The notes under the pieces: generated by a model
The model's database searches: none
What the model saw: only the letters and a program-made list of their open reading frames with translations
Told to the model about the DNA's origin: nothing
In this document: in pieces, positions 1 to 64,000 of the stretch
Position numbering within the stretch: position 1 is the stretch's first letter
Layout of the letters: every line of letters starts with the position of its first letter
From: Lachnospiraceae bacterium
GTDB taxonomy: Bacteria > Bacillota > Clostridia > Lachnospirales > Lachnospiraceae
NCBI GenBank assembly: GCA_017618195.1
Contig: JAFZUW010000046.1
Coordinates: 54,702 to 118,701 of the forward strand
Direction: 5' to 3'
DNA length: 64,000 bases
Made by a program: the position numbers and the translations under genes

Positions 1-61
1 ACAAATTCCAGTCAAGTTTCAGCATCGTCTTTCACCTTTCCGTATGCCGTGGAATACCTGC

Positions 62-292
<231 letters not shown>

Positions 293-309
293 TCATTTCC
301 TCCTGGTTT

Positions 310-999
310 TTACTCTATTTCTTCACGAATATAAAGACTTGTCAGAAATACAAAGACGTAGGCCTGCAGCAGCCCGTCGAACAGATCGAAGTACAGACAG
401 AATACGGCGGGAAGAAGGATATTGTGCGTAATCGTCTTGATCAGTTCCATGATGACAAATGCGCCGACGACGTTACCGAACAACCGCATGCAAAGCGAAA
501 GCGGCCGCGTGAACACCTCGAGGATGTTGATCGGGGTCACGACGGCGATCGGTTCGGTGAACTTATGGAGCCATTTGCGTACGCCCAGATAATAGATGCC
601 CGCGGCTTCCACCAAAACGATGCTCATCAATGCGAGCGCCGCGGTCACGTTCAGGTCCTTGGTCGGGGCCTTGAATCCGAAGATTCCGATGATGTTCGCG
701 ATTCCGACATAGATCATGACCGTGCACAGATACGGGACAAATGCCCTGCCCTTCTCTCCGACCATGCCCTCCACCAGATCGCTGATCTTGGTCACAATCC
801 ATTCGGCAAATGCCTGGCGCTTCGAGATGTTATGCAGTTTCATGTTTCTTGTGAGAAGAATCGCGCAGAGTATCATGACTGCCATGATGATCCACGTCAC
901 CACGACCGATTCGGAAACCGGAATGCCCCCGAAGATCGGAATCCGGAAGACTTCTTTCACTTCCAGTTCCTCATTGATTATTTCGGAAAGCTGATCCAA
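310..999 (-). CDS. atpB: ATP synthase F0 subunit a
   Basis: A 229-residue polytopic membrane protein forming the stator half-channels of F1F0 ATP synthase. The essential arginine is Arg172 in the motif RPLSLCMRLFGN, facing the c ring. Helices are visible near 32-50, 90-108, 117-140 and 175-222. Translation appears to start at a TTG codon (997-999): there is an in-frame stop just upstream, the ATG codons between the GGAG box and the TTG are out of frame, and GAAGGAG sits at a suitable distance. It is followed by atpE. Length is near the usual 220-270 residues. The unusual start codon may lower its translation relative to subunit c, as expected from stoichiometry. Confidence 0.96.
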   Translation of the reverse strand: MDQLSEIINEELEVKEVFRIPIFGGIPVSESVVVTWIIMAVMILCAILLTRNMKLHNISKRQAFAEWIVTKISDLVEGMVGEKGRAFVPYLCTVMIYVGIANIIGIFGFKAPTKDLNVTAALALMSIVLVEAAGIYYLGVRKWLHKFTEPIAVVTPINILEVFTRPLSLCMRLFGNVVGAFVIMELIKTITHNILLPAVFCLYFDLFDGLLQAYVFVFLTSLYIREEIE

Positions 1000-1035
1000 G
1001 AATCATCATCTCCTTCCCTGCAGATTATCAGAAAA

Positions 1036-1044
1036 AGTATAACA
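1036..1044 (-). promoter_or_regulatory. Possible extended -10 promoter before atpB
   Basis: On the minus strand the sequence reads TGTTATACT, an extended -10 element about 35-45 bases upstream of the atpB start. No good -35 box is seen. A GCTTAAGC palindrome lies close upstream. This is a weak call made by eye. Confidence 0.3.
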
Positions 1045-1162
1045 CATTTTCCGCTTAAGCGATATATAAATGTGCGGAATTCCTTGAGTTTTTATGAAAT
1101 TGCGTGCGAACCGGCGGACGGCTCCGCGGCCGGTGCCCTGCACCTCATCCGGGACGCGTGTC

Positions 1163-1918
1163 CTACTGCTGCCAGAGCGCCCTCAGCGTCTCCTGGAGTT
1201 CCTCCGGCAGGCGCGTTCCGGTAAGCACCGCTTTCCGGTCGGAAGTCTCCTTCGAGTTCGTAAATCCGGTCGTCACGAAGACGTCGTTTTGATAAAGGAA
1301 CAGCTCGCCGCACGGGCGGTACCACATAAGGTCGTCGGTAAATGCGAACACTTCGCGGCGCCCGTCGTAGTCTTCGGCAACCGCCTGATCGGTGATCCGA
1401 ACGGAATCCGCGGGATCGGATGCCGCTTTTACGATCATCTCGTAAGCTTCCTCTTTCAGCAGGATAAAGCTGCCGGTGTCCTTCATGCCGCCGATTGAGT
1501 AGTGACGCGAATAGCTCGAAAGGTCGTCAAGCCTCTGTTTCTCGGCGTCGGCGATATCCTTCTTCGCATAAATGCGGCCGACCGAATCAACCAGGTAATT
1601 GCCCTCCGTGTCTCCTTTGACGCGGTACAGAACGGCCATCGTCATAATGCCGTGCGAAACGATCGCGCCCGCGCGGTCGCCGCGTACGGTCTTCAAAACG
1701 TCCACGATTCCCGAGCCGACGTATGCTTCCGTATCAACGTCGTTGATCAGCCGGTAGTGCACGTCGTTCAGTACGAGTTCCTCGCGGCCGTCGACGTATT
1801 TGGCTTTATCCGTGCCCCAGTTCGGACGCATCACCACGATCATGAAGATCAGTCCGCTGATCAGGATCAATCCGAGAACGATCAGCGGATACCATTTTCT
1901 GACAAAATAGAAAATCAA
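1163..1918 (-). CDS. Membrane-anchored protein of unknown function upstream of atpB
   Basis: A 251-residue protein with one N-terminal membrane helix (about 10-30) and a basic start (VRKWYP), followed by a soluble, probably extracytoplasmic domain of about 215 residues. I recognise no family. The predicted start is TTG at 1916-1918, preceded by AGGGGG seven bases upstream; no ATG lies nearby. The small hydrophobic AtpI often found before atpB is not what this is: it has one helix and a large soluble domain. It sits upstream of atpB with a gap of about 160 bases that holds a possible promoter, so cotranscription with atp genes is uncertain. Confidence 0.75.
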   Translation of the reverse strand: MIFYFVRKWYPLIVLGLILISGLIFMIVVMRPNWGTDKAKYVDGREELVLNDVHYRLINDVDTEAYVGSGIVDVLKTVRGDRAGAIVSHGIMTMAVLYRVKGDTEGNYLVDSVGRIYAKKDIADAEKQRLDDLSSYSRHYSIGGMKDTGSFILLKEEAYEMIVKAASDPADSVRITDQAVAEDYDGRREVFAFTDDLMWYRPCGELFLYQNDVFVTTGFTNSKETSDRKAVLTGTRLPEELQETLRALWQQ

Positions 1919-2016
1919 TTTGCTTTCCCCCTGTTATAAAGCGCGTCATGTTCTGCCGGGTTAACGGCAGGCATGCTCCTTCGAAGCTGCAGTTAAGTTC
2001 CGGGCGTAACTCTTTC

Positions 2017-2892
2017 CTACCGGAACCACCGGCAGGCTGCTCCGCACGGAAGCGTGAGTCCGGTACTCGTAACCGGCAGGCCGATCTCATCGCCCTGAAC
2101 CGTGCCGCCGAACCGCGGCGTAAGAATCAGTCCCGCGATATAAGCCATCATCGCGGGCTGCAGTCCGGTTGTATAGGAATTGATCAGAAAGAACAGCGGA
2201 TCGTCGCTCAGAACATCCGCGCAAAGCTTAACAAGATCATAGATCGCGTCTTCGATCTTCCACACTTCGTCGTTCGGTCCCCTTCCGTAGGAAGGCGGGT
2301 CCATGATGACCGCGTCGTAACGGTTGCCGCGGCGGATCTCCCGCTCGACGAACTTGCGGCAGTCATCGACAATGTAGCGGATCGGCGCGTCCGCGAGGCC
2401 GGAAGCGGCTGCATTCTCCTTGGCCCAGTGCACCATGCCCTTTGAGGCGTCAACGTGTGTTACGGACGCACCCGCGGCAGCTGCCGCCAAGGTCGCACCG
2501 CCCGTATAGGCGAACAGATTCAATACTTTCACAGGCTCGCCGGGCTTCTCTTCGCGGCGCTTTTTAATGAGCTCCGAGAACCAGTCCCAGTTGGCCGCCT
2601 GCTCGGGAAACAGACCGGTGTGTTTAAAGCTGAACGGCTGCAGGTGAAACGTAAGGCTCTTATAGGAAATCTCCCACTCCTTCGGCAGGTTGAAGAACTC
2701 CCACTCACCGCCGCCTTTGGCGCTCCGGTGATAGTGCGCGTTGGGCTTCTTCCAGCCGTAATGCTTCCGCTCGGTATTCCACAAAACCTGCGGGTCCGGA
2801 CGGATCAGAAGATAGTCTCCCCAGCGCTCGAGCTTCTCCTTCCCGGAGGTATCGATTACTTCATAGTCTTTCCAACCGTCTGCGATCCACAT
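2017..2892 (-). CDS. Class I SAM-dependent RNA methyltransferase (RlmI/RlmK-like)
   Basis: A 291-residue Rossmann-fold methyltransferase of the COG1092 type. Motif I is NLFAYTGGATLAAAAAGA (about 124-141), motif II follows with THVDASKGM, and the catalytic-loop motif is MDPPSYGRG (about 195-203), typical of RNA cytosine methylases of the RlmI/RlmK group. The N-terminal PUA domain found in full-length RlmI is absent; instead there is a short beta region containing HYGWKKP, so the substrate is not certain. ATG at 2890-2892 is preceded by AGGGA. It stands alone, with an opposed pspA promoter upstream. Confidence 0.85.
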   Translation of the reverse strand: MWIADGWKDYEVIDTSGKEKLERWGDYLLIRPDPQVLWNTERKHYGWKKPNAHYHRSAKGGGEWEFFNLPKEWEISYKSLTFHLQPFSFKHTGLFPEQAANWDWFSELIKKRREEKPGEPVKVLNLFAYTGGATLAAAAAGASVTHVDASKGMVHWAKENAAASGLADAPIRYIVDDCRKFVEREIRRGNRYDAVIMDPPSYGRGPNDEVWKIEDAIYDLVKLCADVLSDDPLFFLINSYTTGLQPAMMAYIAGLILTPRFGGTVQGDEIGLPVTSTGLTLPCGAACRWFR

Positions 2893-3007
2893 AATCCCTG
2901 TTTCCTCATGTTTCTTTCCGGTATCTGCCCATAGATACCGAGTATAAACAAATTATATATCATAGAAGCCAAATGAACAAGTGTAAATATTTTTTACCTT
3001 TTTCCAC

Positions 3008-3036
3008 TTGACGAACAGCCGTAAATATAATAAAAT
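3008..3036 (+). promoter_or_regulatory. Sigma-A-type promoter of pspA
   Basis: TTGACG and TAAAAT separated by 17 bases, within an AT-rich stretch, about 55 bases upstream of the pspA start. A TTTGGAGGA ribosome binding site follows at about 3072. The only strong plus-strand promoter in the left third of the window. Confidence 0.6.
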
Positions 3037-3089
3037 ATGTACAGTCGGGTAAACCGAAAATAATGAAATCGTTTGGAGGATAAAAGGAT

Positions 3090-3788
3090 ATGGGTATCTT
3101 ATCCAGATTCAAGGACATCATGTCCGCTAATATCAACGCTCTTCTTGATAAAGTAGAAGATCCCGAGAAGATGATCGATCAGTGTCTGCGCAACATGAAC
3201 GATGACCTCGTTAAGGTAAAGCAGGAAACCGCTTCCGTTATGGCTCAGGAGAAGGCTTGCAAGCGTCAGCTTGACCAGTGCCAGAACGACATTGATAAGA
3301 TGCAGAGTTACGCCGTTAAGGCTTTGACCGCAGGCAACGAGGACGATGCGAGAAGATTCCTTGCTGAGAAGGCAAGATTCACCGCTAAGCTCACCGACCT
3401 TCAGGCTAACTATGCAGTAGCTCATGACAATTCCCAGAAGATGAGAGACATGCATGACAAGCTTACGATGGACATCAAGGAACTTGAGACCCGTAAGGAA
3501 ACCATTAAGGGTAAGCTTGCCGTAGCAAAGGCGCAGGAGAAGATCAACAAGATGACCTCCAGCGTATCGAGCGCGAACAACTCCATCGCAAGTTTCGAGC
3601 GCTACGAAGCTCTTGCAAACAAGAAGCTGGATAAGGCTCAGGCAGAGGCCGAGCTCAACGCTTCCAATCCTACCAACTCCATCCGTGATCTTACCGCCAA
3701 GTACGTTAACGATCCTAACGTTGATGCTGAGCTGGCAGCACTCAAGGCAAGCCTCGGCATGACCGCTGAAGTTGAGCTTCCTCAGTAA
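3090..3788 (+). CDS. pspA: PspA/IM30 family membrane-stress protein
   Basis: A 232-residue, almost entirely helical protein starting MGILSRFKDIMSANINALLD, the amphipathic helix and first coiled-coil typical of PspA/IM30 (ESCRT-III superfamily). The EDPEKMIDQ motif at about 22-30 is a family hallmark. These proteins polymerise on the inner membrane surface to limit leakage under envelope stress. Length matches the family. Codons are biased to T-ending forms such as CGT and CTT more than in neighbours, suggesting high expression. It has its own promoter and terminator; downstream NfeD and SPFH genes on the same strand are common partners of this family. Confidence 0.93.
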   Translation: MGILSRFKDIMSANINALLDKVEDPEKMIDQCLRNMNDDLVKVKQETASVMAQEKACKRQLDQCQNDIDKMQSYAVKALTAGNEDDARRFLAEKARFTAKLTDLQANYAVAHDNSQKMRDMHDKLTMDIKELETRKETIKGKLAVAKAQEKINKMTSSVSSANNSIASFERYEALANKKLDKAQAEAELNASNPTNSIRDLTAKYVNDPNVDAELAALKASLGMTAEVELPQ

Positions 3789-3801
3789 AGATTGATTTGG
3801 C

Positions 3802-3836
3802 AGGGGCTGTTGTACTTTGTGCAACAGCCTCTTTTT
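3802..3836 (+). terminator. Rho-independent terminator after pspA
   Basis: Stem GGCTGTTG...CAACAGCC with a short loop followed by CTCTTTTT, immediately after the pspA stop. Perfect position for ending pspA transcription before the DUF4364 gene. Confidence 0.85.
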
Positions 3837-3896
3837 CAAAAGTTTGCTTCTGCCCGCCCGGTCCGCCCGGACTATATTCGGAAAGGAGTATCTTCT

Positions 3897-4445
3897 ATGC
3901 AGCCCGAAGCGTTAATGCTTTACAAGCTTATCATTTTGTATATGCTCAGCCGCGTGGATTTTCCGATGACCAATTCGCAGCTGTCGGATTTCATCACCGC
4001 GAAGGAGTATACCAACTATTTCAACGTGCAGCAGGTACTCTCCGATCTCGTGGAGGACCAGTACATCAGCCTTCAGGAGACCAAGAACAACTCGCTGTAC
4101 CGCATCACCGAGAGCGGAAAAGAAACGCTTTCGCTCTTCTATCAAAGTATCTCCCGGAACATCCGGGACGATATCGACATGTTCCTTACCGAGCAGAAGT
4201 ACTCGCTCCGTGAGGAAGTATCCAACATCGCCGACTATTACGAAGTACGGATGAACGAATATGTCTGCGAGTTGAAAGTCATTGAGCGTGACACGACCGT
4301 GATTGAAATCCGCATTGTTGTTCCTTCCGAGGAGAATGCGAAGACGGTCTGCTCCCGCTGGCGTCAGAAAAACGCCGACATTTATGCGTATGTTATCAAT
4401 GCGCTCTTAGGGGACGATCTCCCCGCGGAATCAAAGGAGCAATGA
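3897..4445 (+). CDS. DUF4364 family protein, winged-helix-like
   Basis: A 182-residue protein beginning MQPEALMLYKLIILYMLSRV. The start at 3897 is chosen because GGAAAGGAG lies just upstream and because the longer in-frame extension would run through the pspA terminator. The first 80 residues (TNSQLSDFITAKEYTNYFNV, then a basic wing-like segment) look like a winged helix-turn-helix; the rest is helical and beta mixed. DUF4364 is a Clostridia family of presumed transcriptional regulators with no established target. The location between pspA and nfeD suggests, as an inference only, a role in controlling this envelope set. Confidence 0.85.
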   Translation: MQPEALMLYKLIILYMLSRVDFPMTNSQLSDFITAKEYTNYFNVQQVLSDLVEDQYISLQETKNNSLYRITESGKETLSLFYQSISRNIRDDIDMFLTEQKYSLREEVSNIADYYEVRMNEYVCELKVIERDTTVIEIRIVVPSEENAKTVCSRWRQKNADIYAYVINALLGDDLPAESKEQ

Positions 4446-4502
4446 CCTATTCCGGCTGTGTGGGGAACGGACATTGCAAAAACGGAAAAGGAGGCACGCG
4501 CT

Positions 4503-4937
4503 ATGTATCCGTGGTTTTGGATTATCTTATTTGTCGTCCTGCTGATCGTGGAAGCCGGTACTCTTTCCCTGACAACAATCTGGTTTGCAGGCGGTGCATT
4601 TGTTGCCTGCATCGTGAGCATGATCTGGGATAACCGTCTTCCGGAATTCATTGTGTTCTTCGTCGTTTCATTTGCCCTGCTCTTCTTTGTGAGACCGTCC
4701 GCCTTGAGGCGTTTCAACCGCCGCCGGACGAGGACCAATGTTGAGGCGGTAATCGGAAGAACCGTACGTATCGTCGAAAAAGTCGACAACCTCGCCGACA
4801 CCGGAAGAGCCCGGCTGGATGGCATGGAGTGGGCTGCAGTCAGCATTAACGACGATCAGACCTTGTCTGTCGGCGAGTTTGCCGTTGTCGAAAGAGTCGA
4901 GGGCGTCAAACTTGTTCTCAGAAATAAATCAATATAA
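4503..4937 (+). CDS. NfeD family membrane protein
   Basis: A 144-residue protein with N-terminal hydrophobic helices (about 4-60) and a C-terminal soluble domain of the OB-fold NfeD type (about 85-143, containing VIGRTVRIVEKVDNL). Short NfeD proteins partner with SPFH proteins and are thought to tune membrane microdomains. The start at 4503 is preferred over an in-frame upstream ATG because AAGGAGG lies 9 bases before it. Its stop overlaps the region of the next gene by one base, so translation of the SPFH gene is likely coupled. Residues typical of the protease part of long NfeD proteins are absent. Confidence 0.9.
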   Translation: MYPWFWIILFVVLLIVEAGTLSLTTIWFAGGAFVACIVSMIWDNRLPEFIVFFVVSFALLFFVRPSALRRFNRRRTRTNVEAVIGRTVRIVEKVDNLADTGRARLDGMEWAAVSINDDQTLSVGEFAVVERVEGVKLVLRNKSI

Positions 4938-4951
4938 TGGAGGGGTTTCAT

Positions 4952-5920
4952 ATGTTTAGTTTTTTGGAAACGGCTGAATTCGACTGGTCCAATCCGGCGA
5001 TCTGGCTTGTTCTCATTGTTATCCTGCTGATCATTTTCTTTGCATCCTGTCTCAAAGTCGTTCCTCAGGCCGAGGCTTATATCATTGAGCGTTTCGGTGC
5101 ATATCAGCAGACCTGGAGCGTAGGTCTTCATCTGAAGTGGCCTTTCATCGAGCGTATTGCTCTTCGTGTTCTTTTGAAGGAACAGGTTGTCGACTTCCCG
5201 CCGCAGCCCGTTATCACGAAGGATAACGTTACGATGCAGATTGATACCGTCGTTTACTTCCAGATTACCGACCCGAAGCTTTTCGCTTACGGCGTTCAGA
5301 ACCCGATGATGGCTATCGAGAACCTGACCGCTACCACGCTTCGTAACATCATCGGTGATCTCGAACTCGACGCAACGCTTACTTCCCGTGAAATCATCAA
5401 CGGCAAGATGCGCGTCTCCCTCGATGAAGCTACCGACCCTTGGGGTATCAAGGTTAACCGTGTTGAGTTGAAGAACATCATGCCTCCTACCGCCATCCGT
5501 GACGCGATGGAGAAGCAGATGAAGGCAGAGCGTGAACGCCGTCAGACGATTCTTATCGCAGAAGGTGAAAAGACCTCTACGATTCTTGTTGCGGAAGGTA
5601 AGAAGCAGTCCGCGATCCTTGAAGCTGAGGCTGAGAAGGAAGCTGCAATCCTTCGTGCGGAGGCGAAGAAGGAAGCTACGATCCGCGAAGCCGAAGGTCA
5701 GGCGGAAGCAATCCTTCGCGTACAGCGTGCGAACGCAGACGGTCTTACGTTCCTGAACCAGGCCAATCCTTCCGATCCCGTGCTTCGTCTGAAGAGCCTT
5801 GAGGCATTTGCCAAGGCTGCTGACGGCAAATCCACGAAGATCATTATTCCTTCCGAGATTCAGGGTCTTGCGGGACTTGCGAGCGGCGTCATGGAAGCCG
5901 TAAAGAAGCCCGAGCAGTAA
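4952..5920 (+). CDS. SPFH domain protein (stomatin/QmcA type)
   Basis: A 322-residue protein with an N-terminal membrane helix (about 17-33), then an SPFH/band 7 domain (about 38-200; QAEAYIIERFGAYQQTW, VDFPPQPVITKDNVTMQIDT) and a helical Ala/Glu-rich coiled coil (about 195-260, repeated EAEKEAAILRAEAKKEA). Such proteins build cage-like oligomers in membrane microdomains. ATG at 4952 is chosen because GGAGGGG lies directly upstream; an in-frame ATG at 4937 falls before that site. nfeD-SPFH gene pairs are a well-known arrangement. T-ending codons dominate as in pspA, suggesting strong expression. A terminator follows. Confidence 0.93.
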   Translation: MFSFLETAEFDWSNPAIWLVLIVILLIIFFASCLKVVPQAEAYIIERFGAYQQTWSVGLHLKWPFIERIALRVLLKEQVVDFPPQPVITKDNVTMQIDTVVYFQITDPKLFAYGVQNPMMAIENLTATTLRNIIGDLELDATLTSREIINGKMRVSLDEATDPWGIKVNRVELKNIMPPTAIRDAMEKQMKAERERRQTILIAEGEKTSTILVAEGKKQSAILEAEAEKEAAILRAEAKKEATIREAEGQAEAILRVQRANADGLTFLNQANPSDPVLRLKSLEAFAKAADGKSTKIIIPSEIQGLAGLASGVMEAVKKPEQ

Positions 5921-5938
5921 ACACCGTACGAAATAAAA

Positions 5939-5979
5939 CAAGCGGCAGATAGTGAAAACTACCTGCCGCTTTTCTTTTT
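5939..5979. terminator. Bidirectional terminator between SPFH and DUF3137 genes
   Basis: Long stem AAGCGGCAG-ATAGT / ACTAC-CTGCCGCTT around a GAAA loop, with TTTTCTTTTT on the plus side and a T-rich run on the minus side. The convergent gene on the minus strand stops at 6061, so both transcripts can end here. Confidence 0.88.
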
Positions 5980-6060
5980 CGATAACATTGCTTCGGCTGA
6001 TCAGCCGCTTTGGTACTTTTGATCTGCCGTTCTTCCGGTGATCAGTCATTCTTCTTTCTT

Positions 6061-7107
6061 TCAGCCGTTCTTCCGTACGTTTTTATTCTCTGTTCGAACA
6101 GACTCTTTCCCGTTTTGTAAAAGATCGTCTTCCCGATCGTTTTCGAGCATATCGGCAATATACAGCATTGCCTTTAATTCATTGCGGGCTGTTTCAATTT
6201 CATTCTGCAGCCAGAACATGTTCGCATATCCTGACGGCTTCACATTTTTCCTTACGAAGTGGAACACAACGTGAAGCTTATTCCCGACAATCCCGACCAT
6301 CATCGGGCATCCGAGCATCTGATACATCCCAAACAGCGCTTCCGTCAGCCGGGTCGTCAGCAGGGAAGCGGTTTCCGGATTATCCTCCCCATACACGGAG
6401 AACACCCGGTTAAACCTTTCATCGTCCGTCCGAAGCTTACGGCGCTTCTTGAATTCCGGCGCATCCTCGGATGTATTGTCTGTATCGGCAGCCTGGAAAT
6501 CTTTTGTAAAAATCTGCAGACCGGACCGGAACTTCTTTTTGAATTTAAAGATTGACCAGGAACCGAGAAGATAAGGCTTGCTGTCGATTAGGCTCACCAG
6601 GCTCCCGAGCTCGACATCCGCGCGCCGGAACGACACGTTTTTGTAAGACCCGGAAATCAGACCGTTGCTCCTGTAACGGCCCCTCATCTTGACGAGTCCG
6701 GTTTGTTTGATCTCAGCCTTTTCGAATCCTTCAAACTCACTGTGCGAAAGCTTATTAAACATGCCTTCCGCTGCCCGTTCCGTGATAATCCTCTTATATT
6801 TTGCCTCAGCCCTTCTTACCCGGTTCTTCGACCATCGGTAAACGAGATAGAAGCCAAGACCCGCGGCGGCGGAAAACACAAACCAAAGAATGATCTTGCC
6901 GATAATGCCGGGGTCTTCTATCCCGGAATCACCGTATGATTTCTGCACGATCCGTTCCAATATGTAAACAACCATATATTCTATGAGACGGAATATCCCC
7001 ATAGCCATCAACAGACAGCAGCCGATCTCCGCACATATAACCCAGGCAGGCGTTTTCTTCGCCTGCCTGATTTCTTCCAGTTCTTTCTCAATATTCGTGT
7101 CGTTCAT
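6061..7107 (-). CDS. DUF3137 family membrane protein
   Basis: A 348-residue protein with two membrane helices (about 20-50 and 72-98) and a C-terminal soluble domain matching the DUF3137 pattern: GRYRSNGLISGSYKNVSFRRADVEL, later FNRVFSVYGEDNPETASLLTTRLTEAL and a hydrophobic strand with GIVGNKLHVVF. The function of this family is unknown. The start at 7107 (MNDTNIEKELEEI) is chosen because a GAGGGGG box lies just upstream; a longer frame would run into engB. It follows engB closely and is the last gene of the proteostasis block. Confidence 0.8.
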   Translation of the reverse strand: MNDTNIEKELEEIRQAKKTPAWVICAEIGCCLLMAMGIFRLIEYMVVYILERIVQKSYGDSGIEDPGIIGKIILWFVFSAAAGLGFYLVYRWSKNRVRRAEAKYKRIITERAAEGMFNKLSHSEFEGFEKAEIKQTGLVKMRGRYRSNGLISGSYKNVSFRRADVELGSLVSLIDSKPYLLGSWSIFKFKKKFRSGLQIFTKDFQAADTDNTSEDAPEFKKRRKLRTDDERFNRVFSVYGEDNPETASLLTTRLTEALFGMYQMLGCPMMVGIVGNKLHVVFHFVRKNVKPSGYANMFWLQNEIETARNELKAMLYIADMLENDREDDLLQNGKESVRTENKNVRKNG

Positions 7108-7145
7108 TTTCTGCCCCCTCACTGCCGGCTGAAAGCCGTTACCCC

Positions 7146-7751
7146 TTACTGTTCCGTATTCCCTTCGTTCGCCAGGTACTCTTCCATCACGCCCCATATC
7201 TCGTCATATCCGAGCCCCGTCTCACGGGACCACGGAATGAGTTTCTCGTCCGTACCCATCTTCAGTTCCTTCCGGATCATGGAAAGCTGCTTCTGCACCT
7301 GGCTGCGGTTGATCTTGTCGGCCTTCGTGACGATCACGACCGGACGGAATCCGTTTGCGACAACCCACTCATGCATCTGCCGGTCGCCCGCGCTCGGTTC
7401 GTGCCGGATATCCACCAGCAGAAAGATAACTTTTAACTGCTTTGACGTAATCAGGTAACGCTCGATCATCCTGCCCCATTTGGCGGAAACTTCTTTTGAA
7501 ACCTTCGCGTAGCCGTAGCCTGGAAGGTCCACAAAATAGAATTCCTTATTAAGCAGGAAGAAGTTGATCGTCTGCGTCTTGCCGGGCTGCGAGGACGTTC
7601 TCGCAAGCGCCTTACGGTTTACCAGCTTATTGATCAGTGAGGATTTGCCGACGTTTGAACGGCCGGCAAATGCGAACTCCGGCCGGATGTTGTCCGGCAG
7701 CTTGCTCGTGATACCGCATACGGTTTCCAACTCTGCGGATTTAATGATCAT
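7146..7751 (-). CDS. engB: Ribosome biogenesis GTP-binding protein EngB (YsxC/YihA)
   Basis: A 201-residue GTPase needed for 50S subunit assembly. G1 is GRSNVGKSS (30-38), G3 is DLPGYGYAKVS, G4 is TKADK, with the family-specific EFAFAGRSN lead-in and a short C-terminal extension. GAGGAGG precedes the ATG at 7751. engB (ysxC) commonly follows lon in Firmicutes, as here, although the 136-base gap contains a 16-base palindrome and may hold its own promoter. Confidence 0.96.
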   Translation of the reverse strand: MIIKSAELETVCGITSKLPDNIRPEFAFAGRSNVGKSSLINKLVNRKALARTSSQPGKTQTINFFLLNKEFYFVDLPGYGYAKVSKEVSAKWGRMIERYLITSKQLKVIFLLVDIRHEPSAGDRQMHEWVVANGFRPVVIVTKADKINRSQVQKQLSMIRKELKMGTDEKLIPWSRETGLGYDEIWGVMEEYLANEGNTEQ

Positions 7752-7792
7752 GTCGGCTCCTCCTCTTTGAAAATGCCTGTAAAAGTTGTTTA

Positions 7793-7808
7793 TTCTACAT
7801 TAGTAGAA
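7793..7808. promoter_or_regulatory. 16-base near-perfect palindrome upstream of engB
   Basis: TTCTACATTAGTAGAA has 6-base arms around ATTA, 42 bases upstream of the engB start and in AT-rich DNA. It resembles a dimeric repressor operator. It does not match CIRCE or the CtsR heptad. Which regulator would bind is unknown. Confidence 0.4.
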
Positions 7809-7887
7809 CCATTATTTTTTTGCCTTTATCTGTCATAAGGGGCTTTTCGGACCGCTGCTCTTTGGTACCGGCGGCCCGACTGAATCC

Positions 7888-10215
7888 CTATCTCACAAAT
7901 GCTTCCGAAAGCACCTGATCCATATTCGTTACATAGTGAATATCCATGCCCTCACGGATTTCCTCCGAGATGTCGGCGACGTCTTCCTTGTTGTCCATCG
8001 GGACAAGAAGCTTGCTGATGCCGACCTTCTTCGCGGCGAGCATCTTCTCCTTGAGTCCGCCGATCGGAAGCACGCGGCCGCGCATCGTAACCTCGCCGGT
8101 CATCGCGATCTCGGAATCAACCGGAATGCCGGTCACTGCCGAAAGCACCGCGGTAACCATCGTGATGCCCGCGCTCGGACCGTCCTTCGGAACGGCTCCC
8201 TCGGGAATATGGATGTGAATGTCATGCTTTTCGAAATAATCGTTCGGAACGGCGTAGTCTTCCGCAACGGAACGGATATAGCTGATACCCGCGGAAGCGG
8301 ATTCCTTCATCACGTCGCCCATCAGACCGGTCATCTCGACCTTTCCGGTGCCGTGCATCGCGTTGACCTCGATCTCGAGCGTCGTTCCGCCCATCGACGT
8401 CCACGCGAGCCCTCTCGCAATGCCGACCTGCGGCTTGCGGATGCGGTTCTCCTTATGGAAACGGTATATTCCGAGATAATCCGTCAGATTCTTCTTCGTG
8501 ATCGTCACCTTTTCCGTATTGCCGCTCTCCTCGTTCTTAAGAATTACTCTGCGGCACACCTTGCCGATCACGCGCTCAAGGCCGCGGACACCCGCTTCCT
8601 TCGTGTAGCAGTCGATCATATCCCGGATCGCCGCGTCGGAAAATGCGATGTCCTTCTTCGTAAGCCCGTGATTCAATATCTGCTTCGGAATCAGATGTTC
8701 CTTTGCGATATGCATCTTCTCGTTCTCGGTATAGCTGTTCAGCTCGATCACTTCCACACGGTCCAAAAGCGGACGCGGGATCGTCTCGGTCGTATTGGCG
8801 GTAGCGATAAATACGACGCGGCTCAGGTCAACCGGGATCTCGATGTAGTGGTCAATGAAGCGGTTGTTCTGCGCGCTGTCCAGCACCTCGAGAAGCGCCG
8901 CGGACGGATCGCCCTTATAGTCGCTTCCGATCTTGTCAAGCTCATCAAGAAGCATCAGCGGGTTGCTGACCTCCGCCTGGCGAAGTCCCTGGATAATGCG
9001 TCCGGGCATCGAAGCCACATAGGTTCTGCGGTGGCCGCGGATCTCCGCTTCGTCGCTTACGCCGCCGAGGCATACGCGCACATACTTGCGGTTCATGGCT
9101 TCGGCGATACTCTTCGCAATACTCGTCTTACCGGTTCCGGGCGGTCCCACAAGACACAGGATCGGTGTCTCGGCAGACGTTGCCTTCTTCTTAACCGCAA
9201 GGAACTCCATGATGCGTTCCTTTACCTTCTGAAGCCCGTAATGATCCCTCTCAAGGATCCGGTTTGCTTCCGCAAGGTCAATACACTCTTCGCTCTTCTT
9301 ATCCCATGGAAGGCTTAAAAGCGTCTCGATATAGTTGCGGATCACCTGCCCCTCACTGTTGTTCGCACCCATGTTGGTGAAGCGGCGGATCTCCGTCTGG
9401 ATTGCCTTCTTAACTTCGTCCGAAGCCTCAAGCTGTTCGGCCTTCGTACGGTATTTCTCCGCGTCGTCCTCGGCATCGTCGCCGATTTCCTTACGGAGCA
9501 CTTTGATCTGCTCGCGCAGAACGTATTCCTTCTGGTTCTTGTCGATGCTCTTCTGCACCTTCGCATCGATCTCGTTCCGGATCTTCAGAACCTCGATCTC
9601 GCCTGCGAGAACCGTGGAAATCTTCTGGTATTGAATGATGTCATTTTCCGACTCCAAAATGTCCTGACGGAAGCGCACCGGAATCGGCATCAGAATAAGG
9701 ATCTGATGCATCAGCGTCTTCAGGTCGCGGATCCGGAGCAGGTTCAGACGGATTTCCTTTTGAAGCTTCGTGTTCACAAGGAAGAACCGCTGCACCGTGT
9801 CGTGCAGGGAACGAAACAGCGCTTCCTCTTCGATGCTGCTCATGCCGACCTCGTCGATCGGAATGCTCTCAGCCTCGACGCTCGGTCCTTCCGGACGGTC
9901 AAACCACTGCACGATGCGCGCACGCGTCTTTCCTCTGAGGATCACCCTCGTCTGATTGTTCGGCAGGCGCAGCACCTGCGTGATCTCGGCAACCGTACCG
10001 ATCTCGCAGACGTCATCTAAGCGCACCTTCTCTTCGCCTTCCTCCTTACGGAGCGTGACGAACACCTTGTGCTCCTCGCGAAGAGCCCTGCGTGCCGCGT
10101 CCGCTTCTCCGTTATCGGAGAGTTCCAGCTGCATTACCATGTCGGGAAATACAACCGTATTCTGCAGTGCAATGATCGGATAAATGTCGTATTTTTCCTG
10201 GTCAAACTCTTCCAT
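7888..10215 (-). CDS. lon: ATP-dependent protease Lon
   Basis: A 775-residue serine protease of the AAA+ class that degrades misfolded and regulatory proteins in the cytoplasm. The LAN substrate-binding domain is at about 10-205, the central coiled coil at about 205-300, Walker A GPPGTGKT at 357-364, Walker [10 protein letters not shown] at about 422-430, and the protease domain at about 590-775 with catalytic Ser681 (KDGPSAG) and Lys724 (GGLKEKM). Length is typical. It lies downstream of clpX with a 58-base gap that contains a stem-loop, and upstream of engB, the usual Firmicute order. No CIRCE or CtsR box was seen. Confidence 0.98.
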
Positions 10216-10237
10216 AATACTCCTCTTTCAAGTTGCA

Positions 10238-10265
10238 AAGAGCCTGCCTCTTGTGGCAGACTCTT
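10238..10265 (-). terminator. Stem-loop between clpX and lon (weak terminator or attenuator)
   Basis: On the minus strand AAGAGTCTGCC-ACAAGA-GGCAGGCTCTT forms a stem with one mismatch, but only three T residues follow. It could partially reduce read-through into lon or stabilise the clpX 3' end. Confidence 0.45.
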
Positions 10266-10273
10266 ACAATTCG

Positions 10274-11551
10274 TTAAGCTGTTTCCGACTCCTCGGACTC
10301 GGATTTCTTGCCGGCGGTACGGATCAATACCGGCTTTTCCTTCCCTTCGGCTGCTTCCTTTGTGATGATGCAGCGGACAACATTGTCCTCCGAAGGAATT
10401 TCGTACATCGGGTCGAGCATGATGGACTCCATGATCGCACGAAGACCTCTCGCACCCGTCTTACGCTCGTTGCTGCGGCGGGCGATCTCACGGATCGCTT
10501 CGGGCTCAAATTCGAGCTCTACGCCGTCCAGGCGGAACATCTCCGCATACTGCTTCGAAATCGCATTCTTGGGCTCTGTAAGGATTCTTACAAGGGCTTC
10601 CTCATCGAGCATGTCAAGAGCTACCATAACCGGCACACGGCCGACAAATTCGGGGATCATTCCGAACTTGATCAGATCATGCGGAAGCGCCTGCCGGAAC
10701 AGGTCTCCGATGTTCTCCTTATGTCCGCCCTGCACGTCCGCTTCAAAGCCGATGGATTTCTGTCCGATACGCGCCTCAACAATCTTTTCAAGACCGTCAA
10801 ATGCACCGCCGCAGATGAAGAGGATATCGGTCGTATTGATGTGATACATCTCCTGCTGCGGATGTTTCCGGCCGCCCTGCGGAGGAACGCTTGCGTCGGT
10901 TCCCTCAAGAATCTTTAAAAGCGCCTGCTGAACGCCTTCACCGGATACGTCACGGGTAATGGACGTATTCTCGGATTTTCTCGTGATCTTGTCGATCTCG
11001 TCGATGTAAATGATTCCGTGTTCCGCTCTCTTGATATCGTAGTCGGCCGCCTGAATGATCTTCAGAAGGATGTTCTCGACGTCCTCACCGACATAACCGG
11101 CCTCGGTCAGTGCCGTGGCATCGGCGATCGCGAACGGAACGTTCAGAATCTTTGCGAGCGTCTGCGCAAGATAGGTCTTTCCGGAACCGGTCGGACCGAT
11201 CATCAGAATGTTGCTCTTCTGAAGCTCAACATCCAGATTTTTCTTCGCAAGAACGCGTTTATAGTGATTGTAAACGGCAACTGCCAGCGTCTTTTTGGCT
11301 TCATCCTGTCCGATGACATACTCGTCCAGAAAAGCCTTCATTTCAACCGGCTTTACCAAATTGATTCCTTCTTCGTTCGGGAATTCGCTTCCGTCATCGG
11401 GATAATATAACTCTTCCCGGAGGATGTCGTTGCAGAGTCCGATACACTCATCGCAGATCCGGACGTTGTTCGGTCCGACGATCAGCTTGCGAACCTGTTC
11501 CTGCGTCTTCCCGCAGAAGGAACAGCAATATGATTTGTCTCCTCTTGCCAT
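10274..11551 (-). CDS. clpX: ATP-dependent Clp protease ATP-binding subunit ClpX
   Basis: A 425-residue AAA+ unfoldase that feeds substrates to ClpP. The N-terminal zinc-binding domain uses Cys10, Cys13, Cys33 and Cys36. Walker A is GPTGSGKT (119-126), followed by [10 protein letters not shown] (a pore-region hallmark), Walker [11 protein letters not shown], and the sensor region [15 protein letters not shown]. The C-terminus is a charged tail ending [10 protein letters not shown]. It follows clpP by 22 bases, so the two are probably cotranscribed. Confidence 0.98.
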
Positions 11552-11573
11552 CGAATAATCTCCTCAGATCCGC

Positions 11574-12155
11574 TTAGCGGCTCGTGATAACCTTATCGAT
11601 CAGTCCGTATGCAACCGCTTCCTCGGCCGTCATCCAGTTGTCACGGTCGGTATCGGCTGCCACGATCTCATAATCCTTGCCGCAGTTCTCTGCGAGCATG
11701 CGGTTCAGTTTCTCCTTCGTCTGAAGGATGTGCTTGGCCGCGATCTCAATTTCCGTAGCCTGACCCTGAGCACCGCCGAGAGGCTGGTGGATCATGATCT
11801 CGGAGTTCGGAAGCGCCATACGCTTGCCCTTCGTGCCGCCTGCAAGGAGGAATGCTCCCATGCTGGCTGCCATGCCTACGCAGATTGTGCAGACATCGCA
11901 TTTGATGTAGCGCATGGTATCGTAAATCGCCATGCCCGCGGTTACGGAACCGCCGGGGCTGTTAATGTACAGACAGATGTCCTTCGTCGGATCCTCGGAC
12001 TCCAGAAACAGAAGCTGTGCTACGACAAGGCTTGCCGTAACTTCGTTTACTTCCTCACCGAGGAAGATGATTCTGTCCTTCAACAGTCTCGAGTAAATGT
12101 CGTACGAGCGCTCGCCGCGGCTCGTCTGTTCAATTACATAAGGGACTAAACTCAT
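11574..12155 (-). CDS. clpP: ATP-dependent Clp protease proteolytic subunit ClpP
   Basis: A 193-residue serine peptidase forming the tetradecameric barrel that works with ClpX. Catalytic residues are Ser98 (VGMAASMG), His123 (MIHQPLGG) and Asp172. The N-terminal [20 protein letters not shown] is typical. The gene lies 19 bases from tig, in the order tig-clpP-clpX-lon, so chaperone and proteases are likely produced together. Only one clpP is seen in this window. Confidence 0.98.
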
Positions 12156-12174
12156 GGTAACCTCCTGAGTGGTC

Positions 12175-13461
12175 TTACTGCTCTACTGCGCTGTCCGCAA
12201 CAAGGGTAACTGCCTTCTGGCACGCAAGATCAAGGGACATGTTCTTGATGTTCTCCTCACCCATGTATTCCTTGACCTTCTCAACTTCCATATGATACTG
12301 GTCAGCCATCTTCTTGAGTTCTTCCTCGATCTCCTCATCGGAAACGGTGATGTTCTCGGCCTTAACGATGGCTTCGAGTACGAGACGGGTGTTGATGCGC
12401 TTCTCAGCCTGAGGCTTCATCTGCTCAAGGAACGTCTTCTGGTTGAGACCGGTGAACTGGAAGTACTGCTCAAGCTTGAGGCCCTGGGACTGCAGACGAT
12501 AAGCGAAATCCTCCGCCATCTGCTCCTGCGTGGACTTGATCATTGCCTCCGGAATATCCATCGTTGCATTGGCAACTGCCTTCTCGATCGCCTGGTCTTC
12601 CTTCTTGGTCTGGGCTTCCTTCGTCTTCTTCTCGGTCAGATTCTTGCGGATGTCTTCCTTGTACTCGTCAAGGGTATCAAACTCGGAAACTTCGCTTGCG
12701 AACTCGTCATCGAGCTCCGGAAGTTCCTTTGCCTTGATCGCGTTAACCTTGCACTTGAATACTGCGGGCTTGCCTGCAAGCTCCTCGGCATGATACTGCT
12801 CGGGGAAGGTAACGTTTACTTCGCACTCCTCACCGATGCTCTTGCCGATCAGCTGATCTTCAAAACCGTCGATGAAGCTGTGGGAACCGATTACAAGCGG
12901 ATGATTCTCTCCCTTGCCGCCGGCAAATGCAACGCCGTCGCAGAATCCTTCGTAATCGATCACTGCGGTGTCACCGTCCTGAACCGGACGATCCTCGATC
13001 GTGATCTCTCTTGCGTTCTGCTCCTGCGTCTTCTTAAGCTCTTCGTTGATCTCGTCATCGCTTACGAAGATAACGGGCTTATCAACCGTAACGCCCTTGT
13101 ACTCGCCGAGCGTAACCTCGGGCTTCTTGGCTACCGTAGCGGTAAAGATGAATTCCTTACCGGATTCAATCTGCGTAACGTCGATCTCAGGGCGGGATAC
13201 GATCTCAACACCGCACTCCTCGGCTGCCTTCTGGTAAGCGTCGGGGATCAGCAGGTTGGCTGCCTCTTCGTAGAACATCTCCTTGCCGTACATCTTTGCA
13301 ACTACGGCGAACGGAGCCTTGCCCTTACGGAAGCCCTGGATGTTCAGTTTATTCTTGTTCTTCTGATAAGCCTGCTCAATTGCCTTGTCGAAGTCTGCAG
13401 CCGGACAGTCAATTGTCAGCTTAACCATATTCTTTCCTAAATCTTCAATTTGATAACCCAT
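12175..13461 (-). CDS. tig: Trigger factor, ribosome-associated chaperone and prolyl isomerase
   Basis: A 428-residue protein that binds the ribosome exit tunnel. The N-terminal ribosome-binding domain contains FRKGKAP (the family signature, here [18 protein letters not shown]), the central FKBP-type domain begins about 150 ([16 protein letters not shown]), and the C-terminal helical arms follow. The start at 13461 ([17 protein letters not shown]) is chosen because AAGGAGG is 9 bases upstream; a longer frame exists but lacks such a site. It is the first gene of the clp/lon block and has an extended -10 promoter upstream. Confidence 0.97.
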
Positions 13462-13531
13462 GACGGTATTCCTCCTTGTACAGCGGGACTTCTGCGTCTG
13501 CTGCATTCCTTTCTAAAACTCACGAATAAAT

Positions 13532-13540
13532 ATTATAGCA
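13532..13540 (-). promoter_or_regulatory. Extended -10 promoter of tig-clpP-clpX
   Basis: Minus strand reads TGCTATAAT, a perfect -10 hexamer with the TGn extension, about 70 bases upstream of the tig start. A TGGATT element lies 17 bases before it as a poor -35. Confidence 0.6.
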
Positions 13541-13561
13541 CAAATCCCGTGTAAAATCCAG

Positions 13562-16500
13562 TTATTTTTTCTTATCGGTGATGAGCGATTCAAAATCCTC
13601 CGGAGGCATCGGAGAGTTAAGCTTCCGCTGCTCTCTTGCCTTCACGAGACCGGAGTATTCCGGGTTCTTCATGATTGCGCCCGCGGGCAGGTCTTTCGGT
13701 GCCTCGCTGATCGCGCACTGTGCCAGATAAGAATCGATATCCACGTGGAAACCGAGGTTCTGGAGTTCCTGCAAGATCGTCATTGCGGTGTTGAAGCTTT
13801 CGGTGCTCAACTGGCCTTCCGGAGCCACGATCTCGATCAGCCCGGACGGGATGCTGTAGCGCTGCTGAAGGAATTTCACGCGGTTGATGAAGTCCGCACT
13901 GAACATGTACTGCCATGACAGCCGCAACGTGATCATCGGAGGCTCCGCCCCGCCGTCGATCCATTCGCGGAGCAGTCTGCACGTCTCACGGTGTACGTAA
14001 TAATCGAGCTCGGTAACAAACCCGTTCTCTTCGAAGATCGGTTGGAACGAACAGGGTTCGATAACCTGTCCCTCGGCCGTGATCCAGCGGACAAGCGCTT
14101 CCGCTCCGATGATCGCGCCGGTCTCAGGCTCGCGTCTCGGCTGGAAGAATACTTTGAATTCGCGGTTGCTCATCGCGTCACGCATCGAGTGCTCGACAAA
14201 TTCGCGGAAGCTGTTCACCGCGCGCAGGTCCTCGGTGTAGAACGCGCTCGCGACGGTCGGCGGATCCTGCATGCTTCCGATGCTTCTCGCCGCGACCTTC
14301 GCACGGTCCATTGCCTCGGGAACGCTGTTCTCGTGATTGATAAACTTATAAATACCGCACCATACCTTGAGCTGCATGTCCGGATACAGACGGATAACCG
14401 CCGTATGCGCCGCTTCCATCAGCATGGACAGTCTCGCCTCGGTACGCTCCCGGTCGTCATACTCAAGCATCAGCATGAAGTTGGCGCCGCTCTGGCGCGC
14501 GAACAGCTCGTCGGTCTTCAGGAACGAATTGAGCGTTGCGGAGAACACCTTCAGGATTTCGTTACATGCGGAGTATCCCCATACGTCGTTCAGATCGCCG
14601 AACTGCGGAAAATAAAACGATACGAAGCAGATATTCGCTTTCTCGTGTTCGGATACATAGCGGTTCGCCTCTTCCTCGAACTTCTCGATCGTAAGCCGTC
14701 CGGTAAGGGCGTCTCTTGCGCGGACGCGTTCCACGAAATCGGTAACGTCCGCCCAGCACAGAAGCACCTGATTGCCTTCCTTTTCCTCAACAAGCGATGC
14801 GCTCGTCGAGATCCACCGCTTCTGCTTCTCGTAATAAGACTCGGTCGTAAACACCTTGGTCTTCTTCGTAAGACCGGCAACCGGACAGTTCACGCACGGC
14901 TCCTTGCGGCCCATGATGGCGCTGAAGCACTTCTCGCCGGAATGCGCTTCCGGATACTGCCGTCCGGTATAGTCGCCGACATATACGAGCTCGAACGTGT
15001 CGGGATGGATCGCATAATTGGTGATCTGCTGGTTCTCGATGATCGCGCGTGCATAAGACACTTCTTCATTGAGCAGCTCTCTTGTTCTCGTACGGTCGAT
15101 GTAAATGCCGATCAGCCGTCCGATATGCGTTAAGATATCCTGTTCTTCCTTCGTCCAGTTCGCGTTGACTTCTTTTGCGAAGGTTAAGTAGGCAAATGTG
15201 TCTTCCCGGTCGAGGATCACGTTCTGGAAGATTGAAACGTTCGGATAAAGCTCCTTCATCTCGTCGGGAACGTTAATCCCGAGCTGTGCGGAGTTCGTGC
15301 AGATAAACACGCTGTCGTTCGAGAACCGGTTTCGGATATCCCTTCTCGCCCCGCGCAGTATCTCTTCAAACGATTTCACGTAAGGGTTCTCGCCGGCTTC
15401 CCAGTTGCAGCGCAGATTTAAAAGCTGCTTTTCGGGGTCGATGATAACCGCGTAAATGCGCTTGTAGCCGTAGTATTTGCCGACCTCGCCGAAGATCGCG
15501 GTAAGGTCTTCGTCGGCGGTTCCGTTGGCGGCAAGCATATCAAGGATCTTGCCGACGATGTTCTTCTCAACCGGGCCGTACTGCGTCTGCTGTTCGCGCT
15601 CCACGATTTTCTTGGCTTCCGGTTTCTCGGCTGCTGCTTCCTCTTTACGCGCCGGGCGGTACATCTGCCGCTCCTCTAACGATTCATCGTAGATCGTGCA
15701 GTTGCTGTTCGGATTCTTTCTTGCTTCCTCGATCGCACGCTCCGCCTTATGATGCAGACTTGCGTAGTCGCGGCCGTCCTTCGGGAATACCGAAACGCCG
15801 ATGTTGACTTCGACGGTTCCGCCGCGCTTCAGTTCGATACGTTCCGAAGCCTTTCCGACCGCACGCGCAATCGCGTAAACCTCAGCAGGCGTACGGATGT
15901 CGGTCTTCAGCATGACAAACTCGCCGTCCTCGGTATGCGCGATGCAGTCCGATGCCATAAATACGGAACCGAGTCCGCCGGCCATCTTCTCAAGTACATA
16001 CTCGCCGTATGCGTGGCCGTAGGTGTCGGTGATGGAACTTAAGTTGTCCACGCCGAGCACGAAGAACACGATGCGGTCGTTCTCGCCGCTGTTCTTAATG
16101 AGTTCCTCGAGACGTTCGCGGATCGCATTTCCGGTAAGCAGACCCGTAACGCTGTCGCGGTCCGCTTCCTTCACGGTCACCTGCTCGTTCTTCTTCTCCT
16201 GGTCAACGTTGACGGTACGTCCCATGACGCGTGCAGGCAGGCCCTTGCTGTTGAAAACGGTATAGCCTTCGTAACGGAGCCATGCCGTCTTGCCGGGCTC
16301 CACATACGAACGGATGTCGTAGGAAAATGTCTCGTCTCCGTTCTGCAGACTGCGGCACAAAGTCTCAAAAAGACCTATGTCCTCCTCATAGATCAGTCCG
16401 GATGCAAGCATGTTGTTGCGGAAATTCGGAATACGCAGACGATCCTTCTCGCCCATGCCTTCCCCAAGACGGCTTTGAACGAGGATTCCGGTCGACACGG

Positions 16501-16621
16501 TATATTCCCAAAGGCCGCACGTAACCATGCCGGAAATGATACGGTATTTCTGCCGTTCCAGTTCCAGTTCCTGCTCCAGTTCCTGAATACGCTGTTCCCC
16601 ATTTTGATTGGTATTCGCCAT
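13562..16621 (-). CDS. GGDEF-GAF-PAS-GGDEF-EAL protein with degenerate catalytic motifs
   Basis: A 1019-residue soluble signalling protein. In order: an N-terminal coiled coil, a PAS-like domain (about 30-140), a GGDEF-like domain (about 150-310) with HTEDGEF in place of GGDEF, a GAF-like domain (about 360-520), a PAS domain with CVNCPV (about 555-590), a second GGDEF-like domain with RQSGANF at the active site, and a C-terminal EAL-like domain. The EAL domain keeps AEALVRW, but the usual metal-binding NLS is TLRLSW and DDFG is DIDSY. It is therefore more likely a c-di-GMP sensor or scaffold than a working enzyme (inference). The start at 16621 follows GGAGGAGG; no membrane helices. Confidence 0.88.
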   Translation of the reverse strand: MANTNQNGEQRIQELEQELELERQKYRIISGMVTCGLWEYTVSTGILVQSRLGEGMGEKDRLRIPNFRNNMLASGLIYEEDIGLFETLCRSLQNGDETFSYDIRSYVEPGKTAWLRYEGYTVFNSKGLPARVMGRTVNVDQEKKNEQVTVKEADRDSVTGLLTGNAIRERLEELIKNSGENDRIVFFVLGVDNLSSITDTYGHAYGEYVLEKMAGGLGSVFMASDCIAHTEDGEFVMLKTDIRTPAEVYAIARAVGKASERIELKRGGTVEVNIGVSVFPKDGRDYASLHHKAERAIEEARKNPNSNCTIYDESLEERQMYRPARKEEAAAEKPEAKKIVEREQQTQYGPVEKNIVGKILDMLAANGTADEDLTAIFGEVGKYYGYKRIYAVIIDPEKQLLNLRCNWEAGENPYVKSFEEILRGARRDIRNRFSNDSVFICTNSAQLGINVPDEMKELYPNVSIFQNVILDREDTFAYLTFAKEVNANWTKEEQDILTHIGRLIGIYIDRTRTRELLNEEVSYARAIIENQQITNYAIHPDTFELVYVGDYTGRQYPEAHSGEKCFSAIMGRKEPCVNCPVAGLTKKTKVFTTESYYEKQKRWISTSASLVEEKEGNQVLLCWADVTDFVERVRARDALTGRLTIEKFEEEANRYVSEHEKANICFVSFYFPQFGDLNDVWGYSACNEILKVFSATLNSFLKTDELFARQSGANFMLMLEYDDRERTEARLSMLMEAAHTAVIRLYPDMQLKVWCGIYKFINHENSVPEAMDRAKVAARSIGSMQDPPTVASAFYTEDLRAVNSFREFVEHSMRDAMSNREFKVFFQPRREPETGAIIGAEALVRWITAEGQVIEPCSFQPIFEENGFVTELDYYVHRETCRLLREWIDGGAEPPMITLRLSWQYMFSADFINRVKFLQQRYSIPSGLIEIVAPEGQLSTESFNTAMTILQELQNLGFHVDIDSYLAQCAISEAPKDLPAGAIMKNPEYSGLVKAREQRKLNSPMPPEDFESLITDKKK

Positions 16622-16874
16622 TCGGTAACCTCCTCCTATTCTCCTTTGCACACCCCCCGTGCAAGGACAATATATCACTCTTTATCTTACACCATCCGGG
16701 CGGAAAATCCAACTGTTTTCGCCCCCGTCAGACAAAAATCCCGCGGAACCGGCATTTTTCGTACCGAATTCCGCGGGATTAACCGTTTCTGACAAATTAT
16801 CTTGCATCTGCTCCGGATGCCGGATGCTTTCGCTACGCGGGAAGCGTTTCGATCCCTTCCGGCCTCTTTAGCTC

Positions 16875-17885
16875 CTATTCAACCGGCAGGATTTCGATTG
16901 CAAGCTTCTTAATATCCTTTATTTTGTTTCCGTCCGGGCCGTACTCTGCTCCTTCACAGCTGACCGGTTTCGAGATTTCGCTTCCGTCCGATGTTTTTCC
17001 GAGACTTCCGGACCATGCCATTCCGAGTTCCACGCGGTTATCCTCGGACTGCATGGTGTATCGGGAAAGTCCGCGTCCCACTTCGGTCTTCGTTCCGTCG
17101 TACTTGTACCCGGCGAAATTCTCCTCGTAAGTTACTTCCTTACTGCCTTCCGTATACGTATAAATCATATGGAATTCCGCGCGGAAATCATATTCCTCGC
17201 TGCCCTTTTCCTCCCAGTAATCGCGCAGGCGGCCTTTCTCATCGTACGTCTTCTTCTCAACGCCGGCAACGTCGCCCCAGTCAAACGGCTCTTCTTCCAC
17301 ATGCCATCCGGGCGGGAGCGCGTCCTCATCGGCTTCGGGCTTATAATCAAGCGACGGTGCCTGCGTTACTTTGCCGTCCAGAACCGGAGCGGAGAAAACT
17401 TTCTCGGGCTCGTCCGCACTCGAAACGGATACCGCATCGGGCATGCCGGTCAGATCAAAATGCGCCACGAACCGCTCGGTCTGCGTCGTATTCTTGTCGG
17501 CCGTGTATACTTTTCCGCCGAGGATCACTTTGATCTCAAACGGCATGACCAATGACCCGTTCCGCATGTTCAGTACGCCGTCAAATCCGGCGCCTTCCCC
17601 GACCAGGATCACGACGATCTTTCCGTCCGAGTCGGTCTTGATGCCTTCCACTTCCGCCCACTTCGTTCCGTGGTCCGCATTCAACGGAAAACGGAACGAT
17701 TCGCCTGCAGGCGCATCTGTCGCCGTGGGAACCTCGGTTATATTCCCGGCCGGTGTGCTCTTACCGGAGGAATCGCCTCCGTCACTGATATCGATTTTCT
17801 TCTTCTCGGCCCCGCATCCGCCGAAACAAAACAGCATTGCGGCGATCATGATCAGAGCCGTAAGACGGCTGAGTCGTTTCTTCAT
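16875..17885 (-). CDS. Secreted lipoprotein, last gene of the XRE operon
   Basis: A 336-residue lipoprotein: signal peptide MKKRLSRLTALIMIAAMLF with lipobox FGGC at about 22-25, then a Ser/Asp/Thr-rich linker (to about 65) and an extracellular beta-rich domain with no family I recognise. A central part contains VYTADKNTTQTERFVAHFDL and a C-terminal part resembles a record-keeping beta sheet with YTYTEGSKEVTYEENFAGY. Chosen start at 17885 has GGAGG upstream, and the longer frame before it overlaps the preceding gene. Only 14 bases separate it from the START/TPR gene, so it is cotranscribed. Confidence 0.8.
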   Translation of the reverse strand: MKKRLSRLTALIMIAAMLFCFGGCGAEKKKIDISDGGDSSGKSTPAGNITEVPTATDAPAGESFRFPLNADHGTKWAEVEGIKTDSDGKIVVILVGEGAGFDGVLNMRNGSLVMPFEIKVILGGKVYTADKNTTQTERFVAHFDLTGMPDAVSVSSADEPEKVFSAPVLDGKVTQAPSLDYKPEADEDALPPGWHVEEEPFDWGDVAGVEKKTYDEKGRLRDYWEEKGSEEYDFRAEFHMIYTYTEGSKEVTYEENFAGYKYDGTKTEVGRGLSRYTMQSEDNRVELGMAWSGSLGKTSDGSEISKPVSCEGAEYGPDGNKIKDIKKLAIEILPVE

Positions 17886-17899
17886 AGATGTACCTCCGA

Positions 17900-19567
17900 T
17901 CAGAAATCTTTTCTGTTCTCGCTCTTCGTGCGGACGTTTCCGTCCTTTGCGGAGCGAAGCGTCAATATGTAACTGTTGTTGGCTTTCAACGTAAACTTGT
18001 CGCTGCTTTCCGTGGACTGCAGTCTTTCGTATACCGCATTCGATCCGAACATTTCCTTCTCGCCGTACCACTCACCGTCGCCGTATGCGACTTTGATCAC
18101 ATAATCGCCCGCCGGAAGTTTCACCGTGTAGTTTCCGCCCTTCTGGATGAATACCGTGCTCACGAGGATTTCCTCGCCGTTCTTCACGACGTAAAGCTTA
18201 ATGTAGTTGTAGTTTCCGTCATTGGTCGGCGGCTGGATTTTCAGAGAAACGTTTCCGGTCGAATACGCTCCGTTCTTGTATAGTTCCTTCGTCGAAGGCG
18301 TGTTCTGTACGCAGGAGTTCATGTAGCTCTTCGCATTCTCATAGTCTCCGAGCGATTTGAACTTGTTGTAAGCGCTGTAAAACATCTGGTCGCGGTACAG
18401 CTCAAGCGCTTCCGCGTAGGCGGCGCCGTTGCTGCATTCCTTTACGAGCGCATTATAGTTTTCGATCGTCTTGCCCTCGGCGCTGTTTAAAAGCTCAAGA
18501 GCCTCCGTGTACTTCTTCGCTCCGATGTATTCGCGGATCTTCGCATGGGCAATTGCCTCTTTGCACTTTGCCTCTACCTTGTACATGTCGGGATTGCTTC
18601 CGGCTTCGTCGAGCTTCTTAAGCGCTTCTTCGTATTTGCCGGCATCCGCAAGCGCTACCGCGTCCTCAAATGCGACCGCGTAATTGCACTGCGTAAGGAG
18701 GTCTGCCGAATCCTTGAAGTCCGGCTGTTCCTCGAGAATTGCCTTGGCCGCACGGTAGTCTCTGTCCGCCATTGCCTGCACCGCTTCATCGTAACGGATG
18801 CCGCGTTCCGCATAGGCCAGCATCTTCTCGGAATCGTCATAGTTTCCGAGATCGCGGAATATGTCGGCCGCCTTATCATACCGGCCTTCTTCGATTGCCT
18901 TGGCGCCCTTGTTGTAGCGTTCGATCCGGTCCTGTTCCTTCATGTACGGAATGCCGACGAAGACGAACACCGCAACCGCCGCGCATGCAAGTACGAGAAA
19001 CGATACGGTAAGAATGATCGCAATCTTCACGCCTTTTTCTTTCTTCTTCTGCCTCGATAAAGGCGTTTCCGCTCCGTACGGAGCAAGTTCTCCCTGCAAT
19101 TGAACGCCCGTATAGGACTCCGGCATTTCTCCGAACGCAGGCTCCGAATAGGCTGCGGCTGCGGGCATCACGGCCGGGAATGTCCTCTCGGCTATTCCGG
19201 CAAATGCCTCAAGACGCGATTCCTGCATGCTGCCTTCCTGCTGCAGTCCTTCGGGCGTATACACAAGCCCGTTCTTCAAAGTAATCTGCTTTTCAAGCAC
19301 GCATCCGTCGGCTTCCGAATAAAGAAAAAACGTCTCGTTGGTCCACTCTCCGCAGATTGTGAAAGTCCTTCCTTCCTTAACGGAGATGATCGCTGACTGA
19401 AAGCCGGGACGGTCTCCCTGCGGGGCAAACCGGATGAATCCGCCTTCCTTGAATACGGCATCAACAACCTCCGTGCCGTACCACCGGCCGAATAAACCCT
19501 TGTCCGTCAGCAGAGTCCATGCGTTCTCCGCAGAACAATTCATTTTTCTGTTCACACACAGATCCAT
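17900..19567 (-). CDS. START-like domain, membrane helix and TPR-repeat protein
   Basis: A 555-residue protein. Residues 1-105 resemble an SRPBCC/AHSA1-type domain (NCSAENAWTLLTDKGLFGRWYG, then GDRPGFQSAIISVKEGRTF). After a flexible region, RQKKKEKGVK (172-181) precedes one membrane helix (about 181-208), so the first part should be cytoplasmic and the rest outside. Residues 218-440 hold about six TPR-like repeats (KAIEEGRYDKAADIFRDLG and similar), and a beta-rich C-terminal domain follows (about 445-555). The combination is unusual. AGGAGG lies 8 bases before the ATG at 19567. Part of a four-gene operon with an XRE regulator. Confidence 0.82.
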   Translation of the reverse strand: MDLCVNRKMNCSAENAWTLLTDKGLFGRWYGTEVVDAVFKEGGFIRFAPQGDRPGFQSAIISVKEGRTFTICGEWTNETFFLYSEADGCVLEKQITLKNGLVYTPEGLQQEGSMQESRLEAFAGIAERTFPAVMPAAAAYSEPAFGEMPESYTGVQLQGELAPYGAETPLSRQKKKEKGVKIAIILTVSFLVLACAAVAVFVFVGIPYMKEQDRIERYNKGAKAIEEGRYDKAADIFRDLGNYDDSEKMLAYAERGIRYDEAVQAMADRDYRAAKAILEEQPDFKDSADLLTQCNYAVAFEDAVALADAGKYEEALKKLDEAGSNPDMYKVEAKCKEAIAHAKIREYIGAKKYTEALELLNSAEGKTIENYNALVKECSNGAAYAEALELYRDQMFYSAYNKFKSLGDYENAKSYMNSCVQNTPSTKELYKNGAYSTGNVSLKIQPPTNDGNYNYIKLYVVKNGEEILVSTVFIQKGGNYTVKLPAGDYVIKVAYGDGEWYGEKEMFGSNAVYERLQSTESSDKFTLKANNSYILTLRSAKDGNVRTKSENRKDF

Positions 19568-19588
19568 ACCATCAACCTCCTTGTCCGG

Positions 19589-20407
19589 TTAATCTGCCGC
19601 CGGCGCCTCCGGCTCGGCAAGCTTCTGAAATGCGGGAGTCGTATCATACGGGAACCAGTATTTGCCCGCACGGATAAACACCTGCGTGATCTGAAGTTCA
19701 ATAACGCCCGTTTCCGCAAAGTATGTCTTGTTGTTCGCCTGACGGGTAAGCCGGTCACGATAAGTGAGCACTGCCTGCAGCTCCTTCACGTCAGGCATGA
19801 GTTCCGTCTCCTGCTGCACCGTAAATGCCTTGACCGGTCCGCTCTGCATCCAGCCGGCCTTTTTGAGTTCCGCCGCCTTCTCCTCCGCGGCTTCGCTCAT
19901 CGCGGTTCTGAGCGCGGTTACGTAGCCGCCGTAATAATCGGGGTTGAACTGCGTTTCCTTCGGCATAACGCGCTTCATCGTGGATTCGGCAAATGCAAGC
20001 TTGCCGAAACGCTCGCCGTTCGTGTCCTCGCCCATTAAAGAGACCATCCACATCCACTTCATGGCCGCATCGGCGGTCTTCTTACGCGCGGGACGGAACA
20101 GCATAAACAGATTGTAAAATGCGAAGATAATTGCGATCGGCGGAACGACATAACCGAGTCCGTATCCGAAGAAGATCACGCCCGGCCCTACGAAATGTTT
20201 GATAACCCACCGGCCTACGAAGAACCCGACTACGGCGATCACGCATCCGGCGAAGAACCATTTGATGTCCTCCATCACCTCCGCTTCACCCGGATGCCCT
20301 GCTCCGAATGTGAACGTCTTTGCGTGCTCCGCCTCCTGCGGTTCCGGTCTTCTGCCCTGCACGCGGAAAATGATATTGTTTCCGGTCTTCTTCTCTTCCT
20401 GTTCCAT
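19589..20407 (-). CDS. Membrane protein of the XRE operon
   Basis: A 272-residue protein with a hydrophilic N-terminus (1-48), two membrane helices (about 49-69 and 76-104), then a basic stretch RPARKKTADAAMKW and a soluble C-terminal domain of about 160 residues (VQQETELMPDVKELQAVL, GVIELQITQVFIRAGKYW). I do not recognise the family. GGAGGAAAG precedes the ATG. It lies 10 bases after the XRE gene and 21 before the START/TPR gene, so the products probably work together at the membrane. Confidence 0.78.
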   Translation of the reverse strand: MEQEEKKTGNNIIFRVQGRRPEPQEAEHAKTFTFGAGHPGEAEVMEDIKWFFAGCVIAVVGFFVGRWVIKHFVGPGVIFFGYGLGYVVPPIAIIFAFYNLFMLFRPARKKTADAAMKWMWMVSLMGEDTNGERFGKLAFAESTMKRVMPKETQFNPDYYGGYVTALRTAMSEAAEEKAAELKKAGWMQSGPVKAFTVQQETELMPDVKELQAVLTYRDRLTRQANNKTYFAETGVIELQITQVFIRAGKYWFPYDTTPAFQKLAEPEAPAAD

Positions 20408-20417
20408 GTCTTTCCTC

Positions 20418-21944
20418 CTATTCCTTCTGTTCCCGCTCCATCGACTGATCGATCTCGCGGATGATGCTTTGTAAAATGGAAATCACGTATGCGCGGTTGC
20501 TGAGGCTCCCCGTTCCGCGTTTCCAGATGGTTTCGAAGTGTTCCTGGAATTCCTTGATCAATGCGGCGTGTCCGGACTGGCACATGATCGGCGTTTCGCC
20601 GTTCCAGTCATTGATCGCGACGCTTTGGTTCTCCTTTACGTGCCAGCAGTTGCTGCTGTGCAGCTCCGGCAGCTCATCTAAGATCAAAAGCGAGAAATTC
20701 GGATACCGGTTCAGATAATCGATGTATCCCGAAAGGATATCCCGGCATCCTTCGATGTCCAGGTCGAAGTATGCGGTCGTAAGGAAATACACGCCCGCCA
20801 TCCGGCATTTGCGTTCCTTAACGATCGTCTTAAGGCGCTTTAAGGATATGATCTCGCGGCACGGCATTCCGTTCTGGAGCGTTGCCTCGAACGAATCGTT
20901 GAAGCGGCGGTACTCGTTGCATTTCCACGCATACTCGTTATCGTCGCGGTTGTTCTTGCGAAGCACCTTGCAGTATGCCTCGAAGGACATGTACATCGGG
21001 TTGATGCTGTCCTTCACGACGCACAGGGCGCCGGGCACGCAGTACTCGCAGTACAGTACCTCGATCATCGTCCGCAGATACTCGTCGTTATAGAAGTTAA
21101 ACATCGACTGCGAGTAGCGGTAGGTTGCATCGAAGCTCTGTCCGAGCTCTCTTACGAAATCCGCGTTGCGGACAAATGCGCCGATCGGATGCGCCGCTCC
21201 TACGGGCGTCTCGGTCACGATCACCGCCTTGCTGTTCCGGAATATGCAGAACATCTGATCCGCCACATTTCTCGTGGCGCCGAAGAACGTATAAAAGCGC
21301 ATCGTTCCGGCAACCATCTCGCCCATATACGTCTGCACGATCTTGCTCAGATGCCTCGTATCCCCGGAAACGCCGATCACGATATTTATGGTAAACGAAC
21401 GTCCGGAAAGAACCTCGTGAAGCATTCCCGCAAATACCGGGTCGGTAAACGTGCCGAGCCGGTCGCTCGTAAGAAAGATGTCCACCTGCTCTCCGTCCGG
21501 AACCTCCCGGAATTCCGCAAGCATCGCATCGGTGATCGGAAGGATTCCGTATTTCAGGTCGTTGTCCTTCTCGCATTCCTTCGCTTCCTCCGCAGGCTCC
21601 TCGCCTTCGTAGGCTTCACCCCCATTGTCCGCAGGCACCTCACCGTCCGACGAGATCCAAAGAACCAGGTTCCGTTTCATCGCAAGAACCGAATTCATGC
21701 CTTCCGACAATCCGAATTGCGCGAACTGATCCCTGAGCCAGTCGATTCTTTCAACCGTATCCGCTTTGGTCAGCAGAAACTCCGCGATGTCCTCCGCCTG
21801 CTTGCTCTTCTGCTTCAGCTTGCGGTTGCCGGATATGTACCGGCTGATCAGCGAAGGGTCGATTCCGGTAGCTTTCGCGAGATCCAGATTGGTCAGCTGG
21901 AATGTCGATAATACTGTCTTCAGATTACTGCTTATCCCTGTCAC
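20418..21944 (-). CDS. XRE-family regulator with a large unknown C-terminal domain
   Basis: A 508-residue protein. Residues 1-60 form a lambda-repressor-type helix-turn-helix (LDLAKATGIDPSLISRYISG). After an acidic linker (about 105-125, EGEEPAEEAKECEKD) comes a roughly 360-residue soluble domain that I cannot assign; it holds several Cys residues and the strand VVFIVTE-like segments. It begins at a GTG (21942-21944) with GGGAGG upstream. A consensus promoter and two palindromes lie just before it, so autoregulation is likely. First gene of an operon with three envelope-protein genes, which suggests it senses or controls an envelope state. Confidence 0.82.
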   Translation of the reverse strand: MTGISSNLKTVLSTFQLTNLDLAKATGIDPSLISRYISGNRKLKQKSKQAEDIAEFLLTKADTVERIDWLRDQFAQFGLSEGMNSVLAMKRNLVLWISSDGEVPADNGGEAYEGEEPAEEAKECEKDNDLKYGILPITDAMLAEFREVPDGEQVDIFLTSDRLGTFTDPVFAGMLHEVLSGRSFTINIVIGVSGDTRHLSKIVQTYMGEMVAGTMRFYTFFGATRNVADQMFCIFRNSKAVIVTETPVGAAHPIGAFVRNADFVRELGQSFDATYRYSQSMFNFYNDEYLRTMIEVLYCEYCVPGALCVVKDSINPMYMSFEAYCKVLRKNNRDDNEYAWKCNEYRRFNDSFEATLQNGMPCREIISLKRLKTIVKERKCRMAGVYFLTTAYFDLDIEGCRDILSGYIDYLNRYPNFSLLILDELPELHSSNCWHVKENQSVAINDWNGETPIMCQSGHAALIKEFQEHFETIWKRGTGSLSNRAYVISILQSIIREIDQSMEREQKE

Positions 21945-21960
21945 AGTGCTGCCTCCCCAA

Positions 21961-21997
21961 TTGGCATTGCCAAATTGTCATATGTGTCATTGACAAT
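21961..21997. promoter_or_regulatory. Operator candidates: two inverted repeats in the XRE leader
   Basis: TTGGCATTGCCAA (21961-21973) is a perfect 13-base palindrome, and ATTGTCA ... TGACAAT (21974-21980 and 21991-21997) is a second inverted repeat. Both sit between the -10 box and the GTG start. This is the expected place for an autoregulatory repressor to bind. Confidence 0.5.
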
Positions 21998-22026
21998 ATT
22001 ATAGGATATTCGATAATACTTGTCAA
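21998..22026 (-). promoter_or_regulatory. Consensus promoter of the XRE operon
   Basis: Minus strand TTGACA (22021-22026) and TATAAT (21998-22003) are both perfect and are 17 bases apart. The operator candidates lie directly downstream, consistent with a strong promoter under repression. Confidence 0.82.
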
Positions 22027-22050
22027 TTCCATTCCGGAAAATGTGCAGAA

Positions 22051-22091
22051 GAAAACCGCAGAAGCCTGTTATTCACAGTTCCTTCTGCGGT
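22051..22091 (-). terminator. Terminator after the DJ-1 gene
   Basis: Minus strand: ACCGCAGAAGG ... CTTCTGCGGT with a loop of about 17 bases, followed by TTTTCTTC. It lies 120 bases past the DJ-1 stop and just before the XRE promoter, so it separates the two units. Confidence 0.75.
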
Positions 22092-22212
22092 CTTTGACAA
22101 ATTCAGTTGCATTTTAAACAGATTATTTCTGACACTGTCCGGACCTCCATCTGCACGGGATCCGTTCCGGCATGTTCGCCCGTCCTTCCGTCGGTATCGA
22201 AACGGCTAAGCT

Positions 22213-22767
22213 CTACCATTCTCCCGGGAACTGGATTCCCGTTCCGACACGATTTGCCTCGTCCTCGGAGAAAACGGAAAGGAGCTTTAATGCGAACGGA
22301 ATCGCAACTCCCATTCCTTTGCCGGTAATGAACTTTCCGTCCTGAACGACTGCCTCGCCGGTTGCATTTGCGCCGAGAAGCTTATCTTCAAATCCCGGAT
22401 AACAGGTTGCCCTGCGTCCTTTAAGAAGGCCGTTCATTCCGAGCACGCTCGGCGCCGCGCAGATCGCGGTAATGTATTTCTCCGCATCGCGGTATTCCAT
22501 CAAAAGGTTGCGCAGTCCTTCGTGAGCCATCAGCGCGTTGGTTCCCTTCAGTCCGCCGGGAAGCACGAGCATGTCGCCGTCCGAAAGCGCGTCTTCATCA
22601 AACAGTATGTCGGCACTGAACGGAATATTGTGAGAACCGAAGATCTCCTTCTTGCCGGTCACGGACACCGTAACGGTTTCCACGCCGCCTCTTCTCAAAA
22701 TATCCACTACGCTGAGTGCTTCGATCTCTTCCACGCCGTTTGCCAGGAAAACATATACTTTAGCCAT
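22213..22767 (-). CDS. DJ-1/PfpI family protein (YajL/ThiJ type)
   Basis: A 184-residue protein of the DJ-1 family. The conserved cysteine is Cys103 (ITAICAAPSVLG) and the partner glutamate is Glu16 (NGVEEIEALSV). Members act as redox-sensitive chaperones, deglycase-like or glyoxalase-like enzymes; the substrate here is not determinable. The start at 22767 (MAKVYVFLANGVEE) is the family start; a longer in-frame extension lacks an RBS. Stands alone, with a terminator downstream. Confidence 0.93.
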   Translation of the reverse strand: MAKVYVFLANGVEEIEALSVVDILRRGGVETVTVSVTGKKEIFGSHNIPFSADILFDEDALSDGDMLVLPGGLKGTNALMAHEGLRNLLMEYRDAEKYITAICAAPSVLGMNGLLKGRRATCYPGFEDKLLGANATGEAVVQDGKFITGKGMGVAIPFALKLLSVFSEDEANRVGTGIQFPGEW

Positions 22768-22883
22768 AGAATTTCTCCCTTCAAAACTGCCTTTCTGTCG
22801 CAATTTTCGGCAATTCTAACACATTTTCCGGGAAAATGCAATAGAATTGTCTTGTGTCACCCGATGTCGTATCTTCTCTTTTT

Positions 22884-22917
22884 AAAAAAGAAAAACGGCA
22901 GGGTCACCCCCGCCGTC
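22884..22917 (-). terminator. Terminator after the DUF6171 gene
   Basis: ACGGCGGGGGTGACCCTGCCGT stem followed by TTTTTCTTTTTT on the minus strand, 22 bases past the stop of the small Cys-rich gene. Strong intrinsic terminator. Confidence 0.88.
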
Positions 22918-22938
22918 TGATGAATCATAAAATGCGCT

Positions 22939-23193
22939 TTACCATAAACCGCACGGGCATTCCGACGAAGTCTTTCCTGCCCGGTACAGAACAAAGCAGC
23001 CGCACACGGCGCAAAGCCCGTTCTGCAGGCGGGAACAGGTTTCACATACGTCAAGCCGTTCACGGTAAAGCGGATCCGGAGTGCGCTCCTCCTCGGGAAG
23101 CGCCTCCAGATATCCGTTGATCATATCCATTATCCTGTCCTTGTCAACGCCCTCAAACAGGCATCGGCGGCAGGGAATCTCAGCTGTATCCAT
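22939..23193 (-). CDS. DUF6171 family Cys-rich small protein
   Basis: An 84-residue protein with nine cysteines: C8-x2-C11 in the N-terminal part, C50-x2-C53, C61-x2-C64-x-C66 and C79-x-C81 near the end (VCETCSRLQNGLCAVCGCFV). The pattern matches DUF6171, probably a zinc-binding domain, function unknown. It follows the arabinofuranosidase gene by 44 bases and is followed by a strong terminator, so the two may be cotranscribed; there is no evident functional link. Confidence 0.82.
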   Translation of the reverse strand: MDTAEIPCRRCLFEGVDKDRIMDMINGYLEALPEEERTPDPLYRERLDVCETCSRLQNGLCAVCGCFVLYRAGKTSSECPCGLW

Positions 23194-23237
23194 AGTTCTT
23201 CGAACCAGGCTTATACGCCTGCTTTCCGCTTCGGTGT

Positions 23238-24719
23238 TTACTTCTTAAAGGAAACCGTTACAACGCTGCACGGGGGCAGTACGATCTCCGCGTTCTTTCC
23301 GGAAAGCTTCACGCCGTCATAAGCCTTATCGAAAACGCGGTCCGGTGCGTCAAATGTGTTGAAATCGCCCATCGCACCCGTCAGAATGCGTGCCTCATAC
23401 GAACCGAAAGCATCGTCGATGTCCGTATTGATGGTGTAGGATTCGTTCGGATTTGCATTGCTCAGGGTTACGAAAAGACTGTCATCCTTAACGGAAGCAG
23501 ATGCGGAAACGTCGGTATAGGAAATACCGTTGTGGTCCGCCGTCGTATCTTCCAGAACGGATTCCGCAAGCGCCGCTTCCTGATGCGGCTTATACATGCG
23601 GAATACGTAGTAGGTAGGAGTCTTCAGCATTTTGGAGCCTTCCGTCAGAACAACGGACTGCAGAACGTTTACAACCTGAGCGATGTTGGCCATTACGATG
23701 CGGTCCGCATGACGGTTGAAGATGTTCAGGTTAATGGATGCAACGATTGCATCCCGGATCGTATTCTGCTGATACAAAAAGCCCGGATTGGTGCCCTCCT
23801 CAACGTTATACCAGCAGCCCCACTCGTCAACCGCAAGGCCGATCTTATGCTCGGGATCGTAACGGTCCATTACGGCAAGGTGGTCCATAATGATCGGCTC
23901 CATCTTCTGTGTCTCACGGATCGTCTCGTTGTAAAGGTTCTCATCGAAACCGGTAGCGGGTCCTTTGTCCTCCCAGCGGCCGGTCGGTACGGTATAAAAA
24001 TGAAGGCTGATCGCACTTGCGATCATCGGATTCAGCATCGACATGAGCTTGTCGGTCCATGCGGTGTCGCCGCCGTTCGGGCCGCAGGCAACCTTAAACA
24101 GCTTGTTGTCGCCGTAGTTCTTGCAGAACTGCTGGAACTGGCGGTACTGGTTCGCATAATACTCGGGCGTCATGAATCCGCCGCAGCCCCAGTTTTCGTT
24201 ACCGATGCCGAGGTATTTGAGGTGCCACGGCTTCTCGCGGCCGTTCTTCTTACGAAGGTCGGTCATCGGAGATACGTTGTCGCTCGTCATGTATTCGATC
24301 CACTCGGACATCTCGCGTACGGTGCCGCTTCCGACATTGCCGCTGATGTAAGGCTCGCAGCCGATCTGGTCGCACAGCTCCATGAACTCGTGCGTACCGA
24401 AGCTGTTATCCTCGGTCACGCCGCCCCAGTTCGTGTTGATCATCTTCACACGGCTTTCCTTCGGTCCGATACCGTTCATCCAGTGATACTCGTCGGCAAA
24501 GCATCCGCCCGGCCAGCGGAGTACGGGAATACCCATATCCTTCAGCGCGTCAACGACGTCGTTACGCATACCCTTGGTGTTCGGGATGTCGGAATCCTCG
24601 CCGACATAGATGCCGTTATAGATGCATCGTCCGAGATGCTCCGAAAAATGTCCGTAAATCTCTTTCTTGATCGTTGCTCCCTTTTGGGATGTTTTAATGC
24701 TCAGTTTCTTGTTAATCAA
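23238..24719 (-). CDS. Alpha-L-arabinofuranosidase, GH51 family
   Basis: A 493-residue cytoplasmic glycosidase that removes terminal arabinofuranose from arabino-oligosaccharides. The acid/base is Glu175 in [11 protein letters not shown] and the nucleophile is Glu299 in VDEWGCWY, matching clan GH-A GH51 retaining enzymes. The N-terminal stretch ending [17 protein letters not shown] and the C-terminal beta-sandwich (about 380-493, ending VVTVSFKK) are usual for the family. No signal peptide, so its substrate must be imported. A weak promoter lies upstream. No sugar transporter lies adjacent. Confidence 0.95.
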
Positions 24720-24745
24720 GGGAAATCCTCCTTTAACGCATTGAT

Positions 24746-24774
24746 ATTTTAATTGTAATTGCCATTCTGCTCAA
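24746..24774 (-). promoter_or_regulatory. Putative promoter of the arabinofuranosidase gene
   Basis: TTGAGC and TAAAAT with a 17-base spacer on the minus strand, about 27 bases upstream of the ATG, followed by AAAGGAGG. The leader upstream contains nothing else I can name. Confidence 0.4.
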
Positions 24775-24974
24775 ATACAATGGTTTTTTCGATAATGATA
24801 CGGCTTATTCCTCATGTATATCTCACACTTGTTGTTTCCGTCTTTGCGTGACAGGATTGACATAAATCTTTCGCATTCCGACACGATATGTTGTCTTTTC
24901 CTTTCCCTTATTTCCTCAGCCGGTAAAACTCAGCATTAATACCACAATACATAAGCAAAGAACTATTATTTTTT

Positions 24975-26831
24975 TCACTTCCCCGTTGTATCGGAGCCGT
25001 TCTTACGTTTCTTTAGGTACACGGCAAGGCATGCAATAAAAGCGGCCAGGCACGCGCCGACAGGTAAAATGACATAGATCGGCTTGAACGAGGTTTTGTC
25101 TGTCTGCTTTCCGCCTTTTGAAGGGACCTCGGTCGGTACGGCTGTGGGTTCCTCTGTCGGGATCTCGGTCGGCTTAACGGTCGGCGTCGGAGTCGGTATC
25201 GGGGTCGGGGTAGGCTCAGGAATCTTTTCAAAAACCACACGGACCGAAATATCGTCGTTCATTTTCACATAGCTGGTTCCTGCCTCTTCCGACGGTGTGC
25301 CCTTCAGATACAGAACATCCTTGAGCCGGTAGCCTTTATCGGGCGTTATATTGAGATACAGTACCGTATTCTTAAGGAACCGGTTTCCTTCCGCGGGGAT
25401 AAACGGAAACTGGGTGCCTTCGATATTCAAAGCGATTGTTCCGTTATCAAAGGTACGAACAGACGAGATACCGTAAGCGCATCTGGAATCCAGTGATCCC
25501 CACATATAGGTGAACATGTAGTTGTCGGTTTCCTGCTCATATACGGCGGCTGTTCCGCCCTCCTCAACCTCCATCGTGAACGTGTGATAAACCGGCTTCT
25601 TGGGACATACGAAGGTAAGCGAATGTTTTATCCCGTCGCCGTTAGCCGGAATCGTGTAGGATTTTCCGAGGCTGCAGGTATCCAAAACCACGATCACGGA
25701 CCGGTCGGAAGCGACCCTAAGGTCCGGCTTTCCGTTCTTATCGATATCAAAGTATCCCGGCTTATCCGGCATCTCATAAGACTTGATCGTGTCGACAACC
25801 GCATCCATCCCCTCTTTCGTATAGTAAGGGCTAATAATGATTCCCTTGCTCAGGTCAACCGAATATGCCGGCGTATCAAACTTGAGTATGACCGGATAAA
25901 ACGGACCGGAGGTATAACCCGGCATCTTGTATTCCTGCGGCACGCTGTGAATCGGAGTGCACCCGAGTGCACTGGTCGACTTCCACGGACTCACATACAC
26001 ATCATAGGTTCCGTCACCGTCGAGATCAATATACGACTCCGTTTCATCATAAGCCGCATTTTTACCGAGTGCCTCATAAAAGCAGCTGCTCTCTCCGTTA
26101 TACTGATCAAAGACGCTCCACTCCGGCATTCCGTTATCAAGATCCCCGGTTCTGAGCGTAATGGTAAGAGGTGTCTGATTCTTTATGACGGCGGAGATCT
26201 TCACATCGTGTGCAGGCATAATAAAAGATTTGACCATCTGATCTTCCCTCGGCGGAAAATGAAACTCATCAGACTTCCATTCCGCCACGTAACGCCCTTG
26301 ATAAGTATCCGCCATAAGGAGCAGATGCGTTCCCGGAGCGGCGGATGTAACCTTATGCAGGATTTTTTGATTGTTTTCGTCCCACTCTGTCGTATATGCA
26401 TATCCGCCGGAAACCGAAACCTTATACGCATTCTTTACATCCGCATTTCTGACGCGAAACGTTACGGACCGGAACGGATCTGCCTCGGTTCCGTTGATGG
26501 TTATCTCCCCGTTGACACTGCCGCCGGGAAGCGGATAGAAAACTCCGTCGCTGCTTCCGTACATTCTCGGGCTGTAATCAACGACGGCGACATCCGGTGT
26601 TCCGTCTTTGTCAAGATCTATCTGCCCATCGGTAAAATATTCAAAGATACCGCTGAGTCCCTCCTCTTCCGCAGGCCTTATAAACTTGAGATAGTAATAT
26701 CCCGAGGTCAGGTCGATCACAAAATCACGTTTTTCCTGCGGTTCCTCCGGTTCTTCCGCGGAAGCGGAAAGAACAAGACAGGAAACCATCAGACATACCA
26801 GAAGCCAAAGTCCCACACATTTCTTTCTCAT
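24975..26831 (-). CDS. Surface protein of the modular family (618 aa)
   Basis: A 618-residue surface protein with signal peptide (MRKKCVGLWLLVCLMVS), three DxDxDGxxD-type loops (IDLDKDGTPD, IDLDGDGTYD, FDIDKNGKPD), one SGGYA/SAAPG/FIMPAHDV repeat (about 145-225), a Thr/Pro linker (PTPTPIPTPTPT..., about 540-578), a membrane helix (about 585-606) and a basic tail (KKRKNGSD). The modules resemble divergent InlB B-repeats and EF-hand-like calcium loops. Function is unknown; it is likely to be exposed at the cell surface. Last of the contiguous group, 124 bases after the previous gene; RBS TTAGGAGAG precedes the start at 26831. Confidence 0.8.
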   Translation of the reverse strand: MRKKCVGLWLLVCLMVSCLVLSASAEEPEEPQEKRDFVIDLTSGYYYLKFIRPAEEEGLSGIFEYFTDGQIDLDKDGTPDVAVVDYSPRMYGSSDGVFYPLPGGSVNGEITINGTEADPFRSVTFRVRNADVKNAYKVSVSGGYAYTTEWDENNQKILHKVTSAAPGTHLLLMADTYQGRYVAEWKSDEFHFPPREDQMVKSFIMPAHDVKISAVIKNQTPLTITLRTGDLDNGMPEWSVFDQYNGESSCFYEALGKNAAYDETESYIDLDGDGTYDVYVSPWKSTSALGCTPIHSVPQEYKMPGYTSGPFYPVILKFDTPAYSVDLSKGIIISPYYTKEGMDAVVDTIKSYEMPDKPGYFDIDKNGKPDLRVASDRSVIVVLDTCSLGKSYTIPANGDGIKHSLTFVCPKKPVYHTFTMEVEEGGTAAVYEQETDNYMFTYMWGSLDSRCAYGISSVRTFDNGTIALNIEGTQFPFIPAEGNRFLKNTVLYLNITPDKGYRLKDVLYLKGTPSEEAGTSYVKMNDDISVRVVFEKIPEPTPTPIPTPTPTVKPTEIPTEEPTAVPTEVPSKGGKQTDKTSFKPIYVILPVGACLAAFIACLAVYLKKRKNGSDTTGK

Positions 26832-26955
26832 AATGTTTGCTCTCCTAACAATATCCATCTTTATTCAGCCCGGAAGCCGCCTTGTAAAGACGGCTCCGGA
26901 TCAGTATCCGTTTTCAAATCATCTGCGGATTGTTCCGCCTTCGCAATCCCCGGGA

Positions 26956-28971
26956 TCAGTCTTCCTTCGAAATCCTTCTGCGGCTCAGGAACACGCCCAG
27001 ACCCGCAAGAACGATAATGATTCCGCCGGCAACCAGAATGATCAGATTCAGATCGTTCCGTCCGCCTTTCTTACTGTCGGAGTCCTTCCGTGTGGGCACT
27101 GCAGTCGGCTGAGGAGTCGGCGCAGCCTCGGTTACGACGGGAGTCGGTTCCTCGGGCGTCTCTGTAGGCGCAACGGTAGGTACCGGCGTCGGATCGGGTG
27201 TCGGTGTCAGGTTCGGCAGATCCACGTAGCATTTAACCGCTATGGAACAGGCCGGCATCGTATACTCCAATGACTTGTCAGCCGGATGATACTCTTCCTG
27301 ATTGACGGTGACATATTTCAGTTTCGCATAATCCGGCAGCTGATCAAACAGCAGCAGGATTGTCTGCCCCTCATACGCACCCTTGATCGGGTTTCTTTTC
27401 TCCCAACTTACCGCCTCACAACCCATATCGATCGTGATCGGATAGAAAACCTTATCATCGTCGAAATGGCACTCGAAAGAGTCGTATTTGACCTCGTCAC
27501 GGATGATTTCGCCGGAGAAAAGCAGCTGGGTCGGATCAGGTTCCTTCGCGCCGGAATCGTCCTTCGCATTCATGACAATCTTCCCATCCGTAACAGCCGC
27601 GTGGAAGTCTTCGTATTCCTTGAGAAACGTCGACAGCCGGGGTTTCCATTCCACTGCCCATGCTCCCTGTTCCGCACCCGGAATCTCCCACTCCCAGCGG
27701 TCACCGTTCAGTTTGAAATCAAGCCGGAAGCTTTCCGCCGGCTTTTCGGCCGGGACAAATGTGATGTCGCGCGCCGGCATGACGGCGACACAATCTCCGT
27801 AGGTACTGTTCCAAACCCCTTCGGTATCCCGAAATCCGGCAAAGGCCTTCTTATTGCCTCCGTTATAAATGATCCGGATTCTTGTCCCGGGCGACGCTTC
27901 CCGTATTTCCCTGTTCAGGTCCGCATCAAGCGCATATCCGTCCTGCACGTTAATCTTATATGACCTCAGGATTTCCCAACTGTCATATACGAAAGTATAC
28001 GGCCAGTACATTCCGGATGTCATGTTGTCGTATTTGTATTCGCCGCGGATCTTCGTTTCCCCGAGCGGAACGAAGAATGCCGCAACACGGTCGCGGCCGT
28101 GAAAATCCTTGCTCAGTTTATAGCCGATCACAACGTCTTCCGACATGTCATAATCCAGCCGGATCTTTTCCATGGAATAATTGTAATACACTGTCATATA
28201 ACCGTCGAGATCCCCGAAGATGACTCCATACGGGTTAATCTCATCAGTACCCAGTTCACAGTATCCTTTGGTCATATCAATCCGAAGCGGCGTCTGCACT
28301 TCTATCTTAGCCGTCAGATTGACATTGGCGCGCGGCATAATAAAGAACACTTTGGACGGATCTCCGCCCTGAAAACGCTCGTAGACTCTGCCGTCGTCCG
28401 ACTTCCAGGACTCCACATAAGTACCCTTCATCGCATTTGCCGTAAGATACAGCTTATCTCCGGGCGCCGCAGACGTCACCGGATGTCCGCCGGGATCCAC
28501 AACGGTTCCCTTCGAAATCGAAATGCTGTACGTCTTTTTCCCCGGATTCTTTCCGAACCGGAAGATTACCGTACCGATTGTCTTGGTTCCCTTCACCGGC
28601 ACTTTATAATCGCCGTTGATGTTACAGCCGGCGAGCGGAACCGCCACAACGCCGTAATAGGTCTTGTCAAGCTCGTCTCTGTTCAGCATCAGATCCCACG
28701 AACCGTCGCCGTCCAGATCGAGCAGACATCTCGAGGCGCTCTTATAGGATTTGGCGTTAGTCTGCGTGCACAGATAATCCACCAGACCTTCTCCCGCCGT
28801 AAATCCGTTCTGATCCCAGATGTCATCCTTCGTCTGTTCCCAGTATCCGCCCGTCATGTCAATAACGGCGTCCTGCTTAGACGCATATGCGGGCTTCCGC
28901 ATCCGGGTAAACATTGCTGCGAGCAGCATGAAAACCATAAGCCCTGCTGCTCCGATCACTCTTCTTCTCAT
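26956..28971 (-). CDS. Surface protein of the modular family (671 aa)
   Basis: A 671-residue paralogue: signal peptide (MRRRVIGAAGLMVFMLLAAM), one clear DxDxDG loop (LDLDGDGSWD), a 'VIDMTGGYWEQ' leader repeat, an SISKGTVV/SAAPGDKL/FIMPRANV repeat, an extended beta-rich middle, a Thr/Pro linker (about 600-635), membrane helix and a basic end (SRRRISKED). It ends before the 618-aa gene and begins 28 bases after the 678-aa gene stop (29000). The start at 28971 has GGAGAG upstream. Same family as its neighbours; the DGYM in a second loop is degenerate. Confidence 0.8.
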   Translation of the reverse strand: MRRRVIGAAGLMVFMLLAAMFTRMRKPAYASKQDAVIDMTGGYWEQTKDDIWDQNGFTAGEGLVDYLCTQTNAKSYKSASRCLLDLDGDGSWDLMLNRDELDKTYYGVVAVPLAGCNINGDYKVPVKGTKTIGTVIFRFGKNPGKKTYSISISKGTVVDPGGHPVTSAAPGDKLYLTANAMKGTYVESWKSDDGRVYERFQGGDPSKVFFIMPRANVNLTAKIEVQTPLRIDMTKGYCELGTDEINPYGVIFGDLDGYMTVYYNYSMEKIRLDYDMSEDVVIGYKLSKDFHGRDRVAAFFVPLGETKIRGEYKYDNMTSGMYWPYTFVYDSWEILRSYKINVQDGYALDADLNREIREASPGTRIRIIYNGGNKKAFAGFRDTEGVWNSTYGDCVAVMPARDITFVPAEKPAESFRLDFKLNGDRWEWEIPGAEQGAWAVEWKPRLSTFLKEYEDFHAAVTDGKIVMNAKDDSGAKEPDPTQLLFSGEIIRDEVKYDSFECHFDDDKVFYPITIDMGCEAVSWEKRNPIKGAYEGQTILLLFDQLPDYAKLKYVTVNQEEYHPADKSLEYTMPACSIAVKCYVDLPNLTPTPDPTPVPTVAPTETPEEPTPVVTEAAPTPQPTAVPTRKDSDSKKGGRNDLNLIILVAGGIIIVLAGLGVFLSRRRISKED

Positions 28972-28999
28972 GAAACGCTCTCCTGTAAACACTCTTTCC

Positions 29000-31036
29000 T
29001 TATTGCTCTTTACGCTTTTTTGCCAATTTCAGATTGCGGCGGATGATGAGCAGGAATACCGTAAGTACAAGCAGAATGACTGCAATCAGAAGGATGGTTA
29101 CGGCATCCACGCCTTTTTTGAGTCCGGTCTTCTTCTCGGCCGCATCGGCGGTTCCGGGTTGATCCGGAACGGCCGTCGGTATGGGTGACGGGGTGTATTC
29201 CGGTGTTACGGTCGGTGTATCGGTCGGTTCCGGCGTTACGGTCGGAACATCCTCTTCTTCAAAGTGTTCGATTACCGTAATCGGTCCCTTCGGAGCGGCA
29301 TATTCCACGATACCGTTCACGGGGATATACTTTACATCGTTTATGAGGACGTAATCCGCCTTCTCATCCGCAAGGATCAGCACTTCCTGCCCCGCATAGG
29401 TCGCGCGGAGCGGAATCCTTCCGTATAGGCTGACAACGTTTCCTTCCGAGATCGGATATAACGTTACCGGTTCGCCGAACCGGAACTCAATCGCACAATA
29501 CGTATTCTCACCGAATCCGAGGTCATCTTCGAAATATCCCTGAACCGGATCCGGTCCGTAGAGCCCGCGGTCATCTTTCGCATTCATAATGAAAAGGCCG
29601 TTTTCGTACTTTATTCCGAACCGTTCATACTCGTTTGCAAATGTCCCCAAATACTCCGGAAAATACAACGCCCACGCCTCCGTATCGCTTTCCGGAACCG
29701 GGCATTCATAACGGCTGCCGTTCAGCTTGAAATTCAGCTTGTACACATCCGAATCATTCCGTTCCAAAACCGTCTGCTTATCGAGTTGCGATGCTGGCAT
29801 AAACCAGATGTCATGTGCCGGCATCACGATGAAATCCCAATCACTGTTCGATATGTCACTGTAATCCCATGTATGATCCTTATCTGAATATCCGTCTGTT
29901 CTTTCGTTATATTGGATTCTTAAAACCGTTCCGGGAGCCGCCTCGGTGACTTCCTTTCCGATCTTATTATCAAATGCGGTTCCGTTTTCAACCAAAATTT
30001 TGTATGTTTCCTGAACCGGCGAATCCGGAAATATAAATATGATCGGCCAATATGCTCCGGAATTAAGATCCCTTAATTCGTACTCACCGGTCATCTTCAG
30101 GTTGGCTGCAGGAATAAAGAATGCCGCCGTCCTGCTCTGCTGGTTGATCAGATCATAATTGTGTCTGTACTTGTATCCGAAACAGATGTCCCCTCCGCCG
30201 GTCTGCACAGTGAAACGGGATGTAAAAAAATTATTATATTTCGTTTCCTGCGAAAAGAGTCTGTTCCCGACAAGTATCGTGTTCGGATCGACAAGCGGTT
30301 CCCCGATCTCCCAAAAGCCTTCCGTAAGGTCTACTCTGAGCGGAGTCTGCTCTTCGACTGCCGCCTTCAGTTCTATATCGGCGCACGGCATAATAACCAT
30401 TACGCGCTCCGGATCCGCGCAGATGAATCTGCGGTATTCCCGCCCGCTGCCGTCCGTCCAGGATTTAACGTATCGGCCTTCCATCTTATCCGCGATCAAA
30501 AACAGTCGTTCCCCCGGTGCCGCGGAAGTTACCGTATATCCGGCGGAATCCACAATTCGGCAATTTTCGGCGGTGATGTTGAATTTGGCTCTGCCCGGAT
30601 TGGTCCCGAACCGGAAGGTCATCGTAAGGAAGCTGTCTCCGACCGCACGTTCCACCGTAAGGTCTCCGCTCACGCTGCACTCCGATGTCGGAACAATAAC
30701 CGTTCCGTAATATGCATATTCCGTATCCCCGGTGAAGATGGTGAAATCCCATGTTCCGTCCTTGTCCCAGTCGATATAAGCCTGCCTTGCGGTGTCCTTA
30801 CGCTCTGCTCCCGTGCGCTTGCACAAAAAGTCCGCGAGCGCGGCCCCGTCCTTTAAGCCGAGCCGGGCCATGAAATCGCCTTCGGTCTGTTCCCAGTATC
30901 CTCCGGAAAGATCAATGACGATATTGTCCGCCTGATCCGATTGGCCGCCCGCATGCGCCTTCTTACCGGCAAACGCCGTAACCAGCACGGCCAAAACCGT
31001 AATCAAGAGGGCAGTTACCTTCTTACTTCTCTTCAT
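29000..31036 (-). CDS. Surface protein of the modular family (678 aa)
   Basis: A 678-residue paralogue very similar in plan to the 671-aa neighbour: signal peptide (MKRSKKVTALLITVLAVLV), the repeat VIDLSGGYWEQTEGD, a DxDxDG loop (IDWDKDGTWD), AENCRIVDSAGYTVTSAAPGERL with FVMIMPCADIELKAA, a Thr/Pro linker (PTVTPEPTDTPTVTPEYTPS), membrane helix and basic tail (IIRRNLKLAKKRKEQ). It overlaps the 560-aa gene by 14 bases, so translation may be coupled. RBS GGAGAG precedes the start at 31036. Confidence 0.8.
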   Translation of the reverse strand: MKRSKKVTALLITVLAVLVTAFAGKKAHAGGQSDQADNIVIDLSGGYWEQTEGDFMARLGLKDGAALADFLCKRTGAERKDTARQAYIDWDKDGTWDFTIFTGDTEYAYYGTVIVPTSECSVSGDLTVERAVGDSFLTMTFRFGTNPGRAKFNITAENCRIVDSAGYTVTSAAPGERLFLIADKMEGRYVKSWTDGSGREYRRFICADPERVMVIMPCADIELKAAVEEQTPLRVDLTEGFWEIGEPLVDPNTILVGNRLFSQETKYNNFFTSRFTVQTGGGDICFGYKYRHNYDLINQQSRTAAFFIPAANLKMTGEYELRDLNSGAYWPIIFIFPDSPVQETYKILVENGTAFDNKIGKEVTEAAPGTVLRIQYNERTDGYSDKDHTWDYSDISNSDWDFIVMPAHDIWFMPASQLDKQTVLERNDSDVYKLNFKLNGSRYECPVPESDTEAWALYFPEYLGTFANEYERFGIKYENGLFIMNAKDDRGLYGPDPVQGYFEDDLGFGENTYCAIEFRFGEPVTLYPISEGNVVSLYGRIPLRATYAGQEVLILADEKADYVLINDVKYIPVNGIVEYAAPKGPITVIEHFEEEDVPTVTPEPTDTPTVTPEYTPSPIPTAVPDQPGTADAAEKKTGLKKGVDAVTILLIAVILLVLTVFLLIIRRNLKLAKKRKEQ

Positions 31037-32705
31037 TCTTTCTTCTCTCCTGCTGTTTCCCATGGGCGGAATCCCGTTCTTCCGGTTCCGTCTCAACTAT
31101 CCGGTTTCTGCTCCGCAGATACAAAGCAAATCCGGCTGCGGCCGATACCGCAACGACTGCGCTCAAAATAATCAAAACTATCGGAATAACCGATTTTTTC
31201 TCCTTGTCCGCTTCGCCCTTCACGGGTTCTTCCGATGCTCCCTGCGTGGGCTCCTTCACGGGATCTTCCGCTGTCGGGGAAGGTACTGCCGTTACCGCCG
31301 CGGTCGGTTCCGGAGTATTGTTCTCCTGCTTGCCTCCATCCGGATCAACCGGAGTCACTTCCGGTTCCACGGGATCATTTTCGTCCGGGATAACTTCCTC
31401 CGGCTTTTCTTTCGGGCACGGATTGATGCCTTTTCCTTTCAGCGTAAACGTATACGGCCGGTACTCCGGATTGTCAATCTCGGGAAGCGTGTAAACGTCT
31501 CCGAGGCTGTAGGAATCCAGGATATACAGCATCTTACATTTCATCCAGACCGGAATGTCCTCAATGTAGCGGTCTTCGGAATGTCCGATCAGGATGTCGG
31601 CGCTGCCGTCTCCGTCCAGGTCCAGCACATTCGGGTCTGCTTCCGTTCCGTAGCATCCCCTCATCCATTCGAAAACATTCTCATCCATATCCCAGGAATA
31701 ATTCCATGCGTACGCATATCCGCGGCTGAGGTCCACCTCGAAAGGATATTCCTTCCCTGAAAAATCCAGAATCAGCGGACTGTAAGGAGTCTTGTTCTCT
31801 CCGGTCAACTCATACAGTCCGCAGAAGCTTACGTAGTTTGGATATATTATCGCCGAACTATCACCGGACGGGGTAATATAAAAATCATAACTGCCGTCTC
31901 CGTCCAGATCTGCATACTCGTAATAATCCCCGACCAGTTCCACTCCCACCGTTTTTTTCAACGCCTGTTCCAAACTGGCGGACAGCGTTTCCATATGAGC
32001 GAGTTTCAACGGCTTCTGCTTTTCTATAACGGGTTCCAGTACAAGATCCGCGGCAGGCATATTGATTTCAATGTACGGACCGCCTTCCGGATTGAAATCC
32101 TTCGCAAAAGAAGGGAAACCTTCCGCCTTCCACGCTTTCACGTATGACCCCGTCATTTCATCCCCGACAATTTTGATATAAGTGCCGGGCGCTGCCGAAG
32201 TAACCGGATTCCCGTCTCGGTCGAGCGCCTGTCCGCCTTTTACCGTGATGGAATAGCTTTCGGCTACAGGTTCGTTTTCGAATACAAATACGATATAATC
32301 GTAGGCTAACGAAACATCCAACATATCGAACTTCCATCTGACCGGAACCGTAACAGCCCCCCGAATGCTGCCGCCATGGAGCGGAATCACATAGTTCTTC
32401 CAGGAAACCTTACAATCATAAGGACAATAGCACTCAAACATTACGTCATCGGTTCCGTCTGAATCAATATCCAGTTTCCCGCCTTTTAATTCTGCCGATT
32501 CTCCGAATATCATATAATCCGCAAACGCGAATTCAACATTCTGCATTTCATATCCCTTTGTAAGGTCGAACAGATAATACTCTCCCTCCTCCGGCGGATT
32601 CGCGCTCGAAACACCGGAAACACTCACGGAAAAGCACACCGCCAATGCAAGTAATACGGCGGCTTTCCATGTTTTTCGATTATTACTGTTCCTTTGAGCC
32701 TTCAT
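31023..32705 (-). CDS. Surface protein of the modular family (560 aa)
   Basis: A 560-residue paralogue: signal peptide (MKAQRNSNNRKTWKAAVLLA, cleaved around SSA-NPP), three DxDxDG loops (LDIDSDGTDD, ADLDGDGSYD, LDLDGDGSAD), one SGGQALDRDG/SAAPGTYIK repeat and the motif INMPAADLVLEPV. A Thr/Pro/Glu linker (about 450-505) precedes a membrane helix and a charged tail (RNRIVETEPEERDSAHGKQQ). AGAAGGAG lies upstream of the chosen start at 32705. It overlaps both neighbours. Confidence 0.8.
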   Translation of the reverse strand: MKAQRNSNNRKTWKAAVLLALAVCFSVSVSGVSSANPPEEGEYYLFDLTKGYEMQNVEFAFADYMIFGESAELKGGKLDIDSDGTDDVMFECYCPYDCKVSWKNYVIPLHGGSIRGAVTVPVRWKFDMLDVSLAYDYIVFVFENEPVAESYSITVKGGQALDRDGNPVTSAAPGTYIKIVGDEMTGSYVKAWKAEGFPSFAKDFNPEGGPYIEINMPAADLVLEPVIEKQKPLKLAHMETLSASLEQALKKTVGVELVGDYYEYADLDGDGSYDFYITPSGDSSAIIYPNYVSFCGLYELTGENKTPYSPLILDFSGKEYPFEVDLSRGYAYAWNYSWDMDENVFEWMRGCYGTEADPNVLDLDGDGSADILIGHSEDRYIEDIPVWMKCKMLYILDSYSLGDVYTLPEIDNPEYRPYTFTLKGKGINPCPKEKPEEVIPDENDPVEPEVTPVDPDGGKQENNTPEPTAAVTAVPSPTAEDPVKEPTQGASEEPVKGEADKEKKSVIPIVLIILSAVVAVSAAAGFALYLRSRNRIVETEPEERDSAHGKQQERRKNEEK

Positions 32706-34542
32706 CTGAAATCTCCTTCTCTTTCTTCTCATTCACATTGTTCTTCTTACGACTGCCGCGTAATATGATCACTGCCGCAGCCCCTCCGGCTGCAATGATA
32801 ACGGGAAGTATGATCCAAAGAGGATTCATGCCTTCGTCTCCGTCCTCTGCATTCTTTTCTTTCGCATCGGCCGCAGCCGTAGGTGCCGGAGTTGCTTCCT
32901 CGGTCGGAGCGGCTGTCGGCACGGGCGTTGCGGTCGGCACCGGCGTTGCCGTAGGAGTCGGTGTTACCGTCGGCTGCGGAAGTTTTTTAAATGTTACCGT
33001 AATTTCCGCATCGCCGTTCACGAGGAACAGGTTTTCATTTTCCTGCTGCGCATTATCCGAACCGGCGATCTCCGCCAATTGATAGCCATCCTCAGGCGCA
33101 GCCACAACGTATGCGTACATGCCGGCGGTAATCCGGTTCCCTTCGACTGCACGGAAAAGCCGTTTCTCATCACCGTGAACCAGAAGGATCGTATCTTCAG
33201 AGGTTCCTCTTTCCACACTGTCAAAATAGGCAACATAGCTGCTTCGGAAGAACAATTCCGCCTTTCCGCCTTCTCCGACCGAAAGCGAAACCGTATGGAA
33301 CTCCGGTGCTTTGCTGCATTTAAATGTAATCTTCTTACCGGCGCCGAAAACATCGTCCGCAGGAACTGAGTAGGCTTTCCCGAGACTGTATGTCGGAAGC
33401 GGGATCGCTTCCGCCCATCTTTCATCCGCGAGAACCCAGAAATCCGCATTCCCGTCCCGGTCTATGTCGTAATAATACGGCTTATCCGCCAACTCATACG
33501 TCTTCAGCCACTCGGACAGCGGTTTGCGGTAATAATTCCCCCAGTTTTTTATTGTACTGCTCAAATCAATCTCGTACGGAATGCGTCCGTCCTTGAAATT
33601 CAAAACAATACGGTTATAGCGTAATCCGGGTGCGTCCAGCTTCAGTGTAAATGTGTCTTTAACGCTTCGGAACGGAACCGCATGCGTGCTCCTTGAGTCT
33701 CCCCATTGGATGAACTCAATATCATATGTTCCGTCTCCGTCCAAGTCGTACAGTCCGGCAGCGTCCTCTATATTCATTGCCCTGATGATGGAAACAATCT
33801 CATCATCGGTCATCGGATCCTCATTGTCAGTCACGTTGATCGTTACCGTTTCCTGCGGTGCAAAAACCGCATTCACGGTCACATCGTGAGCAGGCATGAT
33901 AAAGCATCTGCAATAATTCGTAAAATAGTAATCCGTAGGGAAATTCATATTGTCGGACTGCCAGTTCTTCAGATACTTGCCGCTCGGGCATTCCGAGACC
34001 TCAACAGATATGAGCATTCCCGGTTCCGCTTTAACGACATACTCCTTCTCCCCTTCATTATATGCCTGACCTTTGTATGCTTTACATCCGTTCAGTTTAA
34101 TCGTGTATTCTTCCTTCACACCGGAAGGCGCCGGTTTAAACGTAACCGATTTAAACCCGTCCGCGTCCGTTCCCTTCAGAGTCACCGTATTCCGCAGGCT
34201 GTTTCCGGGAAGCGGTACCGCAAACGTCTGTGCCATACCGTATTCCGTATACTGTCTCGGGGCAAATACAACGTCGTAGGTTCCGTCTCCGTCAACATCC
34301 ATCTGATACACACCCTGAAAATCGAAGACATCGCCGTGTTCAACCTTTTTCATTCGTTCCGAAAACTGACCGAGCAACATTTCGGCTGAAAAACCGCCCT
34401 GGCAGATGCAATACCCTTTGTTCCCGAAATCAACGGTGTAAGAAGGTTTCTCGGAACCTTCCGCCTTGACAGCCGGTACCGCGCAGAACATTACCGCACA
34501 CAGAATTACGGTCAATACCGCATACATTTTCTTTCTCATCAT
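32683..34542 (-). CDS. Surface protein of the modular family (619 aa)
   Basis: A 619-residue paralogue with signal peptide (MMRKKMYAVLTVILCAVMF), three DxDxDG loops (MDVDGDGTYD, YDLDGDGTYD, YDIDRDGNAD), one repeat with FIMPAHDVTVNAV, a Thr/Pro linker (PTVTPTPTATPVPTATPVPT), membrane helix, and a Lys/Glu-rich tail. Its ATG overlaps the stop of the 924-aa gene (ATGA, 34539-34542), a classic sign of translational coupling. Stop at 32683 lies within the next gene. Confidence 0.82.
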   Translation of the reverse strand: MMRKKMYAVLTVILCAVMFCAVPAVKAEGSEKPSYTVDFGNKGYCICQGGFSAEMLLGQFSERMKKVEHGDVFDFQGVYQMDVDGDGTYDVVFAPRQYTEYGMAQTFAVPLPGNSLRNTVTLKGTDADGFKSVTFKPAPSGVKEEYTIKLNGCKAYKGQAYNEGEKEYVVKAEPGMLISVEVSECPSGKYLKNWQSDNMNFPTDYYFTNYCRCFIMPAHDVTVNAVFAPQETVTINVTDNEDPMTDDEIVSIIRAMNIEDAAGLYDLDGDGTYDIEFIQWGDSRSTHAVPFRSVKDTFTLKLDAPGLRYNRIVLNFKDGRIPYEIDLSSTIKNWGNYYRKPLSEWLKTYELADKPYYYDIDRDGNADFWVLADERWAEAIPLPTYSLGKAYSVPADDVFGAGKKITFKCSKAPEFHTVSLSVGEGGKAELFFRSSYVAYFDSVERGTSEDTILLVHGDEKRLFRAVEGNRITAGMYAYVVAAPEDGYQLAEIAGSDNAQQENENLFLVNGDAEITVTFKKLPQPTVTPTPTATPVPTATPVPTAAPTEEATPAPTAAADAKEKNAEDGDEGMNPLWIILPVIIAAGGAAAVIILRGSRKKNNVNEKKEKEISDEGSKEQ

Positions 34543-37313
34543 TCTTCCTCACTTGCGGCTTCATCTGCCGTTTTTTCTTCCTGCGTTTTTTCGGCTTCAT
34601 CTGCCGTTTTTTCTTCCTGCGCGGCTGCGGCTTCGCCTGCCGGTTTTTCTTCGTGCGCGGCCTCTGCTTCATCCGCCGTTTTTTCTTCCTTCACGGCGGC
34701 TTCGCCTGCCGGTTTTCTTCTGTTCCGCAGTACAAGCCATACCGCTTCTGCTGCCAGCAGTATCACTCCCACCGGAATTATTACGAAAAGGATGTTAAAT
34801 CCTCCGTTTGATTCCACGTCCTGCTTCTGCCCGGTTCCGTTGTCCGAAGCCGCTTCCGTCGGAATCACGGTGGGTTCACCGGTGGGTACACCCGTGGGAG
34901 TCACAACAGATGTAGGATCCGGGGTAGGTGTAGGTGCGGAAGTCGGTTTCGGTGTAAGATGAAACACGAAAGAAACGGTTGTATTTTCATTCGGCATGGA
35001 AAAACCGAGTCCGTCTTTTGGGAAGGCGCCCATGGTCTCACCATCAAACAGGACACTCTCATTGCTTGCTGTAATCAAAGAGATCTGTTTGATTTCAAGA
35101 TGGCTCGCCGCCATCAGTTCAATCGGGAGACGGATCGTAACGGTGCTTCCCGTCGGTGCATATCCCTCAAGAATATATTTGTACTGTTTTTCAAGCGCAA
35201 GTTCAATCGCTCGTGATACGTTCGGATAATTAAACCCCGATCCGTTATCCAGTGAATACTTCTTTTTAAGACTCCGTCCGTGAATTCCCGTCACCGTAAT
35301 GTTATGATCCGGCATTGTTATGTACAGTGCCGTACTGCTGTAATTCCCCGGCACAATCATTTTGCCCTTAATATCCCCGGTATCCCAGCCGATCACATCA
35401 TTACCTTTATAGGTGTAAGGCCAAATCCTTAAGGTATCGCCTTTTGCGGCACGGCAGCCGTAACCGTTTCCAGTTACCGTTTCCGCATAACCGTCGATGA
35501 CTTTAACCGTGTGATACACCTCCGGATCCAGAATCGAATCATCATCAACAACAAATGTGATCGGTCCGTACGGTCCGTCTTTCACCGGAATAGTCGCTTC
35601 TTTTCCCAAACTGTATTCGCAATTACGGAATGCATACTGTTTATCAAGCTTCTCCTCACCGGGATTATAATTTGCTGCCTCATCCATAAAGATGTAAAGA
35701 TTAAAATCGATTGATCCGTCATCATCCAGATCTATCCAACTGGAGAAATGTCCGTCATTATTTGCCAAAGCCGCATTAATGACAATCGCGGTTTCCCTGC
35801 TCGTTTTCTCAACCCATTCCAGATAATTCGTCACATTTACCGTATACGGGGTTTGCTTTGACACCGTCTCCGCCGTAATCGTAACATCCCGCGCAGGCAT
35901 CACAAAACCGAATGAAATCTTATCCTTTTCAATACCGCCGCAATCTGCCTTCCATGCCTTCCAATACTTACCGGGCTGCGGATCATGAATGATTCTGACC
36001 CATTTCCCTGCTGCCGCAGACTGTACTGTTTTGCCGTCCGCATCCTCGGCATGCCCGCCGACAACGGTAATTGCGTACTCACCTTTTTTCTTTCCGAATT
36101 TAAATGAAATCGGCCAATATCTGCCGGAATTGGTTCCTTCCAGTGTGAAAGTTCCGCTGATACTGCATGTTTCACAAGGAGACCACAGATCAAATACGTT
36201 CCAAGCCGATTCACCGATCTGAACATCCGCTGTTCCGTCACCATCCAGATCATACCTTAAATCATCATTATACGCATACGCATCCCCATATAGGGATTGA
36301 TTAATGCAGTGCGCGACTTCAAGCGGAACGGTTACATTGCCTTTCGTGAAATCAATCGTATACGGCTTCTTGGAGGCCGTGACCGAACGCAAGGTCATAT
36401 CTCCTGCCGGCATCAGGAACACATCATCCGTCCCGACAGCTTTTTCATACCGGATACCATAGAACTCATCAAAATCCGTCCCCCCGTCTGCCTCCCAACC
36501 TTGCAGATAGGATTCGTTATTTTCCTCATAATGCAGATAAACCCACTGTCCGGGTGCAGCCTCCGTGATCACGTTCCCGTTTTGATTTCTTGCTTCTCCT
36601 CCGGAAACGGAGACTTTATAAGCTTCCTTAACGGGTTCCGGTCCGAAATCTATCGTAACCGGCCAATACGGAAGCACACTCGGTTTATCAAGCACAATAC
36701 TTCCCTGAATGCTGCTTCCGGGAAGTGCTGACATAAAGACATGGCATTCCGTACTCGAAGGTACGTCCCAAACATATATTTTGGCATCCTTCGTTCCGTC
36801 TCCGTCAAAATCGAAATCCGTGACGCTTGCCTCTCCTTTGTAGTAATCCTTATAGAAACTGAGCCCTGATACCTCATAAAGATACTGCATCATTTCCTGC
36901 GCCTGGGACGATTGGGCGGAAATCACATAATCTCTTTGTCCGGAGGAAAATGCATCGGGAATTCGAGACGGCTTCGTCAGATCGAAGGAATACGGAGTCT
37001 GAGTTTTTTCTACAGGAGTTACTTCCACGTCCTTTGCGGGCATGGTAAAGGAATAACCATGGTCCTTAATCGGGGTACCGTTAACCTTCCATTCATACAC
37101 ATACACTCCCTCCCGGGGCTCAATGCATAAATAAACGGTAAAACCCTGCTCCGCTTCGGTAATTACGTTTCCCAAGCCGTCAACGGCATATCCGCCGGTC
37201 ACACTGATTTTGTATTTCTTTCCGCTGTCGGCGGGAGCCCTGTTTCCCAATGCAGCGGCAAATCCGACCGCAAGGATCATCAGAAACAGTCCCGTCATTC
37301 TTCTCATTTTCAT
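34539..37313 (-). CDS. Surface protein of the modular family (924 aa)
   Basis: A 924-residue paralogue with signal peptide (MKMRRMTGLFLMILAVGFAA), three DxDxDG loops (FDFDGDGTKD, YDLDGDGTAD, IDLDDDGSID), at least three SGG/SAA(P/A)G/FMPAxDV repeats, a Thr/Pro linker (PTSAPTPTPDPTSVV) and a membrane helix. The cytoplasmic tail is a repeat array of EEKTADEA-like units ending ADEAASEEE. It starts at 37313, where GGAGGG is 8 bases upstream; an earlier TTG exists in frame. First of six nearly contiguous family genes. Confidence 0.82.
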   Translation of the reverse strand: MKMRRMTGLFLMILAVGFAAALGNRAPADSGKKYKISVTGGYAVDGLGNVITEAEQGFTVYLCIEPREGVYVYEWKVNGTPIKDHGYSFTMPAKDVEVTPVEKTQTPYSFDLTKPSRIPDAFSSGQRDYVISAQSSQAQEMMQYLYEVSGLSFYKDYYKGEASVTDFDFDGDGTKDAKIYVWDVPSSTECHVFMSALPGSSIQGSIVLDKPSVLPYWPVTIDFGPEPVKEAYKVSVSGGEARNQNGNVITEAAPGQWVYLHYEENNESYLQGWEADGGTDFDEFYGIRYEKAVGTDDVFLMPAGDMTLRSVTASKKPYTIDFTKGNVTVPLEVAHCINQSLYGDAYAYNDDLRYDLDGDGTADVQIGESAWNVFDLWSPCETCSISGTFTLEGTNSGRYWPISFKFGKKKGEYAITVVGGHAEDADGKTVQSAAAGKWVRIIHDPQPGKYWKAWKADCGGIEKDKISFGFVMPARDVTITAETVSKQTPYTVNVTNYLEWVEKTSRETAIVINAALANNDGHFSSWIDLDDDGSIDFNLYIFMDEAANYNPGEEKLDKQYAFRNCEYSLGKEATIPVKDGPYGPITFVVDDDSILDPEVYHTVKVIDGYAETVTGNGYGCRAAKGDTLRIWPYTYKGNDVIGWDTGDIKGKMIVPGNYSSTALYITMPDHNITVTGIHGRSLKKKYSLDNGSGFNYPNVSRAIELALEKQYKYILEGYAPTGSTVTIRLPIELMAASHLEIKQISLITASNESVLFDGETMGAFPKDGLGFSMPNENTTVSFVFHLTPKPTSAPTPTPDPTSVVTPTGVPTGEPTVIPTEAASDNGTGQKQDVESNGGFNILFVIIPVGVILLAAEAVWLVLRNRRKPAGEAAVKEEKTADEAEAAHEEKPAGEAAAAQEEKTADEAEKTQEEKTADEAASEEE
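34545..34705 (-). repeat. Tandem repeat encoding EEKTADEA-like units
   Basis: The 3' end of the 924-aa gene encodes at least five imperfect copies of an 8-18 residue unit (EEKTADEAE, EEKPAGEAA, EEKTADEAEK). The DNA copies differ at wobble bases and indels, so the array seems kept for its charged peptide rather than by recent slippage. Confidence 0.7.
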
Positions 37314-37386
37314 GCCCAAAACCCTCCACTCATACCATTTCGGAAATACTATTATCGGGATAACCGCATCTCATTCAAACGCACGA

Positions 37387-37412
37387 AACAGCCGTACTGC
37401 TGCACGGCTGTT
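37387..37412 (-). terminator. Stem-loop after the citrate synthase gene
   Basis: AACAGCCGT ... ACGGCTGTT on the minus strand, 9-base arms around an 8-base loop, followed by TTTCG. Located 19 bases past the citrate synthase stop. Weak T tract, so it may terminate only partly. Confidence 0.55.
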
Positions 37413-37430
37413 CAGGTGTTGATTTAATGC

Positions 37431-38801
37431 TTATCTCTCGTCGATCGGCACATATGCCCGCTCATCACACACGCTCTTATAGGCCGGACGGATAATCTTG
37501 CCGGCGTTGATCAGTTCTTCCATGCGGTGTGCACTCCACCCCGCAACTCTCGCCACCGCGAAGATCGGCGTGTAGAGTTCCTCCGGAAGTCCGAGCATCT
37601 GGTAGGCAAATCCGCTGTAGAAGTCCACGTTGGCGCTGACGCCCTTATACATGCGCCGCTCCGCCGCGATTACCTTCGGCGCGAGGCCTTCCACAAGCTT
37701 GTAAAGGGCAAATTCCTTCTGCATGCCCTTTTCCTCGGAAAGCTTCTCCACGAAGCCGCGGAACATGACCGCACGCGGATCGGACACCGAGTAGATGGCG
37801 TGTCCCATGCCGTAGATCAGTCCGGCACAGTCAAATGCCTCCTTGTGAAGAAGCGCCCGCAGATACTTAGCGACCTCCTCTTCATCGGTCCAGTCCTTCA
37901 CCTTTTCCTTCATATCGGCGAACATTTCGACAACCTTCATGTTCGCGCCGCCGTGCTTCGGTCCCTTCAAAGATCCGAGCGCCGCCGTCATCGCAGCGTA
38001 TGTATCGGTACCGGAAGATGTGACAACGTGTGTCGTAAAGGTCGAGTTGTTGCCGCCGCCGTGCTCCGCATGAAGGATCAATGCGATATCGAGAACCCTT
38101 GCCTCAAGCTCGGTGTACTGACTGTCCGCGCGAAGAAGATGCAGGATGTTCTCCGCTGCGGAAAGGTCGGTTCTCGGGCGGTGTATGATCAAAGCCTCGT
38201 CCTTGTAATAATACCGGTGCGCGTGATAGCTGTACACCGTAAGCATCGGGAAGATCGATATCAGCTGAATGCACTGGCGAAGCACATTCTCAAGCGACGT
38301 ATCTTCCGGATTGGTGTCATACGAATACAGGGTCAATACGCTTCGCGCAAGACCGTTCATCATATTGGCACTCGGTTTCTTTAAGATGACGTCCCGGACA
38401 AAACTGCTCGGAAGCGTCCTGTAATACCCTAACAGATTCGTAAAATCCGTAAGCTGTTTCCTGTCCGGAAGCGTTCCGAACAACAGAAGATATACGGTCT
38501 CCTCGAAACCGAACCGGTTCTCGGAAACACATCCCTTTACGATATCTTCCACATTGATTCCGCGGTAGAACAGCTGGCCGGGGCACTGCTGCTCCACGCC
38601 GTCGACTACCTTCAGTGTTCGGATCTCGGATATTTCCGTAAGACCCGCAAGTACTCCTTTACCGTTCAAGTCTCGGAGTCCGCGTTTCACTTCATACCGG
38701 TTGTAAAGTTCCGGATCGATATTGCTGTTATCTCGACAGATGTCTGTCAGTCTGCGTATATCGTCCGTAATGTCCGAATAGTTCACGCGTTTAGTTGCCA
38801 T
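37431..38801 (-). CDS. Citrate synthase
   Basis: A 456-residue citrate (or 2-methylcitrate) synthase. Catalytic-region motifs: ILHAEHGGGNNSTF (His for oxaloacetate binding), GPKHGGANMKVVEM, and GMGHAIYSVSDPRA with the catalytic Asp. It condenses acetyl-CoA with oxaloacetate; in Clostridia this usually feeds glutamate synthesis. The N-terminus is longer than in compact bacterial types (starts MATKRVNYSDITDDIRR). It lies 78 bases after the PqqD-like gene and is surrounded on both sides by surface-protein genes, an unexpected context. No aconitase or isocitrate dehydrogenase gene is adjacent. Confidence 0.94.
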   Translation of the reverse strand: MATKRVNYSDITDDIRRLTDICRDNSNIDPELYNRYEVKRGLRDLNGKGVLAGLTEISEIRTLKVVDGVEQQCPGQLFYRGINVEDIVKGCVSENRFGFEETVYLLLFGTLPDRKQLTDFTNLLGYYRTLPSSFVRDVILKKPSANMMNGLARSVLTLYSYDTNPEDTSLENVLRQCIQLISIFPMLTVYSYHAHRYYYKDEALIIHRPRTDLSAAENILHLLRADSQYTELEARVLDIALILHAEHGGGNNSTFTTHVVTSSGTDTYAAMTAALGSLKGPKHGGANMKVVEMFADMKEKVKDWTDEEEVAKYLRALLHKEAFDCAGLIYGMGHAIYSVSDPRAVMFRGFVEKLSEEKGMQKEFALYKLVEGLAPKVIAAERRMYKGVSANVDFYSGFAYQMLGLPEELYTPIFAVARVAGWSAHRMEELINAGKIIRPAYKSVCDERAYVPIDER

Positions 38802-38879
38802 GGTGATTCCCCCTTTTCATCGGCAGCTTTCTGTTCCTCCGGGATAAACCCATTCTGTTTTTTCTTTCAGCGCCTTTCT

Positions 38880-39146
38880 TTATTCAATCAATGCTCCGGA
38901 ATTTCGGATTCCGTCCACAAACTTCCGCACCTGTTCACGGAAGAACTCTTCGGTTCCTTCGTATTTGGCCATCAAATCGGAAACCATCTTATCCTCGGTC
39001 GTGTCCTCCTTCAGCATCTCAAGCATGATCTTGCCGCTCTTGTTCATCTTGACAAGGGCAGAGAACTCTTCCGCATTCTCTCCGACTGCAACGGCAACGT
39101 AGCGGTCGCCGAGCTCACGGATAATAAACTCATACTTCAGTTTCAT
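38880..39146 (-). CDS. PqqD-like (RRE-fold) small protein
   Basis: An 88-residue protein with the PqqD/RiPP recognition-element pattern: MKLKYEFIIRELGDRYVAVA, VKMNKSGKIMLEMLKED, then YEGTEEFFREQVRKFVDGI. In RiPP pathways such domains present a precursor peptide to a modifying enzyme. None of those partners (radical SAM, LanB, precursor) is adjacent here, so its role is open; orphan copies are common in Firmicutes. It overlaps the 1008-aa surface-protein gene by 17 bases and precedes citrate synthase. The start at 39146 follows GGAACAG; a longer frame exists. Confidence 0.75.
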   Translation of the reverse strand: MKLKYEFIIRELGDRYVAVAVGENAEEFSALVKMNKSGKIMLEMLKEDTTEDKMVSDLMAKYEGTEEFFREQVRKFVDGIRNSGALIE

Positions 39147-42100
39147 CGTCTGTTCCTTTCTCCGCCGAAGCAGTCTCGTTCGGCGTATCGGTTTCATATA
39201 CCTCTGCCTCCGGGTCTTTCAAAGCAGGGGTTTCCTCGGAAACCGCTGTCTCCTCAGAAGGATCTTCCTCCTTCTGTTCCGTTACGGCTTCGGCAGTTGT
39301 CTCAGCCGCCGTATCCGGCCCGTCACCGTCCGCCTTTGCTGCGGCAGCGGCTTTCCTGCCTTTACGATTATACAATATAATCACGGCAGTTGTCACGGCA
39401 ATTATGAAAGCAAATGCGGGAATCAGAATAAACCAGGGATTAACTCCGTCCTTTCCCTCAGGTTCATCCTTCTTCTCGGGTTCCTCTTCCTTTTCAGGCC
39501 CATCGTCCTTCTTCGGTTCTTCCGGTGTGGGTGTTACAACCTTTTTGGTTTGGAATACCGCCGTGATCGTCGTATTTGCCTCCGGCATGGTAAACCGGTA
39601 GGAACCGTTCTCTGATACCGCTTCACACTTTGCGCCGTTCTCATCGAGGTAATAGACCGCAACCGGTTCGATCGTATCCGGAACGGAATCTTTCAGAACA
39701 ATCCGGACCGAAATTCCTCCGCGGAGTGCGGTCATGGAAGCCCACTCGCGATCCGTTGCCGCTTCGGTAATGTCCATATTGGTCCGGAAGCAAAGGTGCT
39801 GACCGAGAGAAGCATCTTCCTGACCGTCAAGTACTACGATCCAGTCGGTCTTCCGGCCGAAGATAAACCGGAATGACCCGTATCGGCCGGACAGATTCTG
39901 TTCCGTTTCAAAATCCTCGGTAAGCGAACCTTCCTCGCCGGCTTTTGTGAAAGCCAGTTCGGGGTATTCTTCTTTCACGGTCGCCGTGTAAATCACATCC
40001 GGGATTCCGTCGCGGTTTAAGTCTAACGTACCTTCCGTATCCGTGGACTCTTCATCGGCATACGGTTTCAATGCGTCCGCAACCGAAATGCCCTGATAAA
40101 CGGCAGGCAGCAGGAAGGAACCGCCGGTAAGATTGATGTCAAGCGGAACCTGCTTTTCCAGTTTCTTCTCGATTGTGATTACGATGTCGTAATCCGGCGT
40201 GGAAAACTCCTGCCGGTCAGGATTTCCGTCACCGTAAGAGATTTCGCCGTACGAACTTTCAGCCGTCCACCCGGCAACATACATTCCCTTTTCGACATCC
40301 GTCAAATCCGGAACAATGTATACCTTTCTGGCCGGTCTGGCACTCGTAACCTCCGTTCCGTCCGGAGCATATGCCTTTCCGCCGACAACGGTAATCGAAT
40401 ACTCTTTCTCCTTCGAGAATCCGGCCGGTCTTTTGGCGACAATCCTGATCGGAGCATATATTCCGTCCGGAGGCGTAATCGTAAGTCCTTCTTCAAAGTT
40501 GAAGGACAAGGCTGCGTTCAGTTCTCCGCAATTCCAAAGATCTCCGGGATATGACGTATCCATTGCGGAATTGATCATGATATCATAGTATCCGTCATCA
40601 TCGAAATCAACCAGACCGTTATCTTCCCGGTCTCCCATAAAGTAGATTGCATTTCTCAATCGGTTGAAATCGGCATCCTTTTCGGTTAATCCGTTTGTCA
40701 GATTGATCACAAGCCGGTTTTGCCGGTTCGTTGTTTTGGCCTTAACGGTAATATCCCTTGCCGGCATGTAGAAGTTCGGCGCAACAAAGGTCTTATCAAT
40801 ACCGGAGAAGTCCGTCTCCCACGAAGTCCAGTATTCACCTTCCGTCAGATCGGGGATTATGAACACCTCCGTTCCGGGAGCCGCAGAGGTGATTGCTTCG
40901 GTAACATAATCGCTTATCCCGTCGTCCCATTCACGCGTAACGGCATGACCGCCGACAACCGTAATCTCATAAGCCGGCTTAACTTCGCCGATTTTGATGG
41001 TGATTGGCCAATACTGACCGCTGTTCAACCCGTCAACTCTATATGACCCGGTCACGCTGCAGGTATCGCAGGGGGTAATCGTAATCTGCTGATTTAAGAA
41101 AGAATACTCCGTCTTGATATCGGTGGTGCCGTTCCTGTCCAGATCCGGATTAAACAGGTTCCAGCCGGAAGGGTCGACGGACTGTCCGAGACAATATCCG
41201 ACGTCATATCCGATAACCGCCTGTCCCTTGGTAAGATCAATGGTATAAGGGCGCTTATAACCGGTTACCGCGCGAAGCGTCAGATCCCGCGCCGGCATGA
41301 TAAAACTTTCATCCATTCCGGCGTAGTTCGTATATTCTCTTCGATCCGAAAAATAATAGTAAGAATGAAAATTGCTTATTCCGTCTGCTTTCCATTCCTT
41401 AAGCCAGGTCTTGTCCGACCATTCGTAATGAACACGGACGTACTGTCCCGGGATGGCAAATGTAATCACATTTCCGTCACGATCCGCCGCATAACCGCCG
41501 TTCACCGTAATGGCATAGGTCTCTTTCACCGGATTCTTTCCGAAACGCACGACAACCGGCCAATACGGAAGAGCGTTCGGTTTATCAATCTTGTAATCCC
41601 CGCGCACGGTTCCGCCGGGAACCGCCGTCATAAAACCGTCTTCACAGTCATACAGAACATATCTGATTCTTGCCTCCGGAATGTTGTCGCCGTCGAAATC
41701 GTAATACTGTTCCCGGTTGTCATCTTCCGTAAACGGAACGTTCTCCTTCAGATAATCGGTAACGGTCTGCGTCAGACCGGTCCCGTACAACAGCAGATAG
41801 TCATGGTCACCGGGAAGCCTTGCGGTACTTGTCAGATCCAGAATGAGCGGCTGCTGGCTCTTGCGGACTGCGGTAACCAGAACGTTTCCTTCAGGCATTC
41901 TGAAAGTATTGTCGTCTCCGAGACTGGTTCCGTTTAACTTCCATTCGCTGACATACGTTCCGGACTGAATATCCGGAACAAGCATCACGGAATCCCCGGG
42001 CTTCGCTTTGGAAACCTCTTCACCGTCCACGTAAGCTTTTCCGCCGGAAACGGTAATGGTATATGTTGCATCGGCCGCGGAAACAATCCTTCCGGACCAT

Positions 42101-42156
42101 AACGCGCATACCGACACGATCAGCATCAGCAGCCAAACCGCTTTGTTTCTTCTCAT
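39130..42156 (-). CDS. Surface protein of the modular family (1008 aa)
   Basis: A 1008-residue paralogue, the largest. Signal peptide (MRRNKAVWLLMLIVSVCALW), four DxDxDG-type loops (YDFDGDNIPE, PDLDRNGTTD, VDFDDDGYYD, LDLNRDGIPD), about four SGGKA.../SAAPG/FxMP repeats, then a Pro/Glu linker, a membrane helix (NPWFILIPAFAFIIAV) and an 80-residue acidic tail ending DETEV. It opens with YTITVSGGKAYVDGEEV, a divergent InlB-type B-repeat. It sits 56 bases after the protease gene and overlaps the PqqD-like gene. Start at 42156 preceded by GGGGG. Confidence 0.82.
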   Translation of the reverse strand: MRRNKAVWLLMLIVSVCALWSGRIVSAADATYTITVSGGKAYVDGEEVSKAKPGDSVMLVPDIQSGTYVSEWKLNGTSLGDDNTFRMPEGNVLVTAVRKSQQPLILDLTSTARLPGDHDYLLLYGTGLTQTVTDYLKENVPFTEDDNREQYYDFDGDNIPEARIRYVLYDCEDGFMTAVPGGTVRGDYKIDKPNALPYWPVVVRFGKNPVKETYAITVNGGYAADRDGNVITFAIPGQYVRVHYEWSDKTWLKEWKADGISNFHSYYYFSDRREYTNYAGMDESFIMPARDLTLRAVTGYKRPYTIDLTKGQAVIGYDVGYCLGQSVDPSGWNLFNPDLDRNGTTDIKTEYSFLNQQITITPCDTCSVTGSYRVDGLNSGQYWPITIKIGEVKPAYEITVVGGHAVTREWDDGISDYVTEAITSAAPGTEVFIIPDLTEGEYWTSWETDFSGIDKTFVAPNFYMPARDITVKAKTTNRQNRLVINLTNGLTEKDADFNRLRNAIYFMGDREDNGLVDFDDDGYYDIMINSAMDTSYPGDLWNCGELNAALSFNFEEGLTITPPDGIYAPIRIVAKRPAGFSKEKEYSITVVGGKAYAPDGTEVTSARPARKVYIVPDLTDVEKGMYVAGWTAESSYGEISYGDGNPDRQEFSTPDYDIVITIEKKLEKQVPLDINLTGGSFLLPAVYQGISVADALKPYADEESTDTEGTLDLNRDGIPDVIYTATVKEEYPELAFTKAGEEGSLTEDFETEQNLSGRYGSFRFIFGRKTDWIVVLDGQEDASLGQHLCFRTNMDITEAATDREWASMTALRGGISVRIVLKDSVPDTIEPVAVYYLDENGAKCEAVSENGSYRFTMPEANTTITAVFQTKKVVTPTPEEPKKDDGPEKEEEPEKKDEPEGKDGVNPWFILIPAFAFIIAVTTAVIILYNRKGRKAAAAAKADGDGPDTAAETTAEAVTEQKEEDPSEETAVSEETPALKDPEAEVYETDTPNETASAEKGTDDETEV

Positions 42157-42212
42157 CTTCAAATCATCCCCCTGCCTGATAAACATATTGCCTTAACGTT
42201 TCCGTACCGGCG

Positions 42213-43739
42213 CTATTCTTCCACTGCGATCATGTAATAGCAGCCGTTCTTGTACGGATAGTTCTTCGGCAAATGCACATCAATATAATAGGTCCCCGCT
42301 TTCGGCAGCTGGAACGCCGCGTGCATATATGTACCGGCCTCGTAGTCACGGATATCGATCTTGGGATCTCTCTTGATCTTCTTCTCATCCATAACCTTGC
42401 CTTCGGAATCACGGATGGTCGCGTAAACGTAATAGTCGTCATCATGCCAGTAAGCGGTCAGATAAACGCCAACCATTTCGGCTTTCGAAACGGTGAACTT
42501 ATAATAATCAACCTCACCCTTATTCACATATCCGGCGCACCAGTAGTTTATCGTGAGTTCATTGGCCTTGGCGATTGAATCATTCGGCTCGAACTCGATT
42601 TGCCCTGCGATCTTGTACACATTTTCCCCTTCATCGCCGGTCTCAACAGCGGTGTAGTGAGGCTGTACGTTGGCGCCGGTCGCTGTGCCGAACTGGTGAA
42701 TGGTCAAAGGCGAAGAACGGTCGATATTGTCCAGTTCCTTAATGGAAACGGCGAAATTCAGGTTCTGCGCATCCGATACCATGAACGTATTCACGCCGAG
42801 AACCTCGCCGTACTCGTTCACAAGCGGACCGCCGCTGTTTCCGTGCGAGATCGGTGCGGTAATCTGGATGTATTCGATTCCGTCCATTATACGGGACGCC
42901 GTGGAAACGATTCCGTTCGAGAACGTTCCGGTCAGTCCGACCGAGCTTCCGAGCGTGTAGATCGGCTCACCCGTTTTCACATCGCCCTGGAAAATCTTAA
43001 CGGGCTCGGTATTGCTTGCAACGGTCTGGATCACGCACAGATCGATGTCCTTATCGTATCCTTCCACCTTGGAAACCATGTAATCGATTTCGTTATACAT
43101 GATAATCTTGGCAGTGTAAGCACCTTCCATTACGTGAAAGTTCGTAAGCACCGTTCCGTTCTCGTCGATAAAGAAGCCCGACCCAAGAGCGATGCCCTGA
43201 CCGTTTTTGTCATATGTATGGATTTCAACCATGCTGTTGGTAAGGCTTGCGTAAACCTCTTCCGCGGAAGGGATCAGACGCTCCCACTGCGCAACATACA
43301 CGGTATCTTCTCGGACCGTGGTGACTTCCTTATCCCAGCCTGTGAAGCGATATCCCTTTTTCGAAACGGTAGGTGCCGTCGGCTTCTTTCCGGAAGCAAC
43401 AAAAACCTCTTCCTTGCCGGAATCCACCGTGCCTCCGTCAAGATCAAAGGTTACCTTGATTGCCTTCTTCCATTCCGCGACAACAATTGTATCTTTGCGG
43501 ATATCCGTGAACTCGGTGTCCCATCCGCTGAATACGTAACCGTCGCGCTCCACCTGCGGTTCCCTGGCGGCTTCGCCCCACTCTACGGTCTGCTTCAGAT
43601 TGCCGGACACACGGCTTCCTCCGTTCGGGTCAAATACGACTTCGAACGGTCCGAGTTTCTCCTTCTTTCCGCAGCCTGAGAGCATTGCCGTAAACAATGC
43701 AACCACAAGAAGCCAAGCATAAATCCGTTTTCTTTTCAT
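42213..43739 (-). CDS. Secreted trypsin-like lipoprotein protease with InlB and PPC domains
   Basis: A 508-residue lipoprotein (lipobox LSGC, Cys23). Two InlB B-repeats (about 32-90 and 95-152; FDPNGGSRVSG..GYVFSGWDTEF, FDLDGGTVDSG..GYRFTGWDKEV) precede a DegP/HtrA-like protease domain with His202 (TNFHVMEGA), Asp233 (DKDIDLCVI) and Ser302 (HGNSGGPLV). A C-terminal PPC-type beta domain follows (about 385-508, EFEPNDSIAKANEL). No PDZ domain. It lies directly upstream of the surface-protein cluster, so it may process or monitor those proteins (inference). Confidence 0.9.
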   Translation of the reverse strand: MKRKRIYAWLLVVALFTAMLSGCGKKEKLGPFEVVFDPNGGSRVSGNLKQTVEWGEAAREPQVERDGYVFSGWDTEFTDIRKDTIVVAEWKKAIKVTFDLDGGTVDSGKEEVFVASGKKPTAPTVSKKGYRFTGWDKEVTTVREDTVYVAQWERLIPSAEEVYASLTNSMVEIHTYDKNGQGIALGSGFFIDENGTVLTNFHVMEGAYTAKIIMYNEIDYMVSKVEGYDKDIDLCVIQTVASNTEPVKIFQGDVKTGEPIYTLGSSVGLTGTFSNGIVSTASRIMDGIEYIQITAPISHGNSGGPLVNEYGEVLGVNTFMVSDAQNLNFAVSIKELDNIDRSSPLTIHQFGTATGANVQPHYTAVETGDEGENVYKIAGQIEFEPNDSIAKANELTINYWCAGYVNKGEVDYYKFTVSKAEMVGVYLTAYWHDDDYYVYATIRDSEGKVMDEKKIKRDPKIDIRDYEAGTYMHAAFQLPKAGTYYIDVHLPKNYPYKNGCYYMIAVEE

Positions 43740-43780
43740 CCCTTTTCCTTTCCTGACGGGCCCTTTGTTCCGTCTGCGCT

Positions 43781-45940
43781 CTATTCCTCCGGTTCGGCGT
43801 CATCCATGTTTTGATAACGCTTCTTCTCTTCCTCCATGATCTTATCCGCAACAGCCGCGCCGATCTCCCTTTCCAGATCGATCCGGCCGACAACCGACTC
43901 ATTTGCGAACGCGTCAAATTCTTCCTTCTTCCCCTCCAGAACGGCAAGGATCCTCTCATCCACCGTGTCCGCCATCAGCAACCGGTGAACCGTAACCTTG
44001 CGGCTCTGTCCCATCCGGTAGGCCCGGCCGATCGCCTGTTCCTCCATGGACGGTTTTAACTGTGGTTCACAGAATATAATAACAGAAGCTTCCTGAACAT
44101 TCAATCCCACACCGCCCGCAATTACCTGACAAATCAGTACGGTTTTCTTCGGATCGTTCTTAAAGGAATCCAGCAGCTGCTGCCTGCCTTTCATCGGCAT
44201 CGATCCGTCGATCACGCCGGCCGATCTGCTTCCGAGCGCGGAATCCACCATTTTCAATGTATTCCGGAAGAAGGAAAATACGATTACCTTCCTTCCGTCC
44301 GCTTCCGCCTCTTCCGTAAGTTCCAAAAGACGCTGCATTTTCGTCGAGTGCTCCGTCTCGGAAACGTTCCAGGAAACCTTGCGCACTTCCATGAAATTAT
44401 TGGTTTCAAGCGCCGCAATATATGCCTCTTCCTCTTCGGGAGTCATGGCACCCCATTCCTGGATTTCCTCCTTTTCGGGGAGCTCGGTGAGCACCTGTTC
44501 TCTTGTACGTCTTAAGTATACCGGGGCAATTTCGTTTCGGAACCGTTCCGCATTGCTGACCCCGGTCAGATCCTTTACGCGCGCCGCAACCTCTGGCTGC
44601 AGGCATCCGATCAGCGAAACCATCTCGCTTACCCGGTTTTCAAGCGGCGTACCGCTCATCATCAGGACCCGGTCCGAGCGTTCGATCAGGTGTCTGACCG
44701 CACGGCTTCGGAGCGTCTCCGTATTCTTCACATACTGCGCCTCGTCGATTACGAGCATGTCTGTTGAAAATCCATTCGGAAGGTCAATCTTCGACGCGGT
44801 CTCGTAAGTCGTGATTGCTGTTCCGCCGCACTCGATCCAGCGGTCCAGCTCGTCCGTCCGGTCTCCGCCGTATATTTCGTCCACGAGGATGTCGCTGAAT
44901 CGGGCAACTTCACGCTTCCAGTTCACCAATACGCTCAAAGGGCACACGACCAGAAAATGTGTCTTCCCTTCCGCGCGCAGATGCGTCATCGCGGCAATTG
45001 CCTCGATTGTCTTCCCGAGTCCCATCTCGTCCCCGAGAAGAACCCTCTTTCCGTACAATATGTATTTCGTTCCGAACACCTGATAGCGTCTGAGGTCCGC
45101 TTTCAGACCGTCGGTCTTCAATTCCACCGCATTGACCGCTTCGACCAGCTCGCCGGGGATCCCGCCGTAATCGGTCTGTGCTTCGGTGCTTCCTTCCGTA
45201 ACCGAGAAAAGGAATGCGTAAACCGCAGCCGGGTCCAGATAAAACTCGTCCCACGCTTCCGCTTCCATCACGATGACGGCCTGCTTGAAGCCGCTTATGA
45301 TGCTGCTTGCTTCGGCCGCATAGGATTCCCTTACGTACTCCGTCAGTTCGTCATACGCAAGAAGCGCCTGCTGTTTCTTCTCCGAGCCCGAGAAGAACCA
45401 GGAAACCGCATTTCCGACGCATTCGGAAATCTTCAGCCGTACCTGTATTCCTTCATGACTCGCCTCGTACAGTCTGATCGCATTATCCCCGTACATTCTT
45501 GCATGCATCAGTTTGATCAGCGCCACAAGAAGTCTCGACTGTTCCACAAGGTTCCGGTCACGGTCAAACTGCACGCGGACCTTCCGTCCTGCCGCGATTC
45601 GGATCGCGTCGGCATTCCGCTTTGCCTTTTCCGCCATGACCGGTCCGACTCCCGGAACGGACTGGAGCGCCCAGAGCGAATTTCTGCATACGTCGGCAAC
45701 CGTACGGATTCCGTGATCCCGGAACGCCTTCACGCGGATTCCTTCATGCGCCGAATTCAATTCTTCAATATCCGCGTCGGTCAGCAGGTCCACGGCAAGC
45801 GTTTCGCGAAGTGCGCGGTATAACTGCCGCACCTCCTTCTTACGCTCGGCATACTGCTCCGTGATCAGCCTGAGTTCCCTGTCGGCCGCGGAAACCGTCT
45901 CCGCGAAATCCCTGTATTGTCTTCGTTCTTCAGCTTTCAT
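43781..45940 (-). CDS. SNF2-family DNA translocase with N-terminal HhH motif
   Basis: A 719-residue SF2 ATPase. Motif I is GDEMGLGKT (303-311), DExx box is VIDEAQYVKN, then MSGTPLENR, and C-terminal motifs IFCEPQLKPSMEEQAIGRAYRMGQ (read in two parts) with motif VI arginine. Residues 88-112 carry a helix-hairpin-helix-like segment (SVPGVGPVMAEKAKRNADA). The N-terminal 280 residues are otherwise helical and unassigned. No nuclease domain or zinc SWIM domain is seen. SNF2 proteins remodel nucleoprotein complexes; in bacteria some sit in defence systems, but none of the known partner genes is adjacent here. Confidence 0.9.
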   Translation of the reverse strand: MKAEERRQYRDFAETVSAADRELRLITEQYAERKKEVRQLYRALRETLAVDLLTDADIEELNSAHEGIRVKAFRDHGIRTVADVCRNSLWALQSVPGVGPVMAEKAKRNADAIRIAAGRKVRVQFDRDRNLVEQSRLLVALIKLMHARMYGDNAIRLYEASHEGIQVRLKISECVGNAVSWFFSGSEKKQQALLAYDELTEYVRESYAAEASSIISGFKQAVIVMEAEAWDEFYLDPAAVYAFLFSVTEGSTEAQTDYGGIPGELVEAVNAVELKTDGLKADLRRYQVFGTKYILYGKRVLLGDEMGLGKTIEAIAAMTHLRAEGKTHFLVVCPLSVLVNWKREVARFSDILVDEIYGGDRTDELDRWIECGGTAITTYETASKIDLPNGFSTDMLVIDEAQYVKNTETLRSRAVRHLIERSDRVLMMSGTPLENRVSEMVSLIGCLQPEVAARVKDLTGVSNAERFRNEIAPVYLRRTREQVLTELPEKEEIQEWGAMTPEEEEAYIAALETNNFMEVRKVSWNVSETEHSTKMQRLLELTEEAEADGRKVIVFSFFRNTLKMVDSALGSRSAGVIDGSMPMKGRQQLLDSFKNDPKKTVLICQVIAGGVGLNVQEASVIIFCEPQLKPSMEEQAIGRAYRMGQSRKVTVHRLLMADTVDERILAVLEGKKEEFDAFANESVVGRIDLEREIGAAVADKIMEEEKKRYQNMDDAEPEE

Positions 45941-45967
45941 TTCTGCCCGCCCCCACGAGTTTTAAGC

Positions 45968-46000
45968 AAAATAAAAACGGACTGTTCCGAGCAGCCCGTT
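45968..46000 (-). terminator. Terminator of the tRNA-Gln end of tRNA array 1
   Basis: Minus strand: ACGGGCTG-CTCGGAA-CAGTCCGT stem followed by TTTTATTTT, 10 bases past the tRNA-Gln 3' end. It ends the five-tRNA transcript before the helicase gene. Confidence 0.8.
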
Positions 46001-46009
46001 ACCTGTTTC

Positions 46010-46081
46010 CTGGGCCAGCTGGATTCGAACCAGCGGATGCAGGGATCAAAACCCTGTGCCTTACCGCTTGGCGATGGCCCA
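46010..46081 (-). tRNA. tRNA-Gln(UUG)
   Basis: Acceptor arms TGGGCCA/TGGCCCA are perfect; the anticodon loop is TTTTGAT with TTG in the anticodon. Cloverleaf is complete with the TTCGAATCC arm. No CCA encoded. Last tRNA of array 1. Confidence 0.95.
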
Positions 46082-46128
46082 ATTATAACACAAAGCCTTT
46101 ACTATGTACAGAAAAGGCTTTGAATTAG

Positions 46129-46203
46129 GGTGGATACTGGGACTCGAACCCAGGGCCTCCAGAGCCACAATCTGGCGCGCTAACCAACTGCGCTATACCC
46201 ACC
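46129..46203 (-). tRNA. tRNA-His(GUG)
   Basis: Anticodon GTG in the loop of stem CCAGA/TCTGG; acceptor GTGGGTA/TATCCAC. The G at -1 opposite C73 expected for tRNA-His is encoded (46203 and 46129). No CCA encoded. Confidence 0.95.
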
Positions 46204-46230
46204 ATATAAAATTGTTGTACTTCCAACAAT

Positions 46231-46304
46231 TGTGCCAGAAGGGATTCGAACCCCCGACACACGGCTTAGAAGGCCGTTGCTCTATCCAGCTGAGCTACTG
46301 GCAC
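46231..46304 (-). tRNA. tRNA-Arg(UCU)
   Basis: Anticodon TCT in the loop of stem ACGGC/GCCGT; acceptor GTGCCAG/CTGGCAC. No CCA encoded. Confidence 0.95.
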
Positions 46305-46336
46305 AAAATAAATAAGGCGCCGACCTTCGGTGCCGG

Positions 46337-46376
46337 TCATAAAGAACCTTCCCGCTTCGCGAGTCCCCCTTTATGA
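46337..46376 (-). repeat. Palindromic repeat, type A (diverged copy)
   Basis: Reads TCATAAAGGGGGACTCGCGA on the minus strand then AGCGGGAAGGTTCTTTATGA: outer TCATAAAG/CTTTATGA arms around a GCGAAGC-like hairpin. Same design as the copies in the second tRNA array. Lies between tRNA-Gly and tRNA-Arg. Confidence 0.75.
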
Positions 46377-46381
46377 CGAAG

Positions 46382-46452
46382 AGCGGGTGATGGGAATCGA
46401 ACCCACGTGTCTAGCTTGGAAGGCTAGTGTTCTACCATTGAACTACACCCGC
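46382..46452 (-). tRNA. tRNA-Gly(UCC)
   Basis: Anticodon TCC within stem CTAGC/GCTAG; acceptor GCGGGTG with its complement. No CCA encoded. Second tRNA of array 1. Confidence 0.95.
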
Positions 46453-46476
46453 GTATTATATTTTGAGGGATATGAC

Positions 46477-46551
46477 TCGGGATGACAGGATTCGAACCTG
46501 CGACCTCTTGATCCCAAATCAAGCACCCTAGCCAAACTGGGCCACACCCCG
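46477..46551 (-). tRNA. tRNA-Pro(UGG)
   Basis: Anticodon TGG in loop TTTGGGA of stem CTTGA/TCAAG; acceptor CGGGGTG/CATCCCG. First tRNA of array 1, 14 bases after the -10 box of a good promoter. Confidence 0.95.
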
Positions 46552-46564
46552 TCAGCGCTTTCCC

Positions 46565-46593
46565 ATTATATTACAGAGATTTTCAAAAGTCAA
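46565..46593 (-). promoter_or_regulatory. Promoter of tRNA array 1
   Basis: TTGACT (46588-46593) and a perfect TATAAT (46565-46570) with 17-base spacing on the minus strand, just before tRNA-Pro. Upstream lies a hairpin and phased A-tracts. Confidence 0.82.
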
Positions 46594-46595
46594 CA

Positions 46596-46623
46596 GAAAT
46601 TTCTGCGTTGCCGCAGAAATTTC
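46596..46623 (-). terminator. Hairpin GAAATTTCTGC/GCAGAAATTTC
   Basis: Eleven-base perfect arms around a six-base loop, between the solute-binding protein gene and the tRNA promoter. It may end transcription from upstream, although the T run is short (TGTTGACTTTT). Confidence 0.55.
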
Positions 46624-46627
46624 CGTG

Positions 46628-46670
46628 ACCGTTTTTCAACCGCTTTTTTAACCGTTTTTTTACCGCTTTT
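46628..46670. repeat. Helically phased ACCG(T/C)TTTTTT repeat
   Basis: ACCG followed by a T-tract recurs at 46628, 46639, 46651 and 46662, that is every 11-12 bases. On the minus strand these are A-tracts upstream of the tRNA promoter. Spacing close to one helical turn predicts curved DNA. Confidence 0.6.
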
Positions 46671-46755
46671 CGGCGGCTTTTCCCATCCGTTTTTCTATGC
46701 CGTATCAATCTCCGAAAACCATATCCCGGACATGTCCGTGTGACATCCTGCGCGG

Positions 46756-48117
46756 TCAACGGATTGCACTTTTCAGCGCGGCGGCAAATGTTTCCGGATC
46801 GTAATTAAGCGCACATAAATGATAAAGACTGAGAAAATAGTTTCTGATATCCTGGTAGGAAGAAATCATATTATCCCCGTACAAAACCATCCCGCCTTTT
46901 TCAAGCGCGTCATGCGCAGCCTGAACCGATAATGCATTCACTTGAGAATCATCATAATCGATTTTCCATGCCGGCAGGTATGCTTCGGAAAGGTATTCGT
47001 ATTTGGCGATCCGGCGGGCCAGTTCAAAGGCATATTCCGCTACGAATTCCGGATCTTCCGCAAAAGGAGAAACGACAAACGATACATTCGGTCCTCCAAT
47101 GCAGGTCCCTGCAGAAGCTCTTGCAGGATCGATCACAGGAAAATCGCCGATCGCCGGGTCGCTCATATTCGCCGCGATATTCGGGCTCTGCCATGATCCG
47201 TTTATATAAAACGCATATTCGCCGTTTATGAAACGGCGGCAAACCTCTTCATTGCTCATATTGGCACAATTCGGATCAATATACTCTCCTCGCACCAATG
47301 TCTGAAGAAGCTCTGCTGCCTTTATTACATCCTCATTTTCCCAGGTTTTCTTTCCGAGGAATAACCGGTCAAGTTCCTGCTCTCCGCAAATCTTCAGAAG
47401 AATCGTCTCAAAGTACTCCGAAATGCACCATGTTTCATTGCCGTAAGACGCGCATCCGAACGGATAAACCCCGACTGCGCGCAGTTTATCACAGCAAATC
47501 AGCAGTTCCTCAAAGGTGTTCGGGACAAGCGTATACCCGACGCTTTTCAGGAGATCCAGGTTGAAATACAGATGGATGGCCGAATAACCAATCGGTATCC
47601 CGTACATAATTCCATCGACCGTCATGTTTTTGCACATATGTTCCGGAAGCTGCTGCCGATGCTTCTCGTAAACGCCGTTAAGATTGTATGCACGTCCCGA
47701 TTCAACAAGGTCCCTCAGATTCGCGGCTGACCAAGAAAGATAGAAATCCGGCAGAACACCACTATTTGCCGCCGCTGCTGATGCCAGTTTTGTTTTGTAG
47801 GCTTCGCTTTCCGTTGCCGTCCAATCTAATATAACGTCCGGATACAATTCGCGCATTTCCTGGGCCGCCTTATCATACGCATAGCGTTCCGTACTGCTTT
47901 TGATCGCATTAGACCACATACGGATCGTCCGGCTCTCCTCCGGCTCTTTGGTCGGTTCAACGGTCGGCGTCGCGGTCGGCGTTACCGTATTTGTTCCGGA
48001 CGAATTCTTACTTTTTGCTTCTCTTTGTTTACCGCGTCTCACGGAATCTTCTTCCGTTCCGCACGCCGTAAGAAGCATTACGAGAACCAGACAGAACGCA
48101 ATCCACTTTTTCTTCAT
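46756..48117 (-). CDS. ABC-transporter sugar-binding lipoprotein
   Basis: A 453-residue extracellular solute-binding protein (SBP type 1). Signal peptide with lipobox LLTACG, then a Thr/Pro/Glu spacer (PTATPTVEPTKEPEES) and a typical two-lobe fold (RTIRMWSNAIKS near residue 67; GIPIGYSAIHLYFNLDLLK; NGEYAFYINGSWQSPNI; late GDNMISSYQDIRN). It likely binds an oligosaccharide. No permease or ATPase gene is adjacent, so partners lie elsewhere, or it signals. The Thr/Pro spacer resembles that of the surface proteins nearby. Confidence 0.9.
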   Translation of the reverse strand: MKKKWIAFCLVLVMLLTACGTEEDSVRRGKQREAKSKNSSGTNTVTPTATPTVEPTKEPEESRTIRMWSNAIKSSTERYAYDKAAQEMRELYPDVILDWTATESEAYKTKLASAAAANSGVLPDFYLSWSAANLRDLVESGRAYNLNGVYEKHRQQLPEHMCKNMTVDGIMYGIPIGYSAIHLYFNLDLLKSVGYTLVPNTFEELLICCDKLRAVGVYPFGCASYGNETWCISEYFETILLKICGEQELDRLFLGKKTWENEDVIKAAELLQTLVRGEYIDPNCANMSNEEVCRRFINGEYAFYINGSWQSPNIAANMSDPAIGDFPVIDPARASAGTCIGGPNVSFVVSPFAEDPEFVAEYAFELARRIAKYEYLSEAYLPAWKIDYDDSQVNALSVQAAHDALEKGGMVLYGDNMISSYQDIRNYFLSLYHLCALNYDPETFAAALKSAIR

Positions 48118-48141
48118 TTTACTACCCCCTCGCTGTTATTT

Positions 48142-48741
48142 TTATAAAATTCCCTCCTTGATCAGCAGTTCCCGCATGGCGCGAAGCGCTCTGCCGCGAT
48201 GGCTGATCTCGTTCTTCTGTTCGGGCGGAAGCTCCGCCGTCGTAACGCCTCTGTCGGGGAGCAGGAATATCGGATCGTAGCCGAATCCGTTGGTTCCCGC
48301 CTGCCGGTCGTTGATCACGCCTTCGACCGTGCCGCGTACCACCCACTCACGTCCGTCCGGCATCGCGCATGCGATTGCGCATACGAACCGCGCCGTACGC
48401 TCCTCAAACGGGACCTTCATCGCCTGCTCAATGATATAATTGTTCTTCACATCGTAAGAAGTGTCCTCGCCCATGAACCGCGCGGAATAAATCCCGGGCG
48501 CGCCGTCCATGCAGTCCACAACGAGTCCGGAATCGTCCGCCATCGCCATGATATTGCCCGCCTTGCTGACTGCGCGCGCCTTGATGAGCGCGTTGTCCTC
48601 AAACGTCTTTCCGTCCTCGACAATGTCCGCCTCGATCCCGGCTTCCTTCATCGAAAGAATCTCCGGAATGCTGTCTCCGAGAATCTCCCTGATTTCTCTC
48701 ATCTTTCCTTGATTGCCTGTGGCAAATACCAGTGTTTTCAT
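48142..48741 (-). CDS. rdgB: XTP/dITP pyrophosphatase RdgB (HAM1)
   Basis: A 199-residue nucleotide-sanitising enzyme hydrolysing XTP, ITP and dITP to monophosphates. Signature motifs: MKTLVFATGNQGKMREIREIL, then MADDSGLVVDCMDGAPGIYSARFMG, and FGYDPIFLLPDRGVTTAELP. The start at 48741 is the family start; a longer frame runs back into the surface-protein gene. It follows that gene by 10 bases, so the two may share a transcript. Confidence 0.95.
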   Translation of the reverse strand: MKTLVFATGNQGKMREIREILGDSIPEILSMKEAGIEADIVEDGKTFEDNALIKARAVSKAGNIMAMADDSGLVVDCMDGAPGIYSARFMGEDTSYDVKNNYIIEQAMKVPFEERTARFVCAIACAMPDGREWVVRGTVEGVINDRQAGTNGFGYDPIFLLPDRGVTTAELPPEQKNEISHRGRALRAMRELLIKEGIL

Positions 48742-48751
48742 ACTATTGTCC

Positions 48752-51283
48752 TTATAGATATTCTTCGTCTTCCTTTTCTTCATCCCCGGACTCATCCTGT
48801 TCTTCCGTCTGCTCTTTCGGGGGTTCCTCATCTTCTTCGGTCTCCTCATACGGAGGTTCCGCAAAATCCTCGTCCTCCATGTCACGCTGCCGTCTCCGCG
48901 CAGCCAGTTTCTCTCGACGAAGTTTTTCCTTTTCCGCTTCCTTCCGGTTACGGATCACACAATAAGCAACACCTCCGCCGAAAGCCAGAATCACTGCCAG
49001 AACGGCAAAAACAAGCAAAACGGTACCGCCTTTTTTGCTCTTACCCGCCGGCTTTTCGGCAGGCTTTCCGGACGACTCGTTCTTCTGACCTTCTCCTTCA
49101 TCGGGAGCTGATGTCGGCGTAATCTCCGGCCGGTCTTCGGTCTTCCGGTTACAGACAAATGTGATCGGATAATATTTCTGCCCGTGATTCGCGTCTTTAA
49201 TTGTATACGACGTCGGGCAGCTGTAATCGCCGAGCCGTCGTATTTTCCTTCCGAGGTCGTCCTGCTTCACATCCCACTGTCCGTCCCCGTTTAAATCATA
49301 CATTTGTCCGTTACTGCTTATGCGGATACCGGTTCTCTCGATGGATTTCCAAATCTCAGGGTCGGAAATATCCGCATTTCCGCTGCTCAGATCTATCGTA
49401 AGAGGAGTCTGTTTGCTTGTATCCACCTTCTGAAATACCGGTTTCAATTCGATTTCATGATCCGGCATGATAAACCGCCAATAATACCCGTTATACTCCA
49501 TAAAAAAGTCTTTTGCTTCAAACCCCAGGAACTCATAACCATCCTCCTCAGTCAATCTACTCTTATTAACATACAGAACCTGGTCCGCGGCAGAAGCCAC
49601 AATCCGGATCCCGGGATTTTCGTCAGGCTGATTATAGTATACCTTTATTGCTTCATCGGTGCATACTATCGGATAAAGCGTTTTCCCTTGAAATCTTATA
49701 TCTATTTCGGTATAGGTTTCCTCATCGGTTATAAACGGTTCCTGTAAAGAATACCCTAAGGAATAATAATCCCCCCATCCGAAATTTGTTAATCTCAGTG
49801 CCCTATCAACTACACTCGGCTCATATCCGGAAATAAACCGAAAGATTTGCTCTCTTTTGCTCTCATTGTTTTTCAGTGCGTCTGCAACAGCTTCCGGAAG
49901 AACTGCCCGGTAGGAATCACCATCCAAATAGAAAGAAAGCTCAAGTGTCTTCCCTTCATTCGGGAGAGCTTTATACGAGAGGGCGCAGGCAGGCATGGCA
50001 ATTTCTTCCCGTAACCGTTTTACGCTTCTTTCGCCCTCCCAAGTCCAATCTTTATATAAGTTTTCATATTGCGGCGAAGATATGAGGCCTGCTGTTGCTC
50101 CCTGCGAACCGTCATAAATGATCCGGATTGCTTCTCCCGGGGCGGCTTCGGTAATGGTTCTTCCGTTCATGTCTTCCGCATGACCTCCGGTCACGGTAAC
50201 GGGATACAGGTTATTTACGGCTTTCTGCGGAAAAACAAACGTATAAGGCCAATAGGGTGAGAGACTTTGTCCCGCAGTTGAGTACGTTCCGTTGATACTG
50301 CCCGTCGAAAGAGGGATAAAGTATACACGGTCCGGGAAACGGCCGTATTTGTCCTCGGTATACCCGGTGAAACAGCAGATTATATCAAAAGAGCCGTCTT
50401 GGTCCAGGTCCATCCTGTATGTGGAAACCTGAGAATATTCATCCATATTGTCGGATGCTGCAAAAGAAAGGTCCAGATCAATATAATTCGGCTCAAGATA
50501 ATAATCTCCGTCCGCCAGACAAAAACCCTCTGTCATATCAAAACTAAGCGGCTGCTGTTTCTCAGTCGCCGCCTTCATGCTGACATCCGATGCAGGCATG
50601 AAAAACGATACACTTTCGCACCAACGGTTTTCCATATTGTCATATCGGGAAAAACTGCCGATTACATCGGATTTCCAGGAAGAAACATACTCGCCTTCAA
50701 GCACATCCGGAACAAGAATAATACTCACGCCGGGCGCCGCAGAAGTAATCGTACGGCCGTCCGATGATTCGGCATGTCCTTTTTCAACCGATATCGAATA
50801 CTCATTTTTAATCGGCTCATCGGGGAAGATAAAGGTAACCGTATCATATTTCCGATAGCTTTCATAATCTATCTTACCGACAGGAAGAGAGAATCTTCCG
50901 TGAGCGCTGCATTCCACGGTCGGAATAAGACACCACATAGCCGGAGTCGGATACTCTTCATACGGATAGTTATATCCTCCGGTCTCAAAATCCGGCGTTC
51001 CGTCCCCGTCAACATCTCCCGAAAAAATACACCAGTCAACGTTGTTCTGTTCACAGATTTTTACCGCATTCTTTACGGCCATGCAAACTTTGGCATTATA
51101 GTACCAGCCTGCGTCTTCAAACACCTCATATCCGTCACGAAGGTCAATTACCAGTTCTTCTCCCTGACTGCCTTCGCCCTCCGGTTCGCCTGCGCGGGCG
51201 GGCGCGGCATTCACCGCAAAAGTAAGCAGTATGAGCAGCGTCATCAGTACACGAATCAGGTTCTTAAGCTCTGTAGGTTTCAT
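48752..51283 (-). CDS. Surface protein of the modular family (843 aa)
   Basis: An 843-residue paralogue located apart from the main group. Signal peptide (MKPTELKNLIRVLMTLLILL), leader repeat VIDLRDGYEVFEDAG, three DxDxDG loops (GDVDGDGTPD, MDLDQDGSFD, YDLNGDGQWD), two SGG/SAAPG/FFMPASDV repeats (FFMPASDVSMKAA), a short linker, a membrane helix, and a cytoplasmic tail first basic (KEAEKEKLRREKLAARRRQR) and then very acidic (DEEPPKEQTEEQDESGDEEK). Its Thr/Pro linker is short and Lys/Ser-rich instead, unlike the cluster members. Followed by rdgB. Confidence 0.82.
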   Translation of the reverse strand: MKPTELKNLIRVLMTLLILLTFAVNAAPARAGEPEGEGSQGEELVIDLRDGYEVFEDAGWYYNAKVCMAVKNAVKICEQNNVDWCIFSGDVDGDGTPDFETGGYNYPYEEYPTPAMWCLIPTVECSAHGRFSLPVGKIDYESYRKYDTVTFIFPDEPIKNEYSISVEKGHAESSDGRTITSAAPGVSIILVPDVLEGEYVSSWKSDVIGSFSRYDNMENRWCESVSFFMPASDVSMKAATEKQQPLSFDMTEGFCLADGDYYLEPNYIDLDLSFAASDNMDEYSQVSTYRMDLDQDGSFDIICCFTGYTEDKYGRFPDRVYFIPLSTGSINGTYSTAGQSLSPYWPYTFVFPQKAVNNLYPVTVTGGHAEDMNGRTITEAAPGEAIRIIYDGSQGATAGLISSPQYENLYKDWTWEGERSVKRLREEIAMPACALSYKALPNEGKTLELSFYLDGDSYRAVLPEAVADALKNNESKREQIFRFISGYEPSVVDRALRLTNFGWGDYYSLGYSLQEPFITDEETYTEIDIRFQGKTLYPIVCTDEAIKVYYNQPDENPGIRIVASAADQVLYVNKSRLTEEDGYEFLGFEAKDFFMEYNGYYWRFIMPDHEIELKPVFQKVDTSKQTPLTIDLSSGNADISDPEIWKSIERTGIRISSNGQMYDLNGDGQWDVKQDDLGRKIRRLGDYSCPTSYTIKDANHGQKYYPITFVCNRKTEDRPEITPTSAPDEGEGQKNESSGKPAEKPAGKSKKGGTVLLVFAVLAVILAFGGGVAYCVIRNRKEAEKEKLRREKLAARRRQRDMEDEDFAEPPYEETEEDEEPPKEQTEEQDESGDEEKEDEEYL

Positions 51284-51284
51284 G

Positions 51285-52436
51285 TTATCTCTCCCCGTTT
51301 TTCGGCGGCTTCGGTCCGAGGTACTGATAGAAGTACGTGCGGATCATGCCGTTATAAATCTTGCGGTTCTTCTCGGCTTTGCGCCCGATGTACCGCTCCG
51401 CGTCTTCGTAGGACGTGATGATGTAATAGGACCATGTGTCGAGTTTCTTAAACGTCTCGCCGATGTCCTTGTAAAGCGCCGGAAGCGCCACCTTTTCCTC
51501 AAGACGCTCGCCGTACGGCGGGTTCGTTATGATAAAGCCGTATTTCTTCGGATGCGACAGTTCCTGCATGGGACGCACCTGAAAATGAATCTGCCCGCCA
51601 ACGCCCGCCGCCTCCGCGTTCTGTCTCGCGATCTTGACGGCGTCGCGGTCGATATCAAAGCCCTGAATCTCCATTTTGATGTCGCGCAGTTCAAGGCTTC
51701 TCGCCTCATCACGCGCCTGATCCCAATACTTCGCGGGGATTCTTTCGCGGAACTTCTCCGCCTGAAAATGCCTGTTCACGCCGGGTGCGATCCGCATTCC
51801 CTTTAACGCCGCCTCGATCGGAATGGTACCGCTTCCGCAGAACGGGTCAACCAGTATGCGGTCCTTGTTCCAGGGCGTCAGACTGATCAAAGCAGCCGCC
51901 AGCGTCTCACTGATCGGAGCCTTGCCGACCAGCTTGCGGTATCCTCTCTTGTGAAGGGATTCGCCGGACGTATCGATGCCGATCGTGAACACGTCCTTCA
52001 GCGCGGACACACGGATCGGGTACTCGTTTCCGGTCTCCGGGAACCACGCAATATGATAGCTCTCCTTCATGCTCTCAACGATGGCCTTCTTCATGATCGA
52101 CTGGATGTCGGACGGACTGAACAGCGCGCTCTTGACGGACGTCGCCTTTGCCACCCAGAACTTCGAGTCCGCCGGCAGAATATCCGCCCACGGCAGAGCC
52201 TTGGTCTTCTCGAAAAGTTCGTCGTAAGTAAGCGCCTTAAAGGAGCCGATCTTCCACAGAATGCGCTCCGCGGTCCGAAGCCCGATATTGGCCCGGCAGA
52301 AGGCATGCTCATCGCCGGCAAATGTGACGCGCCCGTCCTCCACCTGCACAATCTCGTAGCCGAGGTCCGCCAGTTCCTGTTTTAACACGCTCTCGAGCCC
52401 GAAATGGCACGGAGCGATGAATTCGTATTTGCCCAT
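51285..52436 (-). CDS. THUMP-domain class I SAM-dependent RNA methyltransferase (RlmL/YpsC-like)
   Basis: A 383-residue RNA methyltransferase. An N-terminal THUMP-type part (about 1-150; YEFIAPCHFGLESVLKQELA) binds RNA; the C-terminal Rossmann domain has motif I DPFCGSGTIPIEA and NPPYGERL as the catalytic motif of N2-guanine methylases. The close homologue YpsC acts on 23S rRNA. The start at 52436 (MGKYEFIAPCHFG) is family-like. It lies two bases upstream of the 843-aa surface-protein start, so that gene could be read from the same transcript. Confidence 0.93.
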   Translation of the reverse strand: MGKYEFIAPCHFGLESVLKQELADLGYEIVQVEDGRVTFAGDEHAFCRANIGLRTAERILWKIGSFKALTYDELFEKTKALPWADILPADSKFWVAKATSVKSALFSPSDIQSIMKKAIVESMKESYHIAWFPETGNEYPIRVSALKDVFTIGIDTSGESLHKRGYRKLVGKAPISETLAAALISLTPWNKDRILVDPFCGSGTIPIEAALKGMRIAPGVNRHFQAEKFRERIPAKYWDQARDEARSLELRDIKMEIQGFDIDRDAVKIARQNAEAAGVGGQIHFQVRPMQELSHPKKYGFIITNPPYGERLEEKVALPALYKDIGETFKKLDTWSYYIITSYEDAERYIGRKAEKNRKIYNGMIRTYFYQYLGPKPPKNGER

Positions 52437-52580
52437 ATGATCTCCTGATATTGCTGTGTTCCGGCCTCCCGACGGCTCTGCCGCCGCCCTTTTCAATTAC
52501 TTCGGCCGGATCTAAAGAAATACTTTCACGCCATTGTATCATAAAGCGGGGCGGATTGCAAAAGATTATGAAATTCGCTC

Positions 52581-52609
52581 TTGACTTTTTACGGAAAGCA
52601 AGATAGAAT
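52581..52609 (+). promoter_or_regulatory. Promoter of tRNA-Arg(ACG)
   Basis: TTGACT and TAGAAT with a 17-base spacer, about 22 bases before the tRNA 5' end. The -35 TTGACT followed by TTTT is shared with the other tRNA promoters in this window. Confidence 0.75.
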
Positions 52610-52631
52610 ACATTTTGTTGCGAAGCAATGT

Positions 52632-52705
52632 GTGCATGTAGCTCAGCTGGATAGAGCACTTGGCTACGGACCAAGGTGTCGGGAGTTCGAATCTTCTCAT
52701 GCACG
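52632..52705 (+). tRNA. tRNA-Arg(ACG)
   Basis: Acceptor GTGCATG/CATGCAC; anticodon loop CTACGGA in stem CTTGG/CCAAG with anticodon ACG (probably A34 edited to inosine). Only plus-strand tRNA in the window. No CCA encoded. Confidence 0.95.
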
Positions 52706-52708
52706 CTT

Positions 52709-52736
52709 AAGGGACCGATTTGATCGGTCCCTTTTT
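52709..52736 (+). terminator. Terminator of tRNA-Arg(ACG)
   Basis: AAGGGACCGA-TTTGA-TCGGTCCCTT with TTTT following, directly after the tRNA. Strong intrinsic terminator. Confidence 0.88.
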
Positions 52737-52764
52737 CTATGTCCATATTCGGTTTTTGCGTTTA

Positions 52765-53679
52765 TCATCTGACTCCGTAAATGCGCGTGTCTCCGTTATG
52801 AGACGCGGCATTGGGCTCGGAATCATAGTAGAATATCAGGTAATCAAACCGGGCAGCATCTTCATATTTCTCGTCGGTCTCCGCGGCCGAAGCTCCGTCA
52901 GACTCAAAAAGATTCCGCTCAAAGCCCCTGCCTCCGCCGATTTCGGTCACATTTTTTCCGGTATACTGCTCAATCATATCTCCGCCATGAGACTGACCGC
53001 CGAAATCCTCATGTCCGTTCGGGTATAAAGTGAACGCTCTCTTTTGAAACGCTTCCGCATCCTTGTAAATGTACACACTGAAGCAGGTATACACCTCGTT
53101 CCTGTGTGAAGAGACGGTTCTGTTGAACGATTTCAAAATGCGCTCCAGTATATCATAATCCGAACACTGAAGGAATATGTCATAGCCCGCGTCGTTACTC
53201 ACATCCTTGTAAATGTAATATTCCGAAAAATACTGCCCGAGCTCCCTTTCAAACTCAGATCTGATCAGATACAGCCCCCTCTGCTTTTTATAATCCGAGG
53301 AGAATTTCGGCTTAAAATCTCTTGTCGCGCCGTCCTTATAAGTTACCGTGCATCCGTCCTCGTATGTTCCGGTACCCATAATGTTTCCCTCTGATTTGCA
53401 GCGGATTTCCAGATGATAGGTGTGGCCGCCCTCCACGGGGTAGTCCGTTCTCAAACAGCCGTCAATCCCGTCCGATAACGTGATGATCATATCCTCTTTT
53501 CCGACAATCTTCACATCTACATCGTCACCAGTCTCATCCTTAACTGCCTTCGTGACATATTCGACGATTTCGGCCTCCGAAAGAGGATTCTTAACTTTAT
53601 AAGTTCGGCCGTCATCTCCGCAGCCGCACAAAAGCATGCAAAAGAACAATGCCGCGCATAACCCCGATTTCCGAATCAT
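52765..53679 (-). CDS. Secreted lipoprotein of unknown function
   Basis: A 304-residue lipoprotein: signal MIRKSGLCAALFFCMLLCGC with lipobox LLCGC (Cys20), then a compact alpha/beta region (NPLSEAEIVEYVTKAVKDE) and beta-rich parts containing NGHEDFGGQSHGGDMIE. I do not recognise the family. It ends 29 bases after the tRNA-Arg terminator on the other strand and lies 20 bases downstream of the methyltransferase gene, so cotranscription with it is likely. Confidence 0.75.
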   Translation of the reverse strand: MIRKSGLCAALFFCMLLCGCGDDGRTYKVKNPLSEAEIVEYVTKAVKDETGDDVDVKIVGKEDMIITLSDGIDGCLRTDYPVEGGHTYHLEIRCKSEGNIMGTGTYEDGCTVTYKDGATRDFKPKFSSDYKKQRGLYLIRSEFERELGQYFSEYYIYKDVSNDAGYDIFLQCSDYDILERILKSFNRTVSSHRNEVYTCFSVYIYKDAEAFQKRAFTLYPNGHEDFGGQSHGGDMIEQYTGKNVTEIGGGRGFERNLFESDGASAAETDEKYEDAARFDYLIFYYDSEPNAASHNGDTRIYGVR

Positions 53680-53698
53680 CCTTCTCCCTCCTTACGTT

Positions 53699-54859
53699 CT
53701 ACTCCTCCTCAAGCAGTTTCTGCAGTGTCGGCTTCACCGAGAAAGCCTCGGCTGCCCGCTTCACCTCCGCAAGCATATGCCTCTTCACCGTAACCGGCTG
53801 GAAGCACTTCGTCGCCCGGATCAGCAGGTTCTTCGGCGTGTGCGACATATCGACAAATTCAAGAATCTGCGTCTTATACCCGCACGCCGTGATCAGATCC
53901 GCCCGGATGGCGTCGGTCAGAAGCGCCGCCGTCCTCTCTTTCACGATTCCGTATCTGGTAAGGACGGAAAGTTCGTCCGTCTTCATCTGTTTATTCAGTT
54001 CATGCTGGCAGCACGGAACGGAAAGGATCAGCGAAGCCTTCTGCTTTACGGCAAATGCCAAAGCATAATCCGTCGCGGTGTCGCACGCATGCAGCGTGAC
54101 AACCATATCGACAGGCGTGTCGGAAACAAAATCCTTCACGTCGCCCGCCTGAAAATGCAGGTTCTCATAACCGTAGCGCTCAGCCGCGCGGTTACAGTTC
54201 TCGATAACGTCCTTCTTCAGATCAAGGCCGGTAATCCGCACCTCCCGCTTCTTTATTTCCGTGAAATAGTAATACAGAATGAATGTGAGGTATGATTTGC
54301 CGCAGCCGAAATCAATAATATGGATCGGGCGTCCGGTCGGAAGCGCGTCAAATCCGTCATCCACCATTTCCGCAAAACGGTTGATCTGGCGGAACTTGTC
54401 CTGCATGGAGGCAACGACCTTGCCCTCCTTCGTGAAGATGCCCATATCCGTAAGCGCCGGAAGCGGCGAGCCCTCGGGAATCAGATACTTCTTCGTTCGA
54501 TTGTGGGAAAGCTGCTGTTCCTTCGCAGGAGCCGCCTCCTTATGTTTCGATACGAATACTTTGCCGCCCTTAGAGACCTTATACTCCGCATTTACCGTCT
54601 CGCCCTGCGCTTCAATCGTCAGATTCAGCTGGCGCATGTGCGCTCCGAACAGCTTAACCGCTTCTTCGGAAGCCTCCGCCGGCGTCAGGTTCTTATGAAA
54701 CACCTGCGTTTCGGTATAGCTCTCCTTCTGAAAACCTTTATCTTTTTGGACAAATACGACTCTTTTGTAAGGTTCGTCCTTGCCTGCGGGGTTGCTGCAT
54801 ACCAACCGCTTCAGCCCGCCGAGAAAGTATCCGCGAATTTCATCCGTATAATCATTCAT
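53699..54859 (-). CDS. SAM-dependent methyltransferase (Methyltransf_32-like)
   Basis: A 386-residue protein. A basic N-terminal part of about 150 residues (YFLGGLKRLVCSNPAGKDE) precedes a Rossmann methyltransferase domain with motif I IIDFGCGKSYLTFIL (about 182-196), motif II ITGLDLKKD, motif IV TLHACDTATDYAL and LSVPCCQHELN. The pattern recalls proteins in Clostridia and in eukaryotes (Methyltransf_32) whose substrate is probably RNA or protein, not determined. It overlaps the next gene upstream by 8 bases (54852-54859), so the pair is coupled. Confidence 0.85.
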   Translation of the reverse strand: MNDYTDEIRGYFLGGLKRLVCSNPAGKDEPYKRVVFVQKDKGFQKESYTETQVFHKNLTPAEASEEAVKLFGAHMRQLNLTIEAQGETVNAEYKVSKGGKVFVSKHKEAAPAKEQQLSHNRTKKYLIPEGSPLPALTDMGIFTKEGKVVASMQDKFRQINRFAEMVDDGFDALPTGRPIHIIDFGCGKSYLTFILYYYFTEIKKREVRITGLDLKKDVIENCNRAAERYGYENLHFQAGDVKDFVSDTPVDMVVTLHACDTATDYALAFAVKQKASLILSVPCCQHELNKQMKTDELSVLTRYGIVKERTAALLTDAIRADLITACGYKTQILEFVDMSHTPKNLLIRATKCFQPVTVKRHMLAEVKRAAEAFSVKPTLQKLLEEE

Positions 54860-55448
54860 GGTTTTCTACTTCAGTAGAATAACATCTCCTGCGACGCGTT
54901 TTGGAGAAGAACAAGAATACTCCTCCGAGAATTATGACTGCGTATAGCGTTCCGAAAACCGCTCTGGCAGCTGCCGGAACCGATGCACTCCAAAGCGCCG
55001 CAAATCCGAGACATAAGATAATCAGCATCGGCAGCAGAATCGAACCGAGGACAACCTTCCAAAGACTGCTGTCCAGATTCTCCTCATAGCTACGGACCGA
55101 ACCCCGCACGGAACTGTCATATTCCGGGACGATCCGGTAGTGTCCGTCGAGGCACAGAAGAGAATATGCAACCTGCCCTTCCGTTCCCTGAGCGACGGTT
55201 TCCTCAAAAACGGCACGGAACGGCGAGGGTATGTCGATCCCGTACCGGATCTTCTGCCCGAATACGGATGCGTAATACCGTTTCAGTTTTTCGCCGTTTG
55301 GCATCCTTCCTTTCTCGGAAGGCACCTGCTCGATGCGCACTACTGCCGGTCTGTCCGTCGTTTCGATTGTCCTGCGCTCCTCCCCATTCAGGAAAACCTT
55401 TATTTCGGTTCCGATCGGGCAGTGCACTTTAACACTGATCTCACTCAT
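54852..55448 (-). CDS. Membrane protein of unknown function
   Basis: A 198-residue protein. An N-terminal soluble beta-rich domain of about 110 residues (VKVHCPIGTEIKVFLNGEE) is followed by two membrane helices (about 130-153 and 160-180) and a basic C-terminus. I recognise no family. It starts MSEISVKVHCPIGTEIK with a weak AGG box upstream, and overlaps the methyltransferase by 8 bases. Confidence 0.72.
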   Translation of the reverse strand: MSEISVKVHCPIGTEIKVFLNGEERRTIETTDRPAVVRIEQVPSEKGRMPNGEKLKRYYASVFGQKIRYGIDIPSPFRAVFEETVAQGTEGQVAYSLLCLDGHYRIVPEYDSSVRGSVRSYEENLDSSLWKVVLGSILLPMLIILCLGFAALWSASVPAAARAVFGTLYAVIILGGVFLFFSKTRRRRCYSTEVENHE

Positions 55449-55518
55449 TTCAACACCTGCTGTCCCTTCGACAATTCTATCATAATCTTATCATTTTCGT
55501 TTATGTACTGCAACGGAA

Positions 55519-55551
55519 TAATAAAAAACGAGTTCGGCACAGCCAAACTCG
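55519..55551 (-). terminator. Terminator of tRNA array 2
   Basis: Minus strand CGAGTTTGGC-TGT-GCCGAACTCG then TTTTTTATTATT, 32 bases past tRNA-Leu. Very strong terminator. Confidence 0.88.
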
Positions 55552-55582
55552 AATTCAAATAAATCTTATATTTCTGAAAAAT

Positions 55583-55668
55583 TGCCGGCGGCCGGGGTCG
55601 AACCGGTACAAGTATCACTACTCGCAGGATTTTAAGTCCTGTGCGTCTGCCAATTCCGCCACGCCGGC
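55583..55668 (-). tRNA. tRNA-Leu(UAA)
   Basis: An 86-base class II tRNA with a long variable arm; acceptor GCCGGCG/CGCCGGC; anticodon TAA in loop CTTAAAA of stem CAGGA/TCCTG. No CCA encoded. Last tRNA of array 2. Confidence 0.95.
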
Positions 55669-55685
55669 AGATGTCATGAGGCTTG

Positions 55686-55850
55686 TCATAAGGCGGGACC
55701 CGCGAAGCGGGTGGATTCCTTATGACCTACGCACAACGCATCGGCGAAGCCGATCTTTCAATGCGTTGTGCACCTTCCCCACGAAGTGGGAGGAGTCCTG
55801 ATGACCTACGCGCCGCACATCGGCGAAGCCGATTCTTAAATGTGCGGTGC
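55686..55850 (-). repeat. Cluster of palindromic repeats (A1, B1, A2, B2) in tRNA array 2
   Basis: Type A: 55686-55725 (TCATAAGG ... CCTTATGA around CCCGC-GAA-GCGGG) and a half copy at 55777-55805 (CCCAC-GAA-GTGGG). Type B: 55731-55771 (GCACAACGCAT/ATGCGTTGTGC around CGGC-GAA-GCCG) and 55812-55850. Each is a nested hairpin, and A and B alternate. They lie between tRNA-Val and tRNA-Leu in the tRNA transcript. Confidence 0.85.
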
Positions 55851-55876
55851 TCCTTTCTTCTGTAAAGAAAAGGAAA

Positions 55877-55949
55877 TGGGGCCTATAGGGCTCGAACCTA
55901 TGACCCTCTGCTTGTAAGGCAGATGCTCTCCCAGCTGAGCTAAGACCCC
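55877..55949 (-). tRNA. tRNA-Val(UAC)
   Basis: Anticodon TAC within loop CTTACAA of stem TCTGC/GCAGA; acceptor GGGGTCT/AGGCCCC. No CCA encoded. Confidence 0.95.
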
Positions 55950-55980
55950 GTGTATCATAAATATATGATTGACAAGACAT

Positions 55981-56008
55981 ATTGTACCACAAACTCGATA
56001 AGAGTCAA
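55981..56008 (-). promoter_or_regulatory. Internal promoter before tRNA-Val
   Basis: TTGACT and TACAAT with a 16-base spacer on the minus strand, between tRNA-Asp and tRNA-Val. Suggests that the Val-Leu part can be transcribed separately. Confidence 0.62.
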
Positions 56009-56040
56009 GTACCAATCCTAAACAGCACGCTGCTTAGTAA

Positions 56041-56114
56041 CGACCCGAATGGGGCTCGAACCCATGACCTCCGCCGTGACAGGGCGGCGCTCTAACCAAC
56101 TGAGCCACCGGGCC
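56041..56114 (-). tRNA. tRNA-Asp(GUC)
   Basis: Anticodon GTC in loop CTGTCAC of stem CCGCC/GGCGG; acceptor GGCCCGG/TCGGGTC with a GU pair. No CCA encoded. Confidence 0.94.
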
Positions 56115-56149
56115 ATATATAATTGTAATTGCATTCCTCGAACGGAAAA

Positions 56150-56223
56150 TGGACCCTCGGGGACTCGAACCCAGGACCGACCGGTTATGAGCCGGTTGCT
56201 CTAACCGACTGAGCTAAGGGTCC
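56150..56223 (-). tRNA. tRNA with CAU anticodon (Met or Ile2)
   Basis: Acceptor GGACCCT/AGGGTCC; anticodon CAT in loop CTCATAA of stem ACCGG/CCGGT. The body (GGACCCTTAGCTCAGTCGG) resembles CAU tRNA-Ile2, whose C34 is modified to lysidine, more than elongator Met, but I cannot separate them by eye. It is not initiator-like. Confidence 0.92.
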
Positions 56224-56227
56224 AAAC

Positions 56228-56300
56228 AGCCGATGATCGGACTCGAACCGATAACCTGCTGATTACAAGTCAGCTGCTCTGCCAATTGAGCCACATCGGC
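56228..56300 (-). tRNA. tRNA-Thr(UGU)
   Basis: Anticodon TGT in loop CTTGTAA of stem GCTGA/TCAGC; acceptor GCCGATG/CATCGGC. Separated from the CAU tRNA by only four bases. Confidence 0.95.
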
Positions 56301-56305
56301 ACTTG

Positions 56306-56578
56306 TCATGAGGAGGGACCCACGAAGTGGGAAGAGTCCTGATGACCTTTTGTCATGAGGTGGCAGCTGCGAAGCAGCTGACGGAGTCCTGATGACCTTT
56401 GTCATAAGGAGGGGCCCACGAAGTGGGAAGATTCCTTATGATCTACGCACAACGCATCGGCGAAGCCGATTTTTCAATGCGTTGTGCTCCTTTTCTAAGG
56501 AGGGGCCCACGAAGTGGGAAGATTCCTTATGACCCACGCACAACACATCAGCAAAGCCGACTCCTAAATGTGCGATGC
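56306..56578 (-). repeat. Cluster of palindromic repeats (A3-A6, B3, B4) in tRNA array 2
   Basis: Type A copies at 56306-56345, 56353-56395 (with an AGCTGC-GAA-GCAGCT stem), 56402-56441 and 56495-56532; type B copies at 56447-56487 and 56538-56578 (degenerate). Outer arms TCATAAGGA/TCCTTATGA. Together with the first cluster, about ten copies lie within 1 kb. Between tRNA-Thr and tRNA-Glu. Confidence 0.85.
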
Positions 56579-56587
56579 TACTCCGAA

Positions 56588-56659
56588 TGACTCCAAGGGG
56601 ATTTGAACCCCTGTTACCGCCGTGAAAGGGCGATGTCTTAACCGCTTGACCATGGAGCC
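56588..56659 (-). tRNA. tRNA-Glu(UUC)
   Basis: Anticodon TTC in loop CTTTCAC of stem CGCC/GGCG; acceptor GGCTCCA/TGGAGTC. First tRNA of array 2. Confidence 0.95.
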
Positions 56660-56670
56660 GAACATGATTG

Positions 56671-56699
56671 ATTATAAATGGAAACCCCGGAAAAGTCAA
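56671..56699 (-). promoter_or_regulatory. Promoter of tRNA array 2
   Basis: TTGACT (56694-56699) and a perfect TATAAT (56671-56676), 17 bases apart, on the minus strand. Same TTGACTTTT core as the first array. Confidence 0.82.
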
Positions 56700-56706
56700 T
56701 AGAAAG

Positions 56707-56731
56707 TTTTTCATTTTCCGAAAATGAAAAA
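56707..56731 (-). terminator. Stem-loop after the HD hydrolase gene
   Basis: TTTTTCATTTT-CCG-AAAATGAAAAA, an AT-rich palindrome just past the stop at 56740 and before the tRNA promoter. Weak stem but T-rich. Confidence 0.45.
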
Positions 56732-56739
56732 ACACTTTT

Positions 56740-57300
56740 TCACAGCCCGAAAAGCGCGTTCACATACCACCTGTACTCCTGCCAGACGGGATACCCGGAA
56801 AGCTCCCCGAGCGCCTTCAGAACCTCAGAATAATACCAGCCGTGAAGCGCCTTATCCTTCATGTTGAACTGGTTCCACACCTTATCACCGATCACCATGT
56901 AGCTCTGGTAGGTGGCGCGCAGATTCGACAGTTTATCGGCAAGCGTGATCATCTTGACCGCAATGTCGGTGGTCGCACGAAGATGCTCTATCGTTTCCTC
57001 TTTGCGGATCTTCCACGTTTCCGATTTCGGAAGGTCGGGACGCTTATCCTCCGATTCGCTCGCAACCAGCTCCGCCACGCGCGGCCCGAAGAAATTCCGG
57101 ATTGTCTCGATGGACACGCCGGCGTCTTCCACCACGTCGTGAAGCACTGCGGCGGCCAGAACATCATCGTCCAATGTCATTGTCGAAACAATGGCCGCGA
57201 CCTCCATCGGATGAACGATGTACGGCGATCCGGTTCCTTTTCTTGTGTATCCGCTGTGGGCATCCACGGCAAATTCTATGGCATGATTGAAGTTACTCAT
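56740..57300 (-). CDS. RelA/SpoT-type HD-domain hydrolase (MESH1-like)
   Basis: A 186-residue protein made only of an HD domain. His30 in YIVHPMEVA, the HD pair His54-Asp55 in LHDVVEDAG, and the downstream SESEDKRPDL match (p)ppGpp hydrolase-type HD domains of the small alarmone hydrolase group. No synthetase domain. Start at 57300 (MSNFNHAIEF) preceded by GGGAGA; an upstream GTG in frame is possible. Substrate could be ppGpp or another nucleotide; not shown. Confidence 0.88.
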   Translation of the reverse strand: MSNFNHAIEFAVDAHSGYTRKGTGSPYIVHPMEVAAIVSTMTLDDDVLAAAVLHDVVEDAGVSIETIRNFFGPRVAELVASESEDKRPDLPKSETWKIRKEETIEHLRATTDIAVKMITLADKLSNLRATYQSYMVIGDKVWNQFNMKDKALHGWYYSEVLKALGELSGYPVWQEYRWYVNALFGL

Positions 57301-57407
57301 CGGCACTCTCCCGTTGTCACCGGGGCATTGCTGCCCCGGCCGGTCATCGGTATTCTCGTTCTGATTTCATACGGGAACCCAGCTGACACCGGGTTCCGTC
57401 CAATCTT

Positions 57408-57626
57408 CTAGAACAGTTTCTTAATGGAACCGAGTGCACCTGCGGCGCTGTCAAGTTTGATCTTCGCTTTTACGCCGTCAACAATCTTGTCAATTGCTTC
57501 CGCGGGAATCTTGTCTCCCGCAACCTTCTTAACCGTTTCGGTCGGATCTTTCTGAAACGCCTTCGTAAGATCCCCATCCTTCGTAATCTTTTCTACAGCA
57601 TCCTTTACCATAGCAGCGATATCCAT
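57408..57626 (-). CDS. Small helical protein of unknown function
   Basis: A 72-residue protein (MDIAAMVKDAVEKITKDGDL) predicted to be entirely helical and rich in Lys, Asp and Ala. It has a strong GGAGG site and its own extended -10 promoter (57677-57685). I do not recognise it. A stem-loop (57320-57339) lies after it, before the HD gene. Confidence 0.72.
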   Translation of the reverse strand: MDIAAMVKDAVEKITKDGDLTKAFQKDPTETVKKVAGDKIPAEAIDKIVDGVKAKIKLDSAAGALGSIKKLF

Positions 57627-57676
57627 AGCAGTATCCTCCTTTACGGTTCCCCTTTTCGGAACCTGTTGTGCATTTG

Positions 57677-57685
57677 ATTATATCA
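57677..57685 (-). promoter_or_regulatory. Extended -10 promoter before the 72-aa gene
   Basis: Minus strand TGATATAAT: perfect -10 with TGn extension, about 51 bases upstream of the start. No clear -35. Confidence 0.55.
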
Positions 57686-57742
57686 TAGAACCGCACAAAG
57701 TGAAAAGAGGAAATTAAAACATCCGATAAAGAATCTGCCTCC

Positions 57743-57768
57743 AAAACCCTGCTGCCCGCAAGGGTTTT
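57743..57768 (-). terminator. Terminator after the 158-aa gene
   Basis: AACCCTTGCGGGCAGCAGGG on the minus strand followed by TTTTGG, overlapping the stop at 57767. It likely ends the NAD-salvage operon. Confidence 0.55.
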
Positions 57769-58243
57769 ACGGAAAGAACAGGCTTCTGAGAAAAGCCCGA
57801 TACTCCGGATTATCCGAAGTGTGTTCGGGATTAATATAACTCGAAATCGGATTATTAAACGGTTCAACGGCAATCATGTCCTCAGGCAGATTATACGACG
57901 CCAGAATCTTCTTCATTGTTTCCACGGTCGTTCCCTGGCGAAGTCCCATCTGAAGCAAATCCTCATACTTCATCGCATTCCTGTCGGTTCCCGGCATCAA
58001 CCCGCAGTAATAAGCATTTGCTCCCATCTCCCAGACGAAAACCGTGAGCCCGTTCTCCGCGGGAAAATTGTAATAATCGGCCTCAGTCAAACGCACCGGA
58101 CCGGAAATCTGAGGCTGGGATTCCGGTTCCTTCTCTTTCTGTTTCTCTGCGTTTTTTTCGATTACAAGCTTTACCACAACACAAAGGATTATGCCGAGTA
58201 TGAGAAGAGCACCTGCAGCAATGATTGCTTTCTTATGTTTCAT
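57767..58243 (-). CDS. Single-pass membrane-anchored protein of unknown function
   Basis: A 158-residue protein with one N-terminal membrane helix (about 6-27), a Lys/Glu linker, and an extracytoplasmic domain containing ENGLTVFVWEMGANAYYCGL and METMKKILASYNLP. I do not recognise the family. Start at 58243 preceded by GAAGGAAATAGG. It lies 5 bases after the Nudix gene, last in the tight operon. Confidence 0.72.
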   Translation of the reverse strand: MKHKKAIIAAGALLILGIILCVVVKLVIEKNAEKQKEKEPESQPQISGPVRLTEADYYNFPAENGLTVFVWEMGANAYYCGLMPGTDRNAMKYEDLLQMGLRQGTTVETMKKILASYNLPEDMIAVEPFNNPISSYINPEHTSDNPEYRAFLRSLFFP

Positions 58244-58247
58244 TTTC

Positions 58248-59102
58248 CTATTTCCTTCTGTATAGCTTCGCCGGGCGGTGTCCCGCGCCCTGCGTGTACT
58301 CGTCGGTTTCAACGACGTAGTCGCTGACCTTCCGCCGGAAGTTGGCAGGCAGAATCTGGATGTTCATGATGGTTTCCTGCACTTTCTGAAGCGCGGTCAG
58401 TGTGAACCGCTCCGGCAGAAAATCAAACAGTGTCTCGTAGTTCCGAGCGCCCTCTCTGAGTGCCGTAAGCGCCGTGGCAATGATTCCGGCGTGGTCAAAT
58501 GCAAGCCCTCCGCTTTCCTCAATGAGAAAGCTCGTCCGGCCGAACCGGCTCGACTCCTCCCGAAGCACCGCCTGCAGCTTCGTCTCCCCGTATTCCAGTA
58601 CAAGGATGCTCTTCCCGTCCGCGTCACGCTCAAAGCTTATGTCGAACCATTGCGCGTCCGACGCATCGTCACCGCCGACCTGACGCACCGCGTCTTCACT
58701 GATGATGGAGGCAAATGCCTGCGAGATCACCCAGCCTCGCGGATCCCGCCCGGGATCACTGAACACACCGACCGGCATGAGAGAGACGGGAGTAACGTTA
58801 GCTTCCTCGGTTATCTCGCGGAAAGCGCACTCCTCAACCGTTTCATCGGGTTTCAAAAAACCGCCGGGAAGCGCCCAGCAATCCTGAAACGGATGTACCG
58901 CGCGCTTCACAAGAAGGATGGACAGCTTGTTGGCTGAGTCCATCTTATAGTTCTCATTTTCCTCCGAACGGATCATAAATGCGACGATGTCGGCCGTCAC
59001 CGAAGGACGGGCATATTTCCCGATATCGTATTGTGAAAGATAGTCTTTCTCCGATTGCTTCTTCTTAGTACTTCCTTTTCCTGCGGATCCGGTTTTCGTC
59101 AT
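58248..59102 (-). CDS. Nudix protein with C-terminal winged helix, NrtR-like regulator
   Basis: A 284-residue protein. Nudix box [20 protein letters not shown] is at about 80-99 and continues EANV; the consensus Gly after EE is Asn here. Residues about 190-284 look like the winged helix of the NrtR family ([20 protein letters not shown]). NrtR proteins bind ADP-ribose or NAD-related ligands and repress NAD-biosynthesis genes. Its location 12 bases after nadR and behind pnuC strongly supports this role, by established family knowledge plus inference. Some NrtR-like proteins keep Nudix activity, so enzymatic function remains possible. Confidence 0.82.
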
Positions 59103-59114
59103 GGCAATTCGCTC

Positions 59115-60128
59115 CTACTCTTCTCCGATCAGTTTCTTTACTTCCGCTACCGCTTTCTCGTAACGCTCCTTATAATCGCCGCTGATACAGGTAAAATCCC
59201 TTCCGTGCGAACGGAACAATTCCTTGATACGGCTGCTGTACTTCTCTCGGTTATCGCGGATCTCCGCGCTTCGTCCGCCGTCCATATAAAATTCCACATC
59301 CGGTTCCATATAAAGGATCAGATCATAACGGTTCAGCGCGTCAACGGCATCGGCAAGCACGCGGTTCTTTTCGATCCGCGGGTCCTCGCCGTCGAGAAAA
59401 TCCATGAAAAACCGCGTGATCAAAGCATCCGTATCGATGAACAGCAGCCGGTTTCCGCGCTCCTGCGCCTTCATCTCATTTAACTTGTGCTGCAGCAGAA
59501 TCTCCGTGTAATCCTCGGGAAGCATCAGCGTATCCGTGCCGCTTCTCTCCGAAATATCACGGCCGGCCTCGTCAATGTACTCCGCGTTGAACCGATGCGC
59601 GAGATGGATCGTCAGCGTGCTCTTACCGGTGCTCTCGATGCCTATGATCAGCACCTTCTTCGTATAGTACGGTCGCGCCACCTGCGGGATCCATTCCCAG
59701 TGCGCGTACGGATTCTTCCGGATCTCCGTGGAGCTGATGCCGTTCCTCGGGAATATATACAGCTCGCTTTCCGGATAGCACACGTTCCAGAAGCTGCTCT
59801 CGTCGTAATCGCTTCCGCAGAACACGATGTCGATCTTCTTGCCGATCTGCGCTTTGACGTCGGCAGCGTCCTTCATCCAATGTTCCTTCTCATACCCTGC
59901 CTTTGTCTGCGCGTCGTCGGTAATGGTGATGATCGTAACGTTCCCGATATGCTTCGTCAATTGGTAAAGCCAGCGGTAACGGATCCTTGCGTCAACCTCT
60001 TCGCGCTTATAGCCGATGCTCAAAACGATGTAAAGTTCTTTGCACATGCCCGCTGCCTTCAAAATGCAGTCCACATGCCCTATATGAAGCGGATTAAAGG
60101 ATCCGCCGTACATTCCGACCTGATACAT
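59115..60128 (-). CDS. nadR: NadR-like NMN adenylyltransferase / ribosylnicotinamide kinase
   Basis: A 337-residue bifunctional NAD-salvage enzyme. The N-terminal NMNAT domain has GGSFNPLHIGH (8-18) and SSTEIRKNPYAHWEW near residue 135. The C-terminal P-loop kinase domain has GIESTGKST (about 162-170) and FIDTDALITRFF. It lacks the helix-turn-helix found in enteric NadR, so it is enzymatic only. It lies between pnuC (24-base gap) and the NrtR-like gene, as expected for uptake and phosphorylation of nicotinamide riboside. Confidence 0.94.
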   Translation of the reverse strand: MYQVGMYGGSFNPLHIGHVDCILKAAGMCKELYIVLSIGYKREEVDARIRYRWLYQLTKHIGNVTIITITDDAQTKAGYEKEHWMKDAADVKAQIGKKIDIVFCGSDYDESSFWNVCYPESELYIFPRNGISSTEIRKNPYAHWEWIPQVARPYYTKKVLIIGIESTGKSTLTIHLAHRFNAEYIDEAGRDISERSGTDTLMLPEDYTEILLQHKLNEMKAQERGNRLLFIDTDALITRFFMDFLDGEDPRIEKNRVLADAVDALNRYDLILYMEPDVEFYMDGGRSAEIRDNREKYSSRIKELFRSHGRDFTCISGDYKERYEKAVAEVKKLIGEE

Positions 60129-60152
60129 ATTCTCCTCCGTTCCGACATTCCG

Positions 60153-60938
60153 TCACGCATACTGTTTCGTGTCCGCGGACTGCTCTGCGTCCGCGGCTTT
60201 GTCCGTTTTCTCTGCACCGTCATTCTGCTCCGCATCGGCATTCTTTTCATTCCGGCTGGCCTCGAGGTACCATCTGACAAACATGATCACTGCATTGATG
60301 AGGTAAATACTCCACATCGCGAGCGTCGCAATCGTATCTCCGCCCTCCGCGAAATCCCTCGCCCACATGATGACGGTAACGATGTCTACAACAATCCAGA
60401 GCACCCACTGCTCCATCAGCCGCCAGATGGAAAGGATCTGCGCCACAACCGACACGACCGTGCTCATGCTGTCCACATACGGAAGGCTCCCGCCGAGTGC
60501 CGCAAGCACCATGCCGTACAGCACGATTGCCAGTCCGGTCGCCGCATAGATCAGAAGCCCTTTCTTCAGTTGGAGACGCTTCTTCACTACCTCACCGGTG
60601 CTGTCGTCCATATGCTTCTTCCACGCGAACCATCCGACAACACCCATCGGCAGATAATAACCCGCATTCAGCATAACCTCGCCGTAGTATTTCGCGCCAA
60701 ATGCGACGTACGCGTACAGTGCCGCGTTCACAATACCGAACAGGAACGAGGAACGCTTTCCTTTGCCGGTCAGGATTACGCACCATACGCCGGTGAGTGC
60801 CATAATTAGACCGATTGCGTTCTCTCCCCAGTAGACGGAGAGTCCGAGGATTACTGCGGTTGCAAAAAGCAGCCAGCCGATTTCCCACGGCTTCCAGCCT
60901 GTCAGTTCGCTTTTGATAAATCTTCTGAGTTTGTCCAT
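60153..60938 (-). CDS. pnuC: Nicotinamide riboside transporter PnuC
   Basis: A 261-residue membrane protein of the PnuC family with about seven helices. Conserved region GLIMALTGVWCVILTGKGK and GEVMLNAGYYLPMGVVGWFAW (read in two pieces) match PnuC. It imports nicotinamide riboside, which the NadR kinase then traps by phosphorylation. The start at 60938 has GGGGAGAAAGG upstream. The C-terminal tail is rich in Lys, Glu, Asp and Ala and is not typical of compact PnuC proteins. Confidence 0.92.
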   Translation of the reverse strand: MDKLRRFIKSELTGWKPWEIGWLLFATAVILGLSVYWGENAIGLIMALTGVWCVILTGKGKRSSFLFGIVNAALYAYVAFGAKYYGEVMLNAGYYLPMGVVGWFAWKKHMDDSTGEVVKKRLQLKKGLLIYAATGLAIVLYGMVLAALGGSLPYVDSMSTVVSVVAQILSIWRLMEQWVLWIVVDIVTVIMWARDFAEGGDTIATLAMWSIYLINAVIMFVRWYLEASRNEKNADAEQNDGAEKTDKAADAEQSADTKQYA

Positions 60939-61002
60939 ACGATGATTCCTTTCTCCCCAAGCCGTCTCTATCCCCATAAGATTTGCCTGATTTCACCGTT
61001 TG

Positions 61003-61998
61003 CTATACGATGATCTCCCCGCCGAACCCGTCACGCAGATGATTGTCCGAATCGTATACGAGTCCCCTTGAATAGCCGTAATCCACCATCTTTGTACTAC
61101 GACCGTAGAATTGAATGATTCCGCCATTTTCCGATACATACACCCCATCGCTGCAATGACAGAATTCATAATCGTAAAACCCTCTCGTAAAGAGCATGGA
61201 TGCGTCGTCCTCACGGATTACCGACTCGTACGGGATCGTCTGTTCCGCCGCATACGGAGTGGCCGGCGAGCAAACCATGAAACCGACCTTCGGGACACCG
61301 ACCTTGATCGCGTAATCTAAAAACCTGTGCGCTTCTTCAGGGGAATTGATCGTGTCCTTTAAAAGCATCGTATTGAACACCCACAGGTCCTTATAGGAAA
61401 CGGAATTCACAATCTCCTTCAGCTCGTCGGTCCCCGGAATGTCGTCATTCCCGAACAGCCGGCGGTTGACCGCGTCATCGTAATGATGACGGCTTATATG
61501 AATCGTCTCGAGATGCACGAGGTCCTTGATCTCACGGAAACGGTTAAGGCCGATTCCGTTGGTCGAGACCGCGAGTTCCAGATCATATCCGAAAGTTTCA
61601 AACAGGATGCTAATGACTTCGTTCAGAAGCCCCACATCCGTGAACGGCTCTCCTCCCGTAATCTTCACGCCGCGGACATGGTCGCCTTCCTTCAACCCGC
61701 GCATAACCTCGGCGAAACGCTTTGTGTCGATCCGCCGATCGGTCTTCGTTCCTTTGGCGCAGCAGAACGCGCACGATGCCGGGCAATACGACACGGGGCA
61801 CACCGACAGCTGGAGCTGCACATTTTCCGGCTTGGGACGGTAATTGACGCCGTCCGTCGAGCAGATGTAGTTCTTTACGCGTACCGGCTTTCCGAGAATG
61901 TCGATCACTTTCGTTCTGTTTTCACACGATATGCATTGTTCCGTCTTTCCCGAACACATTCCGCATCCTCCTTCGGCAGTGCATGCCTGATCGCGCAT
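61003..61998 (-). CDS. Radical SAM protein of unknown substrate
   Basis: A 331-residue radical SAM enzyme. The 4Fe-4S motif is Cys72-x3-Cys76-x2-Cys79 (SYCPASCAFCCA); GGEP (about 97-104, ITGGEP) binds SAM. An N-terminal Cys-rich extension has two CxxC pairs (Cys12/15 and Cys22/25), which may bind another cluster or zinc. No SPASM domain is seen. It lies 64 bases upstream of pnuC and the operon continues through nadR, so a link to nicotinamide metabolism is possible but unproven. Start at 61998. Confidence 0.85.
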   Translation of the reverse strand: MRDQACTAEGGCGMCSGKTEQCISCENRTKVIDILGKPVRVKNYICSTDGVNYRPKPENVQLQLSVCPVSYCPASCAFCCAKGTKTDRRIDTKRFAEVMRGLKEGDHVRGVKITGGEPFTDVGLLNEVISILFETFGYDLELAVSTNGIGLNRFREIKDLVHLETIHISRHHYDDAVNRRLFGNDDIPGTDELKEIVNSVSYKDLWVFNTMLLKDTINSPEEAHRFLDYAIKVGVPKVGFMVCSPATPYAAEQTIPYESVIREDDASMLFTRGFYDYEFCHCSDGVYVSENGGIIQFYGRSTKMVDYGYSRGLVYDSDNHLRDGFGGEIIV

Positions 61999-62036
61999 GA
62001 CGCCTTGATTCCCGCGCCGTTTTCAGCGCCGCTTCC

Positions 62037-63002
62037 TTATTCCGTCTCGATATAATGTCCGAGGGCGTCACAGTATCCGACGTTGAAGCGCATGTAATCC
62101 ATTTCCCATGTATTTTTATCTTTGCCGGCACCGAGCAGGCACCTGCGGTATTGATAAAACTTCTTTCCGTTTGAGTATTTCGGCACGAGCGACTGCCAGA
62201 TGTGATAACCGATGCTGTGCTCCCCGAAAATGTAATATCTGCCGTTTTTGTACGTCGTATTCTTATCATCAAAGAGAAATACGCGGTTTCTTTCGACATC
62301 TATTCCCTCTTCAAAACGAATCATCTTTTCAGCGAGTGTATTCTGCTGTTCCGTCACCGGATCCGGCTCCGGAAAACCTTCCTTCAAAAGTGTTTCGAGG
62401 GCTTTCCGCTCGTCATTGATCGGTTCGGAACCCGCAGGATAGAATACGTTTTTGAAGTGAGGAATCTTTCCCATCTTGTAATGAAACGATGTCGGAAAAT
62501 TAATCGTCTGCCTTCTCGAAACGTAAAGCCTGGAGATGCCTTCCGGCAGCTTGTGGACTTTTCCCATAAAAAGCGCCGCGTCGGTCAAAGTAAGGTTATC
62601 GCCGAAATTCGGAAGCTCCCGCGCCATATAGCATGTCCCGCCGTCACACACGCACTCGGCTTTCAGCCGCGCGTATTCAGACTCATTGAAACTCATTATC
62701 TGAAAGATCCCGCTAAGTGCCTCATTAAAGCTGAACGCATCCTCTTCCACTTCCTTTACGGAAGGAAATATCGTCACATATCGAAGATTTCTGCAGTCGC
62801 TGAAGGCGTGCGCGCGGATCCTCCGGATTCCTTCCGAGATGATTACCCCTTTCATATCCGACATCCAAAACGCGCCGCTGCCGATCGTATGGATCGGCAT
62901 ACCGTTGACGCTGCTCGGGATTACCACTGTCTCTTCATCGCTTTCGTAGTGCAGAAGATAACCGTCCAGAACAATCATTTTATCATCAATATACTCTGCC
63001 AT
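62037..63002 (-). CDS. BspA-type leucine-rich repeat protein
   Basis: A 321-residue protein without signal peptide. Residues 20-110 carry two or three LRR_5 repeats of the BspA type (SGAFWMSDMKGVIISEGIRRI, SFEDAFSF-like); the rest is not assigned and ends DYMRFNVGYCDALGHYIETE. The start at 63002 (MAEYIDDKM) is preferred over 63014 because it lies inside the coding context and has AAGGA upstream; both are possible. Cytoplasmic, so unlike most BspA proteins. Confidence 0.75.
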   Translation of the reverse strand: MAEYIDDKMIVLDGYLLHYESDEETVVIPSSVNGMPIHTIGSGAFWMSDMKGVIISEGIRRIRAHAFSDCRNLRYVTIFPSVKEVEEDAFSFNEALSGIFQIMSFNESEYARLKAECVCDGGTCYMARELPNFGDNLTLTDAALFMGKVHKLPEGISRLYVSRRQTINFPTSFHYKMGKIPHFKNVFYPAGSEPINDERKALETLLKEGFPEPDPVTEQQNTLAEKMIRFEEGIDVERNRVFLFDDKNTTYKNGRYYIFGEHSIGYHIWQSLVPKYSNGKKFYQYRRCLLGAGKDKNTWEMDYMRFNVGYCDALGHYIETE

Positions 63003-63027
63003 TTTCCGTAGCATCCTTTCTGCAGGA

Positions 63028-63291
63028 TCAGCATCTGCCGGCTCGTTCTTCAAGGTCCTTGCGGTGTTTCCGCTCCGCTTCACGCAGATCGCTCTCCGTT
63101 ACCTCTGACTTCTTCTCGAACGCTTCCATGACATGCCGGTGCGCGGAATCGACGATTTCAATCAGGTCGAGATACTCCTGCGGCGCATTCTGCTCTTTCA
63201 GAATGTCCGCAAGCTGCCGGAACACCATTACGTCGGACTTCCGCCGCTCCAAAATGATATTGATAAAACGCATTAATTGTTCTTTGTCCAT
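63028..63291 (-). CDS. Small helical protein, tandem paralogue 2
   Basis: An 87-residue protein (MDKEQLMRFINIILERRKSD) ending DLEERAGRC. It has 35-40 percent visible similarity to the next gene upstream, with matching MDK start, a central DILKEQ motif and a GRC end. Helical, highly charged, no known family. Forms a pair with the 90-aa gene and lies 26 bases before the LRR gene. Confidence 0.75.
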   Translation of the reverse strand: MDKEQLMRFINIILERRKSDVMVFRQLADILKEQNAPQEYLDLIEIVDSAHRHVMEAFEKKSEVTESDLREAERKHRKDLEERAGRC

Positions 63292-63331
63292 ACCTTATAC
63301 TCCTCCGTGTACAGGGAACCATGCTGCCGTT

Positions 63332-63604
63332 CTAACAGCGTCCGCGTTCCAAGTTGCGCCGATACTCCTCCTGACGTCTTATCATCCTGCGGATATCGTC
63401 CTCATTCAATCCATCCGTCTCTTTGACAATCTCCTGCGTTTCCCAGAAACACTCCGCGCATTTTTCCACGATATCAAGGAGTTCCCGCTCGGCATCCTGC
63501 TCCTTGAGAATACTCTCAAATTGACGGAGCACGTCGGCGCCGCCCGGATACGGGTTCTTTTGTACAATCTGTGTGATCAAACTGAATAACCTGTCCTTGT
63601 CCAT
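63332..63604 (-). CDS. Small helical protein, tandem paralogue 1
   Basis: A 90-residue protein (MDKDRLFSLITQIVQKNPYP) ending YRRNLERGRC, paralogous to the 87-aa gene 40 bases downstream. Both have ILKEQ at the same place, an acidic middle and the C-terminal GRC. First gene behind a consensus promoter (63654-63682). AGGAGAGAG precedes the ATG. Family not recognised. Confidence 0.75.
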   Translation of the reverse strand: MDKDRLFSLITQIVQKNPYPGGADVLRQFESILKEQDAERELLDIVEKCAECFWETQEIVKETDGLNEDDIRRMIRRQEEYRRNLERGRC

Positions 63605-63653
63605 ACTCTCTCCTTTGCCTCATTGCGAGAACCGTTTTCTTATTTCTGATTTG

Positions 63654-63682
63654 ATATTATCATTTTGATATTAAGATGTCAA
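63654..63682 (-). promoter_or_regulatory. Promoter of the small-paralogue/NAD-salvage operon
   Basis: Perfect TTGACA (63677-63682) and TAATAT (63654-63659), 17 bases apart, on the minus strand, about 50 bases upstream of the 90-aa gene. Confidence 0.78.
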
Positions 63683-63782
63683 TAGGGATTTTTATTCCGG
63701 AAAATGCCACGCGCCATCAAGCCCTGATCAGGCTTTTGTTGACATACGATCCGATGCGGCAAAATCAGCGGATTCTTATTGA

Positions 63783-63820
63783 AATAAAAAAAATAGGAAC
63801 GGTATATTACCATTCCTATT
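63783..63820 (-). terminator. Terminator downstream of tRNA-Asn
   Basis: AATAGGAATGGTAATATACC then GTTCCTATT TTTTTTATTTC on the minus strand: near-perfect stem with long T run. It ends the transcript carrying tRNA-Asn and two palindromes. Confidence 0.9.
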
Positions 63821-63837
63821 CAACAAACTGACAAGGG

Positions 63838-63926
63838 TCACAAGGAATCCTCCCACTGCGTGGGTCCCTCCTTCTGACAAGGGGTCACAAGGAATCCTCC
63901 CACTGCGTGGGCCCCTCCTTCTGACA
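63838..63926 (-). repeat. Two type A palindromic repeats after tRNA-Asn
   Basis: Copies at 63838-63877 and 63885-63926, reading TCAGAAGGAGGG...CCTTGTGA on the minus strand around CCCAC-GCA-GTGGG stems. They are 90 percent alike and arranged head to tail between tRNA-Asn and its terminator. Confidence 0.85.
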
Positions 63927-63932
63927 AATACT

Positions 63933-64000
63933 CCCCCTGTTGGACTCGAACCAACGACACTGCGGTTAACAGCCGCATGCTCTACCGACTGAGCTAAGGA
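63933..64000 (-). tRNA. tRNA-Asn(GUU), cut by the right edge
   Basis: Anticodon GTT in loop CTGTTAA of stem TGCGG/CCGCA; D-arm and T-arm are complete. The first few bases of the 5' acceptor strand lie beyond position 64000. Confidence 0.93.

Follow-up and report, generated by a model that had tools for sequence, protein, structure and literature searches.

Eight large genes in the window, the 64,000-nucleotide stretch of DNA from a Lachnospiraceae bacterium analysed here, encode modular proteins in which two distinct modules, designated X and R, alternate. With a probability of a little over one half (about 55%), we consider these to be clade-specific, single-pass membrane-anchored and calcium-stabilised rod-like surface proteins, likeliest adhesins or surface receptors, that are kept diverse. 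The gain is an undescribed extracellular module, X, and a surface gene that has apparently moved between gut bacterial species with its adjoining genes staying put; these are concrete genes with which to ask what maintains surface diversity in gut communities. The source genome comprises 2.75 Mb in 82 contigs. The gene positions and lengths of a preliminary description were recovered in 8/8 cases, with an ATG start and no internal stop, as were its coupled overlaps between F and E (34539-34542), E and D (32683-32705) and D and C (31023-31036). Genes F to A form a contiguous run of six; G is located beyond citrate synthase and H stands apart (Table 1). The promoter scan returned 19 sites as good as the candidate upstream of the F-to-A array, compared to 16.2 in shuffled sequence. 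An imperfect 36-base tandem repeat at 34554-34697 encodes the acidic tail of F.

Table 1. Family genes and associated features in the window.
Feature	Coordinates	Strand	Module order	Length	Remark
Gene A	24975..26831	-	X-R-X-X	618 aa	
Gene B	26956..28971	-	X-R-X-R-R	671 aa	
Gene C	29000..31036	-	X-R-X-R	678 aa	
Gene D	31023..32705	-	X-R-X-X	560 aa	
Gene E	32683..34542	-	X-R-X-X	619 aa	
Gene F	34539..37313	-	R-X-R-X-R-X-R	924 aa	opens F-to-A array
Gene G	39130..42156	-	R-X-R-X-R-X-R-X-R	1008 aa	
Gene H	48752..51283	-	X-R-X-R-R-X	843 aa	apparent recent interspecies exchange
Candidate promoter of F-to-A array	37351..37378	-			9/12 consensus matches
Tract ~98% identical to G204	48600..51350	.			flanks more diverged; edges approximate

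The plan that the preliminary description had proposed for all eight proteins holds, except that its single repeated unit resolves into two modules and that F and G start with R rather than with the 'DLTxGY' leader. X spans ~100 aa and consists of the DLTxGY leader and one DxDxDGxxD loop; R spans ~85 aa with the pattern GGxA...AAPG...W...FxMPAxDV. Iterated profiles scored 13 to 98 bits on 106 X and 94 R modules, spread over 38 ORFs. These scores are circular for the seed rows; for comparison, 20 composition shuffles per ORF for the 45 family ORFs reached no more than 8.1 bits for X and 3.2 bits for R. The loop pattern was present in 113/123 X modules and missing in 10, including the second X in both B and C. 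By profile, and tentatively also by predicted fold, R is the known InlB B-repeat family (Flg_new_2, PF18998): A, E, F and G scored above the Pfam cut-off of 23.6 bits, B (23.3 bits) and H (13.5 bits) fell below it, and C and D had no listed match. Unlike in that family, R here is interspersed with X, and the predicted anchor consists of a single membrane helix. Since PF18998 is a structural repeat family, this match settles no function. X itself gave no profile match above any curated cut-off; the listed fold matches of the predicted model barely covered the X half, and the better PDB matches of X included little besides the Asp loop. This Asp-rich loop resembles that of FG-GAP/integrin propeller repeats, but X differs in having one loop per ~100-residue unit alternating with R. 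No window protein exceeded the cut-off of the FG-GAP profiles, and 5/73 X modules reached E <= 0.01 for each of two models. The earlier view of the family as undescribed, which a match to an established family of known function was to count against, is therefore retained for X and the X-R combination and given up for R, which fits the first half of that description. A literature search on PF18998, InlB B-repeat proteins and related terms, whose coverage took in few subscription papers, returned no description of an X-R family. Flg_new proteins of gut archaea have been proposed for attachment, according to the accessible part of PMC9723798.

The family was also said to belong to the host lineage, and its distribution supports this. 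The X profile matched 6/22 genomes of the genus (G000, G200, G204, G206, G216 and G218). X was found in 2/397 genomes of a family sample, the source genome and G102, the latter being rejected as its match was the Asp loop alone without R. The phylum and class samples, which overlap with the family sample in genomes, gave 2/398 and 4/391, respectively, the source genome included. BLAST of H against 200 family genomes at 1e-8 matched the source genome only. In a citrate synthase tree of 20 genomes (without G211 and G215), the six carriers formed one side of a branch with 100/100 support. In an EF-Ts tree of 20 genomes (without G200 and G216), four carriers grouped with G211, a genome without X, and the branch holding carriers alone had support of only 74/86. 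R without X is widespread, PF18998 being present in 20/22 genus genomes. BLAST of C gave matches in 14/22 genus genomes; eight genomes without X were not counted as carriers since their listed matches to C lay only in the linker/helix part, residues 527-698. Outside the genus, X matched six proteins of four distant genomes weakly (E 6e-9 to 3e-4), with R adjoining in 6/6. Five of the six carry SLH anchors and the sixth a Cthe_2159 carbohydrate-binding domain; several also carry Big_2, Flg_new or DUF6273, and a DUF6273 protein of the source genome contains a single X.

The sequences point to membrane-anchored surface proteins. Hydropathy analysis predicted a hydrophobic N-terminal stretch in 41/45 family ORFs, a C-terminal helix in 42/45, and both together in 8/8 window genes. 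Each window protein has a linker, frequently Pro/Thr-rich or charged, then the single C-terminal helix and basic residues. Together with the pairing of R and X in SLH-anchored proteins from distant genomes, this supports, as a sequence-based prediction, the envelope placement proposed earlier. No LPxTG motif was found within the last 120 residues of the 45 family ORFs, and the source genome has one sortase match above cut-off. Among the Pfam matches of the eight window proteins, none was listed to an SLH domain, a known adhesive domain or a signalling domain. This last result bears on the idea that the proteins are sensors, whose ectodomain binds a ligand and whose charged cytoplasmic tail signals. 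Some tails are charged and long, as such sensors would have them, but tail length ranges from 5 to 83 residues, and we regard this role as very improbable. Export, anchoring, repeats and variable segments would instead fit, by analogy, the fibrillar adhesin-like proteins in the accessible part of PMC9210967, with which the family shares length and repeated modules and perhaps, going by the predicted helix, a surface anchor; it differs from these in being without a known adhesive domain and without LPxTG. Of the stalk that marks such proteins, the repeated modules are present as X and R, which may form one.

The retrieved loci of the six carrier genomes, three of which are 79-86% complete, contain 45 ORFs with X or R: 15 in G000, 10 in G200, 8 in G218, 6 in G204, 5 in G206 and 1 in G216. 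The G200 count includes two fragments of 267 and 127 aa (L057 52-1377), probably remnants of a broken gene. Three flanking genes share 81-90% identity between G000 and G218, compared to 30-38% for the best family matches. Downstream of citrate synthase, a family gene comes next in 5/6 genomes, ~800 bases away in G206; in G200 family genes lie to either side of citrate synthase, and on one side two other genes intervene. The tsf-pyrH interval holds two family genes in G000, one in G218 and an unrelated gene in G206. Among 20 tsf loci, ten of which had no pyrH inside the short stretch retrieved, seven had pyrH and no family gene between; these include G204, whose EF-Ts is 99% identical. Both citrate synthase and family genes are missing from the syntenic stretch of L073 (horse faeces). 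The nearest module was in another genome for 87/120 X and 77/94 R, and X modules were not clustered by genome (69 changes compared to a shuffled mean of 68.1, from a short alignment with many unresolved forks), from which we infer that the repertoire is old. Species-specific expansion was rejected on the same clustering result; G200 is an exception, with 21 changes compared to a shuffled mean of 26.8 and 1/500 shuffles as low. Recent internal duplication was also rejected as the source of modules, the nearest module being in the same protein for 0/120 X and 2/94 R. These values also weigh on a structural reading, in which the proteins form an envelope layer akin to a non-crystalline S-layer and bind no specific ligand. 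Many similar long proteins and X-R pairs in SLH proteins elsewhere would suit such a layer. However, within-genome best matches were only ~28 to 56% identical, among the matches listed, and nearest modules lie mostly in other genomes. Since a lattice should be built from copies that are nearly identical, we consider this reading quite improbable.

Sequence comparison suggests a recent interspecies move of gene H. H and its G204 copy are 96.3% identical in protein and differ at 50 of 2532 bases (98% identity), and identity declines on either side of ~48.6 to 51.35 kb. The dS of H relative to G204 was 0.033, compared to 0.39-1.71 for eight other window genes: citrate synthase 0.39-0.40, Ham1 0.44-0.50, PqqD 0.60, RlmL 0.65, a binding protein 0.70, the gene at 23241-24770 0.70, a helicase 1.27 and HtrA 1.71. 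These are Nei-Gojobori counts on pairwise alignments and, in our judgement, overlapping antisense ORFs were best left out. The difference suggests a recent transfer, and the tract is best explained by recombination, either between the two species or with a shared donor as its source. The named relatives are MAGs, which bears on a possible assembly chimera; such a chimera at H is unlikely, since identity is 98% rather than 100% and the edges are graded. The C66 pair also had a low dS, 0.22-0.23 compared to 0.43-1.09 in five neighbours, two further neighbours with 38-40% identity to their best match and dS ~2.4 being left out; the C30 pair, at 0.68, was inside the range of its neighbours. Homologous recombination likewise diversifies surface genes in Clostridioides difficile by S-layer cassette exchange (accessible part of PMC7677006), but there within one species and in S-layer genes, whereas here two species and another family are involved.

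An exchange tract centred on H and the high turnover of the family would also be expected if the family were a variable coat that owes its diversity to phage, with exposed receptors or shields swapping alleles to escape adsorption. Against this, tblastn of F gave no match in 50,697 phage records and a search of viral contigs with six short peptide patterns found nothing related to C, although neither search tests receptor use; we regard a phage-driven coat as possible but unlikely. It seems to us rather unlikely that X represents a new calcium-binding domain of extracellular proteins and that the X-R set serves the clade as an old, divergent and exchangeable repertoire for surface identity or partner recognition, with alleles crossing species. 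As membrane-anchored adhesins or receptors, the proteins would be exported by a signal peptide that is presumably cleaved, and alternating X and R modules would build a rod, which calcium bound in the DxDxDGxxD loop of X may stiffen. The linker would carry this rod through the wall from the membrane helix, and variable segments between conserved core positions may contact a ligand and so confer adhesion. Old paralogues would be kept, probably by selection for diversity, as copies are gained and lost at sites, and homologous recombination could carry alleles across species.

Carriage by mobile elements was rejected, F having no match in phage and plasmid records and C no relative in the viral contigs searched with peptide patterns. 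Switching by inversion or slippage was rejected as well, as a repeat search of 24900-51400 (minimum length 24, seed 14) returned no inverted repeats, and the direct repeats it found were short, and so was a regulatory RNA, only tRNAs exceeding the threshold in 24000-53000. A second short stretch ~99-100% identical to G204 lies at 52392-52691, beside a tRNA-Arg gene. The neighbouring helicase matched four contigs, from Lachnospiraceae MAGs (goat omasum, water buffalo omasum and horse faeces) and Lachnoclostridium sp. UBA1241. A trypsin-like protease with two Flg_new repeats (42213-43739) adjoins the family genes and is also retained in L073, where the family gene is absent. A small PqqD-domain protein (38880-39197) lies beside citrate synthase and has matches in G204, G206 and L073. 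Elsewhere in the source genome, L069 encodes a cohesin protein and an adjoining protein with a dockerin match just below the Pfam cut-off (6843-8432 and 8456-11329).
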